Origin: Nibricoccus aquaticus
GTDB taxonomy: Bacteria; Verrucomicrobiota; Verrucomicrobiia; Opitutales; Opitutaceae
Direction: 5' to 3'
NCBI RefSeq assembly: GCF_002310495.1
Contig: NZ_CP023344.1
Span: forward strand, 806,001 to 870,000
DNA length: 64,000 nucleotides
A program made the position numbers and the translations under genes. The first letter of the stretch is position 1, and every line of letters starts with the position of its first letter. The notes below the pieces were generated by a model. It was not told the origin of the DNA. It did no database searches and saw only the letters and a program-made list of their open reading frames with translations. This document shows, piece after piece, positions 1 to 64,000 of the stretch.

Positions 1-1387
1 CCGCACGTTTCCCATCCTCACCCGCACCCACTCCGACCTCGCGCCCCAGCAACGCCAGCTCTCCCACCGCCACCTCCATCATCGCCCCTTCCGTCTCGCT
101 CACACGCGCCACCACACCCGCACCCGGCACAATCCGCCTCTCCACCACGCGCACCACCGCCTCGCCACTCGCACTTCCCTCCGCCCGCAACGCCGCCGCC
201 ACCGGATGCGCCAGCCCTTCCTCGACCGCCGCCACCGCCGCGCGCAACCACGCTTCCTTCGCAACAAACCCAGGCTCCACCCGCCACGCCTTTACCTCCC
301 GCGCCTCCATCGACAACGTACCCGTTTTGTCGAGACACACGTGATCCACCCGGCCGAGCGCCTCCAGAAAATCCCCCGTCCGCGCGACGAGCCCCAGCTT
401 CGCCAGCCGCGCCAGCCCGCCCCACACTGCCACCGGCGTCGCCAGTCCCATCGCGCACGGACACGCCACCAGCAACACCGCCATCGCGTTAAACAACGCC
501 CGCTCCCACGGCGCATAAAACCACCACCCCGCAAACGTCCCCGCACTCACGCCCACCACCAGCGGCAAAAACCACGCCATCAACCTATCCGCCTGCGCCT
601 GCAACCGCGACGGCGCCACCCGCGCCCGCTCCACCGCCGACAAAATCCCATCCAGCCTCCGTTCTCCCGCGTCCGCCCGGATCTCGAAACTCCCATCCAC
701 CGAAAACGTCCCCGCCAGCACCCGCTCGCCCGGCCCGCGCGACACCGGCTGCCACTCGCCCGTCATCGACGTTTCCTGCACATACCCGCGCCCGCTCACG
801 ATCTCCCCATCCACCGCGATCGCCGCCCCCGGCGCCACCCGCACGCTCTCCCCTCCCGTCAATTCCCTCACGCTCCTCTCCACAACCAAACCATCCGCCC
901 CCACCACCGCACACACCTCAAACACTTCCCGCGTCCGATCCACCGCGCGCAACGCCGACACCCGGCTCCGCGCCCCGAGCATCTTCCCCGCCGTGTGGAC
1001 CACGATCAGCACCGCCACCACTTCGTAGTAAACTGATCCCGCCTTCGTGAACGTCCCGATCAGCGATCCGCTCAACGCCCCCGCCAGCGTCACCAAAAAC
1101 AACAAATCGATGCTGATCCTCCGCGCCCGCGCCGCCTCCCACGCCGACCGCACCAAGTCTCCGCCAAGAAAATACAGCGACCCCAGCGCCGCAAAAATTA
1201 AAATCCCATGCACCACGCCGTAAGCCCAAGCGTTGTCCACTTCCGATAAATTCACCGCCAGGCTGAACACCATCGCCTGCGCCGCCACCGCCAGCCCCGC
1301 CCCGATCTTCAGCCACCCGCGATCGAGCAGCCGCTGATCGGCCTGAAGCCCGGGCTCGACGTCGATGATTTCGGCAGCGTTGCTCAT
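1..1387 (-). CDS. Heavy-metal-translocating P1B-type ATPase, C-terminus beyond window
   Basis: Pumps a soft metal ion, probably Cu(I), across the inner membrane using ATP. About 462 residues are visible and the frame is still open at base 1, so the nucleotide-binding end is outside. The metal site CPC is at residues 309-311 in VACPCAMGLATP, and the phosphorylated Asp is at about 353 in DKTGT. An actuator-type TGE motif lies near residue 205. Several hydrophobic segments precede these. The ATG at 1387 is the first start after an in-frame TGA at 1472-1474, so no N-terminal HMA domain with CxxC is encoded. This resembles short CcoI/CopA-like pumps that mature cytochrome oxidase. Choosing between CcoI and CopA would need the neighbours to the left. 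Metal specificity is inferred from CPC only. Confidence 0.9.
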   Translation of the reverse strand, partial: MSNAAEIIDVEPGLQADQRLLDRGWLKIGAGLAVAAQAMVFSLAVNLSEVDNAWAYGVVHGILIFAALGSLYFLGGDLVRSAWEAARARRISIDLLFLVTLAGALSGSLIGTFTKAGSVYYEVVAVLIVVHTAGKMLGARSRVSALRAVDRTREVFEVCAVVGADGLVVERSVRELTGGESVRVAPGAAIAVDGEIVSGRGYVQETSMTGEWQPVSRGPGERVLAGTFSVDGSFEIRADAGERRLDGILSAVERARVAPSRLQAQADRLMAWFLPLVVGVSAGTFAGWWFYAPWERALFNAMAVLLVACPCAMGLATPVAVWGGLARLAKLGLVARTGDFLEALGRVDHVCLDKTGTLSMEAREVKAWRVEPGFVAKEAWLRAAVAAVEEGLAHPVAAALRAEGSASGEAVVRVVERRIVPGAGVVARVSETEGAMMEVAVGELALLGREVGVGAGEDGKRA

Positions 1388-1476
1388 GAGATAAACGGAA
1401 CCCGGGACCGTGCCCGCCGTCGCATTCACCGTCAACGCCCGCGCCTCATCACCGCCTCTCTCGACACACGCTCACC

Positions 1477-2172
1477 ATGAAACTCCCTCGCCGCCTCCCC
1501 ACCTTCCTCGCCGTCACCTTCTCCGCCCTCGCGCTCTCCGCGCACGCCGGCAGTACCGTCACCGGTGTCATCGTCGTCCCCTACGAGGGCCAGCGCTCCA
1601 CTTCCATCGCCCTCGTGCAACCCGCCGACTACGTCTGCGCCACCGTCGCCATCTCCAGCCGCGAAAAAGACTCCGCCCGCCAGGCCGACGACGTCCGCAA
1701 CACCGTCAACCTCCTCTCCGCCACCATCGCCAAAACTCCCCGCCTCCAGATCCACCAAGGCCCCCTCCGCTTCTTCTCCACCGGCGGCAGCGGAAAAATT
1801 TTCTCCAGCACCAGCTACGGCGGCTCCTCCCAACTCTCCACCAGCGTCCGCATCCTCTACAAACTCGACGACCCCGAGCACGACGCCTTCTCCGCCTCCG
1901 TCGCCGTCCGCAAACTCGTCGACGAACTCAAATCCCCCGCCCAGACCGACGTCCGCATCGTCTCCGTCACCCTCGCCGTCGACTCCCCCGAACGTCAGCG
2001 CGAGCGCCTCCTCTCCCTCATCCGCGACAGCGCCGACGCCATGAAAAAAACCTTCAACGCCTCCGAAGTCACCATCGGCGGCCTCGACGGTGCCGTCCTC
2101 GTCCGCCAGGTCGACGACGCCTCCGTCGAACTCTTCATCGACTACCAGCTCAGCGTCACCACCGGGAAATAA
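1477..2172 (+). CDS. Secreted SIMPL-like (DUF541-type) protein
   Basis: 231 residues with a clear Sec signal peptide (positive start, hydrophobic core, cleavage near SAHA/G at about residues 21-25). The mature part has alternating beta-strand and helix character. It contains a stretch with paired Arg/Glu residues (RQRERLLSLIRDSADAMKK) and a C-terminal strand pattern like SIMPL/DUF541 proteins. That match is by general look, not by a diagnostic motif. It starts 89 bp from the divergent P-type ATPase gene and is probably monocistronic. Function is unknown; periplasmic location is inferred from the signal peptide. Confidence 0.7.
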   Translation: MKLPRRLPTFLAVTFSALALSAHAGSTVTGVIVVPYEGQRSTSIALVQPADYVCATVAISSREKDSARQADDVRNTVNLLSATIAKTPRLQIHQGPLRFFSTGGSGKIFSSTSYGGSSQLSTSVRILYKLDDPEHDAFSASVAVRKLVDELKSPAQTDVRIVSVTLAVDSPERQRERLLSLIRDSADAMKKTFNASEVTIGGLDGAVLVRQVDDASVELFIDYQLSVTTGK

Positions 2173-2296
2173 GCGCCTGCAAGTTCCCCGCTTTCTTCCC
2201 TGGAGGGACGACCTCCGTGCCGTCCATTCCGCCTCCGGCACCGCCTCTGCATCCGCGCTCACACCCGCCCGCGCCCTCCCGCCATCCGCCGTCTCA

Positions 2297-3265
2297 TCAC
2301 TTCGCCGGCTCCACGCCCTCCGAAGTCTGCACCACCCGCTTCATCGTGCCGTCCGGATTGTAGTAAAGATAGTCGATGCACACCGACCTCCGGAAACTCC
2401 CGCCCAGCGGCGTCCCTCCGTTGTGATAGATGAAGTAGTCGCGCCCTTTATACGTGATGATCGACTGGTGGATCGTGTTGCTGTTGCCCGCCAGCTCCGC
2501 GAGCAACCCGCGATACTCCCACGGCCCCGTGATGCTCTTGCTCGTCGCATACGCGATCTTCTCCGGGAACCCCGTCGCATACGTCAGGTAATAAATCTCC
2601 CCGCGCTTATGCACCCACGGCGCCTCCGTGAAATGCGGCACATCCACCTTCACGATCTCGCCCTCAAACTCCGTCATGTTCGCCTTCAACTTCACGTACC
2701 GGCACCGCTGATTCCCCCAAAATAGATACGCCTGCCCGTCATCGTCGATGAACGCCGCCGGATCGATATCGTCCCATTCGATCGGCACATCCGTCGTCAT
2801 CTCATTCGTGATCATCGCCGACCCCCGCGCATCCTTGAACGGCCCCAGCGGATTATCCGCCACCGCCACCCCGATCGCGAAGCCCGCCTTCCCACCGCGC
2901 GACACCGGCGCGTACCAATAAAATTCTCCGCCCTTCTCCACCACATGCCCCGCCCAGGCGTTCTCCTTCGCCCACGGAAAATCCGCGAGCGACATCGGCG
3001 AGGGATGCGCCTTCCACGTCACCATGTCCGTCGAGGAAAACACCAGCCACTTCTTCATCACATACCCCTGATGCTTCTCCCCCGCCTCATCGTGCCCGGT
3101 GTACAAATACACCGTCCCGTTATGCACCAGCGCCGCCGGGTCCGCTGTCAGCGGATCGACAATAGCCGGATTCGCCGCCCGCCCGCACACTGTCAGCGCT
3201 GCCAGCAAACTCGATAAAGCCAAAGCACGCGCCCGCAGACGCGAAAAACAGGGGTAGGTTTTCAT
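2297..3265 (-). CDS. Secreted glycoside hydrolase family 43 protein
   Basis: Inverting glycosidase of the five-bladed beta-propeller GH43 type, likely acting on arabinan or xylan side chains in the periplasm or outside. 322 residues from the ATG at 3265; the open frame extends further upstream, but only this start gives a signal peptide (MKTYPCFSRLRARALAL...). The three family acidic residues are visible: Asp42 in TADPAAL (base), Asp158 in DDIDPAAFIDDDG (pKa modulator) and Glu204 in FTEAPWV (acid). The repeated strand motifs YLYTG, YLFWG and YYLTYA fit propeller blades. It lies downstream of the ligase gene on the same strand, 109 bp apart. Together with the PL9 lyase and the sugar importer it suggests pectin/arabinan use. 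Exact substrate cannot be told. Confidence 0.9.
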   Translation of the reverse strand: MKTYPCFSRLRARALALSSLLAALTVCGRAANPAIVDPLTADPAALVHNGTVYLYTGHDEAGEKHQGYVMKKWLVFSSTDMVTWKAHPSPMSLADFPWAKENAWAGHVVEKGGEFYWYAPVSRGGKAGFAIGVAVADNPLGPFKDARGSAMITNEMTTDVPIEWDDIDPAAFIDDDGQAYLFWGNQRCRYVKLKANMTEFEGEIVKVDVPHFTEAPWVHKRGEIYYLTYATGFPEKIAYATSKSITGPWEYRGLLAELAGNSNTIHQSIITYKGRDYFIYHNGGTPLGGSFRRSVCIDYLYYNPDGTMKRVVQTSEGVEPAK

Positions 3266-3374
3266 CGCCACCCACCACAACCTCCCCGCCCCATCCCGCC
3301 ACCCCCACCTTACTGGCCCGTAACGCCCCACACACCGCCGCCTCCCAGCCCATTCATAGTCCTCCCATTACTGG

Positions 3375-5294
3375 TCACTGCGTGCGTCCGCTCGCGGACG
3401 CACGCATCGCCTCCATCAACGCCCGCGTTTCCTTCTCCGCGAAAAACGCCACCAACGCCTCCGCCTGCCGCGCACTCACCCCATTCACTCGCGCCAGCCG
3501 CTCCACACCCGCCGCCGCCAGTTCCTCCAACGTACCGAACTCCCTCCCCAACACCCGCGCCGTCGCCGCCCCCACCCCCGGCACACCCAACCCGCTGATC
3601 ACCCGCCACAACTCCGCCCGTCTGCTCGCCTCCACCGCCGCAAAAAGTTTCCCCGCCGTCTTCTCGCCGACACCCGGCACCGCCCGCCACTCCTCGCGCG
3701 TCATCCGATAAAAATCCCCGAGGGTCCGCACGCACCCGCTGCGCACCGCCGCCGCGATCGTCTCCTCCCCGAGCCCGCGAATCGCCACACCTTGCGTGCC
3801 CGCGAAATGCTTCAACCGCGCGACCACCTGCGCCTCGCAATCCCGGTTCGGACAATACCGCATCGCCCCATCCTCCGTCCGCGTCACCACACCCGCCCCG
3901 CACACCGGACAATCCTCAGGAAACAAAAACGCCACCGCCACACGTCCGCCCACCCGTTCCGCCCCACGCCCCGCCTTATCCACGCCCACCACCGCCGGAA
4001 TAATCTCCCCCGCCTTCTCCACAAAAACCATATCTCCCACCCGCACATCCATCCGCGCGATCTCCTCCGCATTGTGCAACGTCGCCCGCGCCACTCGCGC
4101 CCCTCCGAGCCGCACCGGCTCCAGCTCCGCCACCGGCGTCAGCACACCGCTTCGTCCTACTTGCACCGTGATCGCTTTCACCCAAGTGCAAGCCCGCTCC
4201 GTCGTGAACTTATACGCCACCGCCCACCGCGGCGCATGGCCCGTCGCCCCGATCCTCTCCTGCTGCGCAACCTCATCTAATTTGATCACCACCCCGTCCG
4301 TCGGAAACGCCAGCTCACTCCGCCTCCGCTCAAACGCCCTAACCGCCGCGCACACGTCATCCACCGTCTTCGCCCGCCTCACCTCCGCGATTCCCGGCAA
4401 TCCCCACGCGCGCACCCTCGCATAAAAATCACCCTGCGTCACCGCCCGCGCGCTCACCGGCCTCACTTCCCCGAACCCATAAAACACCACGCTCAACCCC
4501 CGCCGCGCCGCCTCCGCCGCATCGTCCAACTTCAAACTCCCCGCCGCCAGCGCCCGCGGATTTGCAAACTCCGCCTCGCCCAACGCCGCCCGTTCCGCAT
4601 TCACCCGGGCAAACTCCGCAAACGTCACCAACACTTCGCCACGCACCTCGATCCTATCCGGCCACTCCGCGCCCGCCAGCCGTTCCGCCAGCCCCGCGAT
4701 TCCCCGCGCATTCGCCGTCACGTTATCGCCTTCGCTACCATCGCCGCGCGTCACCAACCGCACCAGCCGCCCGCGCTCGTACGTCGCGCTCACCGCCAGC
4801 CCGTCATACTTCGGCTCCACCACCCAGCCCACCTCGCCCGCTTTCGCCCCATCATTCATCGCCGTCCCTCCACGCGCCTCCGCCTCCACCCGCTTCAAAA
4901 ACACCCGCAGCTCCGCCTCCGAGTAAACCTTCTCCAGACTCATCATCCGCTCTCCATGCCGCCACGTCGGAAACCGCCCGCTCCGATCATCGCCCACAGC
5001 CGCCGTTTTTATCGCACCGCCCGCCTCATCGCTTCCCGCCTTCACCCCCGCACGTCGCTCCAGTTCCACCAGCTCCCGCTTCAACCGGTCATAGGCCTCG
5101 TCGCTGATCTCCGGCGCCGCCTTCTTGAAATACAGCTCGTCGTGCCGCGCGATCTCCCCGCGCAACGCGTTCATACGCTCCACCGCGTTGTCCGCAACGC
5201 CCTCCACCGCTGCGCCACGCAACCACGCGATCAAAAACCACACCGCCAGAGACGCCACGCGCCCGGCCCGACTCCCGCCAAGGAATTTCGCCAT
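3375..5294 (-). CDS. NAD-dependent DNA ligase (LigA/LigB-type) with signal peptide and no BRCT domain
   Basis: Seals nicks using NAD+. 639 residues. The adenylation lysine is Lys162 in the KYDG motif, and RGDGSEGDN and DGVVIK motifs follow. A zinc finger has Cys462, Cys465, Cys481 and Cys486. The helix-hairpin-helix region (VPGVGEKTAGKL, LGVPGVGAATARVLG) follows and the protein ends about 10 residues later, so the usual BRCT domain is missing. The ATG at 5294 is preceded by AGAGAGG, a good ribosome site; an upstream ATG at 5330 is less likely. Residues 1-35 look like a signal peptide or membrane anchor (KFLGGSRAGR, then VASLAVWFLIAWL, then GVAD). This layout recalls E. coli LigB, which also has a leader and lacks BRCT, but here KxDG and the zinc finger are intact. 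It is probably a second ligase. Confidence 0.92.
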   Translation of the reverse strand: MAKFLGGSRAGRVASLAVWFLIAWLRGAAVEGVADNAVERMNALRGEIARHDELYFKKAAPEISDEAYDRLKRELVELERRAGVKAGSDEAGGAIKTAAVGDDRSGRFPTWRHGERMMSLEKVYSEAELRVFLKRVEAEARGGTAMNDGAKAGEVGWVVEPKYDGLAVSATYERGRLVRLVTRGDGSEGDNVTANARGIAGLAERLAGAEWPDRIEVRGEVLVTFAEFARVNAERAALGEAEFANPRALAAGSLKLDDAAEAARRGLSVVFYGFGEVRPVSARAVTQGDFYARVRAWGLPGIAEVRRAKTVDDVCAAVRAFERRRSELAFPTDGVVIKLDEVAQQERIGATGHAPRWAVAYKFTTERACTWVKAITVQVGRSGVLTPVAELEPVRLGGARVARATLHNAEEIARMDVRVGDMVFVEKAGEIIPAVVGVDKAGRGAERVGGRVAVAFLFPEDCPVCGAGVVTRTEDGAMRYCPNRDCEAQVVARLKHFAGTQGVAIRGLGEETIAAAVRSGCVRTLGDFYRMTREEWRAVPGVGEKTAGKLFAAVEASRRAELWRVISGLGVPGVGAATARVLGREFGTLEELAAAGVERLARVNGVSARQAEALVAFFAEKETRALMEAMRASASGRTQ

Positions 5295-5365
5295 GCCTCT
5301 CTGAATGAACGCTACGGCCGCTTCACGCAAAGATCTAAATCAACTCCCTCCTCGTGGATTGCCTC

Positions 5366-6904
5366 ATGCCCTCCTTTCGTTTCTCAACCTCCATGCTTCG
5401 TTACTTCCCGGGCAGGAGCGGACGTTTCCCGTCAACATGGCTCGCCAGCCTCGCCGTCATCATCGCCTTCACCGGCCTTCCCCTCGCCGCCCAACCCATC
5501 TGGCTGCGGCTTCAATGCGCGGATTTCTCGATCTACACCGACGGCTCTCAACGCGACTTGGAAAGCGTCGCCGTGACCTACGCCGCCTTCCGCCAGCTCA
5601 GCCGCGACTTGCTCCTTCGCCCCGAGACCAAGGTGCCGCCCTCGACCATCATTTTATTCCGCCGCCTCGATTCCCTGAAAAAACACTCCGCGCCTATCCA
5701 AAATTCCGACCTCACCATCGCCGCGTTTTCCACCGAGGTCGACTCTCGCATCCTCACCGCACTCTGCGTCGCCGGCGATCGCAAAAATGCCCAGGCCACC
5801 CTCTTTGAATTCGAAACCATCTGGACCCTCGGCCGCTCCGGTTACCTGCTTCCGACCTGGATCGCGCAAGGAGCCGGTCAGGTCCTCTCATCACTGGAGA
5901 TCGATAAATCCAACGCCATTCTCGGACGCGACTCGGGCCGCTTCGACCATCGCCTGTCCATTCCCTGGAAACGATTCCTCGAAATCAACGAAGCTTCCCC
6001 CGAGTACAAGGGCGACGACGACCCCGGCGCATTCCACGGACAAGCCTGGTCACTGATGCACTGGGTTCTGCTCAATCAGGACAACACTCAGGAGCGTTTC
6101 CAACGCGTATCCAAAGAACACAGTCTGCTTCAACACGGCAAAGAGGTCGCCTCCGTGCTCGATGTCCCGCTCGCGACCCTGAATCGCGAGGTCAACAAGC
6201 ACTTCCGCGGCCGCCTGAAAACCCGCGCGTTCCCGTTCGATGAGAAAGCCCTGCGCGCCGGCTGGACCATTTCCCCCGCTCCTCTCGCTGAAGTGATGAT
6301 CAATTGCGCCGACCTCCTCGCCTCCGCTCAAAAACCAGCCGAGGCCCGCGCCGAACTCGCTCAAGCCGTCGCCCTCGCGCCCGAAGAACCCGAAGTCCAC
6401 GAAGCCATCGCCCGCCTCGCCCTCCGCGAAAACGATCAAGAAACGGCCATCGCCCACTATCGCCGCGCCATCGAGCTGGGCTCCAAGAACCCCATGTCAC
6501 GCCTCCGCTCGGCGACCGCACGTCTCGACGAAAGCAGCACCAATGGCACCGACTTGCCGGGAAACGCGGGCAACAATGCCGCTGAAGCCATCGCCGAAAT
6601 TCGCGAGGTGATCGCTCTTGAACCGCAAAACCTCCACGCCTACCGCCTCCTCGGCCGCGCGCTTTTTCTCGCCCCCAAGCTCGCCGAAAAGGACCTCGAC
6701 GAACTCACACCCGGCCTCGTTCCCGGCGATGCCGGCTCCCATGTGCGCTACTACCGGGCCCTCCTGTACGCGCGCCTAAATATTTTCGACCGCGCGACCG
6801 ACGATCTGAACACCATCGTAGCAGACCCCAGTGTATCCGCCAACGAACGTCGCGCAGCCAAATCGCTCCTGGCCCGTCTCCCTAAGCCGTCTGCCCAACG
6901 GTGA
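5366..6904 (+). CDS. Secreted TPR-repeat protein
   Basis: 512 residues from the ATG at 5366 (an in-frame GTG at 5354 is possible). An N-terminal hydrophobic stretch ending in LPLAAQ looks like a signal peptide. Residues about 45-290 form a globular region (CADFSIYTDGSQRDLE, WIAQGAGQVLSSLE, HGQAWSLMHWVLL) reminiscent of peptidase-MA-like/DUF1570 modules, but I see no HExxH motif. Residues about 310-500 carry tetratricopeptide repeats (EARAELAQAVALAPEEPEVH, AIAHYRRAIELG, ALEPQNLHAYRLLGRALF). It is convergent with the ABC transporter operon, only 21 bp from its end. Function unknown; likely protein-protein interaction in the periplasm. Confidence 0.8.
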   Translation: MPSFRFSTSMLRYFPGRSGRFPSTWLASLAVIIAFTGLPLAAQPIWLRLQCADFSIYTDGSQRDLESVAVTYAAFRQLSRDLLLRPETKVPPSTIILFRRLDSLKKHSAPIQNSDLTIAAFSTEVDSRILTALCVAGDRKNAQATLFEFETIWTLGRSGYLLPTWIAQGAGQVLSSLEIDKSNAILGRDSGRFDHRLSIPWKRFLEINEASPEYKGDDDPGAFHGQAWSLMHWVLLNQDNTQERFQRVSKEHSLLQHGKEVASVLDVPLATLNREVNKHFRGRLKTRAFPFDEKALRAGWTISPAPLAEVMINCADLLASAQKPAEARAELAQAVALAPEEPEVHEAIARLALRENDQETAIAHYRRAIELGSKNPMSRLRSATARLDESSTNGTDLPGNAGNNAAEAIAEIREVIALEPQNLHAYRLLGRALFLAPKLAEKDLDELTPGLVPGDAGSHVRYYRALLYARLNIFDRATDDLNTIVADPSVSANERRAAKSLLARLPKPSAQR

Positions 6905-6925
6905 CATCCGCCGCCAGCCCTCGCC

Positions 6926-7768
6926 TCACTTGATCCCCGTCTGCACCTGCGTCGCCACGATGTAGCGTTGCAGCCAGCGGAACATCAGCAGCACCGGCAG
7001 CGTCGCCATCACCGCGCACGCCAGGATGTCCCCCCACTGCACCGGCGGCTGCGTGAACAGATTCGCCAGGCCGATCTGCACCGTGCGTGTGCTCTCGCGC
7101 GTCCCGATCATCAGCGGCCACAAAAAATCGCCCCAGTGCGTCAGCACATCGAGCACCACCACCGTCGCCAGCGCCGGCTTCACCGACGGCAGCGCCACCC
7201 GCCAGAACTGCGTCCACACCCCCGCCCCATCCATCGCCGCCGCCTCCTCCAGTTGCACCGGCAGCGCCAGAAAATGCTGCCTTAGGAAATAGATGTTAAA
7301 CGCCTTCGCCATAAACGGCAGCGTCAGCCCCGCCATCGCCGCGCCAAACTCCCCCGTCAGCCCCAGATCCCGCGCCGTGAAAAACATCGGCACCGCGATC
7401 ACCTCCACCGGCAGGATGATCAACATCACCACCGCCGCGAACAAACCGTCCCGCCCGCGAAACGTCATCCGCGCAAACGCGTACGCCGCCAGCGCGTTCA
7501 CGATCAACCCGCCGCCCACGATCAACGCCACCTGCGCGACCGACACCAGCAGCGCCGGCCCCAGCGCCGCCCGCCGCCACCCATCCGCATAGTTGCTCAA
7601 CGTCCACGTATCCACGTCCCAGAGACTCGATGCATCCAGCCGGAAGATCGCCGCCTCCTCCCGAAACGATCCCGCCACCGCCCACAACAGCGGCGCGAGG
7701 AACACCACCGCCACCGCGACGCTCCCCACCCACATCGCCGCCACACGCCAGGTCAGTCCGCGCTTCAT
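6926..7768 (-). CDS. Sugar ABC transporter permease, MalG/AraQ type
   Basis: Inner-membrane permease of a CUT1-type sugar importer. 280 residues from the ATG at 7768, which overlaps the stop of the upstream permease in ATGA; longer upstream in-frame starts would run into that gene. About six membrane segments. The ABC-interaction loop is EEAAAMDGAGVWTQFWRVA followed by LPSVKPAL, the usual EAA motif. It is the last gene of the operon binding protein - MalF-type - MalG-type. No ATP-binding subunit is encoded here, so a shared MsmK-like ATPase elsewhere is expected. Confidence 0.93.
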   Translation of the reverse strand: MKRGLTWRVAAMWVGSVAVAVVFLAPLLWAVAGSFREEAAIFRLDASSLWDVDTWTLSNYADGWRRAALGPALLVSVAQVALIVGGGLIVNALAAYAFARMTFRGRDGLFAAVVMLIILPVEVIAVPMFFTARDLGLTGEFGAAMAGLTLPFMAKAFNIYFLRQHFLALPVQLEEAAAMDGAGVWTQFWRVALPSVKPALATVVVLDVLTHWGDFLWPLMIGTRESTRTVQIGLANLFTQPPVQWGDILACAVMATLPVLLMFRWLQRYIVATQVQTGIK

Positions 7769-8655
7769 GATTTTTCCTCCCCGAAAAACATCCGCTGCAT
7801 CCACGTCAGCAATCCCACCCACGTCAGAAACAACACCGCCGCCGCGCACGCCCTTCCCAGCTCCAGATTCAAAAACGTCGCCTCATAAATGTACTGCACC
7901 AGCGACAACGTCCGGTCCTCCGGTCCGCCGCGCGTCATCAAATACGGCTGCACAAACAACCGGAACGCCAGGATCGTCGTCACCGTCACCACAAACACCA
8001 GGGTGTTCCGCAGCGACGGCAGCACCACATGCACCAGCCGCCGCCACGCCCCCGCCCCGTCGATCTGCGCCGCCTCCAGCTGCTCGCGCGGCACACCCTG
8101 CAAGCCCGCCAGAAACACCATCATCTGCAACCCCACACCCTGCCAGATCGACATCGCCGCCAGCGCCGGCAACGCCAGTTGCGGATCGCGCAGCCACGCC
8201 TGCCCCTCGATTCCGAAAATCCCCAGCGCCGCATTCACCAGCCCCGTCTCCCCCGCCTGCTCCGGCTGGTACAACAGCGACCACACCACCGCCAGCACCG
8301 GCAGCGACACCACCACCGGCAGAAAAAAAACCACCCGCAGCCACCGCCACGCCCGCTCCGGCCGGTTCACCCACAACGCCAGCCCCAGCGCCGCCGCCGT
8401 CTGCAATGGCACGATCAACACCGCGAACAACGCCGTATTGAAAAACGCCCGACGAAACCGCGGATCTGTCAGCAGATCAGAATAATTCCCCAACCCCATC
8501 CAACGCGCCCGCTCCGGCGCCAGCAGATCCGCATCGCTCACGCTCCACCACAGCGCCCGCCCCAGCGGCCAGATCACAAAAACCGCCAGCAACCCTAGCG
8601 CCGGCAGCAAAAACCACGGCGCCCGCTTCGCGAAATCTCTCTGCCACGCCGTCAT
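7765..8655 (-). CDS. Sugar ABC transporter permease, MalF/UgpA type
   Basis: First permease of the sugar importer, 296 residues, with about six membrane segments. The N-terminus (WFLLPALGLLAVFVIWPLGRALWWS) is typical of the MalF/UgpA group. The EAA loop reads EAAQIDGAGAWRRLVHVVLP near residue 200, followed by LMTRGGP, a frequent motif in this family. Its ATG overlaps the stop of the binding-protein gene in ATGA, and its own stop overlaps the next start, so translation is probably coupled. Substrate is not shown by the sequence; nearby GH43, PL9 and CE12 genes suggest oligosaccharides from pectin. Confidence 0.93.
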   Translation of the reverse strand: MTAWQRDFAKRAPWFLLPALGLLAVFVIWPLGRALWWSVSDADLLAPERARWMGLGNYSDLLTDPRFRRAFFNTALFAVLIVPLQTAAALGLALWVNRPERAWRWLRVVFFLPVVVSLPVLAVVWSLLYQPEQAGETGLVNAALGIFGIEGQAWLRDPQLALPALAAMSIWQGVGLQMMVFLAGLQGVPREQLEAAQIDGAGAWRRLVHVVLPSLRNTLVFVVTVTTILAFRLFVQPYLMTRGGPEDRTLSLVQYIYEATFLNLELGRACAAAVLFLTWVGLLTWMQRMFFGEEKS

Positions 8656-9944
8656 CGCGCCACCTCCGCCACTGACCGTGTCTTCCGATCGATCACGCGC
8701 TGCACCTCATCCTCCGCCTTGCGCAGCCGCGCTTCGACATCCGCCCCACGCGAAATGTCCCGTAGAGCCGCCGCGAACCGCTGCGTCAGCGTCGCATAAA
8801 ACGCAGTGCGCGGCCTCGCCCGCGCCGACGTCTCCAGCTGCTCGCGAAAGATCCGATAAGGGATTTCCGAATACTCCGGGAAATGGGCAAACGCCGACCG
8901 CCTCGACGGCACCGCGCCATTCGCCCGCACCGTCGGCACCACGCCCGTCTTCACGCCCGTCACCCACCTCAGCCACGCCTCCGCGACCGCGCGCTTCTCC
9001 GTCCGCGCCGAAATCGCCCAACACCAGCTCCCGCACGGTGCCGACGGCTCCGCCAACATCGGCAGCGGCATCGCGCCCAGCCGTTCGCCTTTCGCCTTCA
9101 AATGCGACCGCGCCATCCAGTGCCCGCTCCAGTCCATCGCCGTCTTCCCCTGCCCAAACGGATCCGGCTCCACCGGATCGGTCGCCGCAAATCCCCGCGC
9201 AAATAATCCCTGCCACGCCCGCACGCTGCGCACGTTCTCCTCGCTCGCGAGCACGCCGCGCACCCGTCTCGCCTCCACGTCGATCAGCTCCCCGCCACCC
9301 GACCACACCACCGGCGAAAACGCATACGTGAACCACTCGTCCGCGCTCTCGTTCATGTGCAACCCCACCGGCTCCATCCCAGCCGCCTTCAGCTTCTCGC
9401 ACGCGTCCACAAACTCCGCCCAGCTCCAGCCTTTCCCCTCCGCTGGAGCCGACACATCCGCCCGCGCCAGCATCTCGCGGTCATAGTACAACAACAGCGC
9501 CGAATCGAAACTCCCCAGCGCATACAGCCTCCCGCCGATCGTCCCCTGCTCGATGATCGTCGGCAAAAAATCCGCCAGCTCTTCGCGCGGATAAACCTCG
9601 CTCACATCCGCCAGCAATCCCGCCTCCACGAACCGCGCGACGAGCGGCCCATCCAGATCGAACGCATCCGGCAGATCCCCCGCCGCCGCCGCGACCGCCA
9701 GTTTCTCCGTGTACTGAAAATCCGGGAAAAACGTCAGCTCCACGCTCCATCCCCGCCCGCGATTCACCTCATTAAACACCGCCGCGATTTTCCGCAGCGC
9801 CCGGCTCTCCGCCTCCTGTCCTTGATGACTCCATACACGAATCGTCTCCGCCGCGCGCCCGTCCGAAACGACCACCCACCAACACGCCACCCAAAGCCAC
9901 CGTCCGACAGCTCTCCATGCTCGGGCAAAAATTCCGGCTCGCAT
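8652..9944 (-). CDS. Sugar ABC transporter substrate-binding protein
   Basis: Periplasmic extracellular solute-binding protein (family 1) that delivers a sugar to the two permeases downstream. 430 residues from the ATG at 9944; a second ATG lies at 9950. Further upstream starts (to 10055) overlap a terminator hairpin and are unlikely. The N-terminus has a basic start and hydrophobic core (GRWLWVACWWVVVSDGRAAE) typical of a signal peptide. The mature part begins ETIRVWSHQGQEAE and contains LPDAFDLDGPLVARFVEAGL, characteristic of maltose/multiple-sugar binding proteins. First gene of a three-gene operon with ATGA overlaps. Confidence 0.9.
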   Translation of the reverse strand: MRAGIFARAWRAVGRWLWVACWWVVVSDGRAAETIRVWSHQGQEAESRALRKIAAVFNEVNRGRGWSVELTFFPDFQYTEKLAVAAAAGDLPDAFDLDGPLVARFVEAGLLADVSEVYPREELADFLPTIIEQGTIGGRLYALGSFDSALLLYYDREMLARADVSAPAEGKGWSWAEFVDACEKLKAAGMEPVGLHMNESADEWFTYAFSPVVWSGGGELIDVEARRVRGVLASEENVRSVRAWQGLFARGFAATDPVEPDPFGQGKTAMDWSGHWMARSHLKAKGERLGAMPLPMLAEPSAPCGSWCWAISARTEKRAVAEAWLRWVTGVKTGVVPTVRANGAVPSRRSAFAHFPEYSEIPYRIFREQLETSARARPRTAFYATLTQRFAAALRDISRGADVEARLRKAEDEVQRVIDRKTRSVAEVAR

Positions 9945-10038
9945 ACACATACACCACCACGAGACCGCTCTCCGCGTCGAGGTTCCAAAACTTTTCCGCC
10001 CAGCCGCCCCATCGACCTGCCGCACCGTGCTCTCCCAA

Positions 10039-10068
10039 CAAAAAAGCGGCGTCATGACGACGCCGCCC
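10039..10068 (-). terminator. Rho-independent terminator after the thioredoxin gene
   Basis: The inverted repeat GCGGCGTC / GACGCCGC (10046-10053 and 10059-10066) has a 5-base loop. On the minus strand it is followed by six T (10045-10040). It lies 27 bp past the stop of the thioredoxin-like gene, which separates that gene from the sugar importer operon. Confidence 0.85.
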
Positions 10069-10092
10069 GTTAAAAACTCTACTCGCGTTCGC

Positions 10093-10518
10093 TTACTCGA
10101 GCATCCCGCTCACTAGCGCCGACGCTTCCTTGCCGTCCGCCATCAGCTTCCCGTCCGGCCCGTACACTTTGAAATACGGGATCGACTGCATCTTGTACTG
10201 CTGCGCCACCGGCGACTTCCAATCGATGCCTTTGTGCTCCGGCCGGTTGATGTCCACCTTCACCACCACCACGTCTTCACGCGCCGCATGCAGCGCATCC
10301 AGCTTCGGCGCGATCGCCCGGCACGGCGGACAATACTCGCTCGTGAAATCGAAAATCACCGTCTTACCCGCCACCAGATAATCCGTGATCGCCACCTCTG
10401 CACCGTGGGAAATTTTCTCCGGCTTATCCGGCTTGGTCCGCGCATCGGCGGCAGACGCAACCGACACGAAAGCGGAAGACAACAACAACGAGGCAACTAA
10501 CGCGCGTACTGATTTCAT
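10093..10518 (-). CDS. Periplasmic thioredoxin-like protein
   Basis: 141 residues with a Sec signal peptide (MKSVRALVASLLLSSAFVSV then ASAADA). The active site is Cys63-Pro-Pro-Cys66 in SEYCPPCRAIAP, and the cis-Pro loop is SIPYFKVY. CPPC is less common than the CGPC of cytoplasmic thioredoxin and occurs in several exported thioredoxin-fold proteins. It probably exchanges disulfides or delivers electrons in the periplasm. It is transcribed alone: a terminator follows, and the next gene upstream is divergent. Partner unknown. Confidence 0.88.
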   Translation of the reverse strand: MKSVRALVASLLLSSAFVSVASAADARTKPDKPEKISHGAEVAITDYLVAGKTVIFDFTSEYCPPCRAIAPKLDALHAAREDVVVVKVDINRPEHKGIDWKSPVAQQYKMQSIPYFKVYGPDGKLMADGKEASALVSGMLE

Positions 10519-10673
10519 AGAATAGATTAAGGGTTGGAATCGTTACCCCTCCCGTCTCGCCCCGAACCCTCCCCCTGTCAAACAGCCCGGCTTCCTATCG
10601 TCTCGCCGCCGTCGCCGCCCACACACCGCACAGTTGAAATCCCCGCGCCTCTGCCAAATCACTGTTCCCCGAC

Positions 10674-11909
10674 ATGCGCTTCGCCGCCGATCTCCACCTC
10701 CACTCCCGCTACGCCGGTGGCGTCTCTCCCGCGATGACCCTCGAAAACATCGCGCTCTGGGCCCAGCGTAAAGGCGTCGATCTACTCGCCACCGGCGACT
10801 GCCTGCAAGCTGACTGGCTCCACGAAATCGAAACCAAACTCACCCCCGCCGAGCCCGGCTTCTTCGCCCTCCGTCCCGACATCGAATCCGCGCTCCACGA
10901 AAAACTCCCCGCGCATCTCCATCGCCCACTCCGCTTCGTCCTCAGCACCGAGGTCAACTGCGCCCCGCCCGGCACGCGCTCTCTCGGCGGCATTCATCAC
11001 CTCCTCTATTTTCCATCGCTCGAAACCATCCACACCTTCCGCGAAAAGCTCCTCCCCTTCGGCCATTTCCAGGAAGGCCGTCCCGATCTCGCACTCAACT
11101 CCCGCCAGCTCCTCGAACTCGTCCTCGCGCACGATCCCGCCTGCCACCTCGCCCCCGCTCATGTATTCAACCCGTGGTTCTCCGCCCTAGGAACCGTTGG
11201 CGGCGGCCGCACCCTCGACGCCGTCTTCGGCGATCTCACGCCACATCTGCTCGCCGCCGAAACCGGCCTCACCTCCACGCCCCCGATGTGCCGCCGCATC
11301 GTGAGCCTCGACCGCCTCGCGCTCTTCTCATGTTCCGACGCCCACTCCCTCGATAACATCGGCCGCGAGTTCACGCTCCTCGACATCGAGCCATCCTACA
11401 ACGCCCTCTTCGCCGCCCTCCGCTCCGGCTCGCCGAAACACATCCTCGGCACCCGCAAATTCCCGCTCCACCGCACCCGCTACTTCCTTAACTGGTGCGG
11501 CCAGTGCCAGGATAACTTCGACGCCCGCACCTGCCCCAAATGCCGCCGCCCGCTCGTCGATGGCTCTCGCGACCGCCTCGAAAAAATCGCCGACCGCTCC
11601 TCACCCCTATTCCCCGCCTTCACCCCACCTTTCCAAGAGTTACTCCCGCTCGCCACGCTGATTGCCCATCTGAACCACCGAAAACCCGACAGCGACATCG
11701 TCACCACACTTTCGCGACAGCTCATCGACACCGTCGGCCACGAACGCTTCCTCCTCACTGAAGCCACTGCCGACGACATCAACCGCGCCGGCATCCCCCA
11801 GATCGCCACGGCCATTCTCGCCCAACGCGCCCAGCCCTCCACCTACTTCGCCCGTCCCACTCGCGAACCACCCGGGCCACCCACGCAACAATTCTCCCTC
11901 CCACTTTAG
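10674..11909 (+). CDS. PHP-domain endonuclease Q-like protein (TIGR00375 family)
   Basis: 411 residues. The PHP metal-binding signature DLHLHSRYAGG is at residues 6-16, followed by ATGDCLQADWLHE, STEVNC, PAHVFNPWFSALG and CSDAHSLDNIGRE, all as in EndoQ-like proteins. A zinc ribbon CGQCQDNFDARTCPKC lies near residues 270-290. Known family members (archaeal and Bacillus EndoQ) cut DNA 5' of deaminated bases such as uracil and hypoxanthine. This role is transferred by family likeness. No repair gene sits next to it in an operon; the neighbour is convergent. The family match is strong by motif order; activity on DNA is inferred. Confidence 0.85.
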   Translation: MRFAADLHLHSRYAGGVSPAMTLENIALWAQRKGVDLLATGDCLQADWLHEIETKLTPAEPGFFALRPDIESALHEKLPAHLHRPLRFVLSTEVNCAPPGTRSLGGIHHLLYFPSLETIHTFREKLLPFGHFQEGRPDLALNSRQLLELVLAHDPACHLAPAHVFNPWFSALGTVGGGRTLDAVFGDLTPHLLAAETGLTSTPPMCRRIVSLDRLALFSCSDAHSLDNIGREFTLLDIEPSYNALFAALRSGSPKHILGTRKFPLHRTRYFLNWCGQCQDNFDARTCPKCRRPLVDGSRDRLEKIADRSSPLFPAFTPPFQELLPLATLIAHLNHRKPDSDIVTTLSRQLIDTVGHERFLLTEATADDINRAGIPQIATAILAQRAQPSTYFARPTREPPGPPTQQFSLPL

Positions 11910-11940
11910 CCCCCGCTTCGCCAACCGCGTGGGCGAAGCC

Positions 11941-12429
11941 CTATACGCGGCGCGCTACCCACGCGATCGGCAGCCCCACCAAAAACAAGTGGGCTGCCAG
12001 CACCCACAGATCCACGGTCAACGGCCACGCCTTCGCATGATACGCCGAAAGCGGCATCACGACGCCGTTCATAAAAAAATAAACGCCCGCTCCCAAAATC
12101 ATCCCACTCGCCCAAAAACAACGTCCTACCAGCACCGGCCACTTCCAGCTCGCCGCCCAAAAAACCGCCGCAGCTCCCGTCGCTATCAGGAAGTGCGACG
12201 CCACTCCCAGCGCTGCCATCCCGAGTCCGCCCGTCTTCATCGCCGCTTTCCCCAACCACCCCGCCGCGATCGATTTCAAAACACCCATCACCGTCGCGCC
12301 CTTCGCACCGTAATAGAAAATCGCGAACGCCAGATCGAGCACCCCCGCGATCACCCCGCCCCACAGGATCGCCTTCAACCCCGCGCTTTCCTTCCGTTGT
12401 TTAAGAAGGAAGGGCTCGATAGAACTCAT
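11941..12429 (-). CDS. Small integral membrane protein, YagU/DUF1440-like
   Basis: 162 residues from the ATG at 12429 (a longer in-frame start at 12456 exists). Four hydrophobic helices are visible: LWGGVIAGVLDLAFAIFYYG, the LGVASHFLIATGAAAVFWA region, CFWASGMILGAGVYFF and VDLWVLAAHLFLVGLPIAWVA. The first helix with AGVLDLAFA and the second with SHFLIA resemble the DUF1440/YagU family. Function is unknown. Its last codons overlap a 20-bp repeat shared with 14806-14825. Confidence 0.72.
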   Translation of the reverse strand: MSSIEPFLLKQRKESAGLKAILWGGVIAGVLDLAFAIFYYGAKGATVMGVLKSIAAGWLGKAAMKTGGLGMAALGVASHFLIATGAAAVFWAASWKWPVLVGRCFWASGMILGAGVYFFMNGVVMPLSAYHAKAWPLTVDLWVLAAHLFLVGLPIAWVARRV

Positions 12430-12503
12430 GACCGTTGCGCAGTTAAGAACCAACAACCCCGCGAAGTCGCAAATCCCTTCATCGCCGCACGCATTTCACC
12501 ACA

Positions 12504-12543
12504 TAAAAAAACCGGTGTCTCACCCCAAAGGGTGGGACACCGG
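12504..12543 (-). terminator. Rho-independent terminator after the lipoprotein gene
   Basis: A near-perfect 14-bp stem (12512-12525 with 12530-12543, one G-T pair) with loop CAAA. On the minus strand it is followed by a run of seven T (12511-12505). It lies 38 bp past the lipoprotein stop codon. Confidence 0.9.
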
Positions 12544-12580
12544 CCGTTGATAATTTTCTTTCTACTATCCGACGCGCCGC

Positions 12581-13078
12581 TCAGTCAGCGCGCGCCTTGT
12601 AATAGCTGGCCTGCAACTTGTCCCACGCCGCGATCGTGTTCTGCTTCGCGCTATCCCACGTCGCCGCTGTCGCGTCGCCCAGCGCAGAAACCTTGGCCTT
12701 ATAATCCGCTTCATCGTTCTTGAGCTCCTCCATCGCCGCCTTGCGACTCGCGCTGGCCTGCGCGTCGGAATAATCCGCCTTCACCTTGCTGACCTTCGCC
12801 TCCATCTCGGCGGACATCGCCTTGGCGCTCGCGGTGAACTCATCGCGCTTCTCGAACGTCGCACCCTTCACGCTATCCCACGCATTGGACATCGCGTCCT
12901 TTGTGGCATGGTAGGCGTCCTTGCTCTTTTCGCCGACCGTGTGAGCGGCATCGGCCATCGTGGTTTTGGTTTCCTGACGCTCTTGCTTCGAGCAGCCAGT
13001 CAGACCGGCAACAGCCAGCACTGCGGCTGCCACGGAGGTGCGAACGATAAATGACCGGGAGGACAATTTGGTTTTCAT
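12581..13078 (-). CDS. Small helical lipoprotein
   Basis: 165 residues from the ATG at 13078; upstream in-frame starts give no leader. The signal peptide ends in a lipobox (VLAVAGLTGCSKQ), so the mature N-terminus is a lipid-modified Cys. The rest is highly charged, Ala/Lys-rich and helical with short repeats such as KDAYHATKDAMSNAWDSVKG and DKLQASYYKARAD, spaced like an amphipathic or coiled-coil protein. Its own strong terminator follows. Such proteins often belong to the envelope stress response, but nothing here proves that. Confidence 0.8.
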   Translation of the reverse strand: MKTKLSSRSFIVRTSVAAAVLAVAGLTGCSKQERQETKTTMADAAHTVGEKSKDAYHATKDAMSNAWDSVKGATFEKRDEFTASAKAMSAEMEAKVSKVKADYSDAQASASRKAAMEELKNDEADYKAKVSALGDATAATWDSAKQNTIAAWDKLQASYYKARAD

Positions 13079-13382
13079 AAGAGGATATCGAAGGGATTTT
13101 GAGGTGTGCGATGTGTGAAACGATCTGCGCCAGAGACCACCGTATGAGTGAGTGTGACCAAGCAACCGGCGCATTTCCGAAACCCTGCTGACTCGCGAAT
13201 CCGCACACGGTTCAACGTGCCACTCGGTTATTAGTAGGACCGTGCCCCCAATCGGAGTCCTCACCGATACCCCGCCAGTCGAAACCCCTACAAGCCCACG
13301 TCGTCGGCCAAGCTCCTCCTTTCCCACTGTCCGCGCTCCATCCCACCTTGCCGCCCCACCACGTAAACGCATTCCTCCATTC
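13079..13382. other. Divergent intergenic region, no gene seen
   Basis: About 300 bp between the lipoprotein gene and the pectate lyase gene. Open frames from both neighbours extend into it, but with no leader-like start or conserved segment. It should hold both promoters; I see no clear operator or hairpin. Confidence 0.5.
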
Positions 13383-14753
13383 ATGTTTTCCCCTCCGACG
13401 CGCCTCACCCGCCGCTTCCACATTGTTAGCCTCGTCGCCTGCTCGCTCACGCTCTTCGCATCATCCGTGTTCGCCGCCACGTTCTACGTCGCCCCCAACG
13501 GAAACGACTCCGCCCCCGGCACCCTCGACGCTCCCTTCGCCACCATCCAACACGCGCAAACCGCGGTCTCTCCCGGCGACACCGTGCTCATCCGCGGCGG
13601 ACTCTACAAAATGCCCGCCACGCAGATCGCCGCCACCCGAGGCATCTACGCCTGCGTCACCCTCCTCGACAAAAGCGGCCGCCCCGACGCCCCCATCCGC
13701 TACTGGGCCCACCCCGGCGAAACGCCCGTTTTCGATTTCTCCGACGTGAAGCCTCCCGGCCAGCGCGTCACCGCCTTCCGCGTCGACGGCGACTGGATAC
13801 ACCTCAAAGGTTTCGAAGTCACCGGCGTGCAGGTCACCATCACCACGCACACCCAGTCCATCTGCTTCGACAACCAAGGCAGCCACAACCTCTACGAACG
13901 CCTCAGCGCACACGACGGCATGGCCATCGGCTTCTGGATCGGTGCCGGCGCACACAACCTCGTCCTCAACTGCGACGCCTACCGCAACCACGACACCGTC
14001 TCCGGCAACAAACGCGGCGGCAACGTCGATGGCTTCGGCTACCACGGCAAAGCCGGCAGCGTGAACAACGTCTTCCGCGGCTGCCGCGCCTGGTTCAACA
14101 GCGACGACGGCTTCGACTTCATCAACTCCACCGAACCCACCGTCATCGAAAACTGCTGGGCCTTCTACAACGGCTACTCGCCCGACTTCACCCCGCTCGC
14201 CGACGGCAACGGCTTCAAAGCCGGCGGCCACGCCGGCACGGCTTACGACCAGCTCCCGAAACCCATCCCCCGCCACGCCGTCATCGGCAGCGTCGCCGTA
14301 CGCAACAAATCTAGCGGCTTCGACGCCAATCACCACATCGCCGGCCTCGACTTCATCAACAACTCCGCGCTGCGAAACCGCTTCAACTACGACCTCCTGG
14401 GCCGCGATCCTGCCGACAACAAAACCCTCACCAACGGTCGCGGTCACCGCCTGAAAAACAACCTCGGCCTCGAAGCCCGCGAAGCCGAGATCGTCCGCTT
14501 CGACCCCGCCGCCTGCGACGCCACCCACAACACCTTCACGATTCCCCTCACCCTTACTGCCGAAGATTTCCTCAGCCTCGACGAATCCCTCCTCACCCAG
14601 CCCCGCCAGCCCAACGGAGATCTCCCCGACATCCCCTTCCTCCGCCTGAGCGCCACCAGCCGCGCGATCGACCGCGGCACCGACCTCGGCCGCCCCTTCA
14701 CCGGCCAATCCCCCGACCTCGGCGCCTTCGAATCCCCCGTGCCCACCCCATAA
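13383..14753 (+). CDS. Secreted pectate lyase, polysaccharide lyase family 9 type
   Basis: Cleaves polygalacturonate by calcium-dependent beta-elimination. 456 residues from the ATG at 13383, which gives a good signal peptide (TRRFHIVSLVACSLTLFASS, cleavage after VFA). The mature part begins ATFYVAPNGNDSAPGTLDAP, a common start of parallel beta-helix lyases. It contains ISTKSGGFDANHH-like helix turns (NKSSGFDANHHIAGLDF), ENCWAFYNGY and the DDGFDF motif seen in PL9 enzymes such as Pel9A. These place it in PL9 rather than PL1. An upstream in-frame start at 13242 exists but would bury the leader. Fits the pectin theme with GH43 and CE12. Confidence 0.85.
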   Translation: MFSPPTRLTRRFHIVSLVACSLTLFASSVFAATFYVAPNGNDSAPGTLDAPFATIQHAQTAVSPGDTVLIRGGLYKMPATQIAATRGIYACVTLLDKSGRPDAPIRYWAHPGETPVFDFSDVKPPGQRVTAFRVDGDWIHLKGFEVTGVQVTITTHTQSICFDNQGSHNLYERLSAHDGMAIGFWIGAGAHNLVLNCDAYRNHDTVSGNKRGGNVDGFGYHGKAGSVNNVFRGCRAWFNSDDGFDFINSTEPTVIENCWAFYNGYSPDFTPLADGNGFKAGGHAGTAYDQLPKPIPRHAVIGSVAVRNKSSGFDANHHIAGLDFINNSALRNRFNYDLLGRDPADNKTLTNGRGHRLKNNLGLEAREAEIVRFDPAACDATHNTFTIPLTLTAEDFLSLDESLLTQPRQPNGDLPDIPFLRLSATSRAIDRGTDLGRPFTGQSPDLGAFESPVPTP

Positions 14754-14768
14754 CTACAGTTCGCTTTC

Positions 14769-14796
14769 GGATGTAGGCGGGGTGCCCCCCGCATCC
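14769..14796 (+). terminator. GC-rich hairpin after pectate lyase gene
   Basis: GGATG...CATCC flanks an inner GCGGGG / CCCCGC pair, 16 bp past the lyase stop. There is no T-run, so it may be a weak terminator or a dispersed repeat rather than an intrinsic terminator. Confidence 0.35.
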
Positions 14797-14902
14797 GCAC
14801 CGCCACCAACCGCGTGGGCGAAGCCTATACACGGCGCGGCTCAGCACGGCGCCCTCTAAAAAAGCCTTTGAACCCTCGTCCCGCTCCGTCCTCATCGGCG
14901 GC

Positions 14903-17752
14903 ATGTCTCTTTCTGTCATCGGCCAGCGCTGCATGAGCGAACGCGAACCCGAGCTCGGTCTCGGCGTCGTCTCCTCCGTAGATAAATCCGCGAAACGCAT
15001 CGGCATCCAATTCCCCGCCACCGGCGAAAACCGCCTCTACGCCCTCGGCACCGCCGTCCTGAAACGCGTCCAGTTCCGCACCGGCGAAACCATCTCCACC
15101 CGCGATGGCCTCACTCTCGCCGTCGAATCCGTCGAAGACGATCCCAAGACCCCCGGCCTCCTCCTCTACGTCTGCGCCGGCAACAAACGCATCCGCGAAG
15201 ACGCCATCTCCGACGTCACCAGCGTCGCCCTCCCCCAAGAACGCCTCCTCGCCGCCCAAGTCGACGAAGGCGAAGTCTTCGATCTCCGCTACCGCGCGCT
15301 CCAGGCCCAGGCCAAATTCCGCTCCTCCGATGTCCGCGGCTTCCTCGGCGGACGCCTCGAACTCATCCCGCACCAGTTCTACATCCTTCAAGAAGTCTCC
15401 TCGCGCCAGATCCCCCGCGTCCTTCTCGCCGACGAAGTCGGCCTCGGCAAAACCATCGAGGCCTGCCTCATCCTCCAGCGCCTCCTCGCCGTCGGCAAAG
15501 TGAAGCGCGCCCTCATCCTCGTCCCCGAGTCGCTCACGCACCAGTGGTTCGTCGAGCTCCTCCGCCGCTTCAATCTCTGGTTCACCATCTTCGACGAGGT
15601 CCGTCTCCGCGATGTGGAGACGAGCGATCCCGACAAAAATCCCTTCGACTCCTCCCAGCTCGCCCTCGCGAGCGTCACCTTCCTCGCCAACGTCGAGCAA
15701 CGCCGCGCCCAGGCCATCGCCGCCGGCTGGGACCTCGTCATCGTCGACGAAGCCCACCACCTCCAGTGGACGCCCGACGCCGCCAGCGCCGAGTACACGC
15801 TCGTCGAAGAACTCGCCAAGCGTTCCCCCGGCCTCCTCCTCCTCACCGCCACGCCGACCCAGCTCGGTCTCGCCGGACACTTCGCCCGCCTTCGCCTCCT
15901 CGATCCCGCGCGTTACGACAATCTGGATACCTTCCTCGAAGAGTCCGAAAACTTCGGCCTCGTCGCCCAAGTCGCCGAAAAAATCATCGACCAAAAACCC
16001 CTCGCGCCGAAGGACCACGCCACGCTCAAGAAAATCTTCACCAAAGACCGCGCCCGCCTCGACGAACTCCTTGCCGCCCTCGCCGCCGCCAAACCCGGCG
16101 CTCGCGACGCCCTCATCAAGACGCTCCTCGATCAACACGGCACCGGCCGCGTCGTCTTCCGCAACACCCGCGCCGCCATGACCGGCTTCCCCAAGCGCCA
16201 GGCCTGCCCCGCGCCCATCGCGACCGACAACGTCACCCTCCTCCATCGCGCCGCCCGCGAACTCGAAGCCGAGGAAACCGGCCAGGACGCCGCCATCCGC
16301 TACTCCTTCAAAGACGATCCGCGCATCGAGTGGCTCGCCGCCTTCCTCCAAAAACACCGCCCCGCCAAAGTTCTCCTCATCTGCAAATCCCAGCGCAAAG
16401 TCGCCGCCATCGACGCCGCCCTGAAGGAAAAGCTGAACATCAACATCGGCCTCTTCCACGAGGGACTTCCCCTCGTCGCCCGCGACCGCCAGGCCGCCTG
16501 GTTCGCCGAACCCGAGGGCGCCCAACTCCTCATCGCTTCCGAGATCGGCAGCGAGGGCCGCAACTTCCAGTTCGCCCACCACCTCGTCCTCTTCGACCTC
16601 CCGCTTAACCCCGGCCTCATCGAACAACGCATCGGCCGCCTCGACCGCATCGGCCAGACCCAAACCATCCGCATCCACATTCCTTACCTTACCGGCAGCG
16701 CCGAAGAGACTGTCTTCAACTGGTACCACCGCGGCCTCGATTCCTTCGAGACGTCACTCCACGGCGGAAACGAATTCCGCGAAGCCTTCCGCGACCGCCT
16801 CCTCGCCCTCGCCCTTGGCAAACCCGACGAGCCCGCGCTCGACAGCCTCATCACCGAAACCGTCGCCTTCCGAAAAGAGCTCGCGCTCAAAATGAAAAAA
16901 GGCCGGGACCGCCTGCTCGAGCTCAACTCCTTCAACCGCGAAGACGCCAACCGCATCATCGACCGCGTCCGCGCCGCCGACTCCGATCCCGCGCTCAAAA
17001 AATTCCTTAGCGACCTCCTCGATCACTTCGGCGTCCGCATCAAAGAGCACGAGGAAGGCGACCTCTTCCTCGATCCGAGCCACGCCTACGTCGAAAGTTT
17101 CCCGTCCATCCCCAAGGACGGCATGTTGGCCACCTTCAAACGCGAACGCGCCATCGTCCGCGAAGACATCCGCTTCCTCTCCCCCGACCACGCGCTTGTC
17201 CAGGACGCCATCGATCTCCTCACCAACTCCAAGTCCGGCACTACCGCCTTCAGTCACCTGACTTCCGATACGCCCAACCTGCTTCTCGAAGCCATCTTCG
17301 TCCTCGAAACCATCGCCGACTCCCGCTGGCACGTGGACCAGTTCCTCGCTCCCACGCCCATCCGCGTCCTCGTCGACATCCGCGGCAACGACCTCACCGA
17401 ACAACACCCCGCCGCCGCACTCGCGAGCGACGTCGAGGACGCCGACATCCACCGCTTCCTCGAACGCCCCGGCTTCAACGCCGCCATCCTCAAAGCCCTC
17501 CTCGAAGGCGCCACCGAGTTCGCCACCGAAAAAAGCCGCGGCCTGAAAACCGCCGCCGAGTCCCGCGCCACCACCGCCCTCAGCGCCGACCTCCAACGCC
17601 TCGTCGATCTGAGAAAACTCAACGACCACATCCGCCCCGAAGAAGTCGCCCTCGCCCAGGAGCAGCTCACCCGCACCCGCGAAGCCATCCAGACCGCCCG
17701 CCTCCGCCTCGATTCCCTCCGCCTCATCCTCGAAGGCCCCGGCGAAGACTAA
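14903..17752 (+). CDS. rapA: RNA polymerase-associated ATPase RapA
   Basis: SWI2/SNF2 ATPase that recycles RNA polymerase after transcription. 949 residues, close to the ~968 of E. coli RapA. An N-terminal Tudor-like region (GVVSSVDKSAKRIGIQFPA) is followed by motif I DEVGLGKT at 177-184, motif II DEAHH, motif III LLTATPTQ, and motifs V/VI ASEIGSEGRNFQF and RIGRLDRIGQ. A C-terminal domain specific to RapA follows (ESFPSIPKDGM, then RFLSPDHALVQDAIDLL). The ATG at 14903 is preceded by GGCGGC; a second ATG at 14933 is possible. Transcribed with the DUF5069 gene about 100 bp downstream. Confidence 0.95.
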   Translation: MSLSVIGQRCMSEREPELGLGVVSSVDKSAKRIGIQFPATGENRLYALGTAVLKRVQFRTGETISTRDGLTLAVESVEDDPKTPGLLLYVCAGNKRIREDAISDVTSVALPQERLLAAQVDEGEVFDLRYRALQAQAKFRSSDVRGFLGGRLELIPHQFYILQEVSSRQIPRVLLADEVGLGKTIEACLILQRLLAVGKVKRALILVPESLTHQWFVELLRRFNLWFTIFDEVRLRDVETSDPDKNPFDSSQLALASVTFLANVEQRRAQAIAAGWDLVIVDEAHHLQWTPDAASAEYTLVEELAKRSPGLLLLTATPTQLGLAGHFARLRLLDPARYDNLDTFLEESENFGLVAQVAEKIIDQKPLAPKDHATLKKIFTKDRARLDELLAALAAAKPGARDALIKTLLDQHGTGRVVFRNTRAAMTGFPKRQACPAPIATDNVTLLHRAARELEAEETGQDAAIRYSFKDDPRIEWLAAFLQKHRPAKVLLICKSQRKVAAIDAALKEKLNINIGLFHEGLPLVARDRQAAWFAEPEGAQLLIASEIGSEGRNFQFAHHLVLFDLPLNPGLIEQRIGRLDRIGQTQTIRIHIPYLTGSAEETVFNWYHRGLDSFETSLHGGNEFREAFRDRLLALALGKPDEPALDSLITETVAFRKELALKMKKGRDRLLELNSFNREDANRIIDRVRAADSDPALKKFLSDLLDHFGVRIKEHEEGDLFLDPSHAYVESFPSIPKDGMLATFKRERAIVREDIRFLSPDHALVQDAIDLLTNSKSGTTAFSHLTSDTPNLLLEAIFVLETIADSRWHVDQFLAPTPIRVLVDIRGNDLTEQHPAAALASDVEDADIHRFLERPGFNAAILKALLEGATEFATEKSRGLKTAAESRATTALSADLQRLVDLRKLNDHIRPEEVALAQEQLTRTREAIQTARLRLDSLRLILEGPGED

Positions 17753-17855
17753 CCGTAGGGCTGGGCCTCTGGCCCGCGCTTACCTAGGCCTCCTCCTCTG
17801 AAATCCCTCTTCATCTGTGTCATCCGTGGTTAAAAATTCTCTTCCCCAAAATCCC

Positions 17856-18305
17856 ATGAGCACCTCATTCCCAGTCCCTGATCACCAGAAAACCCGCGGC
17901 ATCGTCTACTTCGCCCGCATGATCGACAAAATCCGCCTCCACGCCGCCGGCCAGCTCCCCGCCGACTTCATCGGCCACCTCGGTTTCGCGGACAACACCA
18001 GCCTCGACGCCCGCTTCTGCCGCTTCTGGTCGCTCGACTACGATCAGGTCAAAGCCCGCGCCCTCCACCCCGGCACCACCGACGAAGTCTTCGACGACCT
18101 CTTCGCCGGACGTCAGCCGCTGAATACCGAACACGTCTTCGCGTGGAACCTCTTCCTCCTCAAACGCGGCTGGCGCGACAGCGCCTCAGCCGGAGTCGCC
18201 GCCGGCAAAGCCGCCTCCGGTTTCGCAAACCGCGACGACATCCAAACCTGGGCCGACCTCCACGACGCCGAAGAAGGTCGCCCTCCACAGCCCACCTTCG
18301 ACTGA
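17856..18305 (+). CDS. DUF5069 domain protein
   Basis: 149 residues from the ATG at 17856. It holds the typical DUF5069 elements: TRGIVYFARMIDKIRLHAAG at the start, a central D.RFCRFWSLDY-like stretch, and NLFLLKRGWRD near the end. No signal peptide or membrane segment. Cytoplasmic protein of unknown function, common in Verrucomicrobiota and Planctomycetes. Located between rapA and the amidohydrolase, all on the plus strand. Confidence 0.85.
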   Translation: MSTSFPVPDHQKTRGIVYFARMIDKIRLHAAGQLPADFIGHLGFADNTSLDARFCRFWSLDYDQVKARALHPGTTDEVFDDLFAGRQPLNTEHVFAWNLFLLKRGWRDSASAGVAAGKAASGFANRDDIQTWADLHDAEEGRPPQPTFD

Positions 18306-18392
18306 TTCCGCCGACTCCTTCAAATCCTGTTCATCCTGTAATCCTGTCCCAAACTCCGCGTCTCCGCGCTTCAGCGATCTCCCCCCCACCCC

Positions 18393-19397
18393 ATGCGCAT
18401 CGACGCCCATATCCACATCGTCGGCACAGGCACCGGCAACACCGGCTGCTGGTACCGCCCGCGCGGACTCACGAAACTCGGCGCGCCCTTCCTCGTTCGC
18501 TGCGTCGATCTCACCACCCGAGACCTCCACGGCCCCGACTTCGACCGCATCTACGTCGAAAAAATCCTCAGCTTCATCCGCGGTTCCTCCATCCAGCGCG
18601 CCCTCATCCTCGCGCACGAACTCGCCCATCGCGACGACGGCACGCCCATCCCCGAGAGCGCATCGTTTTACGTCCCCAACGCCTACGTCCTGAAACTCGC
18701 GCAACAACACCCCGAGTTCCTCGCCGCCGTGTCCATCCACCCGTCGCGCAAAGACGCCTTCGACGAACTCGAACTCGCCCTCGCCGGAGGAGCCGCCGCG
18801 CTCAAATGCCTGCCCAACGTCCAAGGCATCGACTGGAACGACCGCCGCCACACGCGCTTCCTCGAACGCATGGCCGAAGGCGGACTCCCACTCCTCGCCC
18901 ACACCGGCAGCGAACGCACCATGCCCGTGATGGACCATAAACTCGCCGACCCGCGTGTCCTCACGCGCGCCTTGGAAATCGGCGTCACCTGCATCGCCGC
19001 CCACTGCGGCACCGGCACGATGCTCCTCGATCCCGATTACTTGGATACGTTCGCCAAGATGACCGAACGCTTCCCCAACCTCTACGGCGACAACTCCGCC
19101 CTCGCCGGCCTCAACTTCCGCCTCCGACCCTCCGCCCTCAAACGCCTCACCACCGGCCCGCTCGCCGAACGCATCCTCCACGGCAGTGACTTGCCTGTCC
19201 CCGTCAGCGGTCTCCTCGCCTGGGCCTTCCGCATGATGCCCTGGCGCGACTACCGCGCCGCCGCCAAAATAGAAAACCCCCTCGAACGCGACGCCGCCCT
19301 CAAACGCTCCCTCGGCTTCAGCGAACAAACCTTCACCCGCACCTCGCAGGTGCTGAGGATAAATTCAGCTACGCCTTCATCGCGTTCGCCCGCGTAG
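18393..19397 (+). CDS. Amidohydrolase-family metal-dependent hydrolase
   Basis: 334 residues. The metal-binding start MRIDAHIHIVG (HxH) is followed by ALKCLPNVQGIDWND (Lys on strand 4), LLAHTGSE (His), IAAHCGTG (His) and ILHGSDLPVPV (Asp). These are the ordered TIM-barrel motifs of the amidohydrolase-2 superfamily. No leader. Substrate cannot be told; family members act as decarboxylases or lactonases. The last ~20 residues (RINSATPSSRSPA) are poorly conserved in look and may be a read-through tail. Confidence 0.85.
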   Translation: MRIDAHIHIVGTGTGNTGCWYRPRGLTKLGAPFLVRCVDLTTRDLHGPDFDRIYVEKILSFIRGSSIQRALILAHELAHRDDGTPIPESASFYVPNAYVLKLAQQHPEFLAAVSIHPSRKDAFDELELALAGGAAALKCLPNVQGIDWNDRRHTRFLERMAEGGLPLLAHTGSERTMPVMDHKLADPRVLTRALEIGVTCIAAHCGTGTMLLDPDYLDTFAKMTERFPNLYGDNSALAGLNFRLRPSALKRLTTGPLAERILHGSDLPVPVSGLLAWAFRMMPWRDYRAAAKIENPLERDAALKRSLGFSEQTFTRTSQVLRINSATPSSRSPA

Positions 19398-19414
19398 GTT
19401 AGCGTACACTGCAA

Positions 19415-19446
19415 AAACAGAAAGATCCCTGCGCTTCGAAGCGCAG
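19415..19446 (-). terminator. Probable terminator after the ferredoxin gene
   Basis: An 18-bp perfect palindrome (CTGCGCTTCGAAGCGCAG, 19429-19446) lies 10 bp past the ferredoxin stop. On the minus strand it is followed by a T-rich run ending in TTTTTG. The spacing to the T-run is long, so strength is uncertain. Confidence 0.55.
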
Positions 19447-19456
19447 AGAGTGTAAC

Positions 19457-19693
19457 TCACGGGCTACCGTCACTGCCGATGGACTCGGTCGGGCATCCAT
19501 CGAGAGCCTCCTCGACCACAGCCACTTCTTCGTCCGATGCGGGCTGCCGGAAAACGAAGGAAAAACCAGTTTCCTCATCTCGCTGAAAGAATGCCGGTGC
19601 GTGTGAGCGACACTGGTCGCAATCAACACAGGAAGAATCCACATAGTACCGGCCTGCGACGTTGTTGGTAAGTCTGTCATTTGGATCAGCCAT
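19457..19693 (-). CDS. Small single-cluster ferredoxin
   Basis: 78 residues. Cysteines 22, 25 and 28 (SCVDCDQCRS) and Cys67 (GCPTES) form the CxxCxxC...CP pattern of a single iron-sulfur cluster ferredoxin. The clustered arrangement suits [4Fe-4S]. Electron carrier in the cytoplasm. It is divergent from a LysR regulator with 70 bp between starts, so the regulator probably controls it. Partner enzyme is not encoded nearby. Confidence 0.88.
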   Translation of the reverse strand: MADPNDRLTNNVAGRYYVDSSCVDCDQCRSHAPAFFQRDEETGFSFVFRQPASDEEVAVVEEALDGCPTESIGSDGSP

Positions 19694-19763
19694 AAGTTTG
19701 TTGGTTCTTCGACATCCTAGTCTAAACCGACTTTTGATTGAAATTCATAGTTCTCATGGATTG

Positions 19764-20690
19764 ATGCATATCGTGCATGAATTGATTAAGACCGCCGCCT
19801 TCGATCTCTACGAACTGCATCTATTTCAACTGGTGGTGAAGCATCGCAGCTTTACCAAGGCATCGGAAATCGCCGGGATCACTCAAAGCGCAATGACCCG
19901 GCAGATGCAGGGACTCGAAACCAGCGTCGGCCTGGATTTGCTGGAGCGGACGACTCGAAGCGTTCGCCTGACTTCGGCCGGGGAGTTCCTGCATCGTGAG
20001 GCATCGCGTCTGCTGGGTGATGCTGAACAGGCGCTTCAGCGTCTTCACGAACAGTTCTCCGATTCTAAAAAAGAGATTCGGGTAGGAGTTTCCCGCTCTC
20101 TCTGCCTCGCCCACCTTCCCGGATTTTTCCACGCAAACATTCGGCACACCCCCCTAGTAGGCTATCGCATTTCTTCTGAACCAAGCGCCGACATCCTTAC
20201 AGCACTCGAAGCCAACGAGCTCGACATCGGCGTGCTCAGTAGGCCCAAAAAACTTCCGGGCACTTTACGGATCACCCACCGATTTGAAGATACCTTCACG
20301 CTGATAGCTTCGGATGACCTTGCGGGCGAATTCGCTCAAATGCCCAAATCGAAGGAACGGCGTACGGCTTGGGCGGAGCGACAGAATTGGCTGCTGCTTG
20401 ATAAACAAACCAACACGGGCCAGCGCCTGAACACTTTTATCGCCAGGCAAGGATGGAACGTGAATCCCATCATGCAGCTCGATAGTTTCGACATGATCAT
20501 CAATCTCGTGTCGCTCGGCATGGGCGTGAGTTTTGTGCCCATTCGCGCGCTGGCTCTCTATAGCCGGAAAAAGAACCTCAAGCGTATCAAACTCCCCGTG
20601 CGCTTCATCCGCGAGTTGGTCGTGGTGATACGCCAACATCGGAAGATGCCCGATCACTTCACCCAGTTCATCGAGAACATCCTTTTCTAG
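19764..20690 (+). CDS. LysR-family transcriptional regulator
   Basis: 308 residues from the ATG at 19764. The N-terminal winged helix-turn-helix is visible as DLYELHLFQLVVKHRSFTKA then ITQSAMTRQMQGLE and LLERTTRSVRLTSAG. The C-terminal part has the periplasmic-binding-like effector domain (EIRVGVSRSLCL, LDIGVLSRP, MIINLVSLGMGVSFVP). An upstream in-frame ATG at 19662 would overlap the divergent ferredoxin gene and is unlikely. LysR proteins usually control the adjacent divergent gene, here the ferredoxin. Effector unknown. Base composition is visibly less GC-rich than the neighbours. Confidence 0.92.
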   Translation: MHIVHELIKTAAFDLYELHLFQLVVKHRSFTKASEIAGITQSAMTRQMQGLETSVGLDLLERTTRSVRLTSAGEFLHREASRLLGDAEQALQRLHEQFSDSKKEIRVGVSRSLCLAHLPGFFHANIRHTPLVGYRISSEPSADILTALEANELDIGVLSRPKKLPGTLRITHRFEDTFTLIASDDLAGEFAQMPKSKERRTAWAERQNWLLLDKQTNTGQRLNTFIARQGWNVNPIMQLDSFDMIINLVSLGMGVSFVPIRALALYSRKKNLKRIKLPVRFIRELVVVIRQHRKMPDHFTQFIENILF

Positions 20691-20749
20691 CCAAGCCACG
20701 AAACTTCGCACCCGACCACTACTACCCGACCATCTCCACATCCCTCTCC

Positions 20750-21367
20750 ATGAAACTCATGCTACCTCTCCTGCCGCTCATCCTCGCAACCGCATGCGTT
20801 CAACACGTTTTCAGCGCGACGCCACCGACTCCTCCCCCGCCCGCGCTATCCTCAGCCCCGTCGCTCCCAGTCTACTTCGACAACTCCGCCGACGTCGTCC
20901 CTTCCGATCCCGCGTGGTCGGCCGCGCTCAACGAAAAACTCGCCGCTTTCAAAGCCTCCCACGGAATTACCTTCATCGTCCGCCTCCACGCCAAGTCACC
21001 ATCCGCGGAGGAAGACAAAGTCCCCGGCGCCTACATGCGCACACTCGCGGCCAAACTCGGCACCGTCCAATCCGGCGTGCTCGCGGTCTACTTCGCCGAC
21101 GAAGACGACTGGCGTCTCTGGATCGGTGACGATCTCACCGCCAGATTCAGCGGCAAATCCGGCACCCCAAAAGAGCTGACCAAGAGCGGAGCCATTCATG
21201 ACGCCAAAGAAGCTCTATTCGCGACCGCCACCGCCAAACGCGACACCATCTTCACTGCGCTTCAAAAAGCCGCCCCCGCCGATCAACCGCCCTTACCCGC
21301 GCGACGCACCCAGCTCTACGCGGATGCTCTGGTTGACGAGCTGATCAAAATTTTCACGAACAAGTAA
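20750..21367 (+). CDS. Secreted TPM-domain protein
   Basis: 205 residues with a signal peptide or lipoprotein-like leader (MKLMLPLLPLILATACVQHV). The mature part follows the TPM fold: VYFDNSADVV, then LAAFKASHGITFIVRLHAKS, GVLAVYFADEDDWRLWIGDD and a helical end. TPM-domain proteins include Psb32-like photosystem repair factors and predicted phosphatases. Function here is unknown. It follows the LysR gene by 59 bp on the same strand. Confidence 0.72.
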   Translation: MKLMLPLLPLILATACVQHVFSATPPTPPPPALSSAPSLPVYFDNSADVVPSDPAWSAALNEKLAAFKASHGITFIVRLHAKSPSAEEDKVPGAYMRTLAAKLGTVQSGVLAVYFADEDDWRLWIGDDLTARFSGKSGTPKELTKSGAIHDAKEALFATATAKRDTIFTALQKAAPADQPPLPARRTQLYADALVDELIKIFTNK

Positions 21368-21436
21368 CTGCAGCTCAGACCGGGAGCTCGGCACTCCGCG
21401 CGAGCCGCGTAAACAGCAACGTCTTCATCCGGCACA

Positions 21437-21465
21437 AAAACCGGCACTGCACGTGTGCCGGTTTT
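21437..21465. terminator. Bidirectional terminator between convergent genes
   Basis: An 11-bp perfect stem (AAAACCGGCAC with GTGCCGGTTTT, loop of 7) sits between the TPM gene and the convergent CE12-like gene. A-run and T-run flank both sides, so it can serve both strands. Confidence 0.85.
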
Positions 21466-21486
21466 CACCTGTTCACGGGCCACCGT

Positions 21487-22899
21487 TTACGGCGCCACAA
21501 ACTGCCAGAGCTGGTTGGTGCTATTTCCACTTGTCCAAAGTTGCATCACCGAGCCATTCGCCGTGCCGCCGCCAGTATCGAGACACTTGCCGCTGGCGAC
21601 GCTGGTCAGCTTATAATTCGAGCCCGATACCGTGATCGTCCACTGCTGATTCGTGCTGCTGCCGCTCGCCCACTGACCCACGCTCGCACCGTTCGCAGTG
21701 TTGCCAAGTGAGTCGAGGCACTTGCCTCCCGTCACGCAACTCAGCTTGTAGATCGAGCCGCTCACACGCGTGACCACCCACTTCTGGTTGTTGCTCGTGC
21801 CATCAGTCCACTGACCGACTGTTGCGCCATCCGAACTCACACCGAGGTTATCAAGCATCTTGCCGCTCGCGACATTGCGCAGGCTGTACGTGCCATTCGC
21901 GATCACGCCCGTACTGCCATCGACCATAAAGGTCGCCGTGATCGTCCTCGCCGCCGCGCCCATGACGAACGTGACATTCCGCTTTGTCCCCGTGACACCG
22001 CCACTCCAGCCGGTAAACGCGTATCCAGCATTCGGTTTCGCATAAGCCGTCACCGTCAAGCCCGCGGGGAAATTATCCGTGCGCGTGATCAGGCCCGCGG
22101 CGGAATTATTGGAGGTGAACGTCACCTTGTAGGTCGGCTTCAGAAACGGAATCAGCTTACTCACATTCGCGTCGCCGCTCAGGTTGCGGATTCCCTGCAC
22201 GACCAGCTTCGCGAGCTCGATGGCACCCATTTCCTGGAAGTGAACGTCGTCCGCGTTGCCGTTCGGATAGTTCGGCCACTCGCCCGCGAGGTAGTGATTG
22301 TAGATGAAGCTCGTCGAGTACGATGGCCCGACCGACTGCAGCAGCGTGATCGCCGTTTTATCCAGATCGATCAACGGCACGCCGATCTCTCCCGCTAGCT
22401 GGCGGCTAGCGACGGGGTAATCATGATACGCCGGATAAATCGTCGGCGGAGTTGTGGCGTTCCAGGCGTTGCGCGGCTGCGTGGCCACGATGATCGGAAT
22501 CGCTCCCTTGGCTTTTGTCTCGTTCACAAACTTCGTGAGGAACTCTTTGAAGGTCGTGAACGGCTCCGTGCGGCGCTCAACGTCGGCCGCAGAATCGTTA
22601 ATGCCGAAACCGATCGTCACATAGTCACCCGCCTTCAACGAATCGCGCACCGCTGGCCATTGATTGTTGTAGAAACTGCGTGAGCTGGTGCCGCCCGCAC
22701 CTTTGTTGACGACGGTGACTTTGGTAGCGTCAAAAAAATGCTGGAGCACCTGCCCCCAGCCCGCGCGAGGATAATAGCCCGCCGCATAAGTCTGCACCGT
22801 GGAATCGCCGATCGTGTAGATCACCGGCGCGGCGGTGGCGGTCGACACGGTGACTGCACCGAGCAAAGCGAGGCCAAGTGCATACGCACGAAGTCCCAT
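21487..22899 (-). CDS. Secreted SGNH esterase (CE12-like) with InlB-type repeat and ricin-type lectin domain
   Basis: Probably removes acetyl groups from rhamnogalacturonan or similar pectin. 470 residues from the ATG at 22899, which gives a clean leader (GLRAYALGLALLGAVTVSTA). A longer start at 22959 is possible. The SGNH domain has Ser33 in GDSTVQTY, the Gly block NKGAGGTSS, GFGINDS (Asn) and the DDVH motif at 217-220. Then comes an InlB B-repeat-like segment (FTGWSGGVTGTKRNVTFVM) near residues 300-340 and a C-terminal beta-trefoil with repeated QxW motifs (NNQKW, NQQW, NQLW). The GDST...GWGQ layout matches CE12. Confidence 0.87.
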   Translation of the reverse strand: MGLRAYALGLALLGAVTVSTATAAPVIYTIGDSTVQTYAAGYYPRAGWGQVLQHFFDATKVTVVNKGAGGTSSRSFYNNQWPAVRDSLKAGDYVTIGFGINDSAADVERRTEPFTTFKEFLTKFVNETKAKGAIPIIVATQPRNAWNATTPPTIYPAYHDYPVASRQLAGEIGVPLIDLDKTAITLLQSVGPSYSTSFIYNHYLAGEWPNYPNGNADDVHFQEMGAIELAKLVVQGIRNLSGDANVSKLIPFLKPTYKVTFTSNNSAAGLITRTDNFPAGLTVTAYAKPNAGYAFTGWSGGVTGTKRNVTFVMGAAARTITATFMVDGSTGVIANGTYSLRNVASGKMLDNLGVSSDGATVGQWTDGTSNNQKWVVTRVSGSIYKLSCVTGGKCLDSLGNTANGASVGQWASGSSTNQQWTITVSGSNYKLTSVASGKCLDTGGGTANGSVMQLWTSGNSTNQLWQFVAP

Positions 22900-23207
22900 A
22901 TATTTTAGCGTCTGCGTGCTGCCTTGAATGATCTGAGCAATGCGCGACGTCGCGCGCATGAGGTAACCATCTAGTCGAAACGAGTATATCGATTTCACAG
23001 GGATGCAGGGGTTGATGGCGGCAAGGGCCACGGCGGAAGCCGGAGCCTTGGGGTGGATTGAAGCTGACTGGGGTATGCCGCCGTTCGTGGTGTGCCCGGA
23101 AAACATCCCACCGCAAACCGCCGCCTTTTTGTACAGTATGAGACCCTTCGTCGGCTCGAACGTCTTCGCTGCCCGCCGCCAACCGTCCCGCTCTGCGAGC
23201 CCGCCAA
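22900..23207. other. Intergenic region, no gene seen
   Basis: About 300 bp between the CE12-like gene and the ECF sigma gene, both on the minus strand. Open frames cross it but show no recognisable protein. It should contain the esterase promoter. Confidence 0.4.
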
Positions 23208-24545
23208 CTAGCCGCTCTGAGACAACCCCTCCGACCGCTCCAGCATCCGCGCCAGATGCGTCTGCTCCGGCCCCACTTTCGCCAGCTGCAACGCCCGCCG
23301 GAAACTCTTCACCGCCGCCTCGTGCTGGCCCAACCGGTGATTCAACTCCCCCACGATCGCGTGCAGCAAATAATGCGACTCTAGCCGCTCCCGCTGCGGC
23401 ATCGCCGCGATCGCATCGAGCGCCGCCTGAGGCCCATGCAGATGCGCCACCACCACCGCGCGATTCATCGCCACCACCGGCGACGGTTTGATGCTCTGCA
23501 AGTCATCGTATAGCCGCAAAATCCGCGCCCAGTCAGTCGCCTCGTACGTCGGCGCCATGCAGTGACAAGCCGCGATGCCCGCCTGCAGATGATACTCGCT
23601 CAACGTCTTCCCCTGCGCTGCCTGCGCGAGCTGCACGAGCCCGCGCTCGATCAGCGAAAAATCCCACTTCGTGCGGTCCTGGTCATCAAGCCGCAGCAAA
23701 TCTCCCTGCTCATCCACCCGCGCCGGAAACCTCGCCGCCGTCAGCAGCATGAACGCCAGCAACGCATGACTCTGCGCCGACTTCCCCGCTGGATGCTCCA
23801 CCAACAACAGCGTCAACCGGATCGCTTCGCGGCAAAGCTCCTCGCGGAGCAGCTTCTCGCCCGCCGACGCCTTGTAGCCTTCATTGAAAATCAAATACAA
23901 CGTCGCCAGCACGCCCTCCAGCCGCTCCGCCAGCTCCGCACCCTCGGGCAGGTCAAACGCCAGCTTCGCCTCTGCGATCCGCTGCTTCGTGCGCGTGAGT
24001 TGTTTCTCGATCGCCGCCTCGCTGCTGAAAAACGCCCGCGCAATCTCCGACGTAGAAAAACCGCCCAGCACCTTGAGCGCCAGCACCACCTGAGCGTCCG
24101 CCGCGATCGACGGATGACTGCACACGAAAAGCATCCGCAGACTGTCGTCGCGTATCCGGAAATCCGCGTCGACGTCCGCTGTGGCATCGCCCGCTCCACC
24201 CGCGCCCGCCGCCGCCACCGTCTGCTCGAAGTGCGTGATGATATTCCCCTCCTTCGAGAAAGACATCTTCCGGTGCCGCAGCGCATCGCGCGCGAGGTTC
24301 ATCGCCACCTGCGTGATCCACGCCGACGGATTCGCCGGCGGCCCGCCAAACGACCACGCGCGAAACGCCTTCATCATCGCCTCCTGCGCCACATCCTCGA
24401 CCAGCGACAGATTATGCGTCCCCAGGAGCCGCGTCAGAGCGCCATGCAGCCGCCCCGTCTCGTGACGAAAAAAATGCTCCACCAACTGCGACGCCCGCTG
24501 CGTGGCTGCGGGATCTCCCATCGGCGTGCTGGCAGTGGTGTCCAT
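23208..24545 (-). CDS. ECF RNA polymerase sigma factor, ECF42 type
   Basis: 445 residues. Region 2 is at residues about 20-95 (VEDVAQEAMMKAFRAWSFGG, then SAWITQVAMNLARD), and region 4 at about 130-190 (STSEIARAFFSSEAAIEKQL). The long C-terminal extension holds LYLIFNEGYKAS (DUF6596) and a helical, TPR-like part (HRLGQHEAAVKSFRRALQLA). This sigma plus TPR-like tail is the ECF42 group. ECF42 factors pair with DGPF proteins instead of a classical anti-sigma factor, and one follows directly upstream in this operon. Trigger unknown. Confidence 0.92.
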   Translation of the reverse strand: MDTTASTPMGDPAATQRASQLVEHFFRHETGRLHGALTRLLGTHNLSLVEDVAQEAMMKAFRAWSFGGPPANPSAWITQVAMNLARDALRHRKMSFSKEGNIITHFEQTVAAAGAGGAGDATADVDADFRIRDDSLRMLFVCSHPSIAADAQVVLALKVLGGFSTSEIARAFFSSEAAIEKQLTRTKQRIAEAKLAFDLPEGAELAERLEGVLATLYLIFNEGYKASAGEKLLREELCREAIRLTLLLVEHPAGKSAQSHALLAFMLLTAARFPARVDEQGDLLRLDDQDRTKWDFSLIERGLVQLAQAAQGKTLSEYHLQAGIAACHCMAPTYEATDWARILRLYDDLQSIKPSPVVAMNRAVVVAHLHGPQAALDAIAAMPQRERLESHYLLHAIVGELNHRLGQHEAAVKSFRRALQLAKVGPEQTHLARMLERSEGLSQSG

Positions 24546-24569
24546 CGCGTTATTCGGTCTTCGCAGTCG

Positions 24570-25031
24570 TCAGGATTTCGCAGCCACCGACGCCTGCAGC
24601 TTCGCGCGTTCTTCTCCAGCGGGCGTCGCGCTCAAGACCGGGCAAAGCCCCGCCACCGGCCGCACTTCCACGGTCAGCCCGATCGCATGGCTCAACGTCG
24701 GACACTGCTTCGCGATCTCCACGGCCTCCGCCTCGTTATCCACCGCCAGGAAAAAGTAGCCGCCGACCACTTCCTTGCCCTCGACAAACGGCCCGTCCAC
24801 CACCCGCCCGTTGCGATTGGCCACCACCCGCCCTCCCTCCTCCAGCGGATGCCCGTGAATGAGTTTCCCCTGCGCGGCGAGACGGTCGTACCACGCATAC
24901 CATTCCTTGAACAACAACTGCCGCTGCTCCGGCGAAAGCCCCCGGTATGCCTCCGTCGAGGCATCTTTGAAAATAAGCATGAAAGGCGATTTCCCGGCAG
25001 GGATGGCGGAGGCGGCGAGTGTCGTGTTCAT
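24570..25031 (-). CDS. YciI-like DGPF domain protein, ECF42 partner
   Basis: 153 residues with the YCII fold. The name-giving motif VDGPF is at 78-82, in the usual setting of FKDASTEAYRGLSPEQRQLL at the start and EVVGGYFFLAVDNEAEAVE later. Upstream of the ECF42 sigma gene in the same operon, 24 bp apart. In characterised systems this class of protein is the conserved genomic neighbour of ECF42, but its role is not settled. Confidence 0.9.
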   Translation of the reverse strand: MNTTLAASAIPAGKSPFMLIFKDASTEAYRGLSPEQRQLLFKEWYAWYDRLAAQGKLIHGHPLEEGGRVVANRNGRVVDGPFVEGKEVVGGYFFLAVDNEAEAVEIAKQCPTLSHAIGLTVEVRPVAGLCPVLSATPAGEERAKLQASVAAKS

Positions 25032-25148
25032 GATCTTAAAAAAATATTCTGATGGTTGGATGAGCGAGAGCGTCTGACTGGCGGTCCCCCCCTACGACGA
25101 ATCGCTGGTCTTCCTCCGGACACCGCGCGCGCAACTTTCCGCCGTTTT

Positions 25149-25922
25149 TCACGCGACCTTAAACTCCACCATCACCGGCCGGTGATCCGACAGATAACTC
25201 TTCACCACCAGGCAATAAACCTCCACGCACGCCGGCGGCAGAAAAACAAAATCCAACGTCCGCTGCGGCAGCGGCGAGGGAAACGTCGGCGCGCTCCGCG
25301 GATGCAGCGTATAGTGCCCGTGCGTTAAAAAATACTTCATCAGCGACGCCGTCGCATCCGTCGTGTGCGACGGATTATTCATGTCCCCGCACACGATCGG
25401 CGGGATCTTCCAATGGCTTATCCGCTTTGGATGCTTCTCCGTCAGATACGCCATCACATGCTCCACCTGTTTGATGCGCGCCGCTCTCGAACGGTAGTTC
25501 AGGTGCATATTCACGATCGGCACGCGACTCCCCTTCACATCGAGCTCGGCAAACAAAAACCCCTTCTCCCCAAAATTACTCCGCCCGAATTTGATGTTCT
25601 CCGCCTCCGTGATCGGATGCCGCGACAAAATCGCGTTCCCATAATTCAGCTTCAAAAACCCCGCGCGCCGGTTGTTCACGCCAAACACCGCGTACGGCAT
25701 CCCCGTGAATTCCCGCAGAAACTCCAGCTGGTCGAAACTCCCCGCCCACAACGAATCCTCGTCGATCTCCTGCAACGCCACCACATCCGGCTCCAGACTT
25801 TTGAGCAGCTTCGCGATCTTCAGCAAATTCGCCCGGATCTTCCGCCGCGACGTCAGCCCCTGGATCGGCTGCAAGCCCCGCCCGTGGGCTATGTTGTAAG
25901 TGACGATTCGCAGGCGCTGCAT
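25149..25922 (-). CDS. Endonuclease/exonuclease/phosphatase family protein
   Basis: 257 residues from the ATG at 25922; the open frame continues upstream, but the family domain starts right here with LRIVTYNIAHGRG. Catalytic motifs are in order: VALQEIDED (metal-binding Glu), IVNMHLNYRS, VCGDMNN and SDHRPVM at the C-terminus. No leader, so cytoplasmic. Could act on phosphodiesters or phospholipids (sphingomyelinase-like) or nucleic acids; the sequence alone does not decide. Confidence 0.88.
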   Translation of the reverse strand: MQRLRIVTYNIAHGRGLQPIQGLTSRRKIRANLLKIAKLLKSLEPDVVALQEIDEDSLWAGSFDQLEFLREFTGMPYAVFGVNNRRAGFLKLNYGNAILSRHPITEAENIKFGRSNFGEKGFLFAELDVKGSRVPIVNMHLNYRSRAARIKQVEHVMAYLTEKHPKRISHWKIPPIVCGDMNNPSHTTDATASLMKYFLTHGHYTLHPRSAPTFPSPLPQRTLDFVFLPPACVEVYCLVVKSYLSDHRPVMVEFKVA

Positions 25923-26214
25923 GAACGGCGCGCAACATTGCCAAAACTCCCGATCCCGCAACGGGAAACCCGAAAGTACCCTGCGAGCGCCACGCTCATT
26001 CATAACCCACCCCGGCTTATCGACACGCCACCGCCACCCGCTTCGCCCGCGTTCCCCGCACTTCAAGCGCGATCGCGCCAAGAATTCCGGGAAATGAAAC
26101 CGGCGCGGCCGGCGGCCCACACCGTGAAAACACCCGCCCGCACGGCGGAAAACTCCCTCCCGAAGAAGGGATTGACAGCCCCCGGGGTGACTCTGAGATT
26201 CCCCGCCCCTTTAC

Positions 26215-26292
26215 GGCGGCCATAGCTCAGTTGGTTAGAGCACTAGATTGTGATTCTAGGGGTCGCGGGTTCGAATCCCGTTGGCCGCCCCA
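26215..26292 (+). tRNA. tRNA-His (anticodon GTG)
   Basis: Cloverleaf reads G-1 plus acceptor GCGGCCA paired with TGGCCGC, D-arm GCTC...GAGC, anticodon stem CTAGA/TCTAG with loop TTGTGAT (anticodon GTG, His), T-arm GCGGG/CCCGT with TTCGAAT, and encoded CCA. G-1 opposite C73 is the hallmark of tRNA-His. The 3' part is the attachment site of the following integrated element. Confidence 0.96.
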
Positions 26293-26296
26293 TTTT
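26268..26296 (+). repeat. attL, 29-bp direct repeat of the tRNA-His 3' end
   Basis: The 29 bases beginning GGTTCGAATCCCG and ending CCATTTT are repeated exactly at 47070-47098. The tRNA gene stays intact at this end, and the recombinase gene starts 60 bp further on. This is the usual layout of tRNA-targeted islands. Confidence 0.92.
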
Positions 26297-26355
26297 TTAC
26301 CTCTGGGAGGGGAAAAATCGAAGCTAGGTTGCCCAGTTGACGTGGCAACCTAGAC

Positions 26356-27546
26356 ATGCCGCATCAAAACTTCGTCGTCAGCCGGTTCAAAAATCGCAAT
26401 GGCGTGATCACGTTTCGCGTGGAAGGCCGACTCAACGGCGTCCGCATCCGCAAGAACTTCAAATCCCGGGAAGAGGCTATCGCCGAGAAAGGCATTCTCG
26501 ACCTTCAAGCCCTCCAGTCGTCTTCTGACATCCAACCGGTACAGACCTCGCTTGCTGCTGCGCAGGTGCGCGAGGCGGAAGCCGCTTTCCAGCGGTTAAA
26601 GGGCCGGGCCAAATCGCTGGCCTTCTATTTGGACTATGCTCTGACCAACTACCACGACCCGGCCTTGGACATCTCATTGGCCGACGCCACTGACGCCTAT
26701 GTGGTCTTGCGGGAGCAGGATCACCGGGAGAACAACCTGTCCCACAGGCAATTCACGGCGTATCGCTGCGAACTTAGAGCGCTAAAAAAAGCTTTCCCGC
26801 GGATTACTCCTTCCGAACTTACGCCCAGCGCTCTCATCGATTATTTCAAACGCGGAAACGCTTCGAAAAAGGCTTACAACAACCGCCGCGGACTGGTCGG
26901 TGCATTTCTCAAGCACTGCATGCTCAAGGATTGGGTTTCGAAGAACATCATCGATAAAGTGCCACACTTCCGAGGGGTTGGTCATAGACGTGGATCAGCG
27001 CCAACCCTGACCGCGAGCCAATGCGCAGAAATAATGGAATGGGCGGAAGCTAATGCAGGCGGCGGCCTCGTCCCGTTTATCACTCTCTGCCTCTTCGCAG
27101 GCATCCGCCCTGATCTTTATCAGGGCGAGATATCCAAGCTGAAGCCGGAGCACGTCCGTCTGGACACCGGTGTGATCATGGTTGAACCGAACGTTTCCAA
27201 GGTGCGGATGAAACGAACGGTGACCATTCAGCCCAATCTGAGGGCGTGGTTGCAGGCCTATCCGCTGGAGAAATACCCGATCTGGCCAAACGGATTCAAA
27301 CGCTTGCGGTTGGAATTCAGGAAACGCTTTAACCTCACGCACGACGTGCTGCGACATACGTTCATTTCGATGCATGTTGGAAAATTTCGATCGCTCGGAG
27401 ATGCAGCGCTTCAGGCAGGAAACTCGGAGAGCATCATCCGAAAGCACTACCTCGATCTCAAGAACCCTGGCGAAGCGGAGCAGTTCTTTGGGATCTTCCC
27501 AAAGAAACAAGTAGAGCAAACGTCGAGCGACGCAGCTGCTGCTTAA
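26356..27546 (+). CDS. int: Tyrosine recombinase/integrase of the tRNA-His element
   Basis: 396 residues. Integrates and excises the element at the tRNA-His 3' end. An N-terminal arm-binding-like domain (residues 1-60, NGVITFRVEGRLNGVRIRKN) is followed by a SAM-like core-binding domain (about 100-200) and a C-terminal catalytic domain. The catalytic set is visible: Arg251 in FAGIRPD, Lys near 272-276, His329-x3-Arg333 in HDVLRHTF, and the nucleophile Tyr365 in IRKHYLDL. Its position next to attL and its direction are typical. Lower GC than the flanking core genes. Confidence 0.94.
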   Translation: MPHQNFVVSRFKNRNGVITFRVEGRLNGVRIRKNFKSREEAIAEKGILDLQALQSSSDIQPVQTSLAAAQVREAEAAFQRLKGRAKSLAFYLDYALTNYHDPALDISLADATDAYVVLREQDHRENNLSHRQFTAYRCELRALKKAFPRITPSELTPSALIDYFKRGNASKKAYNNRRGLVGAFLKHCMLKDWVSKNIIDKVPHFRGVGHRRGSAPTLTASQCAEIMEWAEANAGGGLVPFITLCLFAGIRPDLYQGEISKLKPEHVRLDTGVIMVEPNVSKVRMKRTVTIQPNLRAWLQAYPLEKYPIWPNGFKRLRLEFRKRFNLTHDVLRHTFISMHVGKFRSLGDAALQAGNSESIIRKHYLDLKNPGEAEQFFGIFPKKQVEQTSSDAAAA

Positions 27547-27603
27547 CGTACGTCCGTGGTGATTAGCCTCTGGTTGCGTCGGTTGACGCGCAATCAGAGG
27601 CGT

Positions 27604-27837
27604 ATGGAAACACAAACGTCATCCACTGTCCTGAATCCAAATCAGCTGACCGATATCGCAGGCCTGCGCTCGAGCGGTGTTTTCCCTCAAGGAAAAGAAC
27701 CCTCCATCCGCACGCTTCGCGATTGGACCAAACTGCGCCGCATTCCGCATCACCGTGTCGGGCACTTCGTCTACTTCGATCCTGCAGAAGTAGCGGAGCA
27801 CATTCGCACCAAACTGAAAGTTCCCGCGCGTGGGTAA
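27604..27837 (+). CDS. Small HTH protein, probable excisionase/AlpA-like
   Basis: 77 residues from the ATG at 27604. It has a helix-turn-helix-like part (SIRTLRDWTKLRRIPHHRVG) followed by FVYFDPAEVAEHIRTKL, a pattern common in AlpA/MerR-type excisionases and plasmid-borne regulators. It starts 57 bp after the integrase stop, likely in one operon, and is closed by a terminator hairpin at 27850-27880. Role in excision is inferred from position and motif. Confidence 0.72.
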   Translation: METQTSSTVLNPNQLTDIAGLRSSGVFPQGKEPSIRTLRDWTKLRRIPHHRVGHFVYFDPAEVAEHIRTKLKVPARG

Positions 27838-27849
27838 TGCTTGGCAGCC

Positions 27850-27884
27850 AAAAGCCGCACCTGGAATCGGTGCGGCTTTTTACT
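27850..27884 (+). terminator. Terminator after the integrase/HTH operon
   Basis: AAAAGCCGCAC / GTGCGGCTTTT perfect stem (27850-27860 and 27870-27880) with a 9-base loop and T-run on the plus strand, 12 bp past the HTH stop. Confidence 0.9.
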
Positions 27885-28168
27885 CCCACGAAAATCGGCA
27901 ACATGTTTCTCAATGCGCCAACAATCCCGGGTCCGGAGTAGTGGGCGTATTCTCTGCATTCCGATAGGCCCGAGAATCTCATACGGTGAAAACGACACGC
28001 GTGTTTCGTTTTTATAACGGTTAGTGCGGCTTTTCTGTGTTTCCAGAAAATCGGCAACACGTGTTGCCGAATACGCCCAGAATCCCGGACCCGGAGTTCT
28101 GGGCGTATTTTTTGCATTCCTGTGGAGACCTGAAAATCGAAAGAGACGAAAACGAAACACGTGTTGCG
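27870..28168. repeat. Two degenerate ~145-bp tandem units with palindromes
   Basis: Units at about 27870-28010 and 28024-28168 share GTGCGGCTTTT, AAAATCGGCAACA, AATCCCGG, GGGCGTATT and CGTGTTT/CGTGTTG in the same order. Inside are CGGCAACACGTGTTGCCG (28052-28069, perfect 18-bp palindrome), ACACGCGTGT (27995-28004) and CGAAACACGTGTTGCG (28153-28168, one mismatch). No reading frame is plausible across both. It may be a binding array for the HTH or relaxase proteins, or an excision/transfer site. Confidence 0.6.
28070..28113 (+). terminator. Terminator-like hairpin in the second repeat unit
   Basis: Perfect 13-bp stem (AATACGCCCAGAA at 28070-28082 with TTCTGGGCGTATT at 28097-28109) followed by T6. 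The convergent genes end on either side, so it can stop plus-strand transcripts from the integrase side. Confidence 0.75.
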
Positions 28169-28171
28169 CTT

Positions 28172-28564
28172 TCAGAATGGAAGGCCACCTGAGGGACGCT
28201 TGTCCGGCTCGGCGAGCAAACGAATTTCCAGATGCGAAATGAACGAATCGGAGTCCTGGAATTTCATCCGATAAGCAGCCGGATAGCTTTTGAATCGGGA
28301 AATTTTATGGAGGGAGAGTTCTTCACGATACCAATGCAGCTTTTCTCCAAGGACTAGGACCTCGTGGTTAGTGAACTGAAGATCGATTCGCTCGAATTGC
28401 TCCTCGTGAGATAATTTCGCGCTCTCTAGCCGAGACCAGGGTAGCACCCACTCTATACCCTGCCACGGCTGCAAGAACAGCATTAGGCAGGAGTTGTTTT
28501 CGTGGGTCACGCACATAGGAAGCCCGCCTTGTTTGGTCGCCAGCATTTCGCGAAGTCGGTTCAT
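28172..28564 (-). CDS. Hypothetical protein co-transcribed with relaxase
   Basis: 130 residues. Its start overlaps the relaxase stop in ATGA, which strongly supports translation coupled to the relaxase. Mixed alpha/beta look, with LMLFLQPWQGIEWVLPWSRL in the middle; no signal peptide, no known motif. No function assigned. Probably a mobilization accessory protein by position only. Confidence 0.6.
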   Translation of the reverse strand: MNRLREMLATKQGGLPMCVTHENNSCLMLFLQPWQGIEWVLPWSRLESAKLSHEEQFERIDLQFTNHEVLVLGEKLHWYREELSLHKISRFKSYPAAYRMKFQDSDSFISHLEIRLLAEPDKRPSGGLPF

Positions 28565-31317
28565 AGATGAATGTGTTGATGGTTATTTTGAGTGGCGCGC
28601 ATCGCAGCTTGATGACGACGCACATGCTCGACGGCCGACATCGACTGCCGCGCTCTCGCTGATTGTTTCACGTCAACCGACGTTGCGTCCGTCGAAGCCA
28701 GGTCGAGCGCGAGATCCCGCTCGCCACACTGCTGGACGTGGGCTCGCAGTTCTTCTTTGTCAGCGGTGAAAACCGTTACCCTCTTTCGACCGCGCGAAAT
28801 GGATACGTACCACTGCTGCGCGTTGGTGGCCGCGCGATTAGCCGCATCCGCCAGCAAGACCGAATCGACCGTCTTCCCTTGCGAACCATACGACGTGACA
28901 GCGTAGCCCCGTGTGAAAAGACGTTGTGTGGGACTCAGTGTCTTCCGGACGGCTTTTCCGCCTTCAACCACCAATGACCCATCAACGGAAATCTCGCGAA
29001 CCGTGACCAGCTCGCCGTTGTTAAAGCGCTGTCCCTCACGTGACTTTCCATTGAACTTAAGTTGCAGCCGCTCACCCACCCCGATCGCGGTCTCCTTTTC
29101 TGCCGCGACAATAAAGCGATCAGCGTATCGAAAGCTCATCGCGCTGCGGACACCGTCCTTTTCGAAGATCACCCCTTTCTCGGTGGTACCGACGATGGAA
29201 TAAATTCCTCCACGAGCAAAGCGGCCATAGCCCCGGATGAAGTACGCGCTTTGTCCCTCTTGATAGAAGCGGGCGTCGCGCTTTTGAGCCTCGTCCAGAT
29301 CGACCGGCTGATACGTTTTCAGCACCGAGCTTTCGCCAAGCGCTCCCGAATCTCTCAACTTGTCATGGATCGCCTCATTGATCTGCCGGACCTCTTCCCG
29401 GGTCTGAGCCACAACGAGCGTCCGTTCCTTGCGACCGACGGAAGCAACATATTCGGATGCGATAACCTCACGGCGAGAATCGTCGCTGACCTCACGCACA
29501 CAGCCGAGCCGATCCAGTGCGTCGAAGGAATCCGCAATCTTGCCGTCGGCCGCCAGTTTCACGGCGTTTCGATAGTCACGGATAAATGTCCGCTGCTCGA
29601 TAGTCTCTCCGAGCTTAGGATCTTGTCTCCGGATCGCATGGATCACTGCCGGTTTTAAGCCTGCATGTTTCTCGATGGCGCGAAGTGCATCAGACGCAGC
29701 GACCGAACCATGCTGACGGGTATCACCCGAGAGAATCAGTCGCCCACGTTGAGCCTTCACGACGCGAACTAGTTCACCGAGTTGCCGAGCCCCAATCTGA
29801 CCAGCCTCATCGACCATCACAACGGCTTCGCGTGGCAGCTGTTTTTGTTGTAGGAAATTCGCGAGCGTATCGGCACTCAGTCCATCCGCTTGGAGGTCCT
29901 GCACCTGTTGGCGTTGAGGAGCCAGGACGATGACTGGACGAGCCGCAGCCACCAGGCCGCGCTCGACCTCTTTGAGCGCAAAGCTTTTCCCAGTTCCTGC
30001 GCCGCCACGGAATAGCGTAATTAAATCCCGACTTCGCAAAATTCTTTCCACCGCTACCTTCTGTTCAGCCGAAAGATCGACCGACGTCTCATGATGCGGA
30101 CTCAGTGCCGTGTGCTGGTTACGTCCTTCCCGTGCAGCCATGACCACTTCCAGTTCCCAGCCCAGCGTCTCTCGGGAGGTAAGTTTGTCGGTTCCTTTCT
30201 CACGCACGTAACCGCGTTGGTCGATGACCGCTCGCAGCGTACCTAAATCGAAATCGGCACCGCGTCCGCGTTCCAGCGCAGCAGCCATGAGTTCATGGTC
30301 ATGCACGACCGCGCGACGCTCGAAGAGATGCTGCTCCGCCCACACAACCATCCCGGCCACATCCACTTTCTGCGCCACTCCTGAGCGGGTCGATTTCAAT
30401 GCATGCAGAGCCGACAGTTCGTCCGGCTGCATTTGCTGACCCCAAGTCTCGCGGAGTCGATCCGCCGAAGAGTTCTTCAACTTCCTGCGCCGGTTTCCAT
30501 GCGCGACGCGTTCGCGAAGGTCGTTGAGGTTTTCGACCTTCTCGCCTTTCGCCAGACGCTCCCGCGTTTCCTGATCGATCTGCTGATGACGTTTTGAAAA
30601 CCGTTCGATGACACTTTGCGGCACTCCCTTGATTTCGAAACCGCGTGCGTGGTTTTCGATTTCGTAGCCGAGTGCGCGTAGGCCTTTGCAGAGTTCATGG
30701 CGGTACAGGTTGGTCGCGAACCGATGCGCCCGGTACATGCCCGCCGCATGCAGCGCCTTCCAGCAGTTTTCCACCGGATCGAACGTCTGATTAAAGACTA
30801 CACAGTGCGTATGCAGATGAGGATCCAACTCCCGACTGGTCTCATGCCGAAAGCACGCGGTCACCACGTCGCCCGTGATGCGCTCACTGTTCTGTCCGGA
30901 TTTTCGGATGCGAGCCTCAGCCCGCTTTTCCAACTCATGCATGGCAGCACGGACTGCGCATTCGTGAAGTCCGACGATGCGTTCGTCCTGATAAAGAGCG
31001 ACGACTGAAACGCTCTTCGGTGGCGCAATCGTGAAGTCGAAGAAAATTCGCCGGTTCGCTTTCACCTCATCGCCTTCTTGTCTGACTGAGTTCAGTCGCT
31101 GACCCAAGCGAAGCTTCGTCTCCGGATGCTGGCCTTCACAGAGCGCGAGGAATGCATCCTCACCAACAGCTCCTTTGAGTCCGAGTTTTTCAGCGCCATT
31201 GCCAAGCCACTCTCCAGTGACCTTCTGCCCTTCCGAATAATAGTCGCCAGCACCGAGGTGCTCGCGGAAATACTGCTGTGCATTCTTCAGGTTGAACTGA
31301 ACTTTGGTCTGTATCAT
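28561..31317 (-). CDS. MobF-family conjugative relaxase with helicase domain (TrwC/TraA type)
   Basis: Nicks and unwinds the element DNA for transfer. 918 residues from the ATG at 31317; a longer frame up to 31500 crosses a hairpin-rich noncoding stretch and is unlikely. Candidate catalytic tyrosines Tyr16 and Tyr26/27 lie near the N-terminus (AQQYF, GDYYSEG), as in TrwC. The metal-binding triad region HLHTHCVVFN is at 167-176. The RecD-like helicase part has Walker A GGAGTGKS at 438-445, Walker B DEAGQ at 503-507, and a C-terminal TSYGSQGKTVDSV motif. No type IV secretion genes are nearby, so transfer would need a helper. The stretch upstream is a candidate oriT. Confidence 0.93.
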   Translation of the reverse strand: MIQTKVQFNLKNAQQYFREHLGAGDYYSEGQKVTGEWLGNGAEKLGLKGAVGEDAFLALCEGQHPETKLRLGQRLNSVRQEGDEVKANRRIFFDFTIAPPKSVSVVALYQDERIVGLHECAVRAAMHELEKRAEARIRKSGQNSERITGDVVTACFRHETSRELDPHLHTHCVVFNQTFDPVENCWKALHAAGMYRAHRFATNLYRHELCKGLRALGYEIENHARGFEIKGVPQSVIERFSKRHQQIDQETRERLAKGEKVENLNDLRERVAHGNRRRKLKNSSADRLRETWGQQMQPDELSALHALKSTRSGVAQKVDVAGMVVWAEQHLFERRAVVHDHELMAAALERGRGADFDLGTLRAVIDQRGYVREKGTDKLTSRETLGWELEVVMAAREGRNQHTALSPHHETSVDLSAEQKVAVERILRSRDLITLFRGGAGTGKSFALKEVERGLVAAARPVIVLAPQRQQVQDLQADGLSADTLANFLQQKQLPREAVVMVDEAGQIGARQLGELVRVVKAQRGRLILSGDTRQHGSVAASDALRAIEKHAGLKPAVIHAIRRQDPKLGETIEQRTFIRDYRNAVKLAADGKIADSFDALDRLGCVREVSDDSRREVIASEYVASVGRKERTLVVAQTREEVRQINEAIHDKLRDSGALGESSVLKTYQPVDLDEAQKRDARFYQEGQSAYFIRGYGRFARGGIYSIVGTTEKGVIFEKDGVRSAMSFRYADRFIVAAEKETAIGVGERLQLKFNGKSREGQRFNNGELVTVREISVDGSLVVEGGKAVRKTLSPTQRLFTRGYAVTSYGSQGKTVDSVLLADAANRAATNAQQWYVSISRGRKRVTVFTADKEELRAHVQQCGERDLALDLASTDATSVDVKQSARARQSMSAVEHVRRHQAAMRATQNNHQHIHL

Positions 31318-31678
31318 CGCCGTGTTTTCCCGACTCGGCGGCGACCACTTACGAAACGAAGTCTCGTTTCGTTTTGATGAGACACCCTTCCCCTTGCGGT
31401 GGACCGCAACAGAAGAGCTTTCGCAAGCGCGACACGCCTTTGTCGCACCTGCTCCCGCGTCAACCGGAACGGCAACCGACGAAGCGGCGATGCCGGACAA
31501 ATCCGGTTCAACGCCTAAACGGCGTTTCGGCCGCCACGAATGCGCGCCGCGCTGCGCTGTTTCGGCGCGCCCTCGTGGCAGAAAACCAACAGAGCGGGCG
31601 CGGAGATTCGAGCGACTCCGTCACTTGCTTCGCTGCGTTCCTACGCACCCGAAACTCCGCGCCCGACGATCCAAAACC
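31318..31678. other. Candidate oriT: hairpin-rich region upstream of relaxase
   Basis: No credible gene; open frames here have no recognisable content. Four inverted repeats are visible: ACGAAACGA/TCGTTTCGT at 31351-31372 (perfect), AACGCC/GGCGTT at 31510-31526, a 16-bp arm pair at 31533-31548 and 31564-31579 (14 of 16 paired), and a 15-bp arm pair at 31596-31610 and 31650-31664 (14 of 15 paired) whose loop holds a smaller TGCGT/ACGCA hairpin. Such structure directly upstream of a MobF relaxase gene suits an origin of transfer. The nic site cannot be placed. Confidence 0.5.
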
Positions 31679-32010
31679 TTAGTACGCCACAATCAAATCA
31701 GCGATCCCGCGCAGCTTATTACGAAGACCTGGCAGCCTCCGCTGGCTCGCGGAATCACCCGGTAAGTGACCCGCAAGCGCTTCAAGAAACGACGAATTTC
31801 TGAGAAGATCTCGCACCGATTTGAAAACGTACTCGCGCAATCCGGCGGGCCCCGCATCGACTTCCGCGACGATTTTTTCTTGGCCATCAATCACGCCAAC
31901 AAAATCTTCGAGGTCATGACTCGCGTAGAAACCGAGCTCACCGCGACCAGAAAAGGCCAAATATTTTGTAGCGAGAAATGCTGTCGGAGGAATCAGCCGC
32001 GAATGAGTAT
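31679..32010 (-). pseudogene. Remnant of a nucleotidyltransferase-fold (AbiEii-like) protein, C-terminal half
   Basis: The readable part PTAFLATKYLAFSGRGELG, FYASHDLEDFVGVIDGQEKI and AGPAGLREYVFKSVRDLL resembles the C-terminal half of small nucleotidyltransferase-like proteins that often occur in genomic islands. The N-terminal half with the GS...D.D motif is missing, and the upstream frame is closed or non-homologous. Called a remnant for that reason. A short functional start cannot be excluded. Confidence 0.5.
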
Positions 32011-32115
32011 GCGCGTTTCTTGATCGGTTACAGTCGCCAAGTTTCAGCAAACCAAGCCGCGTTCAAAGCGAGGTCACTCAAGTCCGCTCCGACATGGGTG
32101 CTCATAGCAATGTGG

Positions 32116-32249
32116 CTAAGACATCTTTTCTTTCTTATCTTTGAGCCACGGCCAAACATCGTTGGGCATCCAACCCTTGTACTGATGTAGATCGATATCA
32201 AGAGACCAAAGGCGCCATTCTCACCCGTTATGTCTTCCTGAAGAGCCAC
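32116..32249 (-). pseudogene. Possible frameshifted tryptophan-rich small ORF
   Basis: After a GTG start (32249) the frame reads MALQEDITGE; one base inserted would continue it as WRLWSLDIDLHQYKGWMPND then VWPWLKDKKEKMS and a stop at 32116-32118. This has the look of a real protein, but as written the sequence is out of frame. Low confidence; it lies just downstream of the DUF3102-like gene. Confidence 0.25.
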
Positions 32250-32273
32250 TTCGTCAGTCTCGAACTTAGCTCT

Positions 32274-32777
32274 TTATTCAAATAGCGATCTAAGCTTTTC
32301 GTAAAGCGGGCGCAGATCTTTTCGGTAGGTGGACAGACGGTCTGGTGACAATCGAGCGGGCTGACCAAGGGACTTCAGCAACCTGCCCGCCAATCCAATG
32401 TAATGAGGAACTGGTGGGATAACTAAATTCTGGGCGGCGGATTTAGGCTCCGTAGCAATTCCCAGCCTGAAATAAACCTGACGCAGACTTAAGCCGTGAA
32501 AGGCAGACACGTCGGAAACATTCTTTGCCAAGAGCATGTATCGCTGCGCCGTGCGCGGCGTACTTGCGAAGTATTGCTCTAGCCAAATCTGCCAGGCTCC
32601 GGCGCCCATGCCGCGCCGAACGCGACGCTTCGCTTCCATCAAAAGCTGTCCAGCGCGCCACGCTGAGGTCAGTGCACCGTGGAGAAGGTCCCGCGATTCC
32701 TTACTCGCTCGAACAACCTCGCCGTGAAGGCGGTTAATCTCAACAGACGCGCATTCATTGTTTGGATATTCGGTCAT
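32274..32777 (-). CDS. DUF3102-like hypothetical protein
   Basis: 167 residues. The block GQLLMEAKRRVRRGM, WQIWLEQYFASTPRTAQRYM and LLAKNVSDV is the core of DUF3102-like proteins often found on plasmids and mobile elements. No leader. It follows the small HTH gene by 8 bp on the minus strand, so they form an operon. A role in replication or partition control of the element is possible but not shown. Confidence 0.65.
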   Translation of the reverse strand: MTEYPNNECASVEINRLHGEVVRASKESRDLLHGALTSAWRAGQLLMEAKRRVRRGMGAGAWQIWLEQYFASTPRTAQRYMLLAKNVSDVSAFHGLSLRQVYFRLGIATEPKSAAQNLVIPPVPHYIGLAGRLLKSLGQPARLSPDRLSTYRKDLRPLYEKLRSLFE

Positions 32778-32785
32778 ATCCCAGC

Positions 32786-33067
32786 TTAGGCCGTGATCTG
32801 GGTGGTTTCGCGAAATGAGATCGCCAGCTTATGAACGGCCTGCCGGGTCCGACCGAGATTATCTCCGATCTGCCCAAGCGTAGCGTGATCGAGGAGATCG
32901 GGGCGCACACAATAGAGCGCAACACAAACGCGCAATCCTCTCTCCTCTATGGAGCGGCCATCGGCCATCCAAAGCAACAAGCGGCAGATAACTTCTGAAG
33001 CTAGCATGCGGGCCTCTTGCTGAGCATCGAAGGGCACCTCAAAGAACAAATCGGTATCTGTTTTCAT
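32786..33067 (-). CDS. Small HTH protein
   Basis: 93 residues from the ATG at 33067. The C-terminal half (LGQIGDNLGRTRQAVHKLAI) has a sigma region-4-like helix-turn-helix pattern. The N-terminal half (FFEVPFDAQQEARMLASEVI) is helical. First gene of a two-gene operon with the DUF3102-like gene. Likely a DNA-binding regulator of the mobile element. Confidence 0.6.
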   Translation of the reverse strand: MKTDTDLFFEVPFDAQQEARMLASEVICRLLLWMADGRSIEERGLRVCVALYCVRPDLLDHATLGQIGDNLGRTRQAVHKLAISFRETTQITA

Positions 33068-33270
33068 GAATCCATTCGCTGGCACGCAGCGCCTTCGCTC
33101 AACAACCTGCGTCTACTGAATTAAGGGGATACGATATACCTAAAAAAGGGTAGCCAGACAGATACCGCCCCTGCTTTTCCGATCGATCGTGCGAAACGAA
33201 AACGTCGTCTTCCAGATACGCTCCTCATCTCAGCAGAGTCTTCGAAGCCTGAGAGGGTAGCGTTCCGCAA

Positions 33271-34551
33271 TTATAAGTTTTGGCACAACTCGAGAATTTC
33301 CACCACGCCGACAGCACCAAACCCCATCAGCACGACAACCAGCACGACATTCGTCAGTGGGCGGTTGCACCGTAAGGGAGCGGGAAAGAGCACGCGTTTG
33401 TTCAAATAAAGCAACGTTCCCGCGAGAAACGGAATGAAGAGGCTCCCGAGCACCGTGAACACAACGATGACGGCCAGCGGTCGTGCTGCGAATGCGAAGG
33501 GCACCGAGGTGACCGCCATGAAGATCAGCCCGGCACGATACACCGGTGACTTCATTTGCATGGCGGCGTCGCGTTGATCATCCGGCAGTCGGCGCAGCAG
33601 AGCATAGCAATCCGCCAGCATGCTCGGGACGCTTTGCCAGACTCCAACGAGTGAGGCGGTCACCGCCGCCCAGAAGCCAATCGAATAAATCCAACTGCCC
33701 AGCGGTCCGATGAGTTCGCCTAGATGTCTGGCCATCCCTGAAACGGCGTCATCACCGGAGATCGTCACTTCCATCGCGTGAAAGGTACGGCTCGCGATCA
33801 GCATAACGGAAACTCCAAACACAACGGTGAACACATATGCGAGCAGCAGGTCGCGACGCACGCCGGGGAGTTCACCGGGGCTGACTTTGCGATCGGCGCG
33901 TAGTAGATAGTTGTAGGATAGCAGCGTCAGCGAACCACCAATGCCCCCGATCACCGACAGCACATACGCGCCGCCGCCGCTGGGGACTGTCGGCAGGAGC
34001 AATCCTTTGAGCACGGCCGCCGGTTCACGAAAGGCGAAACCGGCGCAGATCACGATGCTGAGAAACATCACGACGATGAGGGGTTTCATCGCGCGTTCGA
34101 AGCCGCGCGTGCGCGCCAGATAAATAAAAACGAAAGCCAGAGCCCCGTGCACCAGCCCGCCCCACGAACGCGGCACTGCCCCACCCGTCAGATTCTCGAT
34201 CCCGAGTCCGCAACCGGTAATGAGCGCGCCACTGACCGAGACGGCCCAGAGCACGATATAACCAGCGAAGCCGACCAGCACCCAGCGAGGAAGGTGACGC
34301 GCCCAACCCTCGAGCATGGTCAATCCGGTAGCGAGCTGCCAACGCGCCATGCCCTCGCTCAGCACAAACTTAAAAAACGAGCCGAGGATAACAGCCCACA
34401 GCAACTGCCCGCCGTAGGTTGCTCCGCCGATGGTTGCCGTCATCACATCGCTCGCGCCGATGCCGCTGGCGGCCATGATCAATCCCGGCCCGAGCCAGCC
34501 GATCTTCCGTGAGCCCGCGCGCTGTTCTGACTCACCAGCAGATCGCATCAC
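33271..34551 (-). CDS. Nramp-related divalent metal transporter with non-canonical TM1 and TM6
   Basis: 426 residues with about 11 membrane segments; integral inner-membrane protein. The start LGPGLIMAASGIGASDVMTA aligns with the TM1 region of Nramp proteins, but the DPGN metal motif is replaced by GASDV. In TM6 the MPH motif is replaced by TLLSYNYLL. Substitutions like these mark Nramp-related transporters whose metal choice differs (for example Mg2+-type NRMT), so substrate should not be called Mn2+ or Fe2+. Start is GTG 34551 or ATG 34548. It begins 6 bp after the DUF2934 gene on the same strand. Confidence 0.85.
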   Translation of the reverse strand: MMRSAGESEQRAGSRKIGWLGPGLIMAASGIGASDVMTATIGGATYGGQLLWAVILGSFFKFVLSEGMARWQLATGLTMLEGWARHLPRWVLVGFAGYIVLWAVSVSGALITGCGLGIENLTGGAVPRSWGGLVHGALAFVFIYLARTRGFERAMKPLIVVMFLSIVICAGFAFREPAAVLKGLLLPTVPSGGGAYVLSVIGGIGGSLTLLSYNYLLRADRKVSPGELPGVRRDLLLAYVFTVVFGVSVMLIASRTFHAMEVTISGDDAVSGMARHLGELIGPLGSWIYSIGFWAAVTASLVGVWQSVPSMLADCYALLRRLPDDQRDAAMQMKSPVYRAGLIFMAVTSVPFAFAARPLAVIVVFTVLGSLFIPFLAGTLLYLNKRVLFPAPLRCNRPLTNVVLVVVLMGFGAVGVVEILELCQNL

Positions 34552-34556
34552 CGCGC

Positions 34557-34784
34557 TCAGACAGCGCCTACGACTTCCGCCTCTGCCTGCAACCAGTGAG
34601 CAACCTCACAGTTTTCTGGGCGCCCTGCGCATTCCCAGATCGAATACGCACGATGAAGAATTTCTTCATGGGCAGCTCTGTCTGTGGAGACCAGGCCGGG
34701 GAATTTCACATCTTGATGGGAGGAGAACCCGGCTTCTTCAGCAGGAGGATCGGGGCGGGACCATTCTGAGGGTATAAATGTCAT
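34557..34784 (-). CDS. DUF2934 protein
   Basis: 75 residues. The C-terminal part AYSIWECAGRPENCEVAHWL then QAEAEV matches the DUF2934 pattern (A/Y.iWe.aGrPe.....HWL.AE.E). A second DUF2934 gene occurs at 45548-45790 in the same element. Together with the Nramp-type gene 6 bp downstream it forms a two-gene operon. Function unknown. Confidence 0.75.
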   Translation of the reverse strand: MTFIPSEWSRPDPPAEEAGFSSHQDVKFPGLVSTDRAAHEEILHRAYSIWECAGRPENCEVAHWLQAEAEVVGAV

Positions 34785-34948
34785 CTCTCACACTCGCACG
34801 CCTGGCACGTTACCGCAATGAACGCCGTCCGCGGATGATGGCTGCGTTCCGGGGGGAAGGAGATGGGGCGGATGATAATAATTCACGCGCGCACATCGTC
34901 TTTGTTTCAGGCTGTCGCATTGCTCCTGAGCACGTGGAAACGTGCGAT

Positions 34949-35044
34949 ATGAACGTCGCATTTTTCGGCGCCAAGCCCTACAATCACCAGTTGTTCGACG
35001 CGGCCTACGAGCTCACGCTGATTTCAATGACCTGCGGCCAGTGA
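34949..35044 (+). pseudogene. N-terminal fragment of a 2-hydroxyacid dehydrogenase (LdhA-like)
   Basis: MNVAFFGAKPYNHQLFDAAY then ELTLIS looks like the first ~27 residues of fermentative D-lactate dehydrogenases (M.vaffs.KpYd..ff..a), after which the frame diverges and stops at TGA. Nothing else of the gene is left. A decayed cargo gene; similarity by eye only. Confidence 0.45.
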
Positions 35045-35051
35045 GAGGCCT

Positions 35052-35510
35052 CTAGTGTACGTCCCATTCTGCGTGACGAGTCGCCGGATGATTATGGGTA
35101 AGCCAGAAATCCCTGAGGGCTTGGACGAGCGAAATGAGTTCCTCGATCTTAAACGGCTTCACAAGGTATCCGTTTATACCGAGCGCGTAGGCCTTGTTGA
35201 TGTCCTCCTCACTCGCGGACGATGTCAGCATCACCACGATCAGGCGCCGCAGCGCAGAGGCTGCACGAATTTTTTTCAGCACTTCGAAACCGGTTAGACG
35301 CGGGAGTTTCAGATCTAAAACCACCAGACCAGGAAGCGGATATTTCAGGCGGTCACCGAACTCCCCCACTCCCTCGAGATAATCGATGGCCTCCTGGCCA
35401 TCCTTCGCGACCTGGACCGGATTTGTGACGCCCGCCTTGCTCGCCGCATGCTGGAAAAAGAAAACGTTGGTGGGCTCATCTTCGACGAGCAAAATAGTGG
35501 CGAGGTTCAT
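35052..35510 (-). CDS. Single-domain response regulator (Rcp-type)
   Basis: 152 residues, one receiver domain. Asp10/Glu11 acid pocket is in LLVEDEPTN, the phospho-acceptor is Asp66 in LVVLDLKLP, and the Thr/Lys pair is in VMLTSSASEE and YLVKPFKI. The DGQEAIDYLEG stretch is typical of Rcp1-like regulators that serve bacteriophytochrome or PAS kinases. No output domain, so it passes phosphate or binds a target. Last gene of the KaiC-like operon, 57 bp after the histidine kinase. Confidence 0.92.
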   Translation of the reverse strand: MNLATILLVEDEPTNVFFFQHAASKAGVTNPVQVAKDGQEAIDYLEGVGEFGDRLKYPLPGLVVLDLKLPRLTGFEVLKKIRAASALRRLIVVMLTSSASEEDINKAYALGINGYLVKPFKIEELISLVQALRDFWLTHNHPATRHAEWDVH

Positions 35511-35567
35511 GTGGAGAGCGTGACCGCGGATTGTTCGTATCGATCTATATTAAATTAAGCTTACTTT

Positions 35568-36956
35568 CTACACAGCCTTCGACTCCGCGCCGAACAATGC
35601 GGGAGCTTTTTTCAACTCGATCCAGAACCGGCTTCCTTTGCCTACCTCCGATTCGAAATCGATCCGGCCGCCGAGCCGCTGGATCGCTTTGCGAACGATA
35701 GTCAGTCCAATGCCAGTGCCTTCGAACTGCTCAGCGGGATTGATGCGTTCGAACATACGAAAAATACGCCCGCGATCTTTCGCTGCGATGCCGATTCCGT
35801 TATCTTCGAACCAGACTCGTACAACCTGTCCGTCGTTTGCCCATCCGTCCGGTACTTTTCCATTTTCGTCCGGCCACGGCACCTGCGTGGAAGATGGTGA
35901 ACGCTCTTCTGCCCAGATCCGCACGCGAGGAGTGAGCCCGGGAGCGACGAATTTGACAGCATTGCTCAAAATATTCGAGACGCACTGTGTTAGAAATCCC
36001 TCGTGCCCGAGCACGTGTGGCAAGGTTCCTTCGACCTGAAGTTCAGCTTTTGGCGGCTGCCAGTCGTGATACGTGGCGATAATGTCCCGCACCAGCTTGT
36101 CCAAATCAACCGGTGCCAGCAGTGCCTCGCTGCGCATCACGCGCGTATAATTGAGCACGTCCTGTATGAGCATATCCATCCGTCCGGCGGAGCTTTCGAT
36201 CCGCTCCAGGTAACTGTGCGCGTCGGCACTCAACTGACCGGCGTGATCATCCAAGAGAATGCGTGCAAATCCCTGCATGCCGCGCAGCGGTGTACGCATG
36301 TCGTGAGCGACACTGTAGGAAAAGCCTTCAAGATCGGCGACAGTCTCCCGCAGTTTTTCGGTGCGCTCGACCACGAGCAGCTCCAATTCGTCCGCTTGAT
36401 TGGCGAGCTTGTTATTCGCGACGAGCAGCGCCGCCTCCACCAGTTTGCGTTCGCCGATTTCCGTCTCCAGTTGCGCGTTCATCATCACCGCGTCCGTCGT
36501 TAATTCGTGCTGGCGCAGCCCTGAGATGAGCAGCGCTTCGTTGATCGCTGTCACGTCTCGGCGAAAGTTAGCGATTTTGGTCAGTTGGATAATGACTCCG
36601 ACCGCGCGGTCGTCGGCATCTAATGTGGGCCACATCGCATAGAGCCAGTGCGCGGGGGCAGCCTCCGCGTGCTCATCGTGAGCATGGGTGTGGGCCTCCC
36701 CGGTTTGATAGACGAGGTCCAGAATCGGCAGACACTCGTTACCTCCGGGCACGATCTGATCGAACGAGTTTCCGATCAATTCTCCCCGCGTTTTTGCGAG
36801 CAACCGGCAGAACGCCTGGTTCACGTAGGAAACCGTGTGCGCGGTCCCCTGCACCTCGACGATGGGTAGCGGCGCACGCTCGATAATCGGCGCGGATCGA
36901 TTATCGGGAGTACCAGGCGAACGCGGCGCTGGATCTGATTTCGAATCGTGTTCCAT
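35568..36956 (-). CDS. PAS-domain sensor histidine kinase
   Basis: 462 residues without membrane segments, so cytoplasmic. A PAS domain lies at about residues 22-135 (ERAPLPIVEVQGTAHTVSYV, then CRLLAKTRGELIG). A coiled-coil at about 160-210 is followed by HisKA with phospho-acceptor His218 in YSVAHDMRTPLRG, N box NILSNAVKF, and G boxes DNGIGI and GTGIGL. Same strand as and 36 bp downstream of the hybrid kinase. Its N-terminal ~150 residues are clearly related to the neighbouring kinase. Likely phosphorylates the downstream Rcp-type regulator. Confidence 0.94.
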   Translation of the reverse strand: MEHDSKSDPAPRSPGTPDNRSAPIIERAPLPIVEVQGTAHTVSYVNQAFCRLLAKTRGELIGNSFDQIVPGGNECLPILDLVYQTGEAHTHAHDEHAEAAPAHWLYAMWPTLDADDRAVGVIIQLTKIANFRRDVTAINEALLISGLRQHELTTDAVMMNAQLETEIGERKLVEAALLVANNKLANQADELELLVVERTEKLRETVADLEGFSYSVAHDMRTPLRGMQGFARILLDDHAGQLSADAHSYLERIESSAGRMDMLIQDVLNYTRVMRSEALLAPVDLDKLVRDIIATYHDWQPPKAELQVEGTLPHVLGHEGFLTQCVSNILSNAVKFVAPGLTPRVRIWAEERSPSSTQVPWPDENGKVPDGWANDGQVVRVWFEDNGIGIAAKDRGRIFRMFERINPAEQFEGTGIGLTIVRKAIQRLGGRIDFESEVGKGSRFWIELKKAPALFGAESKAV

Positions 36957-36992
36957 CAGCAGCTCCTTGAATGGGTCGTTGTTTACGGATCG

Positions 36993-38708
36993 CTACGGCG
37001 TCGGAGATCCCACGGTGGCGACGACGCGCCGTAGTTCTGCGATGGCCACTGGTTTCGTGAGATGTGCGATAAAACCGGCGGCAGCGGATCGGGTGAGATC
37101 TTCTTCCATGCCATAACCACTCAACGCGACACCGCGCAGACCGTGAGAGGCACGCAATTTCTCCATCAGCTCGGTGCCTGTACCATCGGGGAGCCCGAGA
37201 TCTGAGATGACTAAGTCGAAGGTATTTTCCGCAGCCGCGGCGAGAGCTTCGGCCACACTCATGGCTGCAACCACCTGATGCCCGTCGCGTCGCAGCAACC
37301 GGAGGAGCGCGTTCAAAGTTGTCACGTGATCCTCCACCACAAGCAGCCGGAGCTTCTGCAGACTTTCCCCTGAGACGACCGGGCTCTGCGAGAATGGCAG
37401 AGCGGTCTCGGCAACGCCAGGAGGCGGGTCGAGCGCACCGGGAAGGGAGACGATGAATTTGGCTCCTTGATTGGTCCCGGGACTCTCCGCGGTGATTCGC
37501 CCGCCGTGCATTTGCACCACAGCGCGGGCGATGGCGAGCCCCAGCCCGACGCCGCCAAAGCGGTGGTTTCCCGTCAGTCCCCCCTGGTCAAATGGAAGAA
37601 AAATCTGCTCGAGGCCCGAAGGATCGATTCCTATCCCGGTATCCGACACCTCGATTCGCAGCCAAGTTTCTTTGGGCGTGATGTTTTCATCCGCAGTCCG
37701 GACTGAAATTTTTCCACCGCGCGGAGTGAACTTAACGGCATTACGAAGCAGATTCCACACGACCTGCTGAAACCGGGCGGGATCGGCGATCAGTCCGCTG
37801 TGCGTCGCTGTGAACAGCCGCTCGATGGTGATCTCTTTGTCGCACGCATCGTCGCGCACGATCTCGATCGCGAGGCCGATGAGCGAATGCGCGTCGCACA
37901 TCTCCGAGCGCAGACGAAGTTTGCCATTGGAGATCTTGGTGAGATCGAGCAGGTCATCAATGAGCCGTGCTTCCAAGGCGACGTTGCGCTCGATCATGGC
38001 GAGTTGCAGGCGAACGTCGGAAGGGAGGCGCGGATCTTCGCGCAGCGCAGACGCAGCGATAAGCACCGGCGTGAGCGGTGTGCGCAACTCGTGCGAGAGA
38101 GCTGCCAGAAAATCGTCCTTCGCACGGTTCGCTTGTTCAGCCACCCCGGTGGCGCTGCGGAGCAGCTCGTTCAGGTTTCGCAGAGCGACTTCGGTGACCT
38201 TCTGATAAGCGATCTCTCCTTGAGACCGCGTATTTGATTTCTCCGCTTCTTCGCGGAGTTCGTGCTGACGCAGGCCGGAGATCAACAGCGCTTCATTCAT
38301 CGCCGCCACATCCCGGTGAAAATGCACCGACTTCGTCAGCTGGATGACCACTCTGGCGGGCTTTTTATCCGCGCCCAGCGTCGGCCACATGGCGTAGAGC
38401 CAAAAGGCAGGATTTTCCGCCGAGTGGTCGGAATCGACATGGGTTTCGAATTCACCCGTCTGGTAAACGCGATCGAGTAGATCCGTGCAGGTCTGTCCGT
38501 TGCGCACGATCTGCCCGAACGGTTTCCCAATCAGCTGTTCGCTCGTCTTGCCCAGCAACCGGCAAAACGCGGCGTTCATGGAACACACCGAGTGGAGTTT
38601 ACCCTCCACTTCGACCATGGGCAGCGGCGCGCGCTCGATAAGCGGGGACACCCAGCCGTGAAGGTCGAGCATCAGGTTTGGGCCACCAGCGATTGAGTCG
38701 GCGTCCAT
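36993..38708 (-). CDS. PAS-domain hybrid histidine kinase with receiver domain
   Basis: 571 residues, cytoplasmic. PAS-like N-terminus (residues 20-130, ERAPLPMVEVEGKLHSVCSM), HisKA with His206 in ALSHELRTPLTP, N box NLLRNAVKF, DTGIGID, GVGLGLAIARAV, and a C-terminal receiver with Asp503 in DLVISDLGLPDG. It starts 10 bp after the KaiC-like gene, so they are one operon. The PAS portion is duplicated in the next gene. Ligand or signal is not known. Confidence 0.94.
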   Translation of the reverse strand: MDADSIAGGPNLMLDLHGWVSPLIERAPLPMVEVEGKLHSVCSMNAAFCRLLGKTSEQLIGKPFGQIVRNGQTCTDLLDRVYQTGEFETHVDSDHSAENPAFWLYAMWPTLGADKKPARVVIQLTKSVHFHRDVAAMNEALLISGLRQHELREEAEKSNTRSQGEIAYQKVTEVALRNLNELLRSATGVAEQANRAKDDFLAALSHELRTPLTPVLIAASALREDPRLPSDVRLQLAMIERNVALEARLIDDLLDLTKISNGKLRLRSEMCDAHSLIGLAIEIVRDDACDKEITIERLFTATHSGLIADPARFQQVVWNLLRNAVKFTPRGGKISVRTADENITPKETWLRIEVSDTGIGIDPSGLEQIFLPFDQGGLTGNHRFGGVGLGLAIARAVVQMHGGRITAESPGTNQGAKFIVSLPGALDPPPGVAETALPFSQSPVVSGESLQKLRLLVVEDHVTTLNALLRLLRRDGHQVVAAMSVAEALAAAAENTFDLVISDLGLPDGTGTELMEKLRASHGLRGVALSGYGMEEDLTRSAAAGFIAHLTKPVAIAELRRVVATVGSPTP

Positions 38709-38718
38709 GGGGTTGCTC

Positions 38719-40281
38719 CTACTTCAACGCCTTGGGTTCCGGCGCGATTTCTTTTCGTTCACCCACGCGCTCCGGCAGGCCGCTGGTGAGCCGGGTGTAC
38801 TCGGTGCTATGTGGGCGGATAAGGACCACGCCGCTGTCGTCGATGACGTACTCGCGGATGTCTTTGCTATGGTTTCCACCGCGCATTTTCACCACGACGA
38901 GAATTTTCCGGAGTTGCCCGTCTATCTCCACGTAGCGAAGCCGGATGATGTCATCCGTCAGAAACGAGATCGCATAGTGACTGAATTGAAACGACGTGAA
39001 CGAATCCTCGATCTCGACCGTGCTGACGATCGTGACTCCGGCTCCCGTCAGCGCGCCAATCATCCGGTAGAGCGACTCGCGAAAGTCCGCGCGAAAGCCG
39101 GGGGCGATCGCCATTTCGAAACCCACCAGTGAATCGATCACGAGCCGTTTCGCGCCGGTTCTTTTCACCGCATCGAGAATCTCCTGCATCGTTTCATCCA
39201 CCGAAAGATCGAGCGGTCGCAGATACAGGACTTCGAGTTTTCCCGCCTGCTGTGGTTTGGAGAGATCCAAGCCAAGCCCCGCCGCGCGGGCAACATAGCC
39301 TTCCGGACGCTCCTCGAAGATCGCGATGATGCCGGATTCTCCTTTGCGAATCCCAGCATCGATAAACTGGGTCGCGAGCGCCGACTTCCCTGTGCCCGAG
39401 GGACCCGCGATCAACACGCTGTCGCCTTCGGGAATCCCACCGCCCAGCAATTTGTCCAATTCGCGGATTCCCGTGGAGAGCCGCCGACCCGAACGCGGAG
39501 ACGTCTTTCTCCCGGCCAGTCCCAAGGTGCGGGAAAATGCCTGCAAGCCGTAGCTCCCAATCCGGATCGTGTGCAGCCCAGGCACGGAGGCCTGGCCGCG
39601 AAGCTTGATGATCTGGAGCTTTCTCACCACCGAGTTTCGTTCGGCGACTTGGGAGAGCCAGAAAAGCCCGTCGGCGACCGTGAACACGGGATTGTCGCGC
39701 ATCTCGGACTCGGTGTATTCGCCGATCAAGAACGTGGTCGCCTGAAAACTCGTCAGCAGCATGGCCAGACGCTGGATGAACGATTGAAGCTCCATCTCGG
39801 ATTCAGCTCCGCGCTGGGCTACCTTGCGCAGCACGGTGCGAAAGGAGTCCACCACGACGACGCCGGCGTTGGATTTTTCCACCTGCTTCGTGATCTCGGC
39901 AAGGACGGCGCTCAGATCCTGCTCAACGACAACCTCGGTGAGGTTGATGAAGCGGATAGAGTCGTTTAATTTCTCACTGTCGAAAAACGAATACTGCTGC
40001 TGGTAGCGCAGCATCTTGATGGCGGGTTCACCGAGGACGGTGAAGTAGAGCGCAGGTCTTTTCGGCGTCGCGTTGGCGAAGACGAATTGATGCGCGAGCG
40101 TGGTCTTTCCGCATCCAGGCGTGCCCGCGATGATGTTGAACGAATACTCCGGCAAACCGCCGCCGAGAATATCGTCGAGCCCTCGCACGCCGGTGGGCAG
40201 CTGGCGGATCGTCACTTTACCCGCGGCAATGGCGGGTTTTTCAGCGCGGGTGCGCGGGGTGACGACGGATTTATTTTTCAT
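38719..40281 (-). CDS. KaiC-like double RecA-domain ATPase
   Basis: 520 residues, as long as cyanobacterial KaiC. It starts at the ATG 40281; a longer frame exists upstream. Two RecA domains: Walker A GTPGCGKT at 53-60 (CI) and GPSGTGKS at 293-300 (CII). The catalytic Glu pair is intact in CII (IFEERPEG, 323-324), but CI has LGEP with one Glu. The CII end around 436-443 (YAISFLTD) aligns with the KaiC autophosphorylation site S431-T432: Ser439 is kept and the Thr is Phe440. No kaiA or kaiB is present. First or second gene of a five-gene signalling operon with a small partner, two kinases and an Rcp-type regulator. Likely a KaiC-type switch, not a proven clock. Confidence 0.92.
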   Translation of the reverse strand: MKNKSVVTPRTRAEKPAIAAGKVTIRQLPTGVRGLDDILGGGLPEYSFNIIAGTPGCGKTTLAHQFVFANATPKRPALYFTVLGEPAIKMLRYQQQYSFFDSEKLNDSIRFINLTEVVVEQDLSAVLAEITKQVEKSNAGVVVVDSFRTVLRKVAQRGAESEMELQSFIQRLAMLLTSFQATTFLIGEYTESEMRDNPVFTVADGLFWLSQVAERNSVVRKLQIIKLRGQASVPGLHTIRIGSYGLQAFSRTLGLAGRKTSPRSGRRLSTGIRELDKLLGGGIPEGDSVLIAGPSGTGKSALATQFIDAGIRKGESGIIAIFEERPEGYVARAAGLGLDLSKPQQAGKLEVLYLRPLDLSVDETMQEILDAVKRTGAKRLVIDSLVGFEMAIAPGFRADFRESLYRMIGALTGAGVTIVSTVEIEDSFTSFQFSHYAISFLTDDIIRLRYVEIDGQLRKILVVVKMRGGNHSKDIREYVIDDSGVVLIRPHSTEYTRLTSGLPERVGERKEIAPEPKALK

Positions 40282-40282
40282 A

Positions 40283-40690
40283 CTATTTCCCTGTGGACTT
40301 GGGGTCCTTGAGTGCCGTTTGCGGCCAGACGTCATGCACGAGACGAAGCGTCAGGGCTTCGCCAATAAAAGTAATGAGCAGCCCGAGTAACTGATCCACG
40401 AGAGCGGCACCCGCTTGCGCGGCTTCGGCCGAAGCGGACTGCGCCTCCATCTCGGGGGAATACAGAAAGGTGCCGTCGGCTTTTATCTGCACTCCGGCCA
40501 GCAACGGTGCGTCCACTCGGGCCAGCACCAGCGCCCGGCTTAAAAGCGAGCGGAACCCGGCGGCCCCGGCAAACGTGCACAGCGGCGCACGTAACTTCTC
40601 ACAGACGCGAAATGCGGCGCGACTAGGCGGAGCGGAATCGCGGTCGGCGCGGCGTTCTTCGGCGATGAGGATTTGGGCGAGCGTTCGCAT
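40283..40690 (-). CDS. Small protein upstream of KaiC-like gene
   Basis: 135 residues from the ATG at 40690 (GTG at 40696 also possible); stop only 1 bp before the KaiC start. Predicted mostly helical: QILIAEERRADRDSAPPSR, FRSLLSRALVLARVDAPLL, then an Ala-rich helix and LLGLLITFIGEALTLRLV, which could be a hydrophobic or membrane-associated helix, ending in DVWPQTALKD. Not recognised. The tight coupling to KaiC argues for a dedicated partner, perhaps an input or tethering subunit; this is inference. Confidence 0.7.
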   Translation of the reverse strand: MRTLAQILIAEERRADRDSAPPSRAAFRVCEKLRAPLCTFAGAAGFRSLLSRALVLARVDAPLLAGVQIKADGTFLYSPEMEAQSASAEAAQAGAALVDQLLGLLITFIGEALTLRLVHDVWPQTALKDPKSTGK

Positions 40691-40692
40691 CG

Positions 40693-40992
40693 TCACGAAA
40701 GTTGAGACTTATGAAAGCACACCGGTGGCTTAGCGCGCGACTGGGCGTTCGCTGACAGATCACCATGCATGATCGTCGTCTGCCTGTTGCTCTGGTTGCT
40801 CATTGCACTCTCTGGACTGAGCGCTTCATCGACCGTCATTTTTCCGCAGCCACTGAAACGGTGTCCGGTCTGAAAAATCCCACCGGGCACGCCCACTAGG
40901 GAACCTTCGCAGCGAGATTCAACGGTAATCTCTCTCCGCTTTTTATAAACGACCTTTTCTCGCTGTGAATCGTCGAAGATCGGAAGTGTCAT
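40693..40992 (-). CDS. Doubtful small ORF upstream of the KaiC operon
   Basis: 99 residues. Its stop overlaps the possible GTG start of the next gene (GTGA), which could mean coupling. The sequence has no recognisable motif (basic start DDSQREKVVYKKRREITVE, then FSGCGKMTVDEALSPES). It may instead be the leader region of the operon. The rest of the 220-bp gap to the GT4 gene holds no gene I can support. Confidence 0.25.
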   Translation of the reverse strand: MTLPIFDDSQREKVVYKKRREITVESRCEGSLVGVPGGIFQTGHRFSGCGKMTVDEALSPESAMSNQSNRQTTIMHGDLSANAQSRAKPPVCFHKSQLS

Positions 40993-41212
40993 GGATAGAT
41001 ACCGAGCAGAATGCAGGCAGCGCTCACACTACCCACAACTCAGTCGGAGCCCAATGGGGTATTAACCTACGGAAAGATTTTAAGAATCATTTCGGCTGGA
41101 GCCCGCACGCGGGCTTATCGGGGCGCCTCGATTGCTTGATCGGGACAAGCGTGGTCTGCTGAGTGATGTCTGGATCATTTTATTTTTTGTTACGCTTCAA
41201 TGAAGGCTTGGT

Positions 41213-43498
41213 TTGAGCGACACGTCACTGCCGGGGCGGATCGCCTTCATTGGCGGCTACTCGCCCAGACAGTGCGGCATCGCCACGTTCACCCACGATC
41301 TCTGTGAGGCTGTCGGAGCGGCCGTGCCCGCGGCGCAGTGTTACGCGGGCGCGGTGAATGACCGGGTGGAGGGCTATAAATATCCTCTGCGTGTGCGCTT
41401 CGAGATTTTGGAGAAGGATCTCGATTCCTACCGCAGGGCTGCGGACTTTCTAAATTTCAACAATGCCGACGTGCTCTGCGTTCAGCACGAGTTCGGAATT
41501 TTCGGCGGGCCCGCCGGCAGCCATGTGCTGGCACTGCTCAAAGAGGTGCGCATGCCAGTGGTGACGACGTTGCACACCGTGCTGCGCGATCCGAATCCCG
41601 CGCAGATGATGGTCATGAAAGAACTGATTCTCCGGAGTGACCGGCTGGTGGTCATGGCGCAGAAGGGCGCGGAGATCTTGCGCGATACGTACGCGGTGCC
41701 CGATTCGAAAATAGACGTCATACTCCACGGTATTCCGGATATTCCATTCACCGATTCTCGTCTCTCCAAGGCGCAGTTCGGCGTGGAAGGCCGCATCGTG
41801 TTACTTACCTTCGGCCTGCTCGGGCCGGGCAAGGGTATTGAGTATGCCATCGAGGCACTCCCGGAGATCGTGAAGACTCATCCAAATGTCGTGTATTTGA
41901 TCCTCGGTGCGACCCATCCGCATCTCGTCGCGCGCGAAGGCGAACGCTACCGTTTGAGCCTGGAGCGGCTGGCGGAAGAGCGCGGCGTGAAAGAGCACGT
42001 TATTTTCTACAACCGTTTCGTGTCGCTCGACGATCTCAGCGAATTCATCGGCGCGACCGACATCTATGTGACGCCATATTTGAACGAGGCGCAGATCACC
42101 TCTGGCACGCTCGCTTACGTCTTCGGCGCGGGCAAAGCCGTGGTCTCCACTCCCTATTGGCACGCGCAAGAACTGCTGGCTGATAACCGCGGCATCCTCG
42201 TGCCGTTTCGAAATCCCGCCGCAATCGCCGCGGGCGTGTGCGAGTTCCTCGATCATCCGGAGCGTCTCGAAAAAACACGGCACGACGCTTATCAAATGGG
42301 ACGCGAAATGATCTGGCCCGCCGTGGCGCAGCGCTACGTGGAATCTTTCCAACGCGCCCGCATCGATCGCCGCGCTCAACCGCGCACGGCTTTCGCGGGA
42401 TGGACGCTCGCCAGCCGCCCGTACGAACTTCCGCCACTGCGACTCGATCACATCGTGCGCATGAGCGACGGTACAGGAATTTTTCAACACGCGTTGTTCA
42501 ACGTCCCTAATTTCCACGAGGGGTACTGTACCGACGACAACGCGCGGGCCTTCATCCTGTGCAATCTCCTCGAAGAACTCGGTAACGAGCCGCACGTCGA
42601 AAAGCTCAACGATCTCGCAACGACCTATCTCGCGTTCCTCGCCGCAGCGCTCAATCGCGGTACGGGACGCTTCCGAAACTTCATGAGTCATGGTCGTCAG
42701 TGGCTTGAAGTCGCCGGGAGTGAAGACAGTCACGGCCGCGCCATGTGGGCGCTTGGATCTGGCACGGGCCGCTCGCGCAATGAAGGGAGGCGCCGTCTAT
42801 CCGCGCAGCTTTTCGATAACGCCGTGAACGGTATCGAAACCTTCACGTCGCCGCGCTCCTGGGCCTTTGCGCTACTCGGCGTGCACGACTATTTGCGTGA
42901 GTTTCCAACGAACGGACAGGCGCTGGCCTTGCGCGTTGTGCTCACGAAACAACTCGTTCAGCGGTGGAAGGACTGCGCAACAGAGAATTGGCCGTGGTTC
43001 GAAGAAATCGCGAGCTACGACAATGCGCGCCTGTCACAGGCGCTGATTCTCAGCGGTCGCTGGATGCCTGATCCGGAGGCCTTGGAGATCGGTCTGAAGT
43101 CGTTGCGCTGGCTGGCCTCGATTCAGAGAACCCAAGCAGGGCACTTCCGTCCTATCGGAAGCGAAGGCTTCTATGTCCGCGATGGAGCCCGCGCCGATTT
43201 CGACCAGCAGCCTGTCGAAGCGCAGGCGATGGTGTCTGCCTGTCTCGAAGCGTTTCGCGTTACAAAGGACGTGAGCTGGTCGCGCGAAGCCAAACGCGCC
43301 TTCGAGTGGTTTTTAGGACGCAACGATCTCGGGCTCCCGCTCTACGATCACAGCAACGGCGGTTGCAGCGACGGTCTTCACCGGGACCGCGTTAACGAAA
43401 ACCAAGGCGCGGAGTCGTCGTTAGCATTTCACCTTTCCCTCGCAGAAATGAACCACGCCGAATCCCCAACGGCCCACCCGTTTGCCTCCCACCGATGA
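41213..43498 (+). CDS. GT4 glycosyltransferase fused to a C-terminal alpha/alpha-toroid domain
   Basis: 761 residues from a TTG start at 41213, with a GAAGG ribosome site 7 bases before it; an ATG at 41200 is out of frame. Residues 1-385 form a GT-B fold: IAFIGGYSPRQCGIATFTHD at the start, VQHEFGIFGGPAG, LHGIPDIPF, LTFGLLGPGKG and the acidic ITSGTLAYVFGAGKAVV block. Residues about 390-760 are an (alpha/alpha) toroid-like domain (TDDNARAFIL, HGRAMWALGSG, DNARLSQALILSGRW, VEAQAMVSACLEAF). Its stop overlaps the GH130 start in ATGA. This pairing suggests synthesis and turnover of a mannose-containing glycan. Confidence 0.85.
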   Translation: MSDTSLPGRIAFIGGYSPRQCGIATFTHDLCEAVGAAVPAAQCYAGAVNDRVEGYKYPLRVRFEILEKDLDSYRRAADFLNFNNADVLCVQHEFGIFGGPAGSHVLALLKEVRMPVVTTLHTVLRDPNPAQMMVMKELILRSDRLVVMAQKGAEILRDTYAVPDSKIDVILHGIPDIPFTDSRLSKAQFGVEGRIVLLTFGLLGPGKGIEYAIEALPEIVKTHPNVVYLILGATHPHLVAREGERYRLSLERLAEERGVKEHVIFYNRFVSLDDLSEFIGATDIYVTPYLNEAQITSGTLAYVFGAGKAVVSTPYWHAQELLADNRGILVPFRNPAAIAAGVCEFLDHPERLEKTRHDAYQMGREMIWPAVAQRYVESFQRARIDRRAQPRTAFAGWTLASRPYELPPLRLDHIVRMSDGTGIFQHALFNVPNFHEGYCTDDNARAFILCNLLEELGNEPHVEKLNDLATTYLAFLAAALNRGTGRFRNFMSHGRQWLEVAGSEDSHGRAMWALGSGTGRSRNEGRRRLSAQLFDNAVNGIETFTSPRSWAFALLGVHDYLREFPTNGQALALRVVLTKQLVQRWKDCATENWPWFEEIASYDNARLSQALILSGRWMPDPEALEIGLKSLRWLASIQRTQAGHFRPIGSEGFYVRDGARADFDQQPVEAQAMVSACLEAFRVTKDVSWSREAKRAFEWFLGRNDLGLPLYDHSNGGCSDGLHRDRVNENQGAESSLAFHLSLAEMNHAESPTAHPFASHR

Positions 43499-44955
43499 AC
43501 ACGTTATCCGTCCGCCGTCACGAAATCACCCTCCTGCCTGACAGTGCACGCGTCATCATCCGGCCGTTTATCCCCTCCGCTGTCGAACGCATCGCCGGCG
43601 TAATCGGTCGCGCGCTGGCACTTTCGGAAGACGAGGTGGTGAAAAAAGTGGAGGTCATCCATCAGGCGTTCGACTCCCGCCATCTCGATATCGAAACGCC
43701 GCTGCTCGAGCACTACGCCAAGGTGCGAAAGCATGTCGCGACACCGCATCCGCTCTCACGTGCGCGGGAACTCCTGATCGGCGCATTGTTTTCCGGCGAA
43801 TATGCCTTGGAGTCAGCGGCGCTGTTTAATCCGTCCATCGTGCCCCACCCCGATCAAAGCGGCGTGGCGGATGGCGGTCTGCGTTTCATCATGAGCCTGC
43901 GCGCCACCGGCGAAGGACACATCTCGTCCATCGAGTTTCGAGAGGGAATCATTTCGCCTGCGGGCGACATCAGCTTCGCGGAAGTTTCCCGCTTCGTGAC
44001 GATGCCTCAGCTCGTCCCCAACCCCAGTTATCAAAAGAAAAGCTTCATCACGAAGTTGAAGGAGATGGGTTTTGAAAACGACTGCGCCACCGCCGTCATG
44101 GAGCCGCTCGGCGCGCAGTTCACCCGCACCGATCTGGGCAGCAGCGTGGCCCGCACGCGAAACGAAGCATTGCCCGCCACGCACGAATTCTCCCGCACGC
44201 TGGAGTGCATCAAGTGGCTCGCCGACTCCAACTACGAGCTGCGCTTCTCGCCGAAAATCTCGCTGAGCGAACGGATCATTTTCCCCGTCTCAGCCAATGA
44301 GAGCAACGGCATCGAAGACGCGCGTTTCGTGCGCTTCACCGAGGACGATGGCTCAATCCTCTATTGCGCGACCTACACCGCCTACAACGGACGTGTCATT
44401 CTTCCCCAGCTAATCGAGACGCAGGATTTCCTGCACTTCCGCGTGCTCACCTTGAACGGCAGTGGCGTGCAAAACAAAGGCATGGCGCTCTTCCCCCGGC
44501 GCATCAACGGCCGCTACGTGATGCTTTCGCGACAGGACGACGAAAACATCCTCATCATGTTTTCCGACTACCTCCACTATTGGAGCGATCCAGAAATTCT
44601 TCTGCGCCCCGCTGAAGTCTGGGAATCCGTGAAACTCGGAAACTGCGGCTCTCCGATTGAAACCGACGAAGGCTGGCTCGTCATCACGCACGGAGTCGGT
44701 CCGATGCGTACTTACTGCATCGGTGCTGTGCTCCTCGACCTCGACGATCCAACGCGCGTCATCGGCCGCCTTCGCGAGCCCATTCTCTCAGCGGAAGGAA
44801 TCGAACGCGAAGGCTATGTGCCCAACGTCGTCTACAGCTGTGGGTCCATGATCCACGCCGGAAAACTCATATTGCCCTACGCGATGAGCGACAAAGCCAC
44901 CGCCATCGCGAGCATGCCGCTCGATAAGCTGCTCTCGGAAATAGTTCGGGATTAG
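43495..44955 (+). CDS. GH130-family glycosidase/phosphorylase
   Basis: 486 residues. Features of GH130 are visible: a helical N-terminal cap (VEVIHQAFDSRHLDIETPL), a five-bladed propeller with ESAALFNPSIVPHP, and GIEDARFVRFTEDDG, KGMALFPRRINGRYVMLSRQ and PRPAEVWESVKLGNCG-like loops (LLRPAEVWESVKLGNCGSPI). The helical cap is typical of the GH130 groups acting on beta-1,2-linked mannosides or annotated as mannosidase/phosphorylase. Translation is coupled to the GT4 gene. Whether hydrolase or phosphorylase cannot be told here. No leader, so cytoplasmic. Confidence 0.85.
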   Translation: MNTLSVRRHEITLLPDSARVIIRPFIPSAVERIAGVIGRALALSEDEVVKKVEVIHQAFDSRHLDIETPLLEHYAKVRKHVATPHPLSRARELLIGALFSGEYALESAALFNPSIVPHPDQSGVADGGLRFIMSLRATGEGHISSIEFREGIISPAGDISFAEVSRFVTMPQLVPNPSYQKKSFITKLKEMGFENDCATAVMEPLGAQFTRTDLGSSVARTRNEALPATHEFSRTLECIKWLADSNYELRFSPKISLSERIIFPVSANESNGIEDARFVRFTEDDGSILYCATYTAYNGRVILPQLIETQDFLHFRVLTLNGSGVQNKGMALFPRRINGRYVMLSRQDDENILIMFSDYLHYWSDPEILLRPAEVWESVKLGNCGSPIETDEGWLVITHGVGPMRTYCIGAVLLDLDDPTRVIGRLREPILSAEGIEREGYVPNVVYSCGSMIHAGKLILPYAMSDKATAIASMPLDKLLSEIVRD

Positions 44956-45170
44956 TGCGCTGCCGCAGGATATACAAATTGGTCGGAAATCCAGGGATTG
45001 GTATCTATCTGCCTCCGGACGCTCGTGCCATTAAGTGATACCGGGTAGGCGATGGCTCCCCGAAACTGGAGGAGTAGGCCCCAACTACCCACCCTCTGCC
45101 CCCAAACGCAGCTGCTTGCTCGCTTGGGCGTTATAGCTTGTAGGCAAACCCGTGGAGCTACCACTGCGGC

Positions 45171-45471
45171 GTGAACAAGTACTTCGATGAGATCCGCAAA
45201 GCGATTCAGGCGACTCACCGATGTGACGCGGTTCACATGGAGAGCGTCCACGTTACGCAAAGCCTGGCCGGTAAGACCGCGTGGGATGGCGAAGTGGAAG
45301 CTTTCAAAATGGGAGATTCTTCAAAAGCGAATGTCTGCTTTGCGTGGGGCTCTCAAAACGCCCAAAGCGGTCGATGGAATATCTACTACGGTATTGGCCA
45401 TCGCCCCCGTCCTGACCGCAGTTGACGCCGTGAAAGCATCACTCGCTGTCGATGAGCGCAAAAACGATTAG
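45171..45471 (+). pseudogene. Conserved hypothetical gene with a frameshift at a C5 run
   Basis: The frame from GTG 45171 (ATHRCDAVHMESVHVTQSL, then GKTAWDGEVEAFKM, ANVCFAWGS) resembles conserved proteins with an 'ETF.GKTVWdG.VEVF...YAW' core. It ends early at 45425. A second frame contributes the expected C-terminal helix (AVDAVKASLAVDERKND, stop 45469-45471). Skipping one C in the C5 run at 45404-45408 joins them. Either a pseudogene or a sequencing error. Confidence 0.5.
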
Positions 45472-45547
45472 GGTCGTGCCCTCGTTCTGAAGCCGCCAAG
45501 GTGCTGACGTAATGTGTTATCGGCGCACCATGAAATGAGAATTCAAC

Positions 45548-45790
45548 TCATGAGCCCGAAGTTAGTGGACGATGCAATATTTCCGCTTCCGCGGCCAGCC
45601 AGTGCGCAAGGCTGCGATCGTCGGGGCGACCGGCTTCTTCCCACATTGAGAAAGCGCGTAGACTGATTTCTTTCCGTTGAACGGCGCTGACGGAGACTAA
45701 CCCAGCAACTCTGGGATCAGGAGAATCCGCGAACCCCTCCGTTTTGCTGAAGCGTGAAGTATGTGAAGGCACGACCGGTTCGGAATTCAT
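45548..45790 (-). CDS. Second DUF2934 protein
   Basis: 80 residues from the ATG at 45790 (a second start at 45805). The end reads SLRAFSMWEEAGRPDDRSLA then HWLAAEAEI, the DUF2934 signature, parallel to the gene at 34557-34784. Surrounded by low-density sequence at the far end of the element. Function unknown. Confidence 0.65.
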   Translation of the reverse strand: MNSEPVVPSHTSRFSKTEGFADSPDPRVAGLVSVSAVQRKEISLRAFSMWEEAGRPDDRSLAHWLAAEAEILHRPLTSGS

Positions 45791-45805
45791 CGGGTACGGT
45801 GCCAC

Positions 45806-46077
45806 ACATCGCTACCGACAGCAACAAACCTTGGCGGCGGAGGAATGCTGGCAATTTTTCGACCCGGTCTATCCTAGTCTTGCATCAAGTCATGTGCCCA
45901 AATCAGTGCGGCTAGGACAAAAAACAATGTCCTGATAGAGGGACTTCAGGCGTTAAAGCTATCGCTGAAACAGAACAGTGCTAATTGCGCGCCTCGATGC
46001 TGCACGGTCTGCAGACAGCAGGCGCCTGAGAGTAGTTTACGCTCCGTCAAATGGAAGGATTTCACGGGTGTACTCGG
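45806..46077. other. Low-density stretch, nothing supported
   Basis: About 270 bp between the DUF2934 gene and the next candidate. Only short frames without known content. Base composition is lower in GC than the core genome, in line with acquired DNA. Confidence 0.4.
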
Positions 46078-46344
46078 CTAGGTGATTGTTGACGTCCCGT
46101 TCTGTATATTTGCTCTTCGGAAAAAGACGACGCGATGCTGAGGCCGGGTCGCGTGGACGGGTGTCAGGACCATCGCGAGAATCCAGTGCGTGGAGGAATC
46201 GGTGTAGCCAATTGTTTTGCCGCCGGATTGGATGAACAGGCGATTTTTCGCCGAGATGTCTTTAATGGCCGCGAGCACCGTGATTTCGTCGTCACAAGTG
46301 ACGATCGCATCGGGCGACTCCATGGCAGTGTTAGTGGTGAACAT
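46078..46344 (-). CDS. Hypothetical small protein
   Basis: 88 residues with an alpha/beta look (DDEITVLAAIKDISAKNRLF, then GGKTIGYTDSSTHWILAMVL). No leader, no known motif, no recognisable relatives. Kept as doubtful: the frame is short and overlaps an alternative frame on the other strand. Confidence 0.35.
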   Translation of the reverse strand: MFTTNTAMESPDAIVTCDDEITVLAAIKDISAKNRLFIQSGGKTIGYTDSSTHWILAMVLTPVHATRPQHRVVFFRRANIQNGTSTIT

Positions 46345-46581
46345 CGCGCACTCTTCGGTCGCTAGGCAGATGCGGTCAATTGCGCGCCCTACAAGATAGC
46401 ACTGCTACTGAACGAGCAACGACTACGGTTATGCGCGACCTCTCCAACGAAAGTTTCTGAAGAAAATACTGAGTTTGAATCTGGTGCTGAGCCTGCGGGC
46501 AGTATGGGGAAATCCCCTGAAATGTTCTCCTAGCAGACGTTGGCACTTGGTTTGGTTCCCATTCTCGGCCTCGTTGTGGGA

Positions 46582-46854
46582 ATGCCCGACGATGACGTCG
46601 AACCTGAGATGATAAATCAGGCGTTTCGAAAAAGAGACGCGGAGACATTGCTGGCTTTACTGGATCGTTTAGAACCAAAATTCAAATACACACCGGCTTT
46701 CGTGCACATCCGGTTGGCGCGGACACTTCTTAAGCGCATTAACAGAGTTCAGGCGAAGCCCGAATCAGCCAAGGCCCATGAACTAACAAAGACGTGGGAT
46801 GAGATGGGGCAGAAAATTTTCGACATGCACCTGGCGATCTCGCGATCACTATGA
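46582..46854 (+). CDS. Hypothetical helical protein
   Basis: 90 residues from the ATG at 46582; the TTG at 46540 would add a hydrophobic stretch. Helical throughout (PEMINQAFRKRDAETLLALL, then AFVHIRLARTLLKRI and HELTKTWDEMGQKIFDMHLA), like one TPR-type or armadillo-like motif. Unknown function. Last gene of the element; 216 bp of AT-richer sequence without a gene separates it from attR. Confidence 0.5.
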   Translation: MPDDDVEPEMINQAFRKRDAETLLALLDRLEPKFKYTPAFVHIRLARTLLKRINRVQAKPESAKAHELTKTWDEMGQKIFDMHLAISRSL

Positions 46855-47069
46855 GCAATTGGTCCGCGGAACGAAAGCTCCATACCTCAATCAAAATCTA
46901 TTATGTATTCATATTATGATTACCGAAATATAGGTTGCCCAAAGGTTGCCCAAAACCCTGCTTTTGGCTTCACTTTTCAGAATCTGGATGCTTTTCTCTG
47001 CACGTCCTAAACCATTAACCTATAATTAAGTCCGCGTATTTGAGCGACTTAGCTTCAGCGACCAGAATT

Positions 47070-47098
47070 GGTTCGAATCCCGTTGGCCGCCCCATTTT
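47070..47098 (+). repeat. attR, 29-bp repeat of the tRNA-His 3' end
   Basis: Exact second copy of 26268-26296. Only the last part of the T-arm and acceptor stem is present, so this is no tRNA gene. It marks the right end of the integrated element; the nos cluster starts 99 bp further on. Confidence 0.92.
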
Positions 47099-47196
47099 CC
47101 CGGCAGGAGGAAATTTCCGTAAAGCCCCGAGCCCCACCGGCACTCTCTCCTTCGGATTTGATCAAGTCTGACGCCGCGCCCTCCTCCTCCCCATCG

Positions 47197-48021
47197 TCAC
47201 AGATCATCCGTCCTCCGGCGCAGCCCCAGCCAGGCGATCACGCCGCCGATCGCCACCCACGCGAGGCACAATCCGCCGAGCCACCCCACCGCGTTCGCCG
47301 CCCACCAGTTCGTCAGCGCACCCGCGCCCAATCCGCTGAACGCCGCCCGCTCCACCGAAAACAGCACCGTGATCCGAAACGCATCGAGCGGGTTCGCCAT
47401 CAACACCGCGATCCACGCATCCGGATGCGCCTGCACCCACGGCGAGCCCGCCACCGCCAGCAGCAGCAGATCCACGCCAAACAACATCGCGAACCACACC
47501 GCCACCGCCGCGATCAGCCCCCGCACGCCATCGCGCACCCAGAATCCCAGCGCAAATCCAGCCAGAGCGCACACCACCGCCACACCCACCGCCCCGCTCA
47601 TTGCAACCGCCAGCTCACGCGACGCCCCGCCCATCGCCAGCGCCGGCCCGCCGATCAACGCCGTCGATCCTCCCGTCAACATCACCAGCCCCGCCGCCTT
47701 CCCCGTCAGCCACGGCCCGATCCCGCCCGGCTGCCCCATGATCCACACATGCTCCTCCGCCTCCGCGTGCGCCGAACTCAGTCCAAGCAGCAGCGCCGAG
47801 AGCGACACCGCGTACAACACGCCGTGCAACAACCACCACGCCGCCCCTCGCGAAAACCCGTCTCCCGGCGTCAACAGCGGCAGCGCACCGATGACCAGCA
47901 CCAGCGCGATATGCGCATAGAGAAACCGGTTCAGCCGGTGGCTCAGCCACTCGCGCCTCAACGCCGCGCTCACCACACCTTTCACGCTCGGTAGCATGTG
48001 AACTTCGGATACAGCATTCAT
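47197..48021 (-). CDS. nosY: NosY-type ABC permease
   Basis: Membrane part of the NosFY transporter that serves copper-site assembly of nitrous oxide reductase. 274 residues from the ATG at 48021 (48060 and 47997 also possible). About six membrane segments: HIALVLVIGALPLL, WLLHGVLYAVSLSALLLGLS, the GKAAGLVMLTGG stretch, a long VAMSGAVGVAVVCALAGFAL, then two more. The EEHVWIMGQP and NPLDAFRITVLF motifs occur in NosY proteins. Last gene of the nos operon, 20 bp after nosF. Confidence 0.85.
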   Translation of the reverse strand: MNAVSEVHMLPSVKGVVSAALRREWLSHRLNRFLYAHIALVLVIGALPLLTPGDGFSRGAAWWLLHGVLYAVSLSALLLGLSSAHAEAEEHVWIMGQPGGIGPWLTGKAAGLVMLTGGSTALIGGPALAMGGASRELAVAMSGAVGVAVVCALAGFALGFWVRDGVRGLIAAVAVWFAMLFGVDLLLLAVAGSPWVQAHPDAWIAVLMANPLDAFRITVLFSVERAAFSGLGAGALTNWWAANAVGWLGGLCLAWVAIGGVIAWLGLRRRTDDL

Positions 48022-48040
48022 AAAAAGTTCTCCGCGCCGT

Positions 48041-48733
48041 TCAGACGGACGGCACCGCATCCCGCTCCAAACGGGGGAAACAATCCCGAATCCTGTCCGG
48101 CGGCAGTTCCCCCTGCGAGCGGCCGTGCTCGACCAGCAGACAGCGATCCGCCTTCCCCTCCCACTCGCCGAGCAAATGCGTCGCCAGGAGGATCGTCCGC
48201 CCCCGCTCCGCCTCGTTCACCAGAAAATCCTGCAAACTCCGCCGCCACTGCGGATCGAGGCTCAGCCCCGGCTCGTCCAGCATCAGCACCGGCGCATCCG
48301 CCAGCGCGAAAACCGCCAGCGCCAGCCGCTGCCTCAGCCCGCCCGAAAGTTTTCCCGTCGGCACATCCGCAAACTCCAGCACGCCCCACGCATCGAGCCC
48401 CGCGTCCACATCGCGCCGCGTCCGTCCGCGCAGCTCTCCATAAAAACGCGCCGTCTGTCCCGTCGTCAGCCGCGGATGAAACCGCGGCGCCTGCGGCAGG
48501 AAACTCATCCGCGCCAGCGCCGCTCCCCGCGCCTTCTCCAGATCGTGCCCGCAGATCGTCACCGTGCCGCCATCCGCGCGCGCCAGCCCGGCCAGGATGC
48601 GCAGCGTCGTCGTCTTCCCCGCGCCATTCGCGCCCACCATCAGCGTGATCGCCCCCGGCTCCACCGCCAGATCGAGCCCGCGCAGCACCCGCCGCGCGCC
48701 AAAAGATTTCGTCAGTTCGTGAGCCAGGATCAT
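48041..48733 (-). CDS. nosF: NosF-type ABC ATPase
   Basis: ATPase that powers NosY. 230 residues from the ATG at 48733, which overlaps the nosD stop; the frame is open further upstream but lies inside nosD. Walker A GANGAGKT, the Q-loop SFLPQAPRFH, signature LSGGLRQRLA, Walker B VLMLDEPGLSLD and switch ATHLLG are in order. Translationally coupled to nosD. Confidence 0.92.
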   Translation of the reverse strand: MILAHELTKSFGARRVLRGLDLAVEPGAITLMVGANGAGKTTTLRILAGLARADGGTVTICGHDLEKARGAALARMSFLPQAPRFHPRLTTGQTARFYGELRGRTRRDVDAGLDAWGVLEFADVPTGKLSGGLRQRLALAVFALADAPVLMLDEPGLSLDPQWRRSLQDFLVNEAERGRTILLATHLLGEWEGKADRCLLVEHGRSQGELPPDRIRDCFPRLERDAVPSV

Positions 48734-50046
48734 GGTGTTTTCCTCGTCGTTATCAGCGGCCGCGTGTCCGTGACGCCTGGAAGCGACGGCAACGCGATCC
48801 GGCTGTGAATCAGCCTCAATAACTTTTCCCCGGGACTCGCCGAGAGCAGCCCCACCGCCGGAAAACTCCGCCGCCATCCGCCAAACAGATCCGGCTCGCG
48901 ATGCGGCAGGTCCGCGATCCCGTCGCGATTCAGGTCGAGCGTCAGCGCGCCTTCCCAGTAATTCCCCCGCCCATCCACCGTCCACGCGTTCGCCTGATTC
49001 GCCCCGCTCGTCTCCACCGGATGGATGTTTCCGAAAAACACATTCTCGTGAAAGCGCCCGCCCGCCGTGCTGTCGCTCACCCGCAGCCCGATGTAGTTTC
49101 CCACCACGCGATTCCCGCGCACCGTCACGTTGTTCGAGTTCTCCAGATAAAACCCCAGCGTGTTTCCCTCGATCAGGTTTTCCTCCACCCGCGTGTCGTC
49201 CACCGACTGAAACAAAATCCCATATGCCCGATGGCTCCGGTTCGCGACGAAACGGTTCCCCCGCAGCACGATTCCTTTGGAGTACATCAACGCCGACCCC
49301 GCCGCGTTTTCCGAAAACAGATTCCCCTCAAACGTGTTCTCATCCGAGTACATGTAATGCAGCCCGTAGCGCACCTTCGTGATCGTGTTATCCCGCACCG
49401 TCGTTCCATCCGTGAACGAAAAATAAATCCCGTCACGAGTCCCCATGATCGTGTTGCCCGTGATCACATGCCCCGCCGAATTCCACAGATGGATGCCGTT
49501 GCCACGCCGGTCCTGCGGCGACTCCACATCGCACAGCTCGCTCTCCCCTGGCTTGAGCCCGCCGCTCAGCGGATCGGCGACCGCCTCCGCCACCGCACCA
49601 TCGCCCAGGATGATGTTGTTCACGATCGTGCAGTCGTTCGCCCGCCGCACATAGATGCCGTGCAGACTGTCGGTGATGCGGTTCCCATGGATAAACGTCC
49701 GCGCGCCCGTCGTGTGAATCGCCGCCTGGTCTTTGCCGAGATCGCGCCCCGAGCCGCGAATCGTGAACCCGCTGATCTCCACATCCGCCGCCGTGATCGT
49801 CACCACGTGCGTCTTCTCGTCGCCCCACAACGTCGCCCCCGGCCGTCCCACCAACCGCACCGCTTTCGAAATCGCCAGCGGCCCGGCGTAATCGCCCGCC
49901 TCGACCACCACCGTCGCCCCTTCACCTGCCTCCGCCAGCCGCGCGCGCAACGCATCGCCCAGACGCGCATCCACCGGAGACGCCATCGCCAGCCCCGCGA
50001 TCAGCGAGCTCAGGAAAAACGCTCCAAACGCCCCGCCGCGTTTCAT
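48730..50046 (-). CDS. nosD: NosD, periplasmic copper-delivery protein
   Basis: Needed for Cu insertion into NosZ, working with NosF and NosY. 438 residues from the ATG at 50046; signal peptide (RGGAFGAFFLSSLIAGLAMA). The body is a parallel beta-helix (CASH domain) with repeated turns such as ISGFTIRGSG, THIHGN-like FIHGNRITDSLHGIYVRRAN, GNTIMGTRDGIYFSFTDGT and RVEENLIEGNTLGFYLENSN. The end LRLIHSRIALPSLPGV is typical of NosD. Overlaps both neighbours by 4 bp. Confidence 0.93.
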   Translation of the reverse strand: MKRGGAFGAFFLSSLIAGLAMASPVDARLGDALRARLAEAGEGATVVVEAGDYAGPLAISKAVRLVGRPGATLWGDEKTHVVTITAADVEISGFTIRGSGRDLGKDQAAIHTTGARTFIHGNRITDSLHGIYVRRANDCTIVNNIILGDGAVAEAVADPLSGGLKPGESELCDVESPQDRRGNGIHLWNSAGHVITGNTIMGTRDGIYFSFTDGTTVRDNTITKVRYGLHYMYSDENTFEGNLFSENAAGSALMYSKGIVLRGNRFVANRSHRAYGILFQSVDDTRVEENLIEGNTLGFYLENSNNVTVRGNRVVGNYIGLRVSDSTAGGRFHENVFFGNIHPVETSGANQANAWTVDGRGNYWEGALTLDLNRDGIADLPHREPDLFGGWRRSFPAVGLLSASPGEKLLRLIHSRIALPSLPGVTDTRPLITTRKTP

Positions 50047-50660
50047 GGCAGCTCCTTTCGCGAGCACCACGCCGCCGCAAACAGCAGCGCGATAAAAACC
50101 GCCAGCATGTATCCGCCGCTCTGGGGCAGACTCGTCTGCACGAAATTCGCGATCTTCTGGCTCCCGAGCATCACCGGCGTGAACGGCTCGATCGTCATCG
50201 GCGCGCGCGGATCGAGCGTATGCCCGTACGTGTGCAGCCGGTAATAGAAATTTCCCAGTGAGAACGCCGTGAAATACAGAAACAGCACGCCCAGATCGAC
50301 GATGCTCGCCATGCGTCCGATCACCGCCGCGCGCAGCGCCAGCAGGCAGAATCCTCCCAGCGCAAACGGCATCCAGGTCATCTCCGCGAAGTCCGCCTGC
50401 GAAAGCGTCTTCATCCCGATGTAGTGATTGAGCGTGTTGATCTCGTGCAGATCCTGCCCGCCGTTTCCACCGACCAGCTTGTGGCTGAAAATATCCAGCG
50501 CCAGTCCCTCCCGGTACTGCGGCGCCACCAGATGGATCTTCCACAGCGGCAGAAAAATCGCCGCCGCCAGCGCGCCCGCCGCCAGCAACAGCAACACACG
50601 CGACGTCAGGTTCAACGGGCGGCGCAGGAAGAGGATTTCTCGGCGGAGGAAGTTGTGCAT
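50043..50660 (-). CDS. Clade II nos membrane protein (NosB-like)
   Basis: 205 residues with four hydrophobic helices: VLLLLAAGALAAAIFLPLW near the N-terminus, a pair at about 95-140 (PFALGGFCLLALRAAVIG, VDLGVLFLYFTAFSLGN), and GGYMLAVFIALLFAAAW at the end. The periplasmic loop holds FSHKLVGGNGGQDLHEINTL then NHYIGM. In clade II clusters a membrane gene called nosB sits between nosZ and nosD, exactly as here, so NosB is the likely identity by position. Its start is 83 bp after the nosZ stop; its stop overlaps nosD. Confidence 0.75.
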   Translation of the reverse strand: MHNFLRREILFLRRPLNLTSRVLLLLAAGALAAAIFLPLWKIHLVAPQYREGLALDIFSHKLVGGNGGQDLHEINTLNHYIGMKTLSQADFAEMTWMPFALGGFCLLALRAAVIGRMASIVDLGVLFLYFTAFSLGNFYYRLHTYGHTLDPRAPMTIEPFTPVMLGSQKIANFVQTSLPQSGGYMLAVFIALLFAAAWCSRKELP

Positions 50661-50742
50661 GGCTGTGTTTTGAAAAATGAAAGGGCGCGCGTCGCACGCG
50701 GCGGACCGCGCGCCCTCGGTTTTAGGTGTCAGGTGGAACGGA

Positions 50743-52644
50743 TCATTTCGCCGCCGTCTCCGCCGTCGGAGCGGGTTTCACGGTGAGATAGCCCTGCATC
50801 TCCTGGTGCAGCGCGGAACAGAAGTTCGTGCAGTAAAACGGAAACACGCCCGTCTTCGTCATCGTCACCTTGAGCGTCTTAGTTTCTCCCGGATCGATGA
50901 CCACGTTCATGTTCTGCTCGATGATGCCGATGCCGTGGATCATGTCCGTCGTCTGCTCGACGTTGGTGATATGGATCGTGAGCTCGTCGCCTTCCTGCGT
51001 GTCGATGCGGTCGGGGATGAAGCGGCTGCGGATCGCGATCATCTTCACCTCGACCTTGTTTCCATTGCGCACGACCCCGGTGTCTTTCGCCTCCCACACG
51101 GCGTGCGGGTGCTTGTTATCGGCTTTCGGATACACCTCGATCGCATTGACCGTGTCCGCCTTGATGATCTGCGCGAAGTGCGGCTCCGGCTCGGTGAACG
51201 CTTCGTAGAGCATAGCCATCTTCTGGCCGGTCACATCGATCAACTGGCTCGACTCCGGCTGCGAGGGACCGACCGAGAGGTGCCGCCCCTTCGAGAGCTT
51301 GTTCATCGCCACCAGATAATCGCCGTAAGGCTTCTTCGTGTCGCCACCGCCCAGCACCAAGTGGCCGATGTTATAGTGAACATCGATCTTATCGAGAATG
51401 ACCTTGTTGAGATCCGCTTTCTCTTCGGCGGTCCACGGAGGCAGTTTCCACTTCGCCACGACCGACTCGATATAGAGCGAGGTGTACGCGTTGCCCCGTC
51501 CGTCGAACTGCGTGTGCAACGGTCCGAGCCCCACCGGCACCGAGCCTTCGAGCACCGACTCGTAGCGGATCACCGGCACGCCGCGAAACTCGCTCTCGAA
51601 ATCCTTCTTCGCGATCGCCGCCATGATCTTTTCAAAATCGAAAACCGAGGCCACCGGCTGCAGCTTGCCACCCGCCGCGATCCAGCGACCCGACGGATCG
51701 GTATCGATGCCGTGCGGCGATTTCGGCACCGGCATGAAGTAGAGCACGCCCGGCACTTTCGCCGGATCGATCACCGGCACGCCATCCAGCATCGTCGCTT
51801 TGCCCTCCTTCACCGCCGCTTCGGCCGCGCGCCAGTTCACCACCGCCGCGTAGTCGCGCTCACCCTGCGTCGATGTCGCCTCAAGCGTCTCGTGCGCCAT
51901 CTCCGTGTTGTACGAAGTCCAGAACGCCCAGCCTTCGCTCGGGCCCTTGCCCGTCGAGCCGAGATCCCAGTCAAACGGGGGCGTCAGGATCTGCCAGCCC
52001 ACCGACATCTCGCCCGACTGCGGATCGACTTTGATGCCGCTCAACATGCCGTTGAACTCCTTCTCGTAATCCTTCGGGTCGGCGTAGCGCCCCTTCGGCA
52101 GCGGTACCGAAAACCGGCTCGCGACCAGCACATACTCGGTGTTGTCCGTCACGAACGACGAGCCGTGATTGCCCGAGGAGTTCGGAATCGGTCCGAGGAT
52201 CTGGTGCGTCTTGAAATCGCTCAGGCTGATCCGCGCCACGCGATTGTTCGCATTGTCGTTCACGAAGAGAAAACGCCCGTCGTAGACGCCGTCCTTCTTC
52301 GAAAGCCCCGGGTGGTGGACATCTCCCCACGAATAGTCGCCGAGCATCTTCTTGCTCTCTTCGTCGAAGCCATAGCCGGTCGCCGGATAAGGAGCGAAGA
52401 CGGGGATGGTTGAGATATGCCGCATCGAGGGAATGCCCGCGACATATACCTGGCCCGAGTGGCCGCCTGAATAAAACAGGTAGTACTCGTCCTTGTCGCC
52501 AGGAGCCACATACGTGCGCGCGGCCGGAGTTCCGGCGCTCGCGGTTTTGGTTTCGCCGGCGGATTTCTGTCCCGGCGGATTGCAGCCGGAAAACGGCAGC
52601 AGCGCCGTCGCCAGCGTGGCCGAGATGAGGAGGGATTTTTTCAT
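50743..52644 (-). CDS. nosZ: Nitrous oxide reductase, clade II (Sec-type)
   Basis: Reduces N2O to N2 in the periplasm. 633 residues from the ATG at 52644. The leader (MKKSLLISATLATALLPFSG) has no twin-arginine motif, which is the mark of clade II; a Cys follows and might be lipid-modified. The beta-propeller region carries the CuZ ligands beginning with DVHHPG and later GLGPLHTQFD and KSPHGID. The C-terminal cupredoxin has the CuA set Cys605, Cys609, His613 and Met616 (CTNFCSALHQEM). Flanked by azurin upstream (20 bp) and the NosB-like gene downstream. Confidence 0.97.
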   Translation of the reverse strand: MKKSLLISATLATALLPFSGCNPPGQKSAGETKTASAGTPAARTYVAPGDKDEYYLFYSGGHSGQVYVAGIPSMRHISTIPVFAPYPATGYGFDEESKKMLGDYSWGDVHHPGLSKKDGVYDGRFLFVNDNANNRVARISLSDFKTHQILGPIPNSSGNHGSSFVTDNTEYVLVASRFSVPLPKGRYADPKDYEKEFNGMLSGIKVDPQSGEMSVGWQILTPPFDWDLGSTGKGPSEGWAFWTSYNTEMAHETLEATSTQGERDYAAVVNWRAAEAAVKEGKATMLDGVPVIDPAKVPGVLYFMPVPKSPHGIDTDPSGRWIAAGGKLQPVASVFDFEKIMAAIAKKDFESEFRGVPVIRYESVLEGSVPVGLGPLHTQFDGRGNAYTSLYIESVVAKWKLPPWTAEEKADLNKVILDKIDVHYNIGHLVLGGGDTKKPYGDYLVAMNKLSKGRHLSVGPSQPESSQLIDVTGQKMAMLYEAFTEPEPHFAQIIKADTVNAIEVYPKADNKHPHAVWEAKDTGVVRNGNKVEVKMIAIRSRFIPDRIDTQEGDELTIHITNVEQTTDMIHGIGIIEQNMNVVIDPGETKTLKVTMTKTGVFPFYCTNFCSALHQEMQGYLTVKPAPTAETAAK

Positions 52645-52664
52645 GTGTGGGTAGTGTTCGTGGG

Positions 52665-53183
52665 TTAATCGACGATCAGCACGCCCTTCATCCCGACCTG
52701 GAAGTGACCGGGGAACGTGCAAAGGAAGTCGTAGCGCCCGACCTGTTTCGGCGCGTAGAAAAGGACCGTGTCGCTCTCGCCTGGCCCGAGCAGCTTGGTG
52801 TGCGCGATGATCTTGGCTGCGTACTTCGCAGGCACATAATCCGCCTTCACCGCCTGCGAAGCGTCGCTCGTGAAGTCCGATAACTTCACCCCGTTCTCGA
52901 TCAGCACCAGATTATGACCCATCGAAAACTTCGGCATCGTCCCCGCGTTTTTCAGCGTCAGCGCGATCGCCTCGCCCGCCTTCACGCGGATCTCGGTGAC
53001 GTTGAATTTCATCGAGTCGTTGCCAACGACTTCGACCGTGCGACCTTCCGTCGGCACCGCGCGCGCCGCGACTGCGGGTGCGGAGGGAGCTGCCGCTCCG
53101 CTCGGATCTTTTTTGCCGCAACCGGCGAGAAACAAGGCCGCCAGCACGGCCGCCAGAGTGGTGAGTGAGGATAGAGTTTTCAT
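52665..53183 (-). CDS. Azurin-like cupredoxin lipoprotein
   Basis: Blue copper electron carrier. 172 residues with a lipobox (ALFLAGC, Cys22), so the mature protein is lipid-anchored on the periplasmic side. The T1 copper ligands are His90 in SMGHNLVL, and Cys155, His160 and Met165 in CTFPGHFQVGM. TKLLGPGESDTVLFY is the azurin signature stretch. First gene of the nos operon, 20 bp before nosZ, so it is a likely direct electron donor to NosZ. An FNR-type site lies 41-54 bp upstream of its start. Confidence 0.95.
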   Translation of the reverse strand: MKTLSSLTTLAAVLAALFLAGCGKKDPSGAAAPSAPAVAARAVPTEGRTVEVVGNDSMKFNVTEIRVKAGEAIALTLKNAGTMPKFSMGHNLVLIENGVKLSDFTSDASQAVKADYVPAKYAAKIIAHTKLLGPGESDTVLFYAPKQVGRYDFLCTFPGHFQVGMKGVLIVD

Positions 53184-53223
53184 GGTTTACGCCCCACCGT
53201 ACCGCGCCACCGCGCGCCCCGCC

Positions 53224-53237
53224 TTGATGTGGATCAA
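53224..53237. promoter_or_regulatory. FNR/DNR-type operator between azurin-nos and SCO genes
   Basis: TTGATGTGGATCAA, a perfect FNR/Dnr palindrome (TTGAT-N4-ATCAA). It lies 40 bp upstream of the azurin start and 34 bp upstream of the SCO start, so it can serve both directions. The regulator itself is not in this window. Confidence 0.85.
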
Positions 53238-53271
53238 GGCACTGCGGACAAAATCCGTTTACCCTCGTCGC

Positions 53272-54120
53272 ATGAACCTCCGCTCATTCGCGCTCGCCCT
53301 TCTTCTCCTCGGCTCCACGCACCTTTCTCTGATCTCCGCCGAGACCGAAAAAACGTTCACCGTCACCGGCCTCATCAAAGCCCGCCTCGACGACGGCGCT
53401 CTCGTCATCCAGCACGAGGAAATCCCCGGCTACATGGCCGCCATGACCATGCGCTTCACCCCCGCCGATCCGCGCGAAGCCGCCACCCTGCAACCCGGTG
53501 ACCGCGTCCGCTTCCGTTACCGCGTGTCCGACGACACCGACGTCGCCGACCGCTTCGTCGTCACCGGCAAAGAGGCCGTCAAAACCAACTCCACCCCCGG
53601 CAACCGCACCCGCCGTCTCAAGTCCGGCGACACCGTGCCCACCTTTTCACTACTCGACGAAAACGGAAACGCCTTCACCCACGCCGCGCTCAACGACCGC
53701 TTCACCGTCATCACCTTCATCTTCACCCGCTGCCCCGTCCCCGAATACTGCCCCGCCATGGCCCTCAAATTCGGCGCTCTCCAAAAAGCCATCGCCGCCG
53801 ATCCCGCGCTCGCCCCGCGCGTCCGCCTGCTGAGCATCACGCTCGATCCCGAATTCGACCGCCCCGACATCCTCGCCGCCTACGGAAAAGCCGTCGGCGC
53901 AAACCCCGTCCACTGGAACTTCGCCACCGGCGAAAAATCCCAGATCGACTCCCTCGCCCGCGCCTTCGCTGTGTATGCCGAGCGCAATGGCGTCACCCTC
54001 GACCACACCCTCTGCACCGCTCTCATCGGTCCCGACGGCCTCGTGCTCGAACTCTGGCGCGGCAACGCCTGGAGCCTCGACGAAACCCTCGCCGCCCTCC
54101 GCAAAGCCGCGCAACCTTGA
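53272..54120 (+). CDS. CusF-like domain plus SCO1/SenC copper chaperone
   Basis: 282 residues with signal peptide (LRSFALALLLLGSTHLSLIS). Residues about 28-100 form a CusF-type copper-binding domain (VIQHEEIPGYMAAMTMRF). Residues about 115-280 form the SCO thioredoxin fold: Cys154 and Cys160 in FTRCPVPEYCPAM, and the later His in LDHTLCTALIGPDG. Spacing between the cysteines is five residues, a known SCO variant. Delivers copper to CuA-type centres, here plausibly NosZ. The ATG at 53272 is the only start with a leader. Confidence 0.92.
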   Translation: MNLRSFALALLLLGSTHLSLISAETEKTFTVTGLIKARLDDGALVIQHEEIPGYMAAMTMRFTPADPREAATLQPGDRVRFRYRVSDDTDVADRFVVTGKEAVKTNSTPGNRTRRLKSGDTVPTFSLLDENGNAFTHAALNDRFTVITFIFTRCPVPEYCPAMALKFGALQKAIAADPALAPRVRLLSITLDPEFDRPDILAAYGKAVGANPVHWNFATGEKSQIDSLARAFAVYAERNGVTLDHTLCTALIGPDGLVLELWRGNAWSLDETLAALRKAAQP

Positions 54121-54124
54121 GCCC

Positions 54125-54388
54125 ATGACCATCGCCCACGAGCCCGCCGCCTCCCGCTTCATCGCCCGCCTGCCGGAGGGCGATTCCGTCGTCGAATATT
54201 CGCTCACCGGCGACGCCGTGGTCTTCACCCACACCCTCGTCCCTGCCGCCCTCCGCGGTCGCGGCATCGCCGAGGCTCTCGTCCGCGCCGCGCTCGCCTG
54301 GGCCTCCGGGGAAAACCTCCACGTCGGGGCCACCTGCTCCTACGTCGCCCGCTTCATCGAGCGCCACCCCGAACTCGCCCGCCGCTAG
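54125..54388 (+). CDS. YjdJ-like GNAT-type N-acetyltransferase
   Basis: 87 residues from the ATG at 54125, only 4 bp after the SCO stop, so probably one operon. Short GNAT form with VVEYSLTGDAVVFTHTLVPA and the acetyl-CoA loop LRGRGIAEALVRAAL, then ATCSYVARFIERHPE. This is the small YjdJ/YidJ-like group. Substrate unknown; copper-operon position looks incidental. Confidence 0.82.
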   Translation: MTIAHEPAASRFIARLPEGDSVVEYSLTGDAVVFTHTLVPAALRGRGIAEALVRAALAWASGENLHVGATCSYVARFIERHPELARR

Positions 54389-54395
54389 ACACCGC

Positions 54396-54836
54396 TCACA
54401 GGTAATACATGCCTTTCGCGAACAGCACGATCGCCAGCATCAGCCCCGCCACGATCCGGTGCGTGTAACGAAACCGGCACAGATCCATCTTCCCGCGCTT
54501 CGCCGCGCTCAGCGACGCCAGGAACACCCCGAGCACCGCGAACGCCAGGGTCATTTTGATCATCATCAAAATCCCAAACCGGCTGCTCACGAAATCCGGC
54601 CGGTTTGAAAAGTGTACCCAGAACATCGCGCCACCGGTGAGAAACAACAGCGCCACCACGTACGGCATGAACGTCCGCACCTGCTTCGGAATCTCCCCCG
54701 CCAGCGTACACGCCAGTCCTGGCGGCAACCGCTTCTCGATCGGCTCGATCACCAGCACTTCGAAAAATACCGCGCCGATAAACGTGATCGCGCACAGGAT
54801 ATGAATCGTGAGGAACAGTCCGTAATAAGAGGCCAT
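54396..54836 (-). CDS. CopD-like four-helix membrane protein
   Basis: 146 residues with four membrane helices (YGLFLTIHILCAITFIGAVF, PYVVALLFLTGGAMFWVHF, MMIKMTLAFAVLGVFLASL and RIVAGLMLAIVLFAKGMYYL). His12, His75 and His126 may bind a metal or heme. It resembles CopD/DUF2269-type proteins in copper gene clusters. Its start is 42 bp from an FNR-type palindrome, so it likely belongs to the same regulon as the copper receptor. Confidence 0.68.
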   Translation of the reverse strand: MASYYGLFLTIHILCAITFIGAVFFEVLVIEPIEKRLPPGLACTLAGEIPKQVRTFMPYVVALLFLTGGAMFWVHFSNRPDFVSSRFGILMMIKMTLAFAVLGVFLASLSAAKRGKMDLCRFRYTHRIVAGLMLAIVLFAKGMYYL

Positions 54837-54878
54837 GATTGAAATACCCGAGTGTGCCCGTTCGATCCCGCTCCAGCC

Positions 54879-54892
54879 TTGATCCGCATCAA
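54879..54892. promoter_or_regulatory. FNR/DNR-type operator 1 before CopD-like gene
   Basis: TTGATCCGCATCAA, a perfect FNR-type palindrome, 42 bp upstream of the CopD-like start on the minus strand. Part of a pair with the site at 54926. Confidence 0.82.
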
Positions 54893-54925
54893 GCCCCCGA
54901 GCCCTTCACTCATCCCCGCGCTCAC

Positions 54926-54939
54926 TTGATCCGCGTCAA
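54926..54939. promoter_or_regulatory. FNR/DNR-type operator 2 before TonB receptor
   Basis: TTGATCCGCGTCAA, one mismatch from the palindrome, with the same CCGC spacer as site 1. Its centre is 43.5 bp upstream of the TonB receptor start. Confidence 0.72.
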
Positions 54940-54975
54940 GGCACTTCGTCCCGCCCTCCGCTAGACTGCGCGGAC

Positions 54976-57078
54976 ATGAACACTCCCCGGCGCTCCGCTC
55001 CTCTCCGTCGCATCGCCCTCGTCTCGCTCAGCGTGCTCGCGCTCGCCGCCGCCCCGGCCCATGCCCAAAGTTCGGATACGTCCCCGGAGTTCGTCGTCGC
55101 CCTCGCTCCGATCGTCGTCACCGCCCGCCCCAGCGAACGCCCGCTCGCCGTCGAGGTCGATCCCCGCGCTCCCGCCCAGCCCATACCCGCGCAGGACGGC
55201 GCCGAGGCACTCTGCCGCGTCGCCGGCTTCAACATCATCCGCAAGGGCGGCACCAGCGGCGACCCCGTCTTTCGCGGCATGGCCGGCTCCCGCCTCGGCA
55301 TCATGCTCGACGGCGAAAACATCCTCGGCGGCTGCGGCAACCGCATGGACCCACCCACCGCCTACGTCTTCCCTTCCGCCTACGACAACATCACCGTCCT
55401 CAAAGGCCCCCAATCCGTCCTCCACGGCGCGGGCCACTCCGCCGGCGTCGTCCTCTTCGAACGCACCCCGCGTCGCTTCACCGAGCCCTCCGTCCAGTTC
55501 TCCAGCGCGCTCACCGTCGGCTCCTTCGACCGTAACGACCAGTTCGCCGAAATTCGCGCCGGCCGCCCCCTCGGCTACGTTGAGATCGCCGCCACCCGCA
55601 CCGCCGCCAACGACTACGAAGACGGCGAGGGCCGCCTCGTCCACTCCGCCTACGAGCGCTGGAGCACCCGCGCCGCCCTCGGCTGGACTCCTTCCGACAA
55701 CACCCTCGTCGAACTCACCGGCACCCTCGGCGACGGCGAGGCCGCCTACGCCGACCGCATGATGGACGGCGCCAAATTCGCCCGCCAAAACCTCGGCCTC
55801 CGCTTCCGCCAGAGCGAACTCCCCGGTCTCATCTCATCCGTCGAGGCCAACGTCTTCTTCAACGCCGTCGATCACGTGATGGACAACTACTCCCAGCGCG
55901 CCTTCACCCCGACGATGATGATGCCCACCCCCTCCGCCTCGAATCCCGACCGCCTCACCCTCGGCGCGCGCACCTCCGCCAAACTCACCTTCTCCGAAAA
56001 CCTCCGCGCCACCCTCGGCCTCGATCACCAAAGCAACCGCCACCGCGCCCGCAACACCAGCAACGAAACCCTCGACCCTTTTGAATCCAAACCGTGGATA
56101 AAAGACGCCGCCTTCTCCGTCTCCGGCCTCTTCGCCGAATCCATCTACGAACTCACTCCCTCCGATCGCATCATCGGCGGCGCACGCCTCGACCGCTGGC
56201 ACGCCGAAGACTTCCGCTCCACTGTCTCCACCGGCATGATGAGCACCGCTCTCAATCCCACCGCCGGTCGCGAGCGCACCGACACTCTCCCCTCCGCCTT
56301 CCTCCGCTTCGAACGCGACCTCTGCTGCGCCGGTTCTTTCTTCGTTGGTCTCGGCCACTCGCAACGCTTCCCCGACTACTGGGAATTATTCGGCAAAGAA
56401 TCCGCCTCCACCGTCAGTTCCTTCGACACCCTCCCCGAACGCACCACTCAACTCGACGCCGGCTTCACCCGCCGCGTTTCCACCACGTTCACGGTCACGC
56501 TCTCCGTATTCGCCAACCGGATCGACGACTTCATCCTCATCGACTCCGGCATCCGCAAACCCGCCGGCATGACGGGCACGCGCGCCGCCACCATCGCACG
56601 CAACATCGACGCCCGCTCCTTCGGCGGCGAGGCCTCCGCCACCTGGGCCTTCGCCAAAAACTGGACCCTCGACGCCGCCCTCTCCGCTGTCTCCGCCGAC
56701 AACACCACCGACGACCGTCCCCTCGCCCAGCAACCGCCCCACGAGTCCCGCCTGGGCCTCGCCTACGCCACTTCCCGCTGGAGCGTCGGCACTCTCGCCC
56801 GCTTTGTCGCCCGCCAGTCCCGCTACGCGCTCAACCAAGGCAACATCGTCGGCCAGGATCTCGGCCCCTCCGACTCCTTCGAAGTCTTCTCGCTCAACGC
56901 CGCCTATAAACCCACCGCCCGCCTCCAGTTCTCCGTCGGCGTCGATAATCTTTTCGACACCGCCTACGCCGAGCACCTCAGCCGCGGCGGCAACATGGTC
57001 GCCGGCTTCCCCGCCCCCACCACGCGCGTCCAGGAACCCGGCCGCGCCGCCTGGCTCAAACTGGATTTCAAATACTGA
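54976..57078 (+). CDS. TonB-dependent copper receptor, OprC/NosA type
   Basis: 700 residues; outer-membrane beta-barrel for copper uptake. Signal peptide (LRRIALVSLSVLALAAAPAH then AQS). The plug domain has IVVTARPSERPLAVEVDPRA, the GGTSGDPVFRGMAGSRLGIM stretch and GGCGNRMDPPTAYVFP, the last being the Cys/Met-rich motif of NosA/OprC. A long 22-strand barrel follows, ending in WLKLDFKY with the usual terminal aromatic. Position next to FNR-type sites and the nos cluster suggests it supplies copper for NosZ. Confidence 0.92.
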   Translation: MNTPRRSAPLRRIALVSLSVLALAAAPAHAQSSDTSPEFVVALAPIVVTARPSERPLAVEVDPRAPAQPIPAQDGAEALCRVAGFNIIRKGGTSGDPVFRGMAGSRLGIMLDGENILGGCGNRMDPPTAYVFPSAYDNITVLKGPQSVLHGAGHSAGVVLFERTPRRFTEPSVQFSSALTVGSFDRNDQFAEIRAGRPLGYVEIAATRTAANDYEDGEGRLVHSAYERWSTRAALGWTPSDNTLVELTGTLGDGEAAYADRMMDGAKFARQNLGLRFRQSELPGLISSVEANVFFNAVDHVMDNYSQRAFTPTMMMPTPSASNPDRLTLGARTSAKLTFSENLRATLGLDHQSNRHRARNTSNETLDPFESKPWIKDAAFSVSGLFAESIYELTPSDRIIGGARLDRWHAEDFRSTVSTGMMSTALNPTAGRERTDTLPSAFLRFERDLCCAGSFFVGLGHSQRFPDYWELFGKESASTVSSFDTLPERTTQLDAGFTRRVSTTFTVTLSVFANRIDDFILIDSGIRKPAGMTGTRAATIARNIDARSFGGEASATWAFAKNWTLDAALSAVSADNTTDDRPLAQQPPHESRLGLAYATSRWSVGTLARFVARQSRYALNQGNIVGQDLGPSDSFEVFSLNAAYKPTARLQFSVGVDNLFDTAYAEHLSRGGNMVAGFPAPTTRVQEPGRAAWLKLDFKY

Positions 57079-57248
57079 CTCGCGCCACGGCACTCGCCTC
57101 AAATTCAAATCGCACGCGAACTCGCCTCTACGTTTAAGTCCGCTGCCTTCATCTACTCATTCGCTGCGACATCGCGCCGGAAGACCTGACCGGACTGATC
57201 GCGTGTCACGGCGCCCCGTTCGGAGAATCGCAACAACACCCACCCGGT
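57079..57248. other. Gap after TonB receptor, nothing supported
   Basis: 170 bp without a convincing gene; the frame of the later DUF4105 gene is open through it but has no conserved content. Confidence 0.3.
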
Positions 57249-57503
57249 ATGTTCAGCACTCTTCAAGAGCGCGTGGCAGCTTTTCCTCTCCGGAAAATTC
57301 CTCCTCTACGGCTGGGAGCTCCTCCGCCACTTGTCACCGATTTTGTAGGACAACGTTTCATCCGCCTCCGCGAAATAATTCGTCGGGCAGCTCACGCCAC
57401 TCTCGCGCTCCTGCCCGCCCGCGCCTATCTCTTCATCACCCTCGAACACGGCACCGAAAAAATCGCCACCTCGCCCGTCGCGCTCACCCTTCAGCTCCGA
57501 TGA
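57249..57503 (+). CDS. Doubtful small ORF before DUF4105 gene
   Basis: 84 residues. Its stop overlaps the DUF4105 start in ATGA, the only argument for coding. The sequence (FPLRKIPPLRLGAPPPLVTD, then FIRLREIIRRAAHATLALLP) has no known motif and is basic. A truncated or unrelated gene is possible. Confidence 0.3.
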   Translation: MFSTLQERVAAFPLRKIPPLRLGAPPPLVTDFVGQRFIRLREIIRRAAHATLALLPARAYLFITLEHGTEKIATSPVALTLQLR

Positions 57504-58576
57504 GCTCTCCATCCATTCCCCCAGTCTCATCCGCTTCTCCCGACCAGCCGGCATCCGTCAATTTGACCGCTCCTCGCGCGCGCCGCTTCGTCATCCGCCT
57601 GCTGTCCCTCCTCGCCTGGCTCGTCGCGCTCTCCGCCGTGCTCTGGGCCTTCCTCGCGCTCGTAATCTCGTTCCCCATCTCCGTCCTCCGCTGGCCCGTC
57701 GCCCTCGGCCTCGCCGCCATCGCGCTCATCGCCGCCATCCGCCTGGCCCGCCGCCCCTTCGGCCCCGCCTTCGCCCTCCTCACCTGCGCCGCCCCCGTCT
57801 TCTTCTGGTGGCTCACCCTCACCCCGCACAACGACCGCCGCTGGCAGCCCGACATGGAGAAAACCCCGTGGGCCGAAATCGCCGGCGACCTCGTCACCAT
57901 CCACAACTTCCGCCACGCCGACCGCCGCTCCGCCACCGATTTCACCCCGCGCTGGGAATCCCGCATCTTCCACCTCTCCGCGCTCCAGCACCTCGACTTC
58001 TACATGGTGTATTGGGGTTCCCCCCACATCTGCCACACGATGATGACCTTCGACTTCGGCCCCGAAGGCCGCGTCTGCGCCTCCATCGAGGCCCGCCGCG
58101 AACACGACGAATCCTACTCCCCGCTCGCCGGCGCCTTCCGCCAGTACGAACTCCTCTACGTCCTCGGCGACGAGCGCGACATCGTCCGCCTGCGCGCTCC
58201 GCTCAACGCCGCCACCGATCAGGTTTATCTCTTCCGCATCGCCGCCACGCCCGAAGTCACCCGCGCCCTCTTCCTCGATTACCTCGCCTCCGCCAACCGC
58301 CTCCGCACCCAGCCCGCCTGGTACCACTCATTCACGACCAACTGCTCCACCCTCATCCGTGAGCACGTCAACAACGCCCACGCCTTCGAACCCTGGGACT
58401 GGCGCCTCCTCGCCAACGGCCACCTCGACCAACGCCTCTACGCCCAAGGCTACCTCGACCAATCCCTCCCGCTCCCCGAGTTAAAAGCCCGCAGCCTCAT
58501 CAACCCCTCCGCCCTCGCCGCCGGCGACTCCCCCGATTTCTCCACCCGCATCCGCGCCGGCCGCCCTGGATTCTAG
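57500..58576 (+). CDS. DUF4105 membrane protein
   Basis: 358 residues from the ATG at 57500. Three membrane helices in the first 110 residues (LSLLAWLVALSAVLWAFLAL, WPVALGLAAIALIAAI, FALLTCAAPVFFWWLTL). The large domain has HNFRHADRRSATDF, MTFDFGPEGRVCASIEARRE, QYELLYVLGDERDIVRLR and the motif WYHSFTTNCSTLIREH, with Cys and His as in DUF4105. Such domains look like papain-type enzymes or outer-membrane lipid/glycan factors; role unknown. Confidence 0.85.
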   Translation: MSSPSIPPVSSASPDQPASVNLTAPRARRFVIRLLSLLAWLVALSAVLWAFLALVISFPISVLRWPVALGLAAIALIAAIRLARRPFGPAFALLTCAAPVFFWWLTLTPHNDRRWQPDMEKTPWAEIAGDLVTIHNFRHADRRSATDFTPRWESRIFHLSALQHLDFYMVYWGSPHICHTMMTFDFGPEGRVCASIEARREHDESYSPLAGAFRQYELLYVLGDERDIVRLRAPLNAATDQVYLFRIAATPEVTRALFLDYLASANRLRTQPAWYHSFTTNCSTLIREHVNNAHAFEPWDWRLLANGHLDQRLYAQGYLDQSLPLPELKARSLINPSALAAGDSPDFSTRIRAGRPGF

Positions 58577-58746
58577 CACCCCCCGCCTTCCCTCGCAAAA
58601 CGCACGCCTCCACCCTCACGCCGCGCCCTCTTCTCCCCTGGCCGCGCCCGCTAAGACCGCTTCAGTCCCCGCCCCCGGTGCCGATGAATGAGACGCGGCT
58701 CGCATCCAGGCACTCCTGTGTACCTGGCCGCTGCTGCGTCTCCACC

Positions 58747-59355
58747 ATGCCTGTTTCCGCCCGCATTAAAAAACCGCTCCTCGCCCTCGGTATCGCCGTC
58801 TGGCTCGGCGCGGCCATCTGGGGCACGAAATGGCTCACCGAATACAGCTTTTCCCCCGGTGCCTCCGGCCAGCCCGCCGAGACCTGGCCCGAAAACCCCG
58901 GCGTCTCCCGCGCCGACGGCATCGCCACCCTCGTCCTCGCCCTCCACCCCGAGTGCGCCTGCTCCGAAGCCACCCTGAGCGAGCTCGGCGTCATCCTCAC
59001 CGAAACCACCCCCCACCTCCGCGCCATCCTCATCTTCACCGACGCCGACCCCGCCCGCCCCGCCAGCGCCTCCGCCCTCTTCAAAACCGCCCAGACCATG
59101 CCCGGCGTCACCCTCGTCCGCGACCGCGACGGCGAAATCCTTAAAAAATTCCACGCCCTCACCTCCGGCGAAGCCCGCCTCTACAGCCCCGACGGCACCC
59201 TCCACTTCAAAGGCGGCATCACCGGCTCCCGCGGCCACCCCGGCGAAAACCCCGGCCGCGCCCACATCATCGCCGCCATCCGCTATCCCGCCGCCGCCCC
59301 GTCCTCCTTCTCCACGCCCGTCTTCGGCTGCGCCCTCTTTGCCGCGTCCCCATAA
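58747..59355 (+). CDS. Thioredoxin-fold membrane-anchored protein with CxC motif
   Basis: 202 residues from the ATG at 58747 (58678 possible). One N-terminal helix (KKPLLALGIAVWLGAAIWGT) anchors it in the inner membrane. The mature part has the thioredoxin-like order VLALHPECACSEATLSEL (Cys-x-Cys), ILIFTDAD, GVTLVRDRDGEILKKFHALT and a glycine-rich end. Its stop lies 3 bp before the hybrid kinase start. May act as a redox input for that kinase; this is inferred from position. Confidence 0.65.
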   Translation: MPVSARIKKPLLALGIAVWLGAAIWGTKWLTEYSFSPGASGQPAETWPENPGVSRADGIATLVLALHPECACSEATLSELGVILTETTPHLRAILIFTDADPARPASASALFKTAQTMPGVTLVRDRDGEILKKFHALTSGEARLYSPDGTLHFKGGITGSRGHPGENPGRAHIIAAIRYPAAAPSSFSTPVFGCALFAASP

Positions 59356-59358
59356 CCC

Positions 59359-61731
59359 ATGAACGCAGCCGGCCCCGCCCCCTCCCCACGCGTCAGCGAA
59401 CGCGCCATCATCCTCGAAGCCGATCTCCTCAAACGCTTCTGGAGCCAGGCCGACCGCGCCTTCGCCATCCTCCTCCTCATCCAGTGGATCGCCGGCATCG
59501 GCCTCGCCCTCTGGTTCACCCCGCTCACCTGGATCGGCCGGCAGAGCCAGCCCCACGTCCACCTCTGGGCCGCCATCGTCCTCGGCGGCATCATCGCCCT
59601 GCCCGCCGCCGCCCTTGCGTATTGGCGCTCCGGGCACGCCTCCACCCGCTACGTCATCGCCGTCGCCCAGATGCTCGCCTCCTCGCTGCTCATCCACCTC
59701 ACCGGCGGCCGCATCGAAACCCATTTCCACGTCTTCGGCTCCCTCGCCTTCCTCACCTTCTACCGCGACTGGCGCGTCATCGTCATCGCCTCCGCCGTCG
59801 TCACCATCGACCACCTCGCCCGCGACCTCTTCTGGCCCATCTCCATCTTCGGCAGCGAGCTCGTCAGCCCTTGGCGCTGGCTGGAACACGCCGGCTGGGT
59901 CATCTTCGAAGACATCTTCCTCATCTACTCCGCCAGCCGCTCACGGAAACTGATCTCCGAATACGCCGTCAAACGCGCCGAAGCCGAAATCACCACCGAA
60001 CGCATCGAGGAGACCGTCCGCGAGCGCACCAAGGACCTCGCCGAGACCAACACCCGCCTGGAGGCCAACATCGAGGAACGCATCCGCGTCGAACAGGAGC
60101 TCAAGACCGCCAAGAACGCCGCCGACGCCGCCTCCCAGGCCAAGTCCGAGTTCCTCGCCAACATGTCCCACGAGATCCGCACCCCCATGAACGGCGTCAT
60201 GGGCATGACCAGCCTCCTCCTCGACACCCCCCTCAACAACCAGCAACGCGGCTTCACCGACACCATCCGCCAGAGCTGCGACTCCCTCCTCGTCGTCATT
60301 AACGACATCCTCGACTTCTCCAAGATCGAGTCCGGGAAAATGGAGCTCGAAGAACAGCCCTTCGACCTGCGTACCTGCATCGAGGATACTCTCGACCTCT
60401 TCAGCCAGAAAGCCGCCGAGAAGAAACTCGACCTCGCCTACCTCCTCCACGATTCCACGCCGCTACACTTGGTCGGCGACGCCACCCGCCTCCGCCAGAT
60501 CCTCGTCAACCTCATCGGCAACGGCATCAAATTCACCGCCCACGGCTCCGTCCTCGCCCGCGTCTCCAGCCGCCTCATCGGCCCCGCCGCCACCCGCTCC
60601 TCCGCCCCGCCCGAGACCTGGCACGAACTCCAGATCGAAGTCCGCGACACCGGCATCGGCATCCCCGCCGAACGCCTCGACCGCCTCTTCAAACACTTCA
60701 GCCAGGTCGATACCTCCATGTCCCGCCGCTACGGCGGCACCGGCCTCGGCCTCGCCATCGCCAAATCCCTCGCCGAAATCATGGGCGGTCGCATCTGGGT
60801 CGAGAGCGAACCCGGCAAAGGCTCCGCCTTCTTCTTCACCGTCCGCCTCCGCGCTTCCGAAAAACCCCTCGCCGCGGCTCCCGACCTCCCCCTCCTCAAA
60901 GGCAAAAACCTCCTCATCATCGACGACGGCGAGATCAACCGCCGCATCCTCCAGGTCCAGGCCCTCCGCTGGGGCATGATCCCCCACGAAGTCGCCTCCG
61001 GCCCCGCCGCCCTCGACTGGCTCGACACCGGCCGCCCCGTCGACGTCGCCATCCTCGACATGCAGATGCCCGACATGGACGGCCTCGTCCTCGCCACCCG
61101 TATCCACGCCCTGGCCACACACAAAAACCTCCCCCTCATCCTCCTCAGCTCCGCCGCCCACCAGCACGACCGCGACGACCCCCGCTGGCTCCACTTCGCC
61201 GCCCGCTTCAACAAACCCGTCAAATTCGTCCCCCTGCGCGACGCCCTCCTCACCGCCCTCGGCCACGCCCGCACCGAGCTCTCCGCCTCCCTTCCGAAAA
61301 GCACCGCCCCCCGCGGCCCCCGCCTCGCCGACGAACTCCCCCTCCGCATCCTCCTCACCGAGGATAACGTCGTGAACCAAAAAGTCGCCTCCCGCTTCCT
61401 CGAACTCATGGGCTACCGCTGCGACATCGCCGCCAACGGCCGCGAATCCCTCGAATGCCTCGCCCGCCAGCCCTACGACATCGTCCTCATGGACGTCCAG
61501 ATGCCCGAGATGGATGGCTACGCCGCCACCGCCGCCATCCACGAACGCTTCACCGCCGAAACCCGCCCCCAGATCATCGCCCTCACCGCACACGCCAGCG
61601 TCCAAGACCGCGAACTCTGCCTGAGCCGCGGCATGGACGACTACCTCACCAAGCCGATCGTCCCCGCCGTGCTTGCCCAAAAACTACGCGACGCCGCCGC
61701 CCGCCTCGGCCGCCCCTCCGCCGCCGCCTAG
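59359..61731 (+). CDS. Membrane hybrid histidine kinase with two receiver domains
   Basis: 790 residues. Residues 34-195 hold about five membrane helices with the conserved histidine-containing block [20 protein letters not shown] and DHLARD. A coiled-coil (200-255) is followed by HisKA with His271 in [16 protein letters not shown] box [16 protein letters not shown] and [12 protein letters not shown]. Two receivers follow; the first has [11 protein letters not shown] and lacks some features (IIDDGE in place of DD/ED), the second has [13 protein letters not shown] and [13 protein letters not shown]. No HPt domain is in the protein. It starts 4 bp after the thioredoxin-like gene. Confidence 0.94.
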
Positions 61732-61738
61732 TAGCCAC

Positions 61739-61760
61739 GAGCGCCAGCGAGTGGGCGCTC
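61739..61760 (+). terminator. Hairpin after the hybrid kinase gene
   Basis: GAGCGCC / GGCGCTC stem (61739-61745 and 61754-61760) just past the stop. No T-run follows, so termination strength is uncertain. Confidence 0.35.
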
Positions 61761-61892
61761 TGCCCGACATCGCTCACTTCCCCGGCCAGTCCTCGCCGCC
61801 TGCGCGCCACCGGCATAGTCCCCCTTTGCGTGAGCCAGCCTCCCCACGCTTGCCCCATCGCCCCGGCTTTGTTTCAGAACCAACGCCCGCCG

Positions 61893-63086
61893 ATGCCCAC
61901 CACCCCGCCCACCCGACGCCCCCGCATCCTGCAGGTCGTCTCCCACCTCGCCCTGGGCGGCGCCGAACGCGTGGCACTCAACATCACCGACGCGCTCCGC
62001 CACGACTTCGACTTTCACCTCTACGCCGTCCGCGGCATCGAACCCGGTGAACTCGGCTCCTCTCTCGCCGCTGAAGTCCACACGCTCGGCATCCCTCTCC
62101 ACCTCGGTGCCCGCGTCCCCATGCGCTTCGGCGGCGTTATCACGAGCGGCATCGGCCTCACCCGCGTGGTGAAACGCGTCTGCCCCGACCTCATCCACCT
62201 TCACACCGAAATCCCCGAAGCCGCCTACGCCGCGATGGTCACCGCCTCGCCTGCACTCCGCGCGATCCCCGTCGTCCGCACCATCCACAACACCGTCTTC
62301 TGGAAGTTCTGGCGCGCGCTCGGTCGCTGGTGCGACCGCCGCCTTCCCCACGCCTTCATTGCCGGCGTCTCCCCCGGCTGCGTCACCGCCTTCCAACACC
62401 TGCGCGAAGAATCCCGCGCCCCCGCTCCGCCCGCCGCCATCACGATCTTCAACGGCGTACCTTCCCCCTCTTTCCCACAACCTCTCCCCTCCTCCGACGA
62501 TACCCAGCCCGTGAAACTCGTCTTCGGCGGCCGCCTCGAAGAACAAAAAGGCACCGACCTCCTCCCCGCCATCCTCGCCCAGGTCCGACCACCGCCGCGC
62601 GGTGCCCAACTCGTCATCTTCGGCACCGGCTCGCACGAAACGCTCCTGCGCAAACTCGCCCAAAATTCTCCCGCCGGCTGGTCACTCGAACTCCGCGCCC
62701 CCACCCGCGACTTCGCTCAACAACTCTCCCGCTACGACCTAGTCCTCATGCCCTCGCGCTACGAAGGCCTCGGCCTCGTCGCCGTTGAAGCTGCGCTCGC
62801 CGGAGTGCCCGTCGTCGCCACCGACGCCGAGGGCCTCCGCGACGTTTTCCCCGCAGATCATCCGTGGCTCGCGAAGCCCGGCGACTCCACTAGCTTCGCC
62901 GAAAAACTCCAGCACGCGCTCGACCAGCCATCGCACTGGCGCGAAGTCGCCCTACGCTCTCAAATCTTCGCGCAGTCCCACTTCAGCATTGGCGCCATGT
63001 CCCGCGCTTATCACCAGCTCTACCATCAGGCGCTGCGCCTCCCTTCGGAAAACCCCACTGCGGGGCAGTCCCCGCGCACACCATGA
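61893..63086 (+). CDS. GT4-type glycosyltransferase
   Basis: 397 residues from the ATG at 61893; the open frame before it belongs to another reading frame of the kinase. GT-B signatures: ILQVVSHLALGGAERVALN at the start, HLHTEIPEAAY, FGGRLEEQKGTDLL and MPSRYEGLGLVAVEAALAGV with the acidic EGLG motif. Likely builds a surface polysaccharide together with the flippase, whose ATG overlaps its stop. Confidence 0.9.
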   Translation: MPTTPPTRRPRILQVVSHLALGGAERVALNITDALRHDFDFHLYAVRGIEPGELGSSLAAEVHTLGIPLHLGARVPMRFGGVITSGIGLTRVVKRVCPDLIHLHTEIPEAAYAAMVTASPALRAIPVVRTIHNTVFWKFWRALGRWCDRRLPHAFIAGVSPGCVTAFQHLREESRAPAPPAAITIFNGVPSPSFPQPLPSSDDTQPVKLVFGGRLEEQKGTDLLPAILAQVRPPPRGAQLVIFGTGSHETLLRKLAQNSPAGWSLELRAPTRDFAQQLSRYDLVLMPSRYEGLGLVAVEAALAGVPVVATDAEGLRDVFPADHPWLAKPGDSTSFAEKLQHALDQPSHWREVALRSQIFAQSHFSIGAMSRAYHQLYHQALRLPSENPTAGQSPRTP

Positions 63087-64000
63087 GTTCGCTGCTCGCC
63101 CGCACGCGCGACCGACTTCTCCCCATCGTCCTGAGCCAGGCGATCGGCCTCCTCTGCGGACTCATCGGCGTGCGCCTCGTCTCGCACTGGATTCCTCCCG
63201 CCACGCTCGGCAGCTACGGCGTGTTCCTGACCTTCACCACCCTCGGTCTCTGGGTCGTCCACGCCGGTCTCATCAAATTCATCACCCGACACTGGGCCTC
63301 CTCCACCGATCAAGCCGCACTCCTCCGCACCTGCGTCCACTCTTGGACGAAAAAACTCCTCTGGCTCGCCCCCGCAGCCCTCGCCGCCGCTTGTATCATC
63401 GAACGGGAAAACCCCCTCAACACCTCCGCACTCTCCGTCACACTCTTCCTTTCATCCGCCTTGATCGCGCTGGGCGTCATCGCTCAAAGCGCGCTGCAAG
63501 CAGCCCGCCGTTACTGGACCGATCTCACCGTCTCCGCCACCGGCTCGCTCACCCGCACCTTCCTTCCACCGCTCCTCTTCCTCGCGTTCGACAACGCCCT
63601 CGGCCTCTACCTCGGCTTCTGCCTTCACGCGCTCCTCTTCGCCCTTACCGCGCTGTGGATGGTGCGAGGCTCCATCCACCCAGCGACCGCCTCATCGACC
63701 GCCCCGGCCATCACCCCGATCTACGACGGTGCCTTCTTCGCCATCCTCTCGCTCACCGGCTGGATGCTCATGGGCATCAACCGCTGGATCGTCGCCGGCT
63801 TCTTCGGAGAAACCACCGCCGGCTTCTTCACCCTCGCCGGAAACCTCGCCCAAATCGCCCCCGCCATGCTCGGCGCGGTCTTCATGCAATACTTCCAGCC
63901 CGGCCTCTTCGCCTCGCCGCACACCACCGTATCCGAACGGCGGGCACTCGCCCGCCGTGTGGATCTGACCGCGCTCGCCTACACTGTGCTCGCGCTCGCC
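63083..64000 (+). CDS. Polysaccharide flippase/O-antigen exporter (partial)
   Basis: First 306 residues; the frame runs off the right edge. Starts with ATGA overlap of the glycosyltransferase gene. Multiple membrane helices: LPIVLSQAIGLLCGLIGVRL, SYGVFLTFTTLGLWVV, LLWLAPAALAAACI and later GWMLMGINRWIVAGFFGETTAG. The last stretch is the common Wzx/PST-type pattern. It should move a lipid-linked saccharide across the inner membrane. Confidence 0.85.
   Translation, partial: MSSLLARTRDRLLPIVLSQAIGLLCGLIGVRLVSHWIPPATLGSYGVFLTFTTLGLWVVHAGLIKFITRHWASSTDQAALLRTCVHSWTKKLLWLAPAALAAACIIERENPLNTSALSVTLFLSSALIALGVIAQSALQAARRYWTDLTVSATGSLTRTFLPPLLFLAFDNALGLYLGFCLHALLFALTALWMVRGSIHPATASSTAPAITPIYDGAFFAILSLTGWMLMGINRWIVAGFFGETTAGFFTLAGNLAQIAPAMLGAVFMQYFQPGLFASPHTTVSERRALARRVDLTALAYTVLALA

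Follow-up and report, generated by a model that had tools for sequence, protein, structure and literature searches.

The canonical integrative mobilizable elements (IMEs) treated in the available part of a 2017 review carry MobP, MobQ, MobV or MobC relaxases, and none of them carries a MobF or MobH relaxase (PMC5704250). The accessible text of a 2024 marine survey records 'mobilizable, ICE' contigs with MOBF/TrwC relaxases (PMC11104534); as far as that text goes, predicted contigs of this integrated, mobilizable MobF kind have been published already. In the excerpts at hand of the papers on R388, TrwC has a TrwC domain plus a helicase, and the cleaved site in oriT is TATTGTCT/ATAG (PMC4176350, PMC4814116). 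A literature search at the level of titles and abstracts found no IMEs of Verrucomicrobia and no h137-KaiC pair of the kind described below. We analysed a 64-kb stretch of DNA (the window) containing an island that resembles canonical IMEs in its integrase, att repeats and own relaxase, with no mating-pair genes found. Its relaxase shares the domain structure of R388 TrwC, whereas no coupling protein or T4SS genes were detected in the island.

The sequence-only reading had described a 20.8-kb IME in tRNA-His, and our analysis supported its structural claims (repeats, integrase, relaxase, export genes not found). The target of integration at the left end, tRNA-His (gtg; 26216-26292, plus strand; Rfam tRNA, 72.6 bits), is intact and is the single tRNA found by ARAGORN in the window. 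The last part of its 3' end is repeated exactly at both ends of the island, as had been proposed: attL (26268-26296) and attR (47070-47098) are 29-bp direct repeats on the plus strand with a spacing of 20,802 bp. When the tRNA region was compared with 30 letter-shuffled copies of positions 45000-49000, the longest chance match was 13. With up to 2 mismatches allowed, a 21-nt core of the repeat occurred twice in the complete 4,730,447-bp genome, both times at the island. The GC content was 0.53-0.60 in the island and mostly 0.61-0.68 outside. A decrease to 0.57-0.59 was also seen outside the island, at 19-23 kb.

The integrase gene adjoins attL, as first read from the sequence, and encodes a tyrosine recombinase of 396 amino acids (26356-27546, plus strand). 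The protein matched a PHROG integrase family (E 3e-21) and possesses the R..HxxR..Y residues (read by eye); scans with Pfam and NCBIfam profiles gave no match. Relatives of the integrase (46-59% identity) adjoined a tRNA or tmRNA gene (within 100 bp) at 17 of 19 scanned loci, with the RNA gene upstream of the integrase start in all 17. A second gene (27604-27837, plus strand) encodes an Xis-like small DNA-binding protein with a weak, under-cut-off match to HTH_17 (E 4e-4); homologues 65-86% identical to it lie near int in relatives. The intergenic DNA between xis and h130 (27842-28174) is palindromic, with inverted and direct repeats, and has no match in its own genome besides itself.

The proposed integration could be checked against tRNA-His genes elsewhere. 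The tRNA-His end was matched in 203 genomes; 20 loci were fetched, 19 were given to ARAGORN, and 18 of these contained a full tRNA-His. No relative of the island integrase was found at the 18 loci within the stretch of up to 1.5 kb examined downstream (about 40 bp at one of them, L010). Unoccupied tRNA-His genes exist in other genera, and the outcome named beforehand as refuting integration, a lack of any unoccupied tRNA-His, did not occur. Three genomes (G010, G022 and G025) share the same upstream neighbour and have the tRNA-His end in a single copy, and in G026 the tRNA-His is occupied by another element. The 8 genomes of the nearest genus were searched, without a positive control, for NosD, which lies in the right flank, and gave no match.

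The relaxase had been assigned to MobF, and both Pfam TrwC and NCBIfam MobF profiles matched above their cut-offs. The relaxase-helicase (28561-31317, minus strand; 918 amino acids from an inner ATG) consists of a TrwC domain (E 9e-81, 272 bits against a cut-off of 25) and an SF1 helicase domain (AAA_30, 124 bits), and scored 227.7 bits with the MobF profile (cut-off 100). The small protein h130 (28172-28564, minus strand), whose homologues are encoded 3' of the relaxase in relatives, matched nothing in Pfam, NCBIfam or PHROG, and comparison of its AF2 model (pLDDT 86.7) with the PDB gave nothing below E 0.27. A DUF3102-like protein (32274-32777, minus strand; Pfam E 0.002, under cut-off) has homologues of 30-59% in relatives, and homologues (42-65%) of the small protein h99 (32786-33085, minus strand) are encoded next to them. 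These backbone genes of the island are common to other elements.

Type IV secretion genes, said to be missing, were found neither by profile scans nor by tblastn of the island. With Pfam, no coupling protein or T4SS match was obtained among the island ORFs scanned, and tblastn of the island with the coupling proteins and VirB4 of relatives gave no match; very divergent genes could escape both searches. An ICE has both VirB4 and a coupling protein within the element, a combination that was not found here. With its own relaxase, integrase and repeats, and without a detected coupling protein or T4SS, the island is very probably an IME. Searches of the whole genome with PF03135, PF10412 and PF19044 were also negative. 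Because only 7 of 30 candidates (PF10412) and 6 of 10 (PF19044) were scored, and these models score the VirB4 of this family weakly, absence of a helper from the genome is not proven.

Related elements showed how the island may have arisen. A coupling-protein gene was located 3' of the relaxase gene in 22 of 38 relaxase stretches; divergent relatives of VirB4 were found in 7 of the 38. Many of these stretches are short or cut off by a contig end, and a VirB4 missing from any single one therefore means little. One contig (G085) encodes the same integrase type, Xis, a VirB4-like protein, TrbI/VirB10, a coupling protein and the relaxase. In a complete sister element of 26.0 kb, with 28-bp repeats at tRNA-Ser, a coupling protein is encoded and the search for VirB4 relatives found none. 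Among 14 contigs searched for tRNA-end repeats, four (G026, G096, G173 and G146) showed repeats of at least 28 bp; the other ten showed none or at most 17 bp, often because the contig or the fetched stretch stops early. The 29-bp match in G146 falls inside a tRNA on the same strand. In the relaxase tree, the clade of the window relaxase (n=6, SH-aLRT 100; 65-76% identity to the window relaxase) is without coupling proteins and nested among carriers. The coupling-protein label changes twice on the tree, a number as low as this being seen in 0 of 500 shuffles. Because the clade is nested among carriers, reduction from an ICE is likely, and the sequence comparison suggests that the island was likely derived by loss of the coupling protein and T4SS.

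Such losses might have left a decayed ICE remnant, immobile after a single integration and the loss of its transfer genes. This would agree with the failure to see a helper in the genome (with limited scoring of candidates) and with the incomplete or two-piece integrase of two close relatives, G081 and G221a. However, the att repeats are still identical, the reading frames of int, xis and relaxase are all open, and all 6 members of the diverged clade without coupling proteins have kept the relaxase together with the hairpins described below, the pattern that continued selection for transfer would produce. We therefore consider an immobile remnant improbable and favour a mobilizable element.

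Roughly 260 bp of DNA ahead of the relaxase gene form a candidate oriT, with covarying hairpins common to IMEs and ICEs. On the minus strand, it contains a large covarying hairpin (31531-31578; the model match extends to 201 bp 5' of the relaxase start), a candidate nic region with a 6-bp hairpin followed by GGGGAAGGGTGTCT (31376-31414), and a 9-bp hairpin 3' of the nic-like site (31351-31372). The strict nic-like motif was present in 22 of 30 relaxase leaders. Of 38 relaxases, 28 had the large hairpin upstream, on the same strand as the relaxase, and in 26 of these it lay at 175-263 bp; among the ten stretches without a confident large hairpin, two have weak matches at 201-204 bp and one (L250) stops where the relaxase begins. 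In the large hairpin, both sides had changed in 9 of 15 pairs (0 of 500 shuffles). In the nic-like hairpin, double changes were seen in 5 of 8 pairs (4 of 500 shuffles), and the covariation score was equalled in 0 of 500; as counterpoints, a single pair among the 8 fails to form in 19 of 26 sequences, and pair types were no more numerous than in shuffles (173 of 500). The window hairpin taken alone is not unusually stable (z -1.4). The exact large-hairpin pattern had 0 matches in IMG/VR viral contigs. Two other candidates for oriT were set aside: a 16-bp inverted repeat (31595-31665), because it lies outside the conserved part, and the palindromes at 27842-28174, which sit between converging genes, whereas the conserved region is upstream of the relaxase.

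Judged from the available text on R388, both oriT regions have a hairpin and then a stretch ending in TGTCT, with GTGTCT here as in the R388 nic site; from the hairpin to this end there are 14 nt in the window versus 8 nt before the nick in R388. The large hairpin is an extra feature of the island relative to R388. In F and R388, the relaxase gene is not known to be the first to enter the recipient. Nicking of the relaxase sense strand at this locus would, in contrast, bring the relaxase gene in first. The longer spacing and this order of entry both count against the proposed transfer scheme.

The hairpins could instead be an mRNA leader or operator controlling the relaxase gene, and not oriT. 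The distance from the large hairpin to the start codon is near-constant (about 200 bp), a TTGACG-like box lies between the hairpins in many rows (by eye), and the stem cells of the large hairpin include 31 G.T versus 1 A.C, which suggests that the structure works in the sense strand. However, the promoter-like box is downstream of the large hairpin, GTGTCT follows the second hairpin (as in the R388 excerpts cited above, where the cleaved site may be compared), and Rfam gave no match to 31300-32300 at E 1, the hairpins thus resembling no known RNA family. A purely regulatory role appears rather unlikely; both roles may be present together, and we retain the region as a candidate oriT.

The cargo includes, as had been proposed, a KaiC-like operon inside the island, all on the minus strand: h137 (40283-40690; an unnamed protein, modelled as helical), a double-domain KaiC-like ATPase (38719-40335; Pfam KaiC E 3e-74), a PAS histidine kinase with a receiver domain (36993-38708), a PAS histidine kinase (35568-36956) and a single-domain response regulator (35052-35510). 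This KaiC represents a distinct subfamily spread over seven phyla. In 67 of 80 named KaiC loci, h137 was found upstream of KaiC; named carriers include Granulicella, Polaromonas glacialis and Paracoccus liaowanqingii. Like KaiC of the KaiABC clock, the island protein has two RecA-like P-loop domains with both Walker A motifs, the CII glutamates (kept in 78 and 71 of 78 aligned sequences) and a Ser equivalent to S431 (71 of 76 aligned). It differs in that the T432 equivalent is Phe in 75 of 76, without the adjacent S431/T432 phosphosites, in that the CI EE position is LG within a conserved LGEP (placed by eye), and in its recurrent partner h137; Pfam matched no KaiA or KaiB among the island ORFs scanned. 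The AF2 model of h137 (pLDDT 90.8) is predicted to be mainly helical and speaks against KaiB, for which the consulted part of one paper names a thioredoxin-like fold of the KaiB-like domain (PMC5520375). Searches with the model gave nothing below E 0.9 in Foldseek and nothing above Z 6.3 in a second aligner, so that the model of h137 neither establishes a known fold nor excludes one. An imported circadian oscillator of the KaiABC type would account for a double P-loop KaiC homologue with its CII glutamates mostly kept and for the adjacent kinases and regulator, but is very improbable in view of the Phe at T432, the lack of a KaiA or KaiB match among the scanned island ORFs, the helical h137 model and the nearest KaiC rows, which come from the same phylum (two are titled Opitutaceae).

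The glycan pair was also confirmed as cargo: a GT4 glycosyltransferase with a C-terminal extension (41213-43498, plus strand) is followed by a GH130-family protein (43495-44955, plus strand). The C-terminal 220 or so residues of the latter match solved GH130 enzymes, as in mannoside phosphorylases, whereas its scores are under the NCBIfam equivalog cut-offs and about 250 N-terminal residues are unmatched. A further MobF conjugation cluster also has KaiC, GT and GH130 genes in its vicinity. In the KaiC-bearing conjugation region of G173, about 34 kb separate the relaxase and KaiC starts and an integrase gene lies on the far side; this proximity suggests that KaiC belongs to an ICE there. A search for terminal repeats of that region gave a single 14-bp match between the two places compared. 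The metal-ligand motifs of Nramp proteins are DPGN and MPH. The proposed metal transporter (33271-34551, minus strand) belongs to the Nramp family by Pfam and NCBIfam profiles but, aligned to solved Nramp proteins, has other residues at the DPGN and MPH columns, so that only the family label stood. Two DUF2934 proteins (34557-34784, E 2e-10; 45548-45805, E 5e-9; Pfam, both minus strand) are further cargo.

Overall, the locus is best explained, with considerable confidence, as an ICE-descended IME integrated in tRNA-His, which a helper could mobilise. Its ancestor would have been a same-family ICE lineage with a MobF relaxase, a coupling protein and a divergent VirB-type T4SS, the latter two having since been lost. 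The integrase would recombine the 29-bp 3' end of tRNA-His with an identical site on the circle, leaving the tRNA whole; excision of the circle would fall to Int and Xis. Binding and nicking by the relaxase would take place in the hairpin region, 34-261 bp upstream of the relaxase gene. Export of the relaxase-strand complex would depend on the coupling protein and T4SS of a related ICE that shows the same hairpins in its relaxase leader and is either resident or has newly arrived. The h137-KaiC-kinase-kinase-regulator cassette and the GT4/GH130 pair would travel as passengers, the cassette most likely serving as an ATP-driven switch that feeds a two-component relay and not as a KaiABC clock.

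The sequence-only reading could not reveal the loss of the coupling protein, the candidate oriT, the relatives among ICEs or the gene of the KaiC partner. Tentatively, and with slightly less than even confidence, we propose an Opitutaceae-type satellite system, in which MobF IMEs have lost coupling protein and T4SS but retain the oriT-like region of a co-circulating MobF ICE family, on which they ride. The same proposal includes a KaiC signalling module, on such elements and in other phyla, in which a one-phosphosite KaiC that signals via histidine kinases would have h137 and not KaiB as its constant partner. One relaxase family presents an ICE-to-IME series, from relaxase, coupling protein and VirB4 through relaxase and coupling protein to relaxase alone; the shared oriT-like region makes the helper hypothesis directly testable, and a widespread KaiC subfamily is connected with mobile DNA and with an unnamed partner that recurs.

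The tRNA-His gene (26216-26292, + strand) overlaps the first copy of a 29-bp exact repeat (26268-26296); the second copy lies at 47070-47098, and the two enclose 20,802 bp. The sequence-only reading had claimed such a repeat of the tRNA-His 3' end at both ends, and it is indeed present. When the right-hand sequence was letter-shuffled (30 shuffles), the longest repeat match never exceeded 13 bp. With 2 mismatches allowed, the 21-nt core of the repeat occurs twice in the complete 4.73-Mb genome, both times in the island copies. GC content is lowered in the island (0.53-0.60) and likewise low in the left flank at 19-23 kb. The right flank (47200-50697) encodes a membrane protein, an ABC-ATPase-like ORF (both by eye) and a NosD-family gene, and is perhaps a nitrous-oxide reductase region.

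An unoccupied site was found in relatives outside the genus, as had been suggested for checking: G010, G022 and G025 each possess a single tRNA-His end, preceded by the same exonuclease-family gene as in the window. The tRNA-His gene is reused in G026, where 34-bp repeats ending in the same CCCCATTTT as in the window bound a 30.1-kb island (L092-L094, G026:C24:19850-49995). The window integrase gives no match in that island, whose ORFs resemble a putative DISARM-type defence cluster. At another locus (L015, G011:C27:46487), a lone tRNA-His 3' end lies beside an integrase fragment, perhaps the scar of a lost element.

The integrase (396 aa) matches a PHROG integrase family (E 3e-21), and no Pfam or NCBIfam model scores against it. 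Matches at E <=0.001, many of them distant, were found in 119 of 273 genomes sampled from the order. In 17 of the 19 best-match loci (L028-L046, 46-59% identity), the integrase is preceded at no more than 100 bp by a tRNA or tmRNA gene (10 tRNA-Ser, 3 Leu, 1 Glu, 1 Pro and 2 tmRNA); the other two have neither within that distance. A small xis-like gene follows the integrase; its HTH_17 match is weak, and the homologues in relatives are 65-86% identical. Palindromes with diverged direct repeats occupy the gap (27842-28174) between xis and h130, a small protein gene 3' of the relaxase.

The relaxase proved to be of the MobF type, as claimed from the sequence: it has a TrwC domain (272 bits) plus helicase domains and exceeds the NCBIfam MobF cut-off. 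Relatives at E <=1e-50 are present in 86 of 252 family genomes. Other elements, which lack the window's cargo, share genes of its backbone (int, xis, h130, relaxase, a DUF3102-like gene and the small h99); one of them is a complete 26.0-kb element of G096 with 28-bp repeats at tRNA-Ser. This sister element (L099-L090, G096:C396) also carries ATP-grasp-like and ABC-exporter-like genes and small ORFs, by eye resembling a peptide-modification cluster. The Nibricoccus genome has a second MobF element (G000:C1:3250641-3271558, L075-L076; 20,870 bp, 48-bp repeat at tRNA-Asn), with a recombinase-like ORF at its far end and type I restriction-like ORFs (by eye).

We compared 38 stretches with relaxases of the window's family, together with the second, distant relaxase of the same genome. 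A coupling-protein gene (~490 aa) lies 3' of the relaxase in 22 of the 38, and VirB4 relatives occur in 7. In G085, the coupling protein scored 45 bits against PF10412 (cut-off 20.5) and also passed TraG-D_C and T4SS-DNA_transf. The same contig carries the window's integrase type at tRNA-Ser, a VirB4-like gene, VirB10 (TrbI, 84 bits; cut-off 35) and VirB3-, VirB5- and VirB9-like genes, the last three under cut-off. Judged by its genes, the G085 element is an ICE whose T4SS is divergent. With PF19044 (cut-off 25.8), its VirB4 reached no more than 18.6 bits, and such weak scores may be why profile searches detected PF03135 in 2 and PF19044 in 29 (14 above cut-off) of the 252 family genomes.

A relaxase tree of 38 rows (37 of the family plus the distant relaxase; the partial G145 left out) was built by a quick method with SH-aLRT supports and no bootstrap. 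The window relaxase and those of G081, G013, G144, G075 and G221a form one clade (SH-aLRT 100), nested in a larger set of coupling-protein carriers. In these relatives, xis-int or int lies 3' of h130 in place of the coupling protein, which is likewise absent from G152 of a sister clade. With 9 of 38 rows unlabelled, two label changes suffice to explain the presence of the coupling protein, and 0 of 500 shuffles gave so few. As the outgroup branch is very long, the direction of change is judged from how widespread the carriers are; on that basis the gene was probably lost rather than gained in the window clade.

Conserved non-coding DNA precedes the relaxase gene. By blastn, a 48-bp hairpin (31531-31578, - strand) was matched in 13 of 39 stretches, every time on the relaxase strand. 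A covariance model trained on those 13 stretches (15 sequences) detected the hairpin ahead of 28 of the 38 relaxases (E <1e-4), including 15 of 25 outside the training set; apart from hits to these palindromes on the opposite strand, 1.0 Mb yielded no other match at E <1e-4. The hairpin lies 175-263 bp before the relaxase start in 26 of the 28 (639 and 722 bp in two), and three elements carry it twice. The model-fitted alignment of 27 matches has changes on both sides at 9 of 15 pairs and pairing in 96.2% of cells, which 0 of 500 shuffles equalled (slid controls <=53.6%); an unfitted alignment has double changes at 3 pairs. As DNA, the window hairpin alone is not unusually stable (z -1.4). The stem has 31 G.T cells versus 1 A.C cell, which suggests that the relaxase-sense strand is the one under constraint.

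Closer to the relaxase gene (31376-31414) is a nic-like region: a 6-8-bp hairpin and then ~14 nt that close with G(T/C)GTC(T/C). In its strict form this motif was found in 22 of 30 leaders (8 of 38 left out) and once in the 64-kb window. The hairpin has double changes at 5 of 8 pairs (4 of 500 shuffles) and one pair mostly broken. The cleaved site of R388 is hairpin-TATTGTCT/ATAG. That the conserved hairpins form an mRNA leader or operator is a live alternative; on the basis of their covariation and the likeness to the R388 site, we propose 31351-31578 as a candidate oriT. The island would excise from the chromosome, be nicked at this candidate oriT and use a helper for transfer.

The cargo genes (KaiC cassette, glycan genes) have putative functions. 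KaiC relatives at >=67% identity occur in 12 of 252 family genomes, the Nibricoccus genome included; the thirteenth match is 31% identical. In named genomes, 131 KaiC matches were confirmed, and the 80 loci listed (50-88% identity) come from at least 7 phyla. A tree of 81 rows, many of them MAGs with possibly wrong bins, required 20 phylum changes (minimum possible 6, shuffles 40.1); vertical signal and several transfers therefore seem to be mixed. The window KaiC falls in a five-row Verrucomicrobiota clade, two rows of which are titled Opitutaceae, so its latest source was probably nearby.

Of the 80 named loci listed, 67 encode h137, a protein predicted to be helical, immediately upstream of KaiC (79 of 94 with unnamed, partly duplicate loci), and these cover 6 of 7 phyla; among the loci listed, both of Gemmatimonadota lack it. 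Four of the 13 loci without h137 start ~150 bp or less from a contig end. When 71 h137 members were searched against Pfam, no family matched more than one (best E 0.018). A Paracoccus plasmid also has KaiC and h137 together, with kinase and regulator genes after them, close to insertion-sequence genes. Near another element's relaxase (L084:1127-2064, G073:C29) lies a homologue of h137 (49%) along with a response regulator; KaiC gave no match in that stretch.

G173, a complete genome, has a region with genes for a coupling protein, a MobF relaxase of 32% identity and VirB4- and VirB10-like proteins, accompanied, ~29-41 kb from the relaxase, by DUF2934, GroEL, h137, KaiC, histidine kinase, GT and GH130 genes; the KaiC match runs across one TAA. 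Largely the cargo of the island is thus found near a different conjugation system. Ends of this region were searched for and not found. Further tyrosine recombinases, three Pfam-confirmed, lie in the conjugation cluster (G173:C1, 1488-1541 kb, L257-L260).

A 2017 IME review (PMC5704250) states that no canonical IME with MobF was known. The kind of element is already known, since a 2024 marine survey (PMC11104534) lists contigs with MOBF relaxases that are predicted to be mobilizable and integrated, and a survey of 2011 gives a figure of 402 for chromosomal relaxases that have no T4SS beside them. Newly added here are a mapped oriT-like region, an ICE-to-IME series and the KaiC/h137 cargo.
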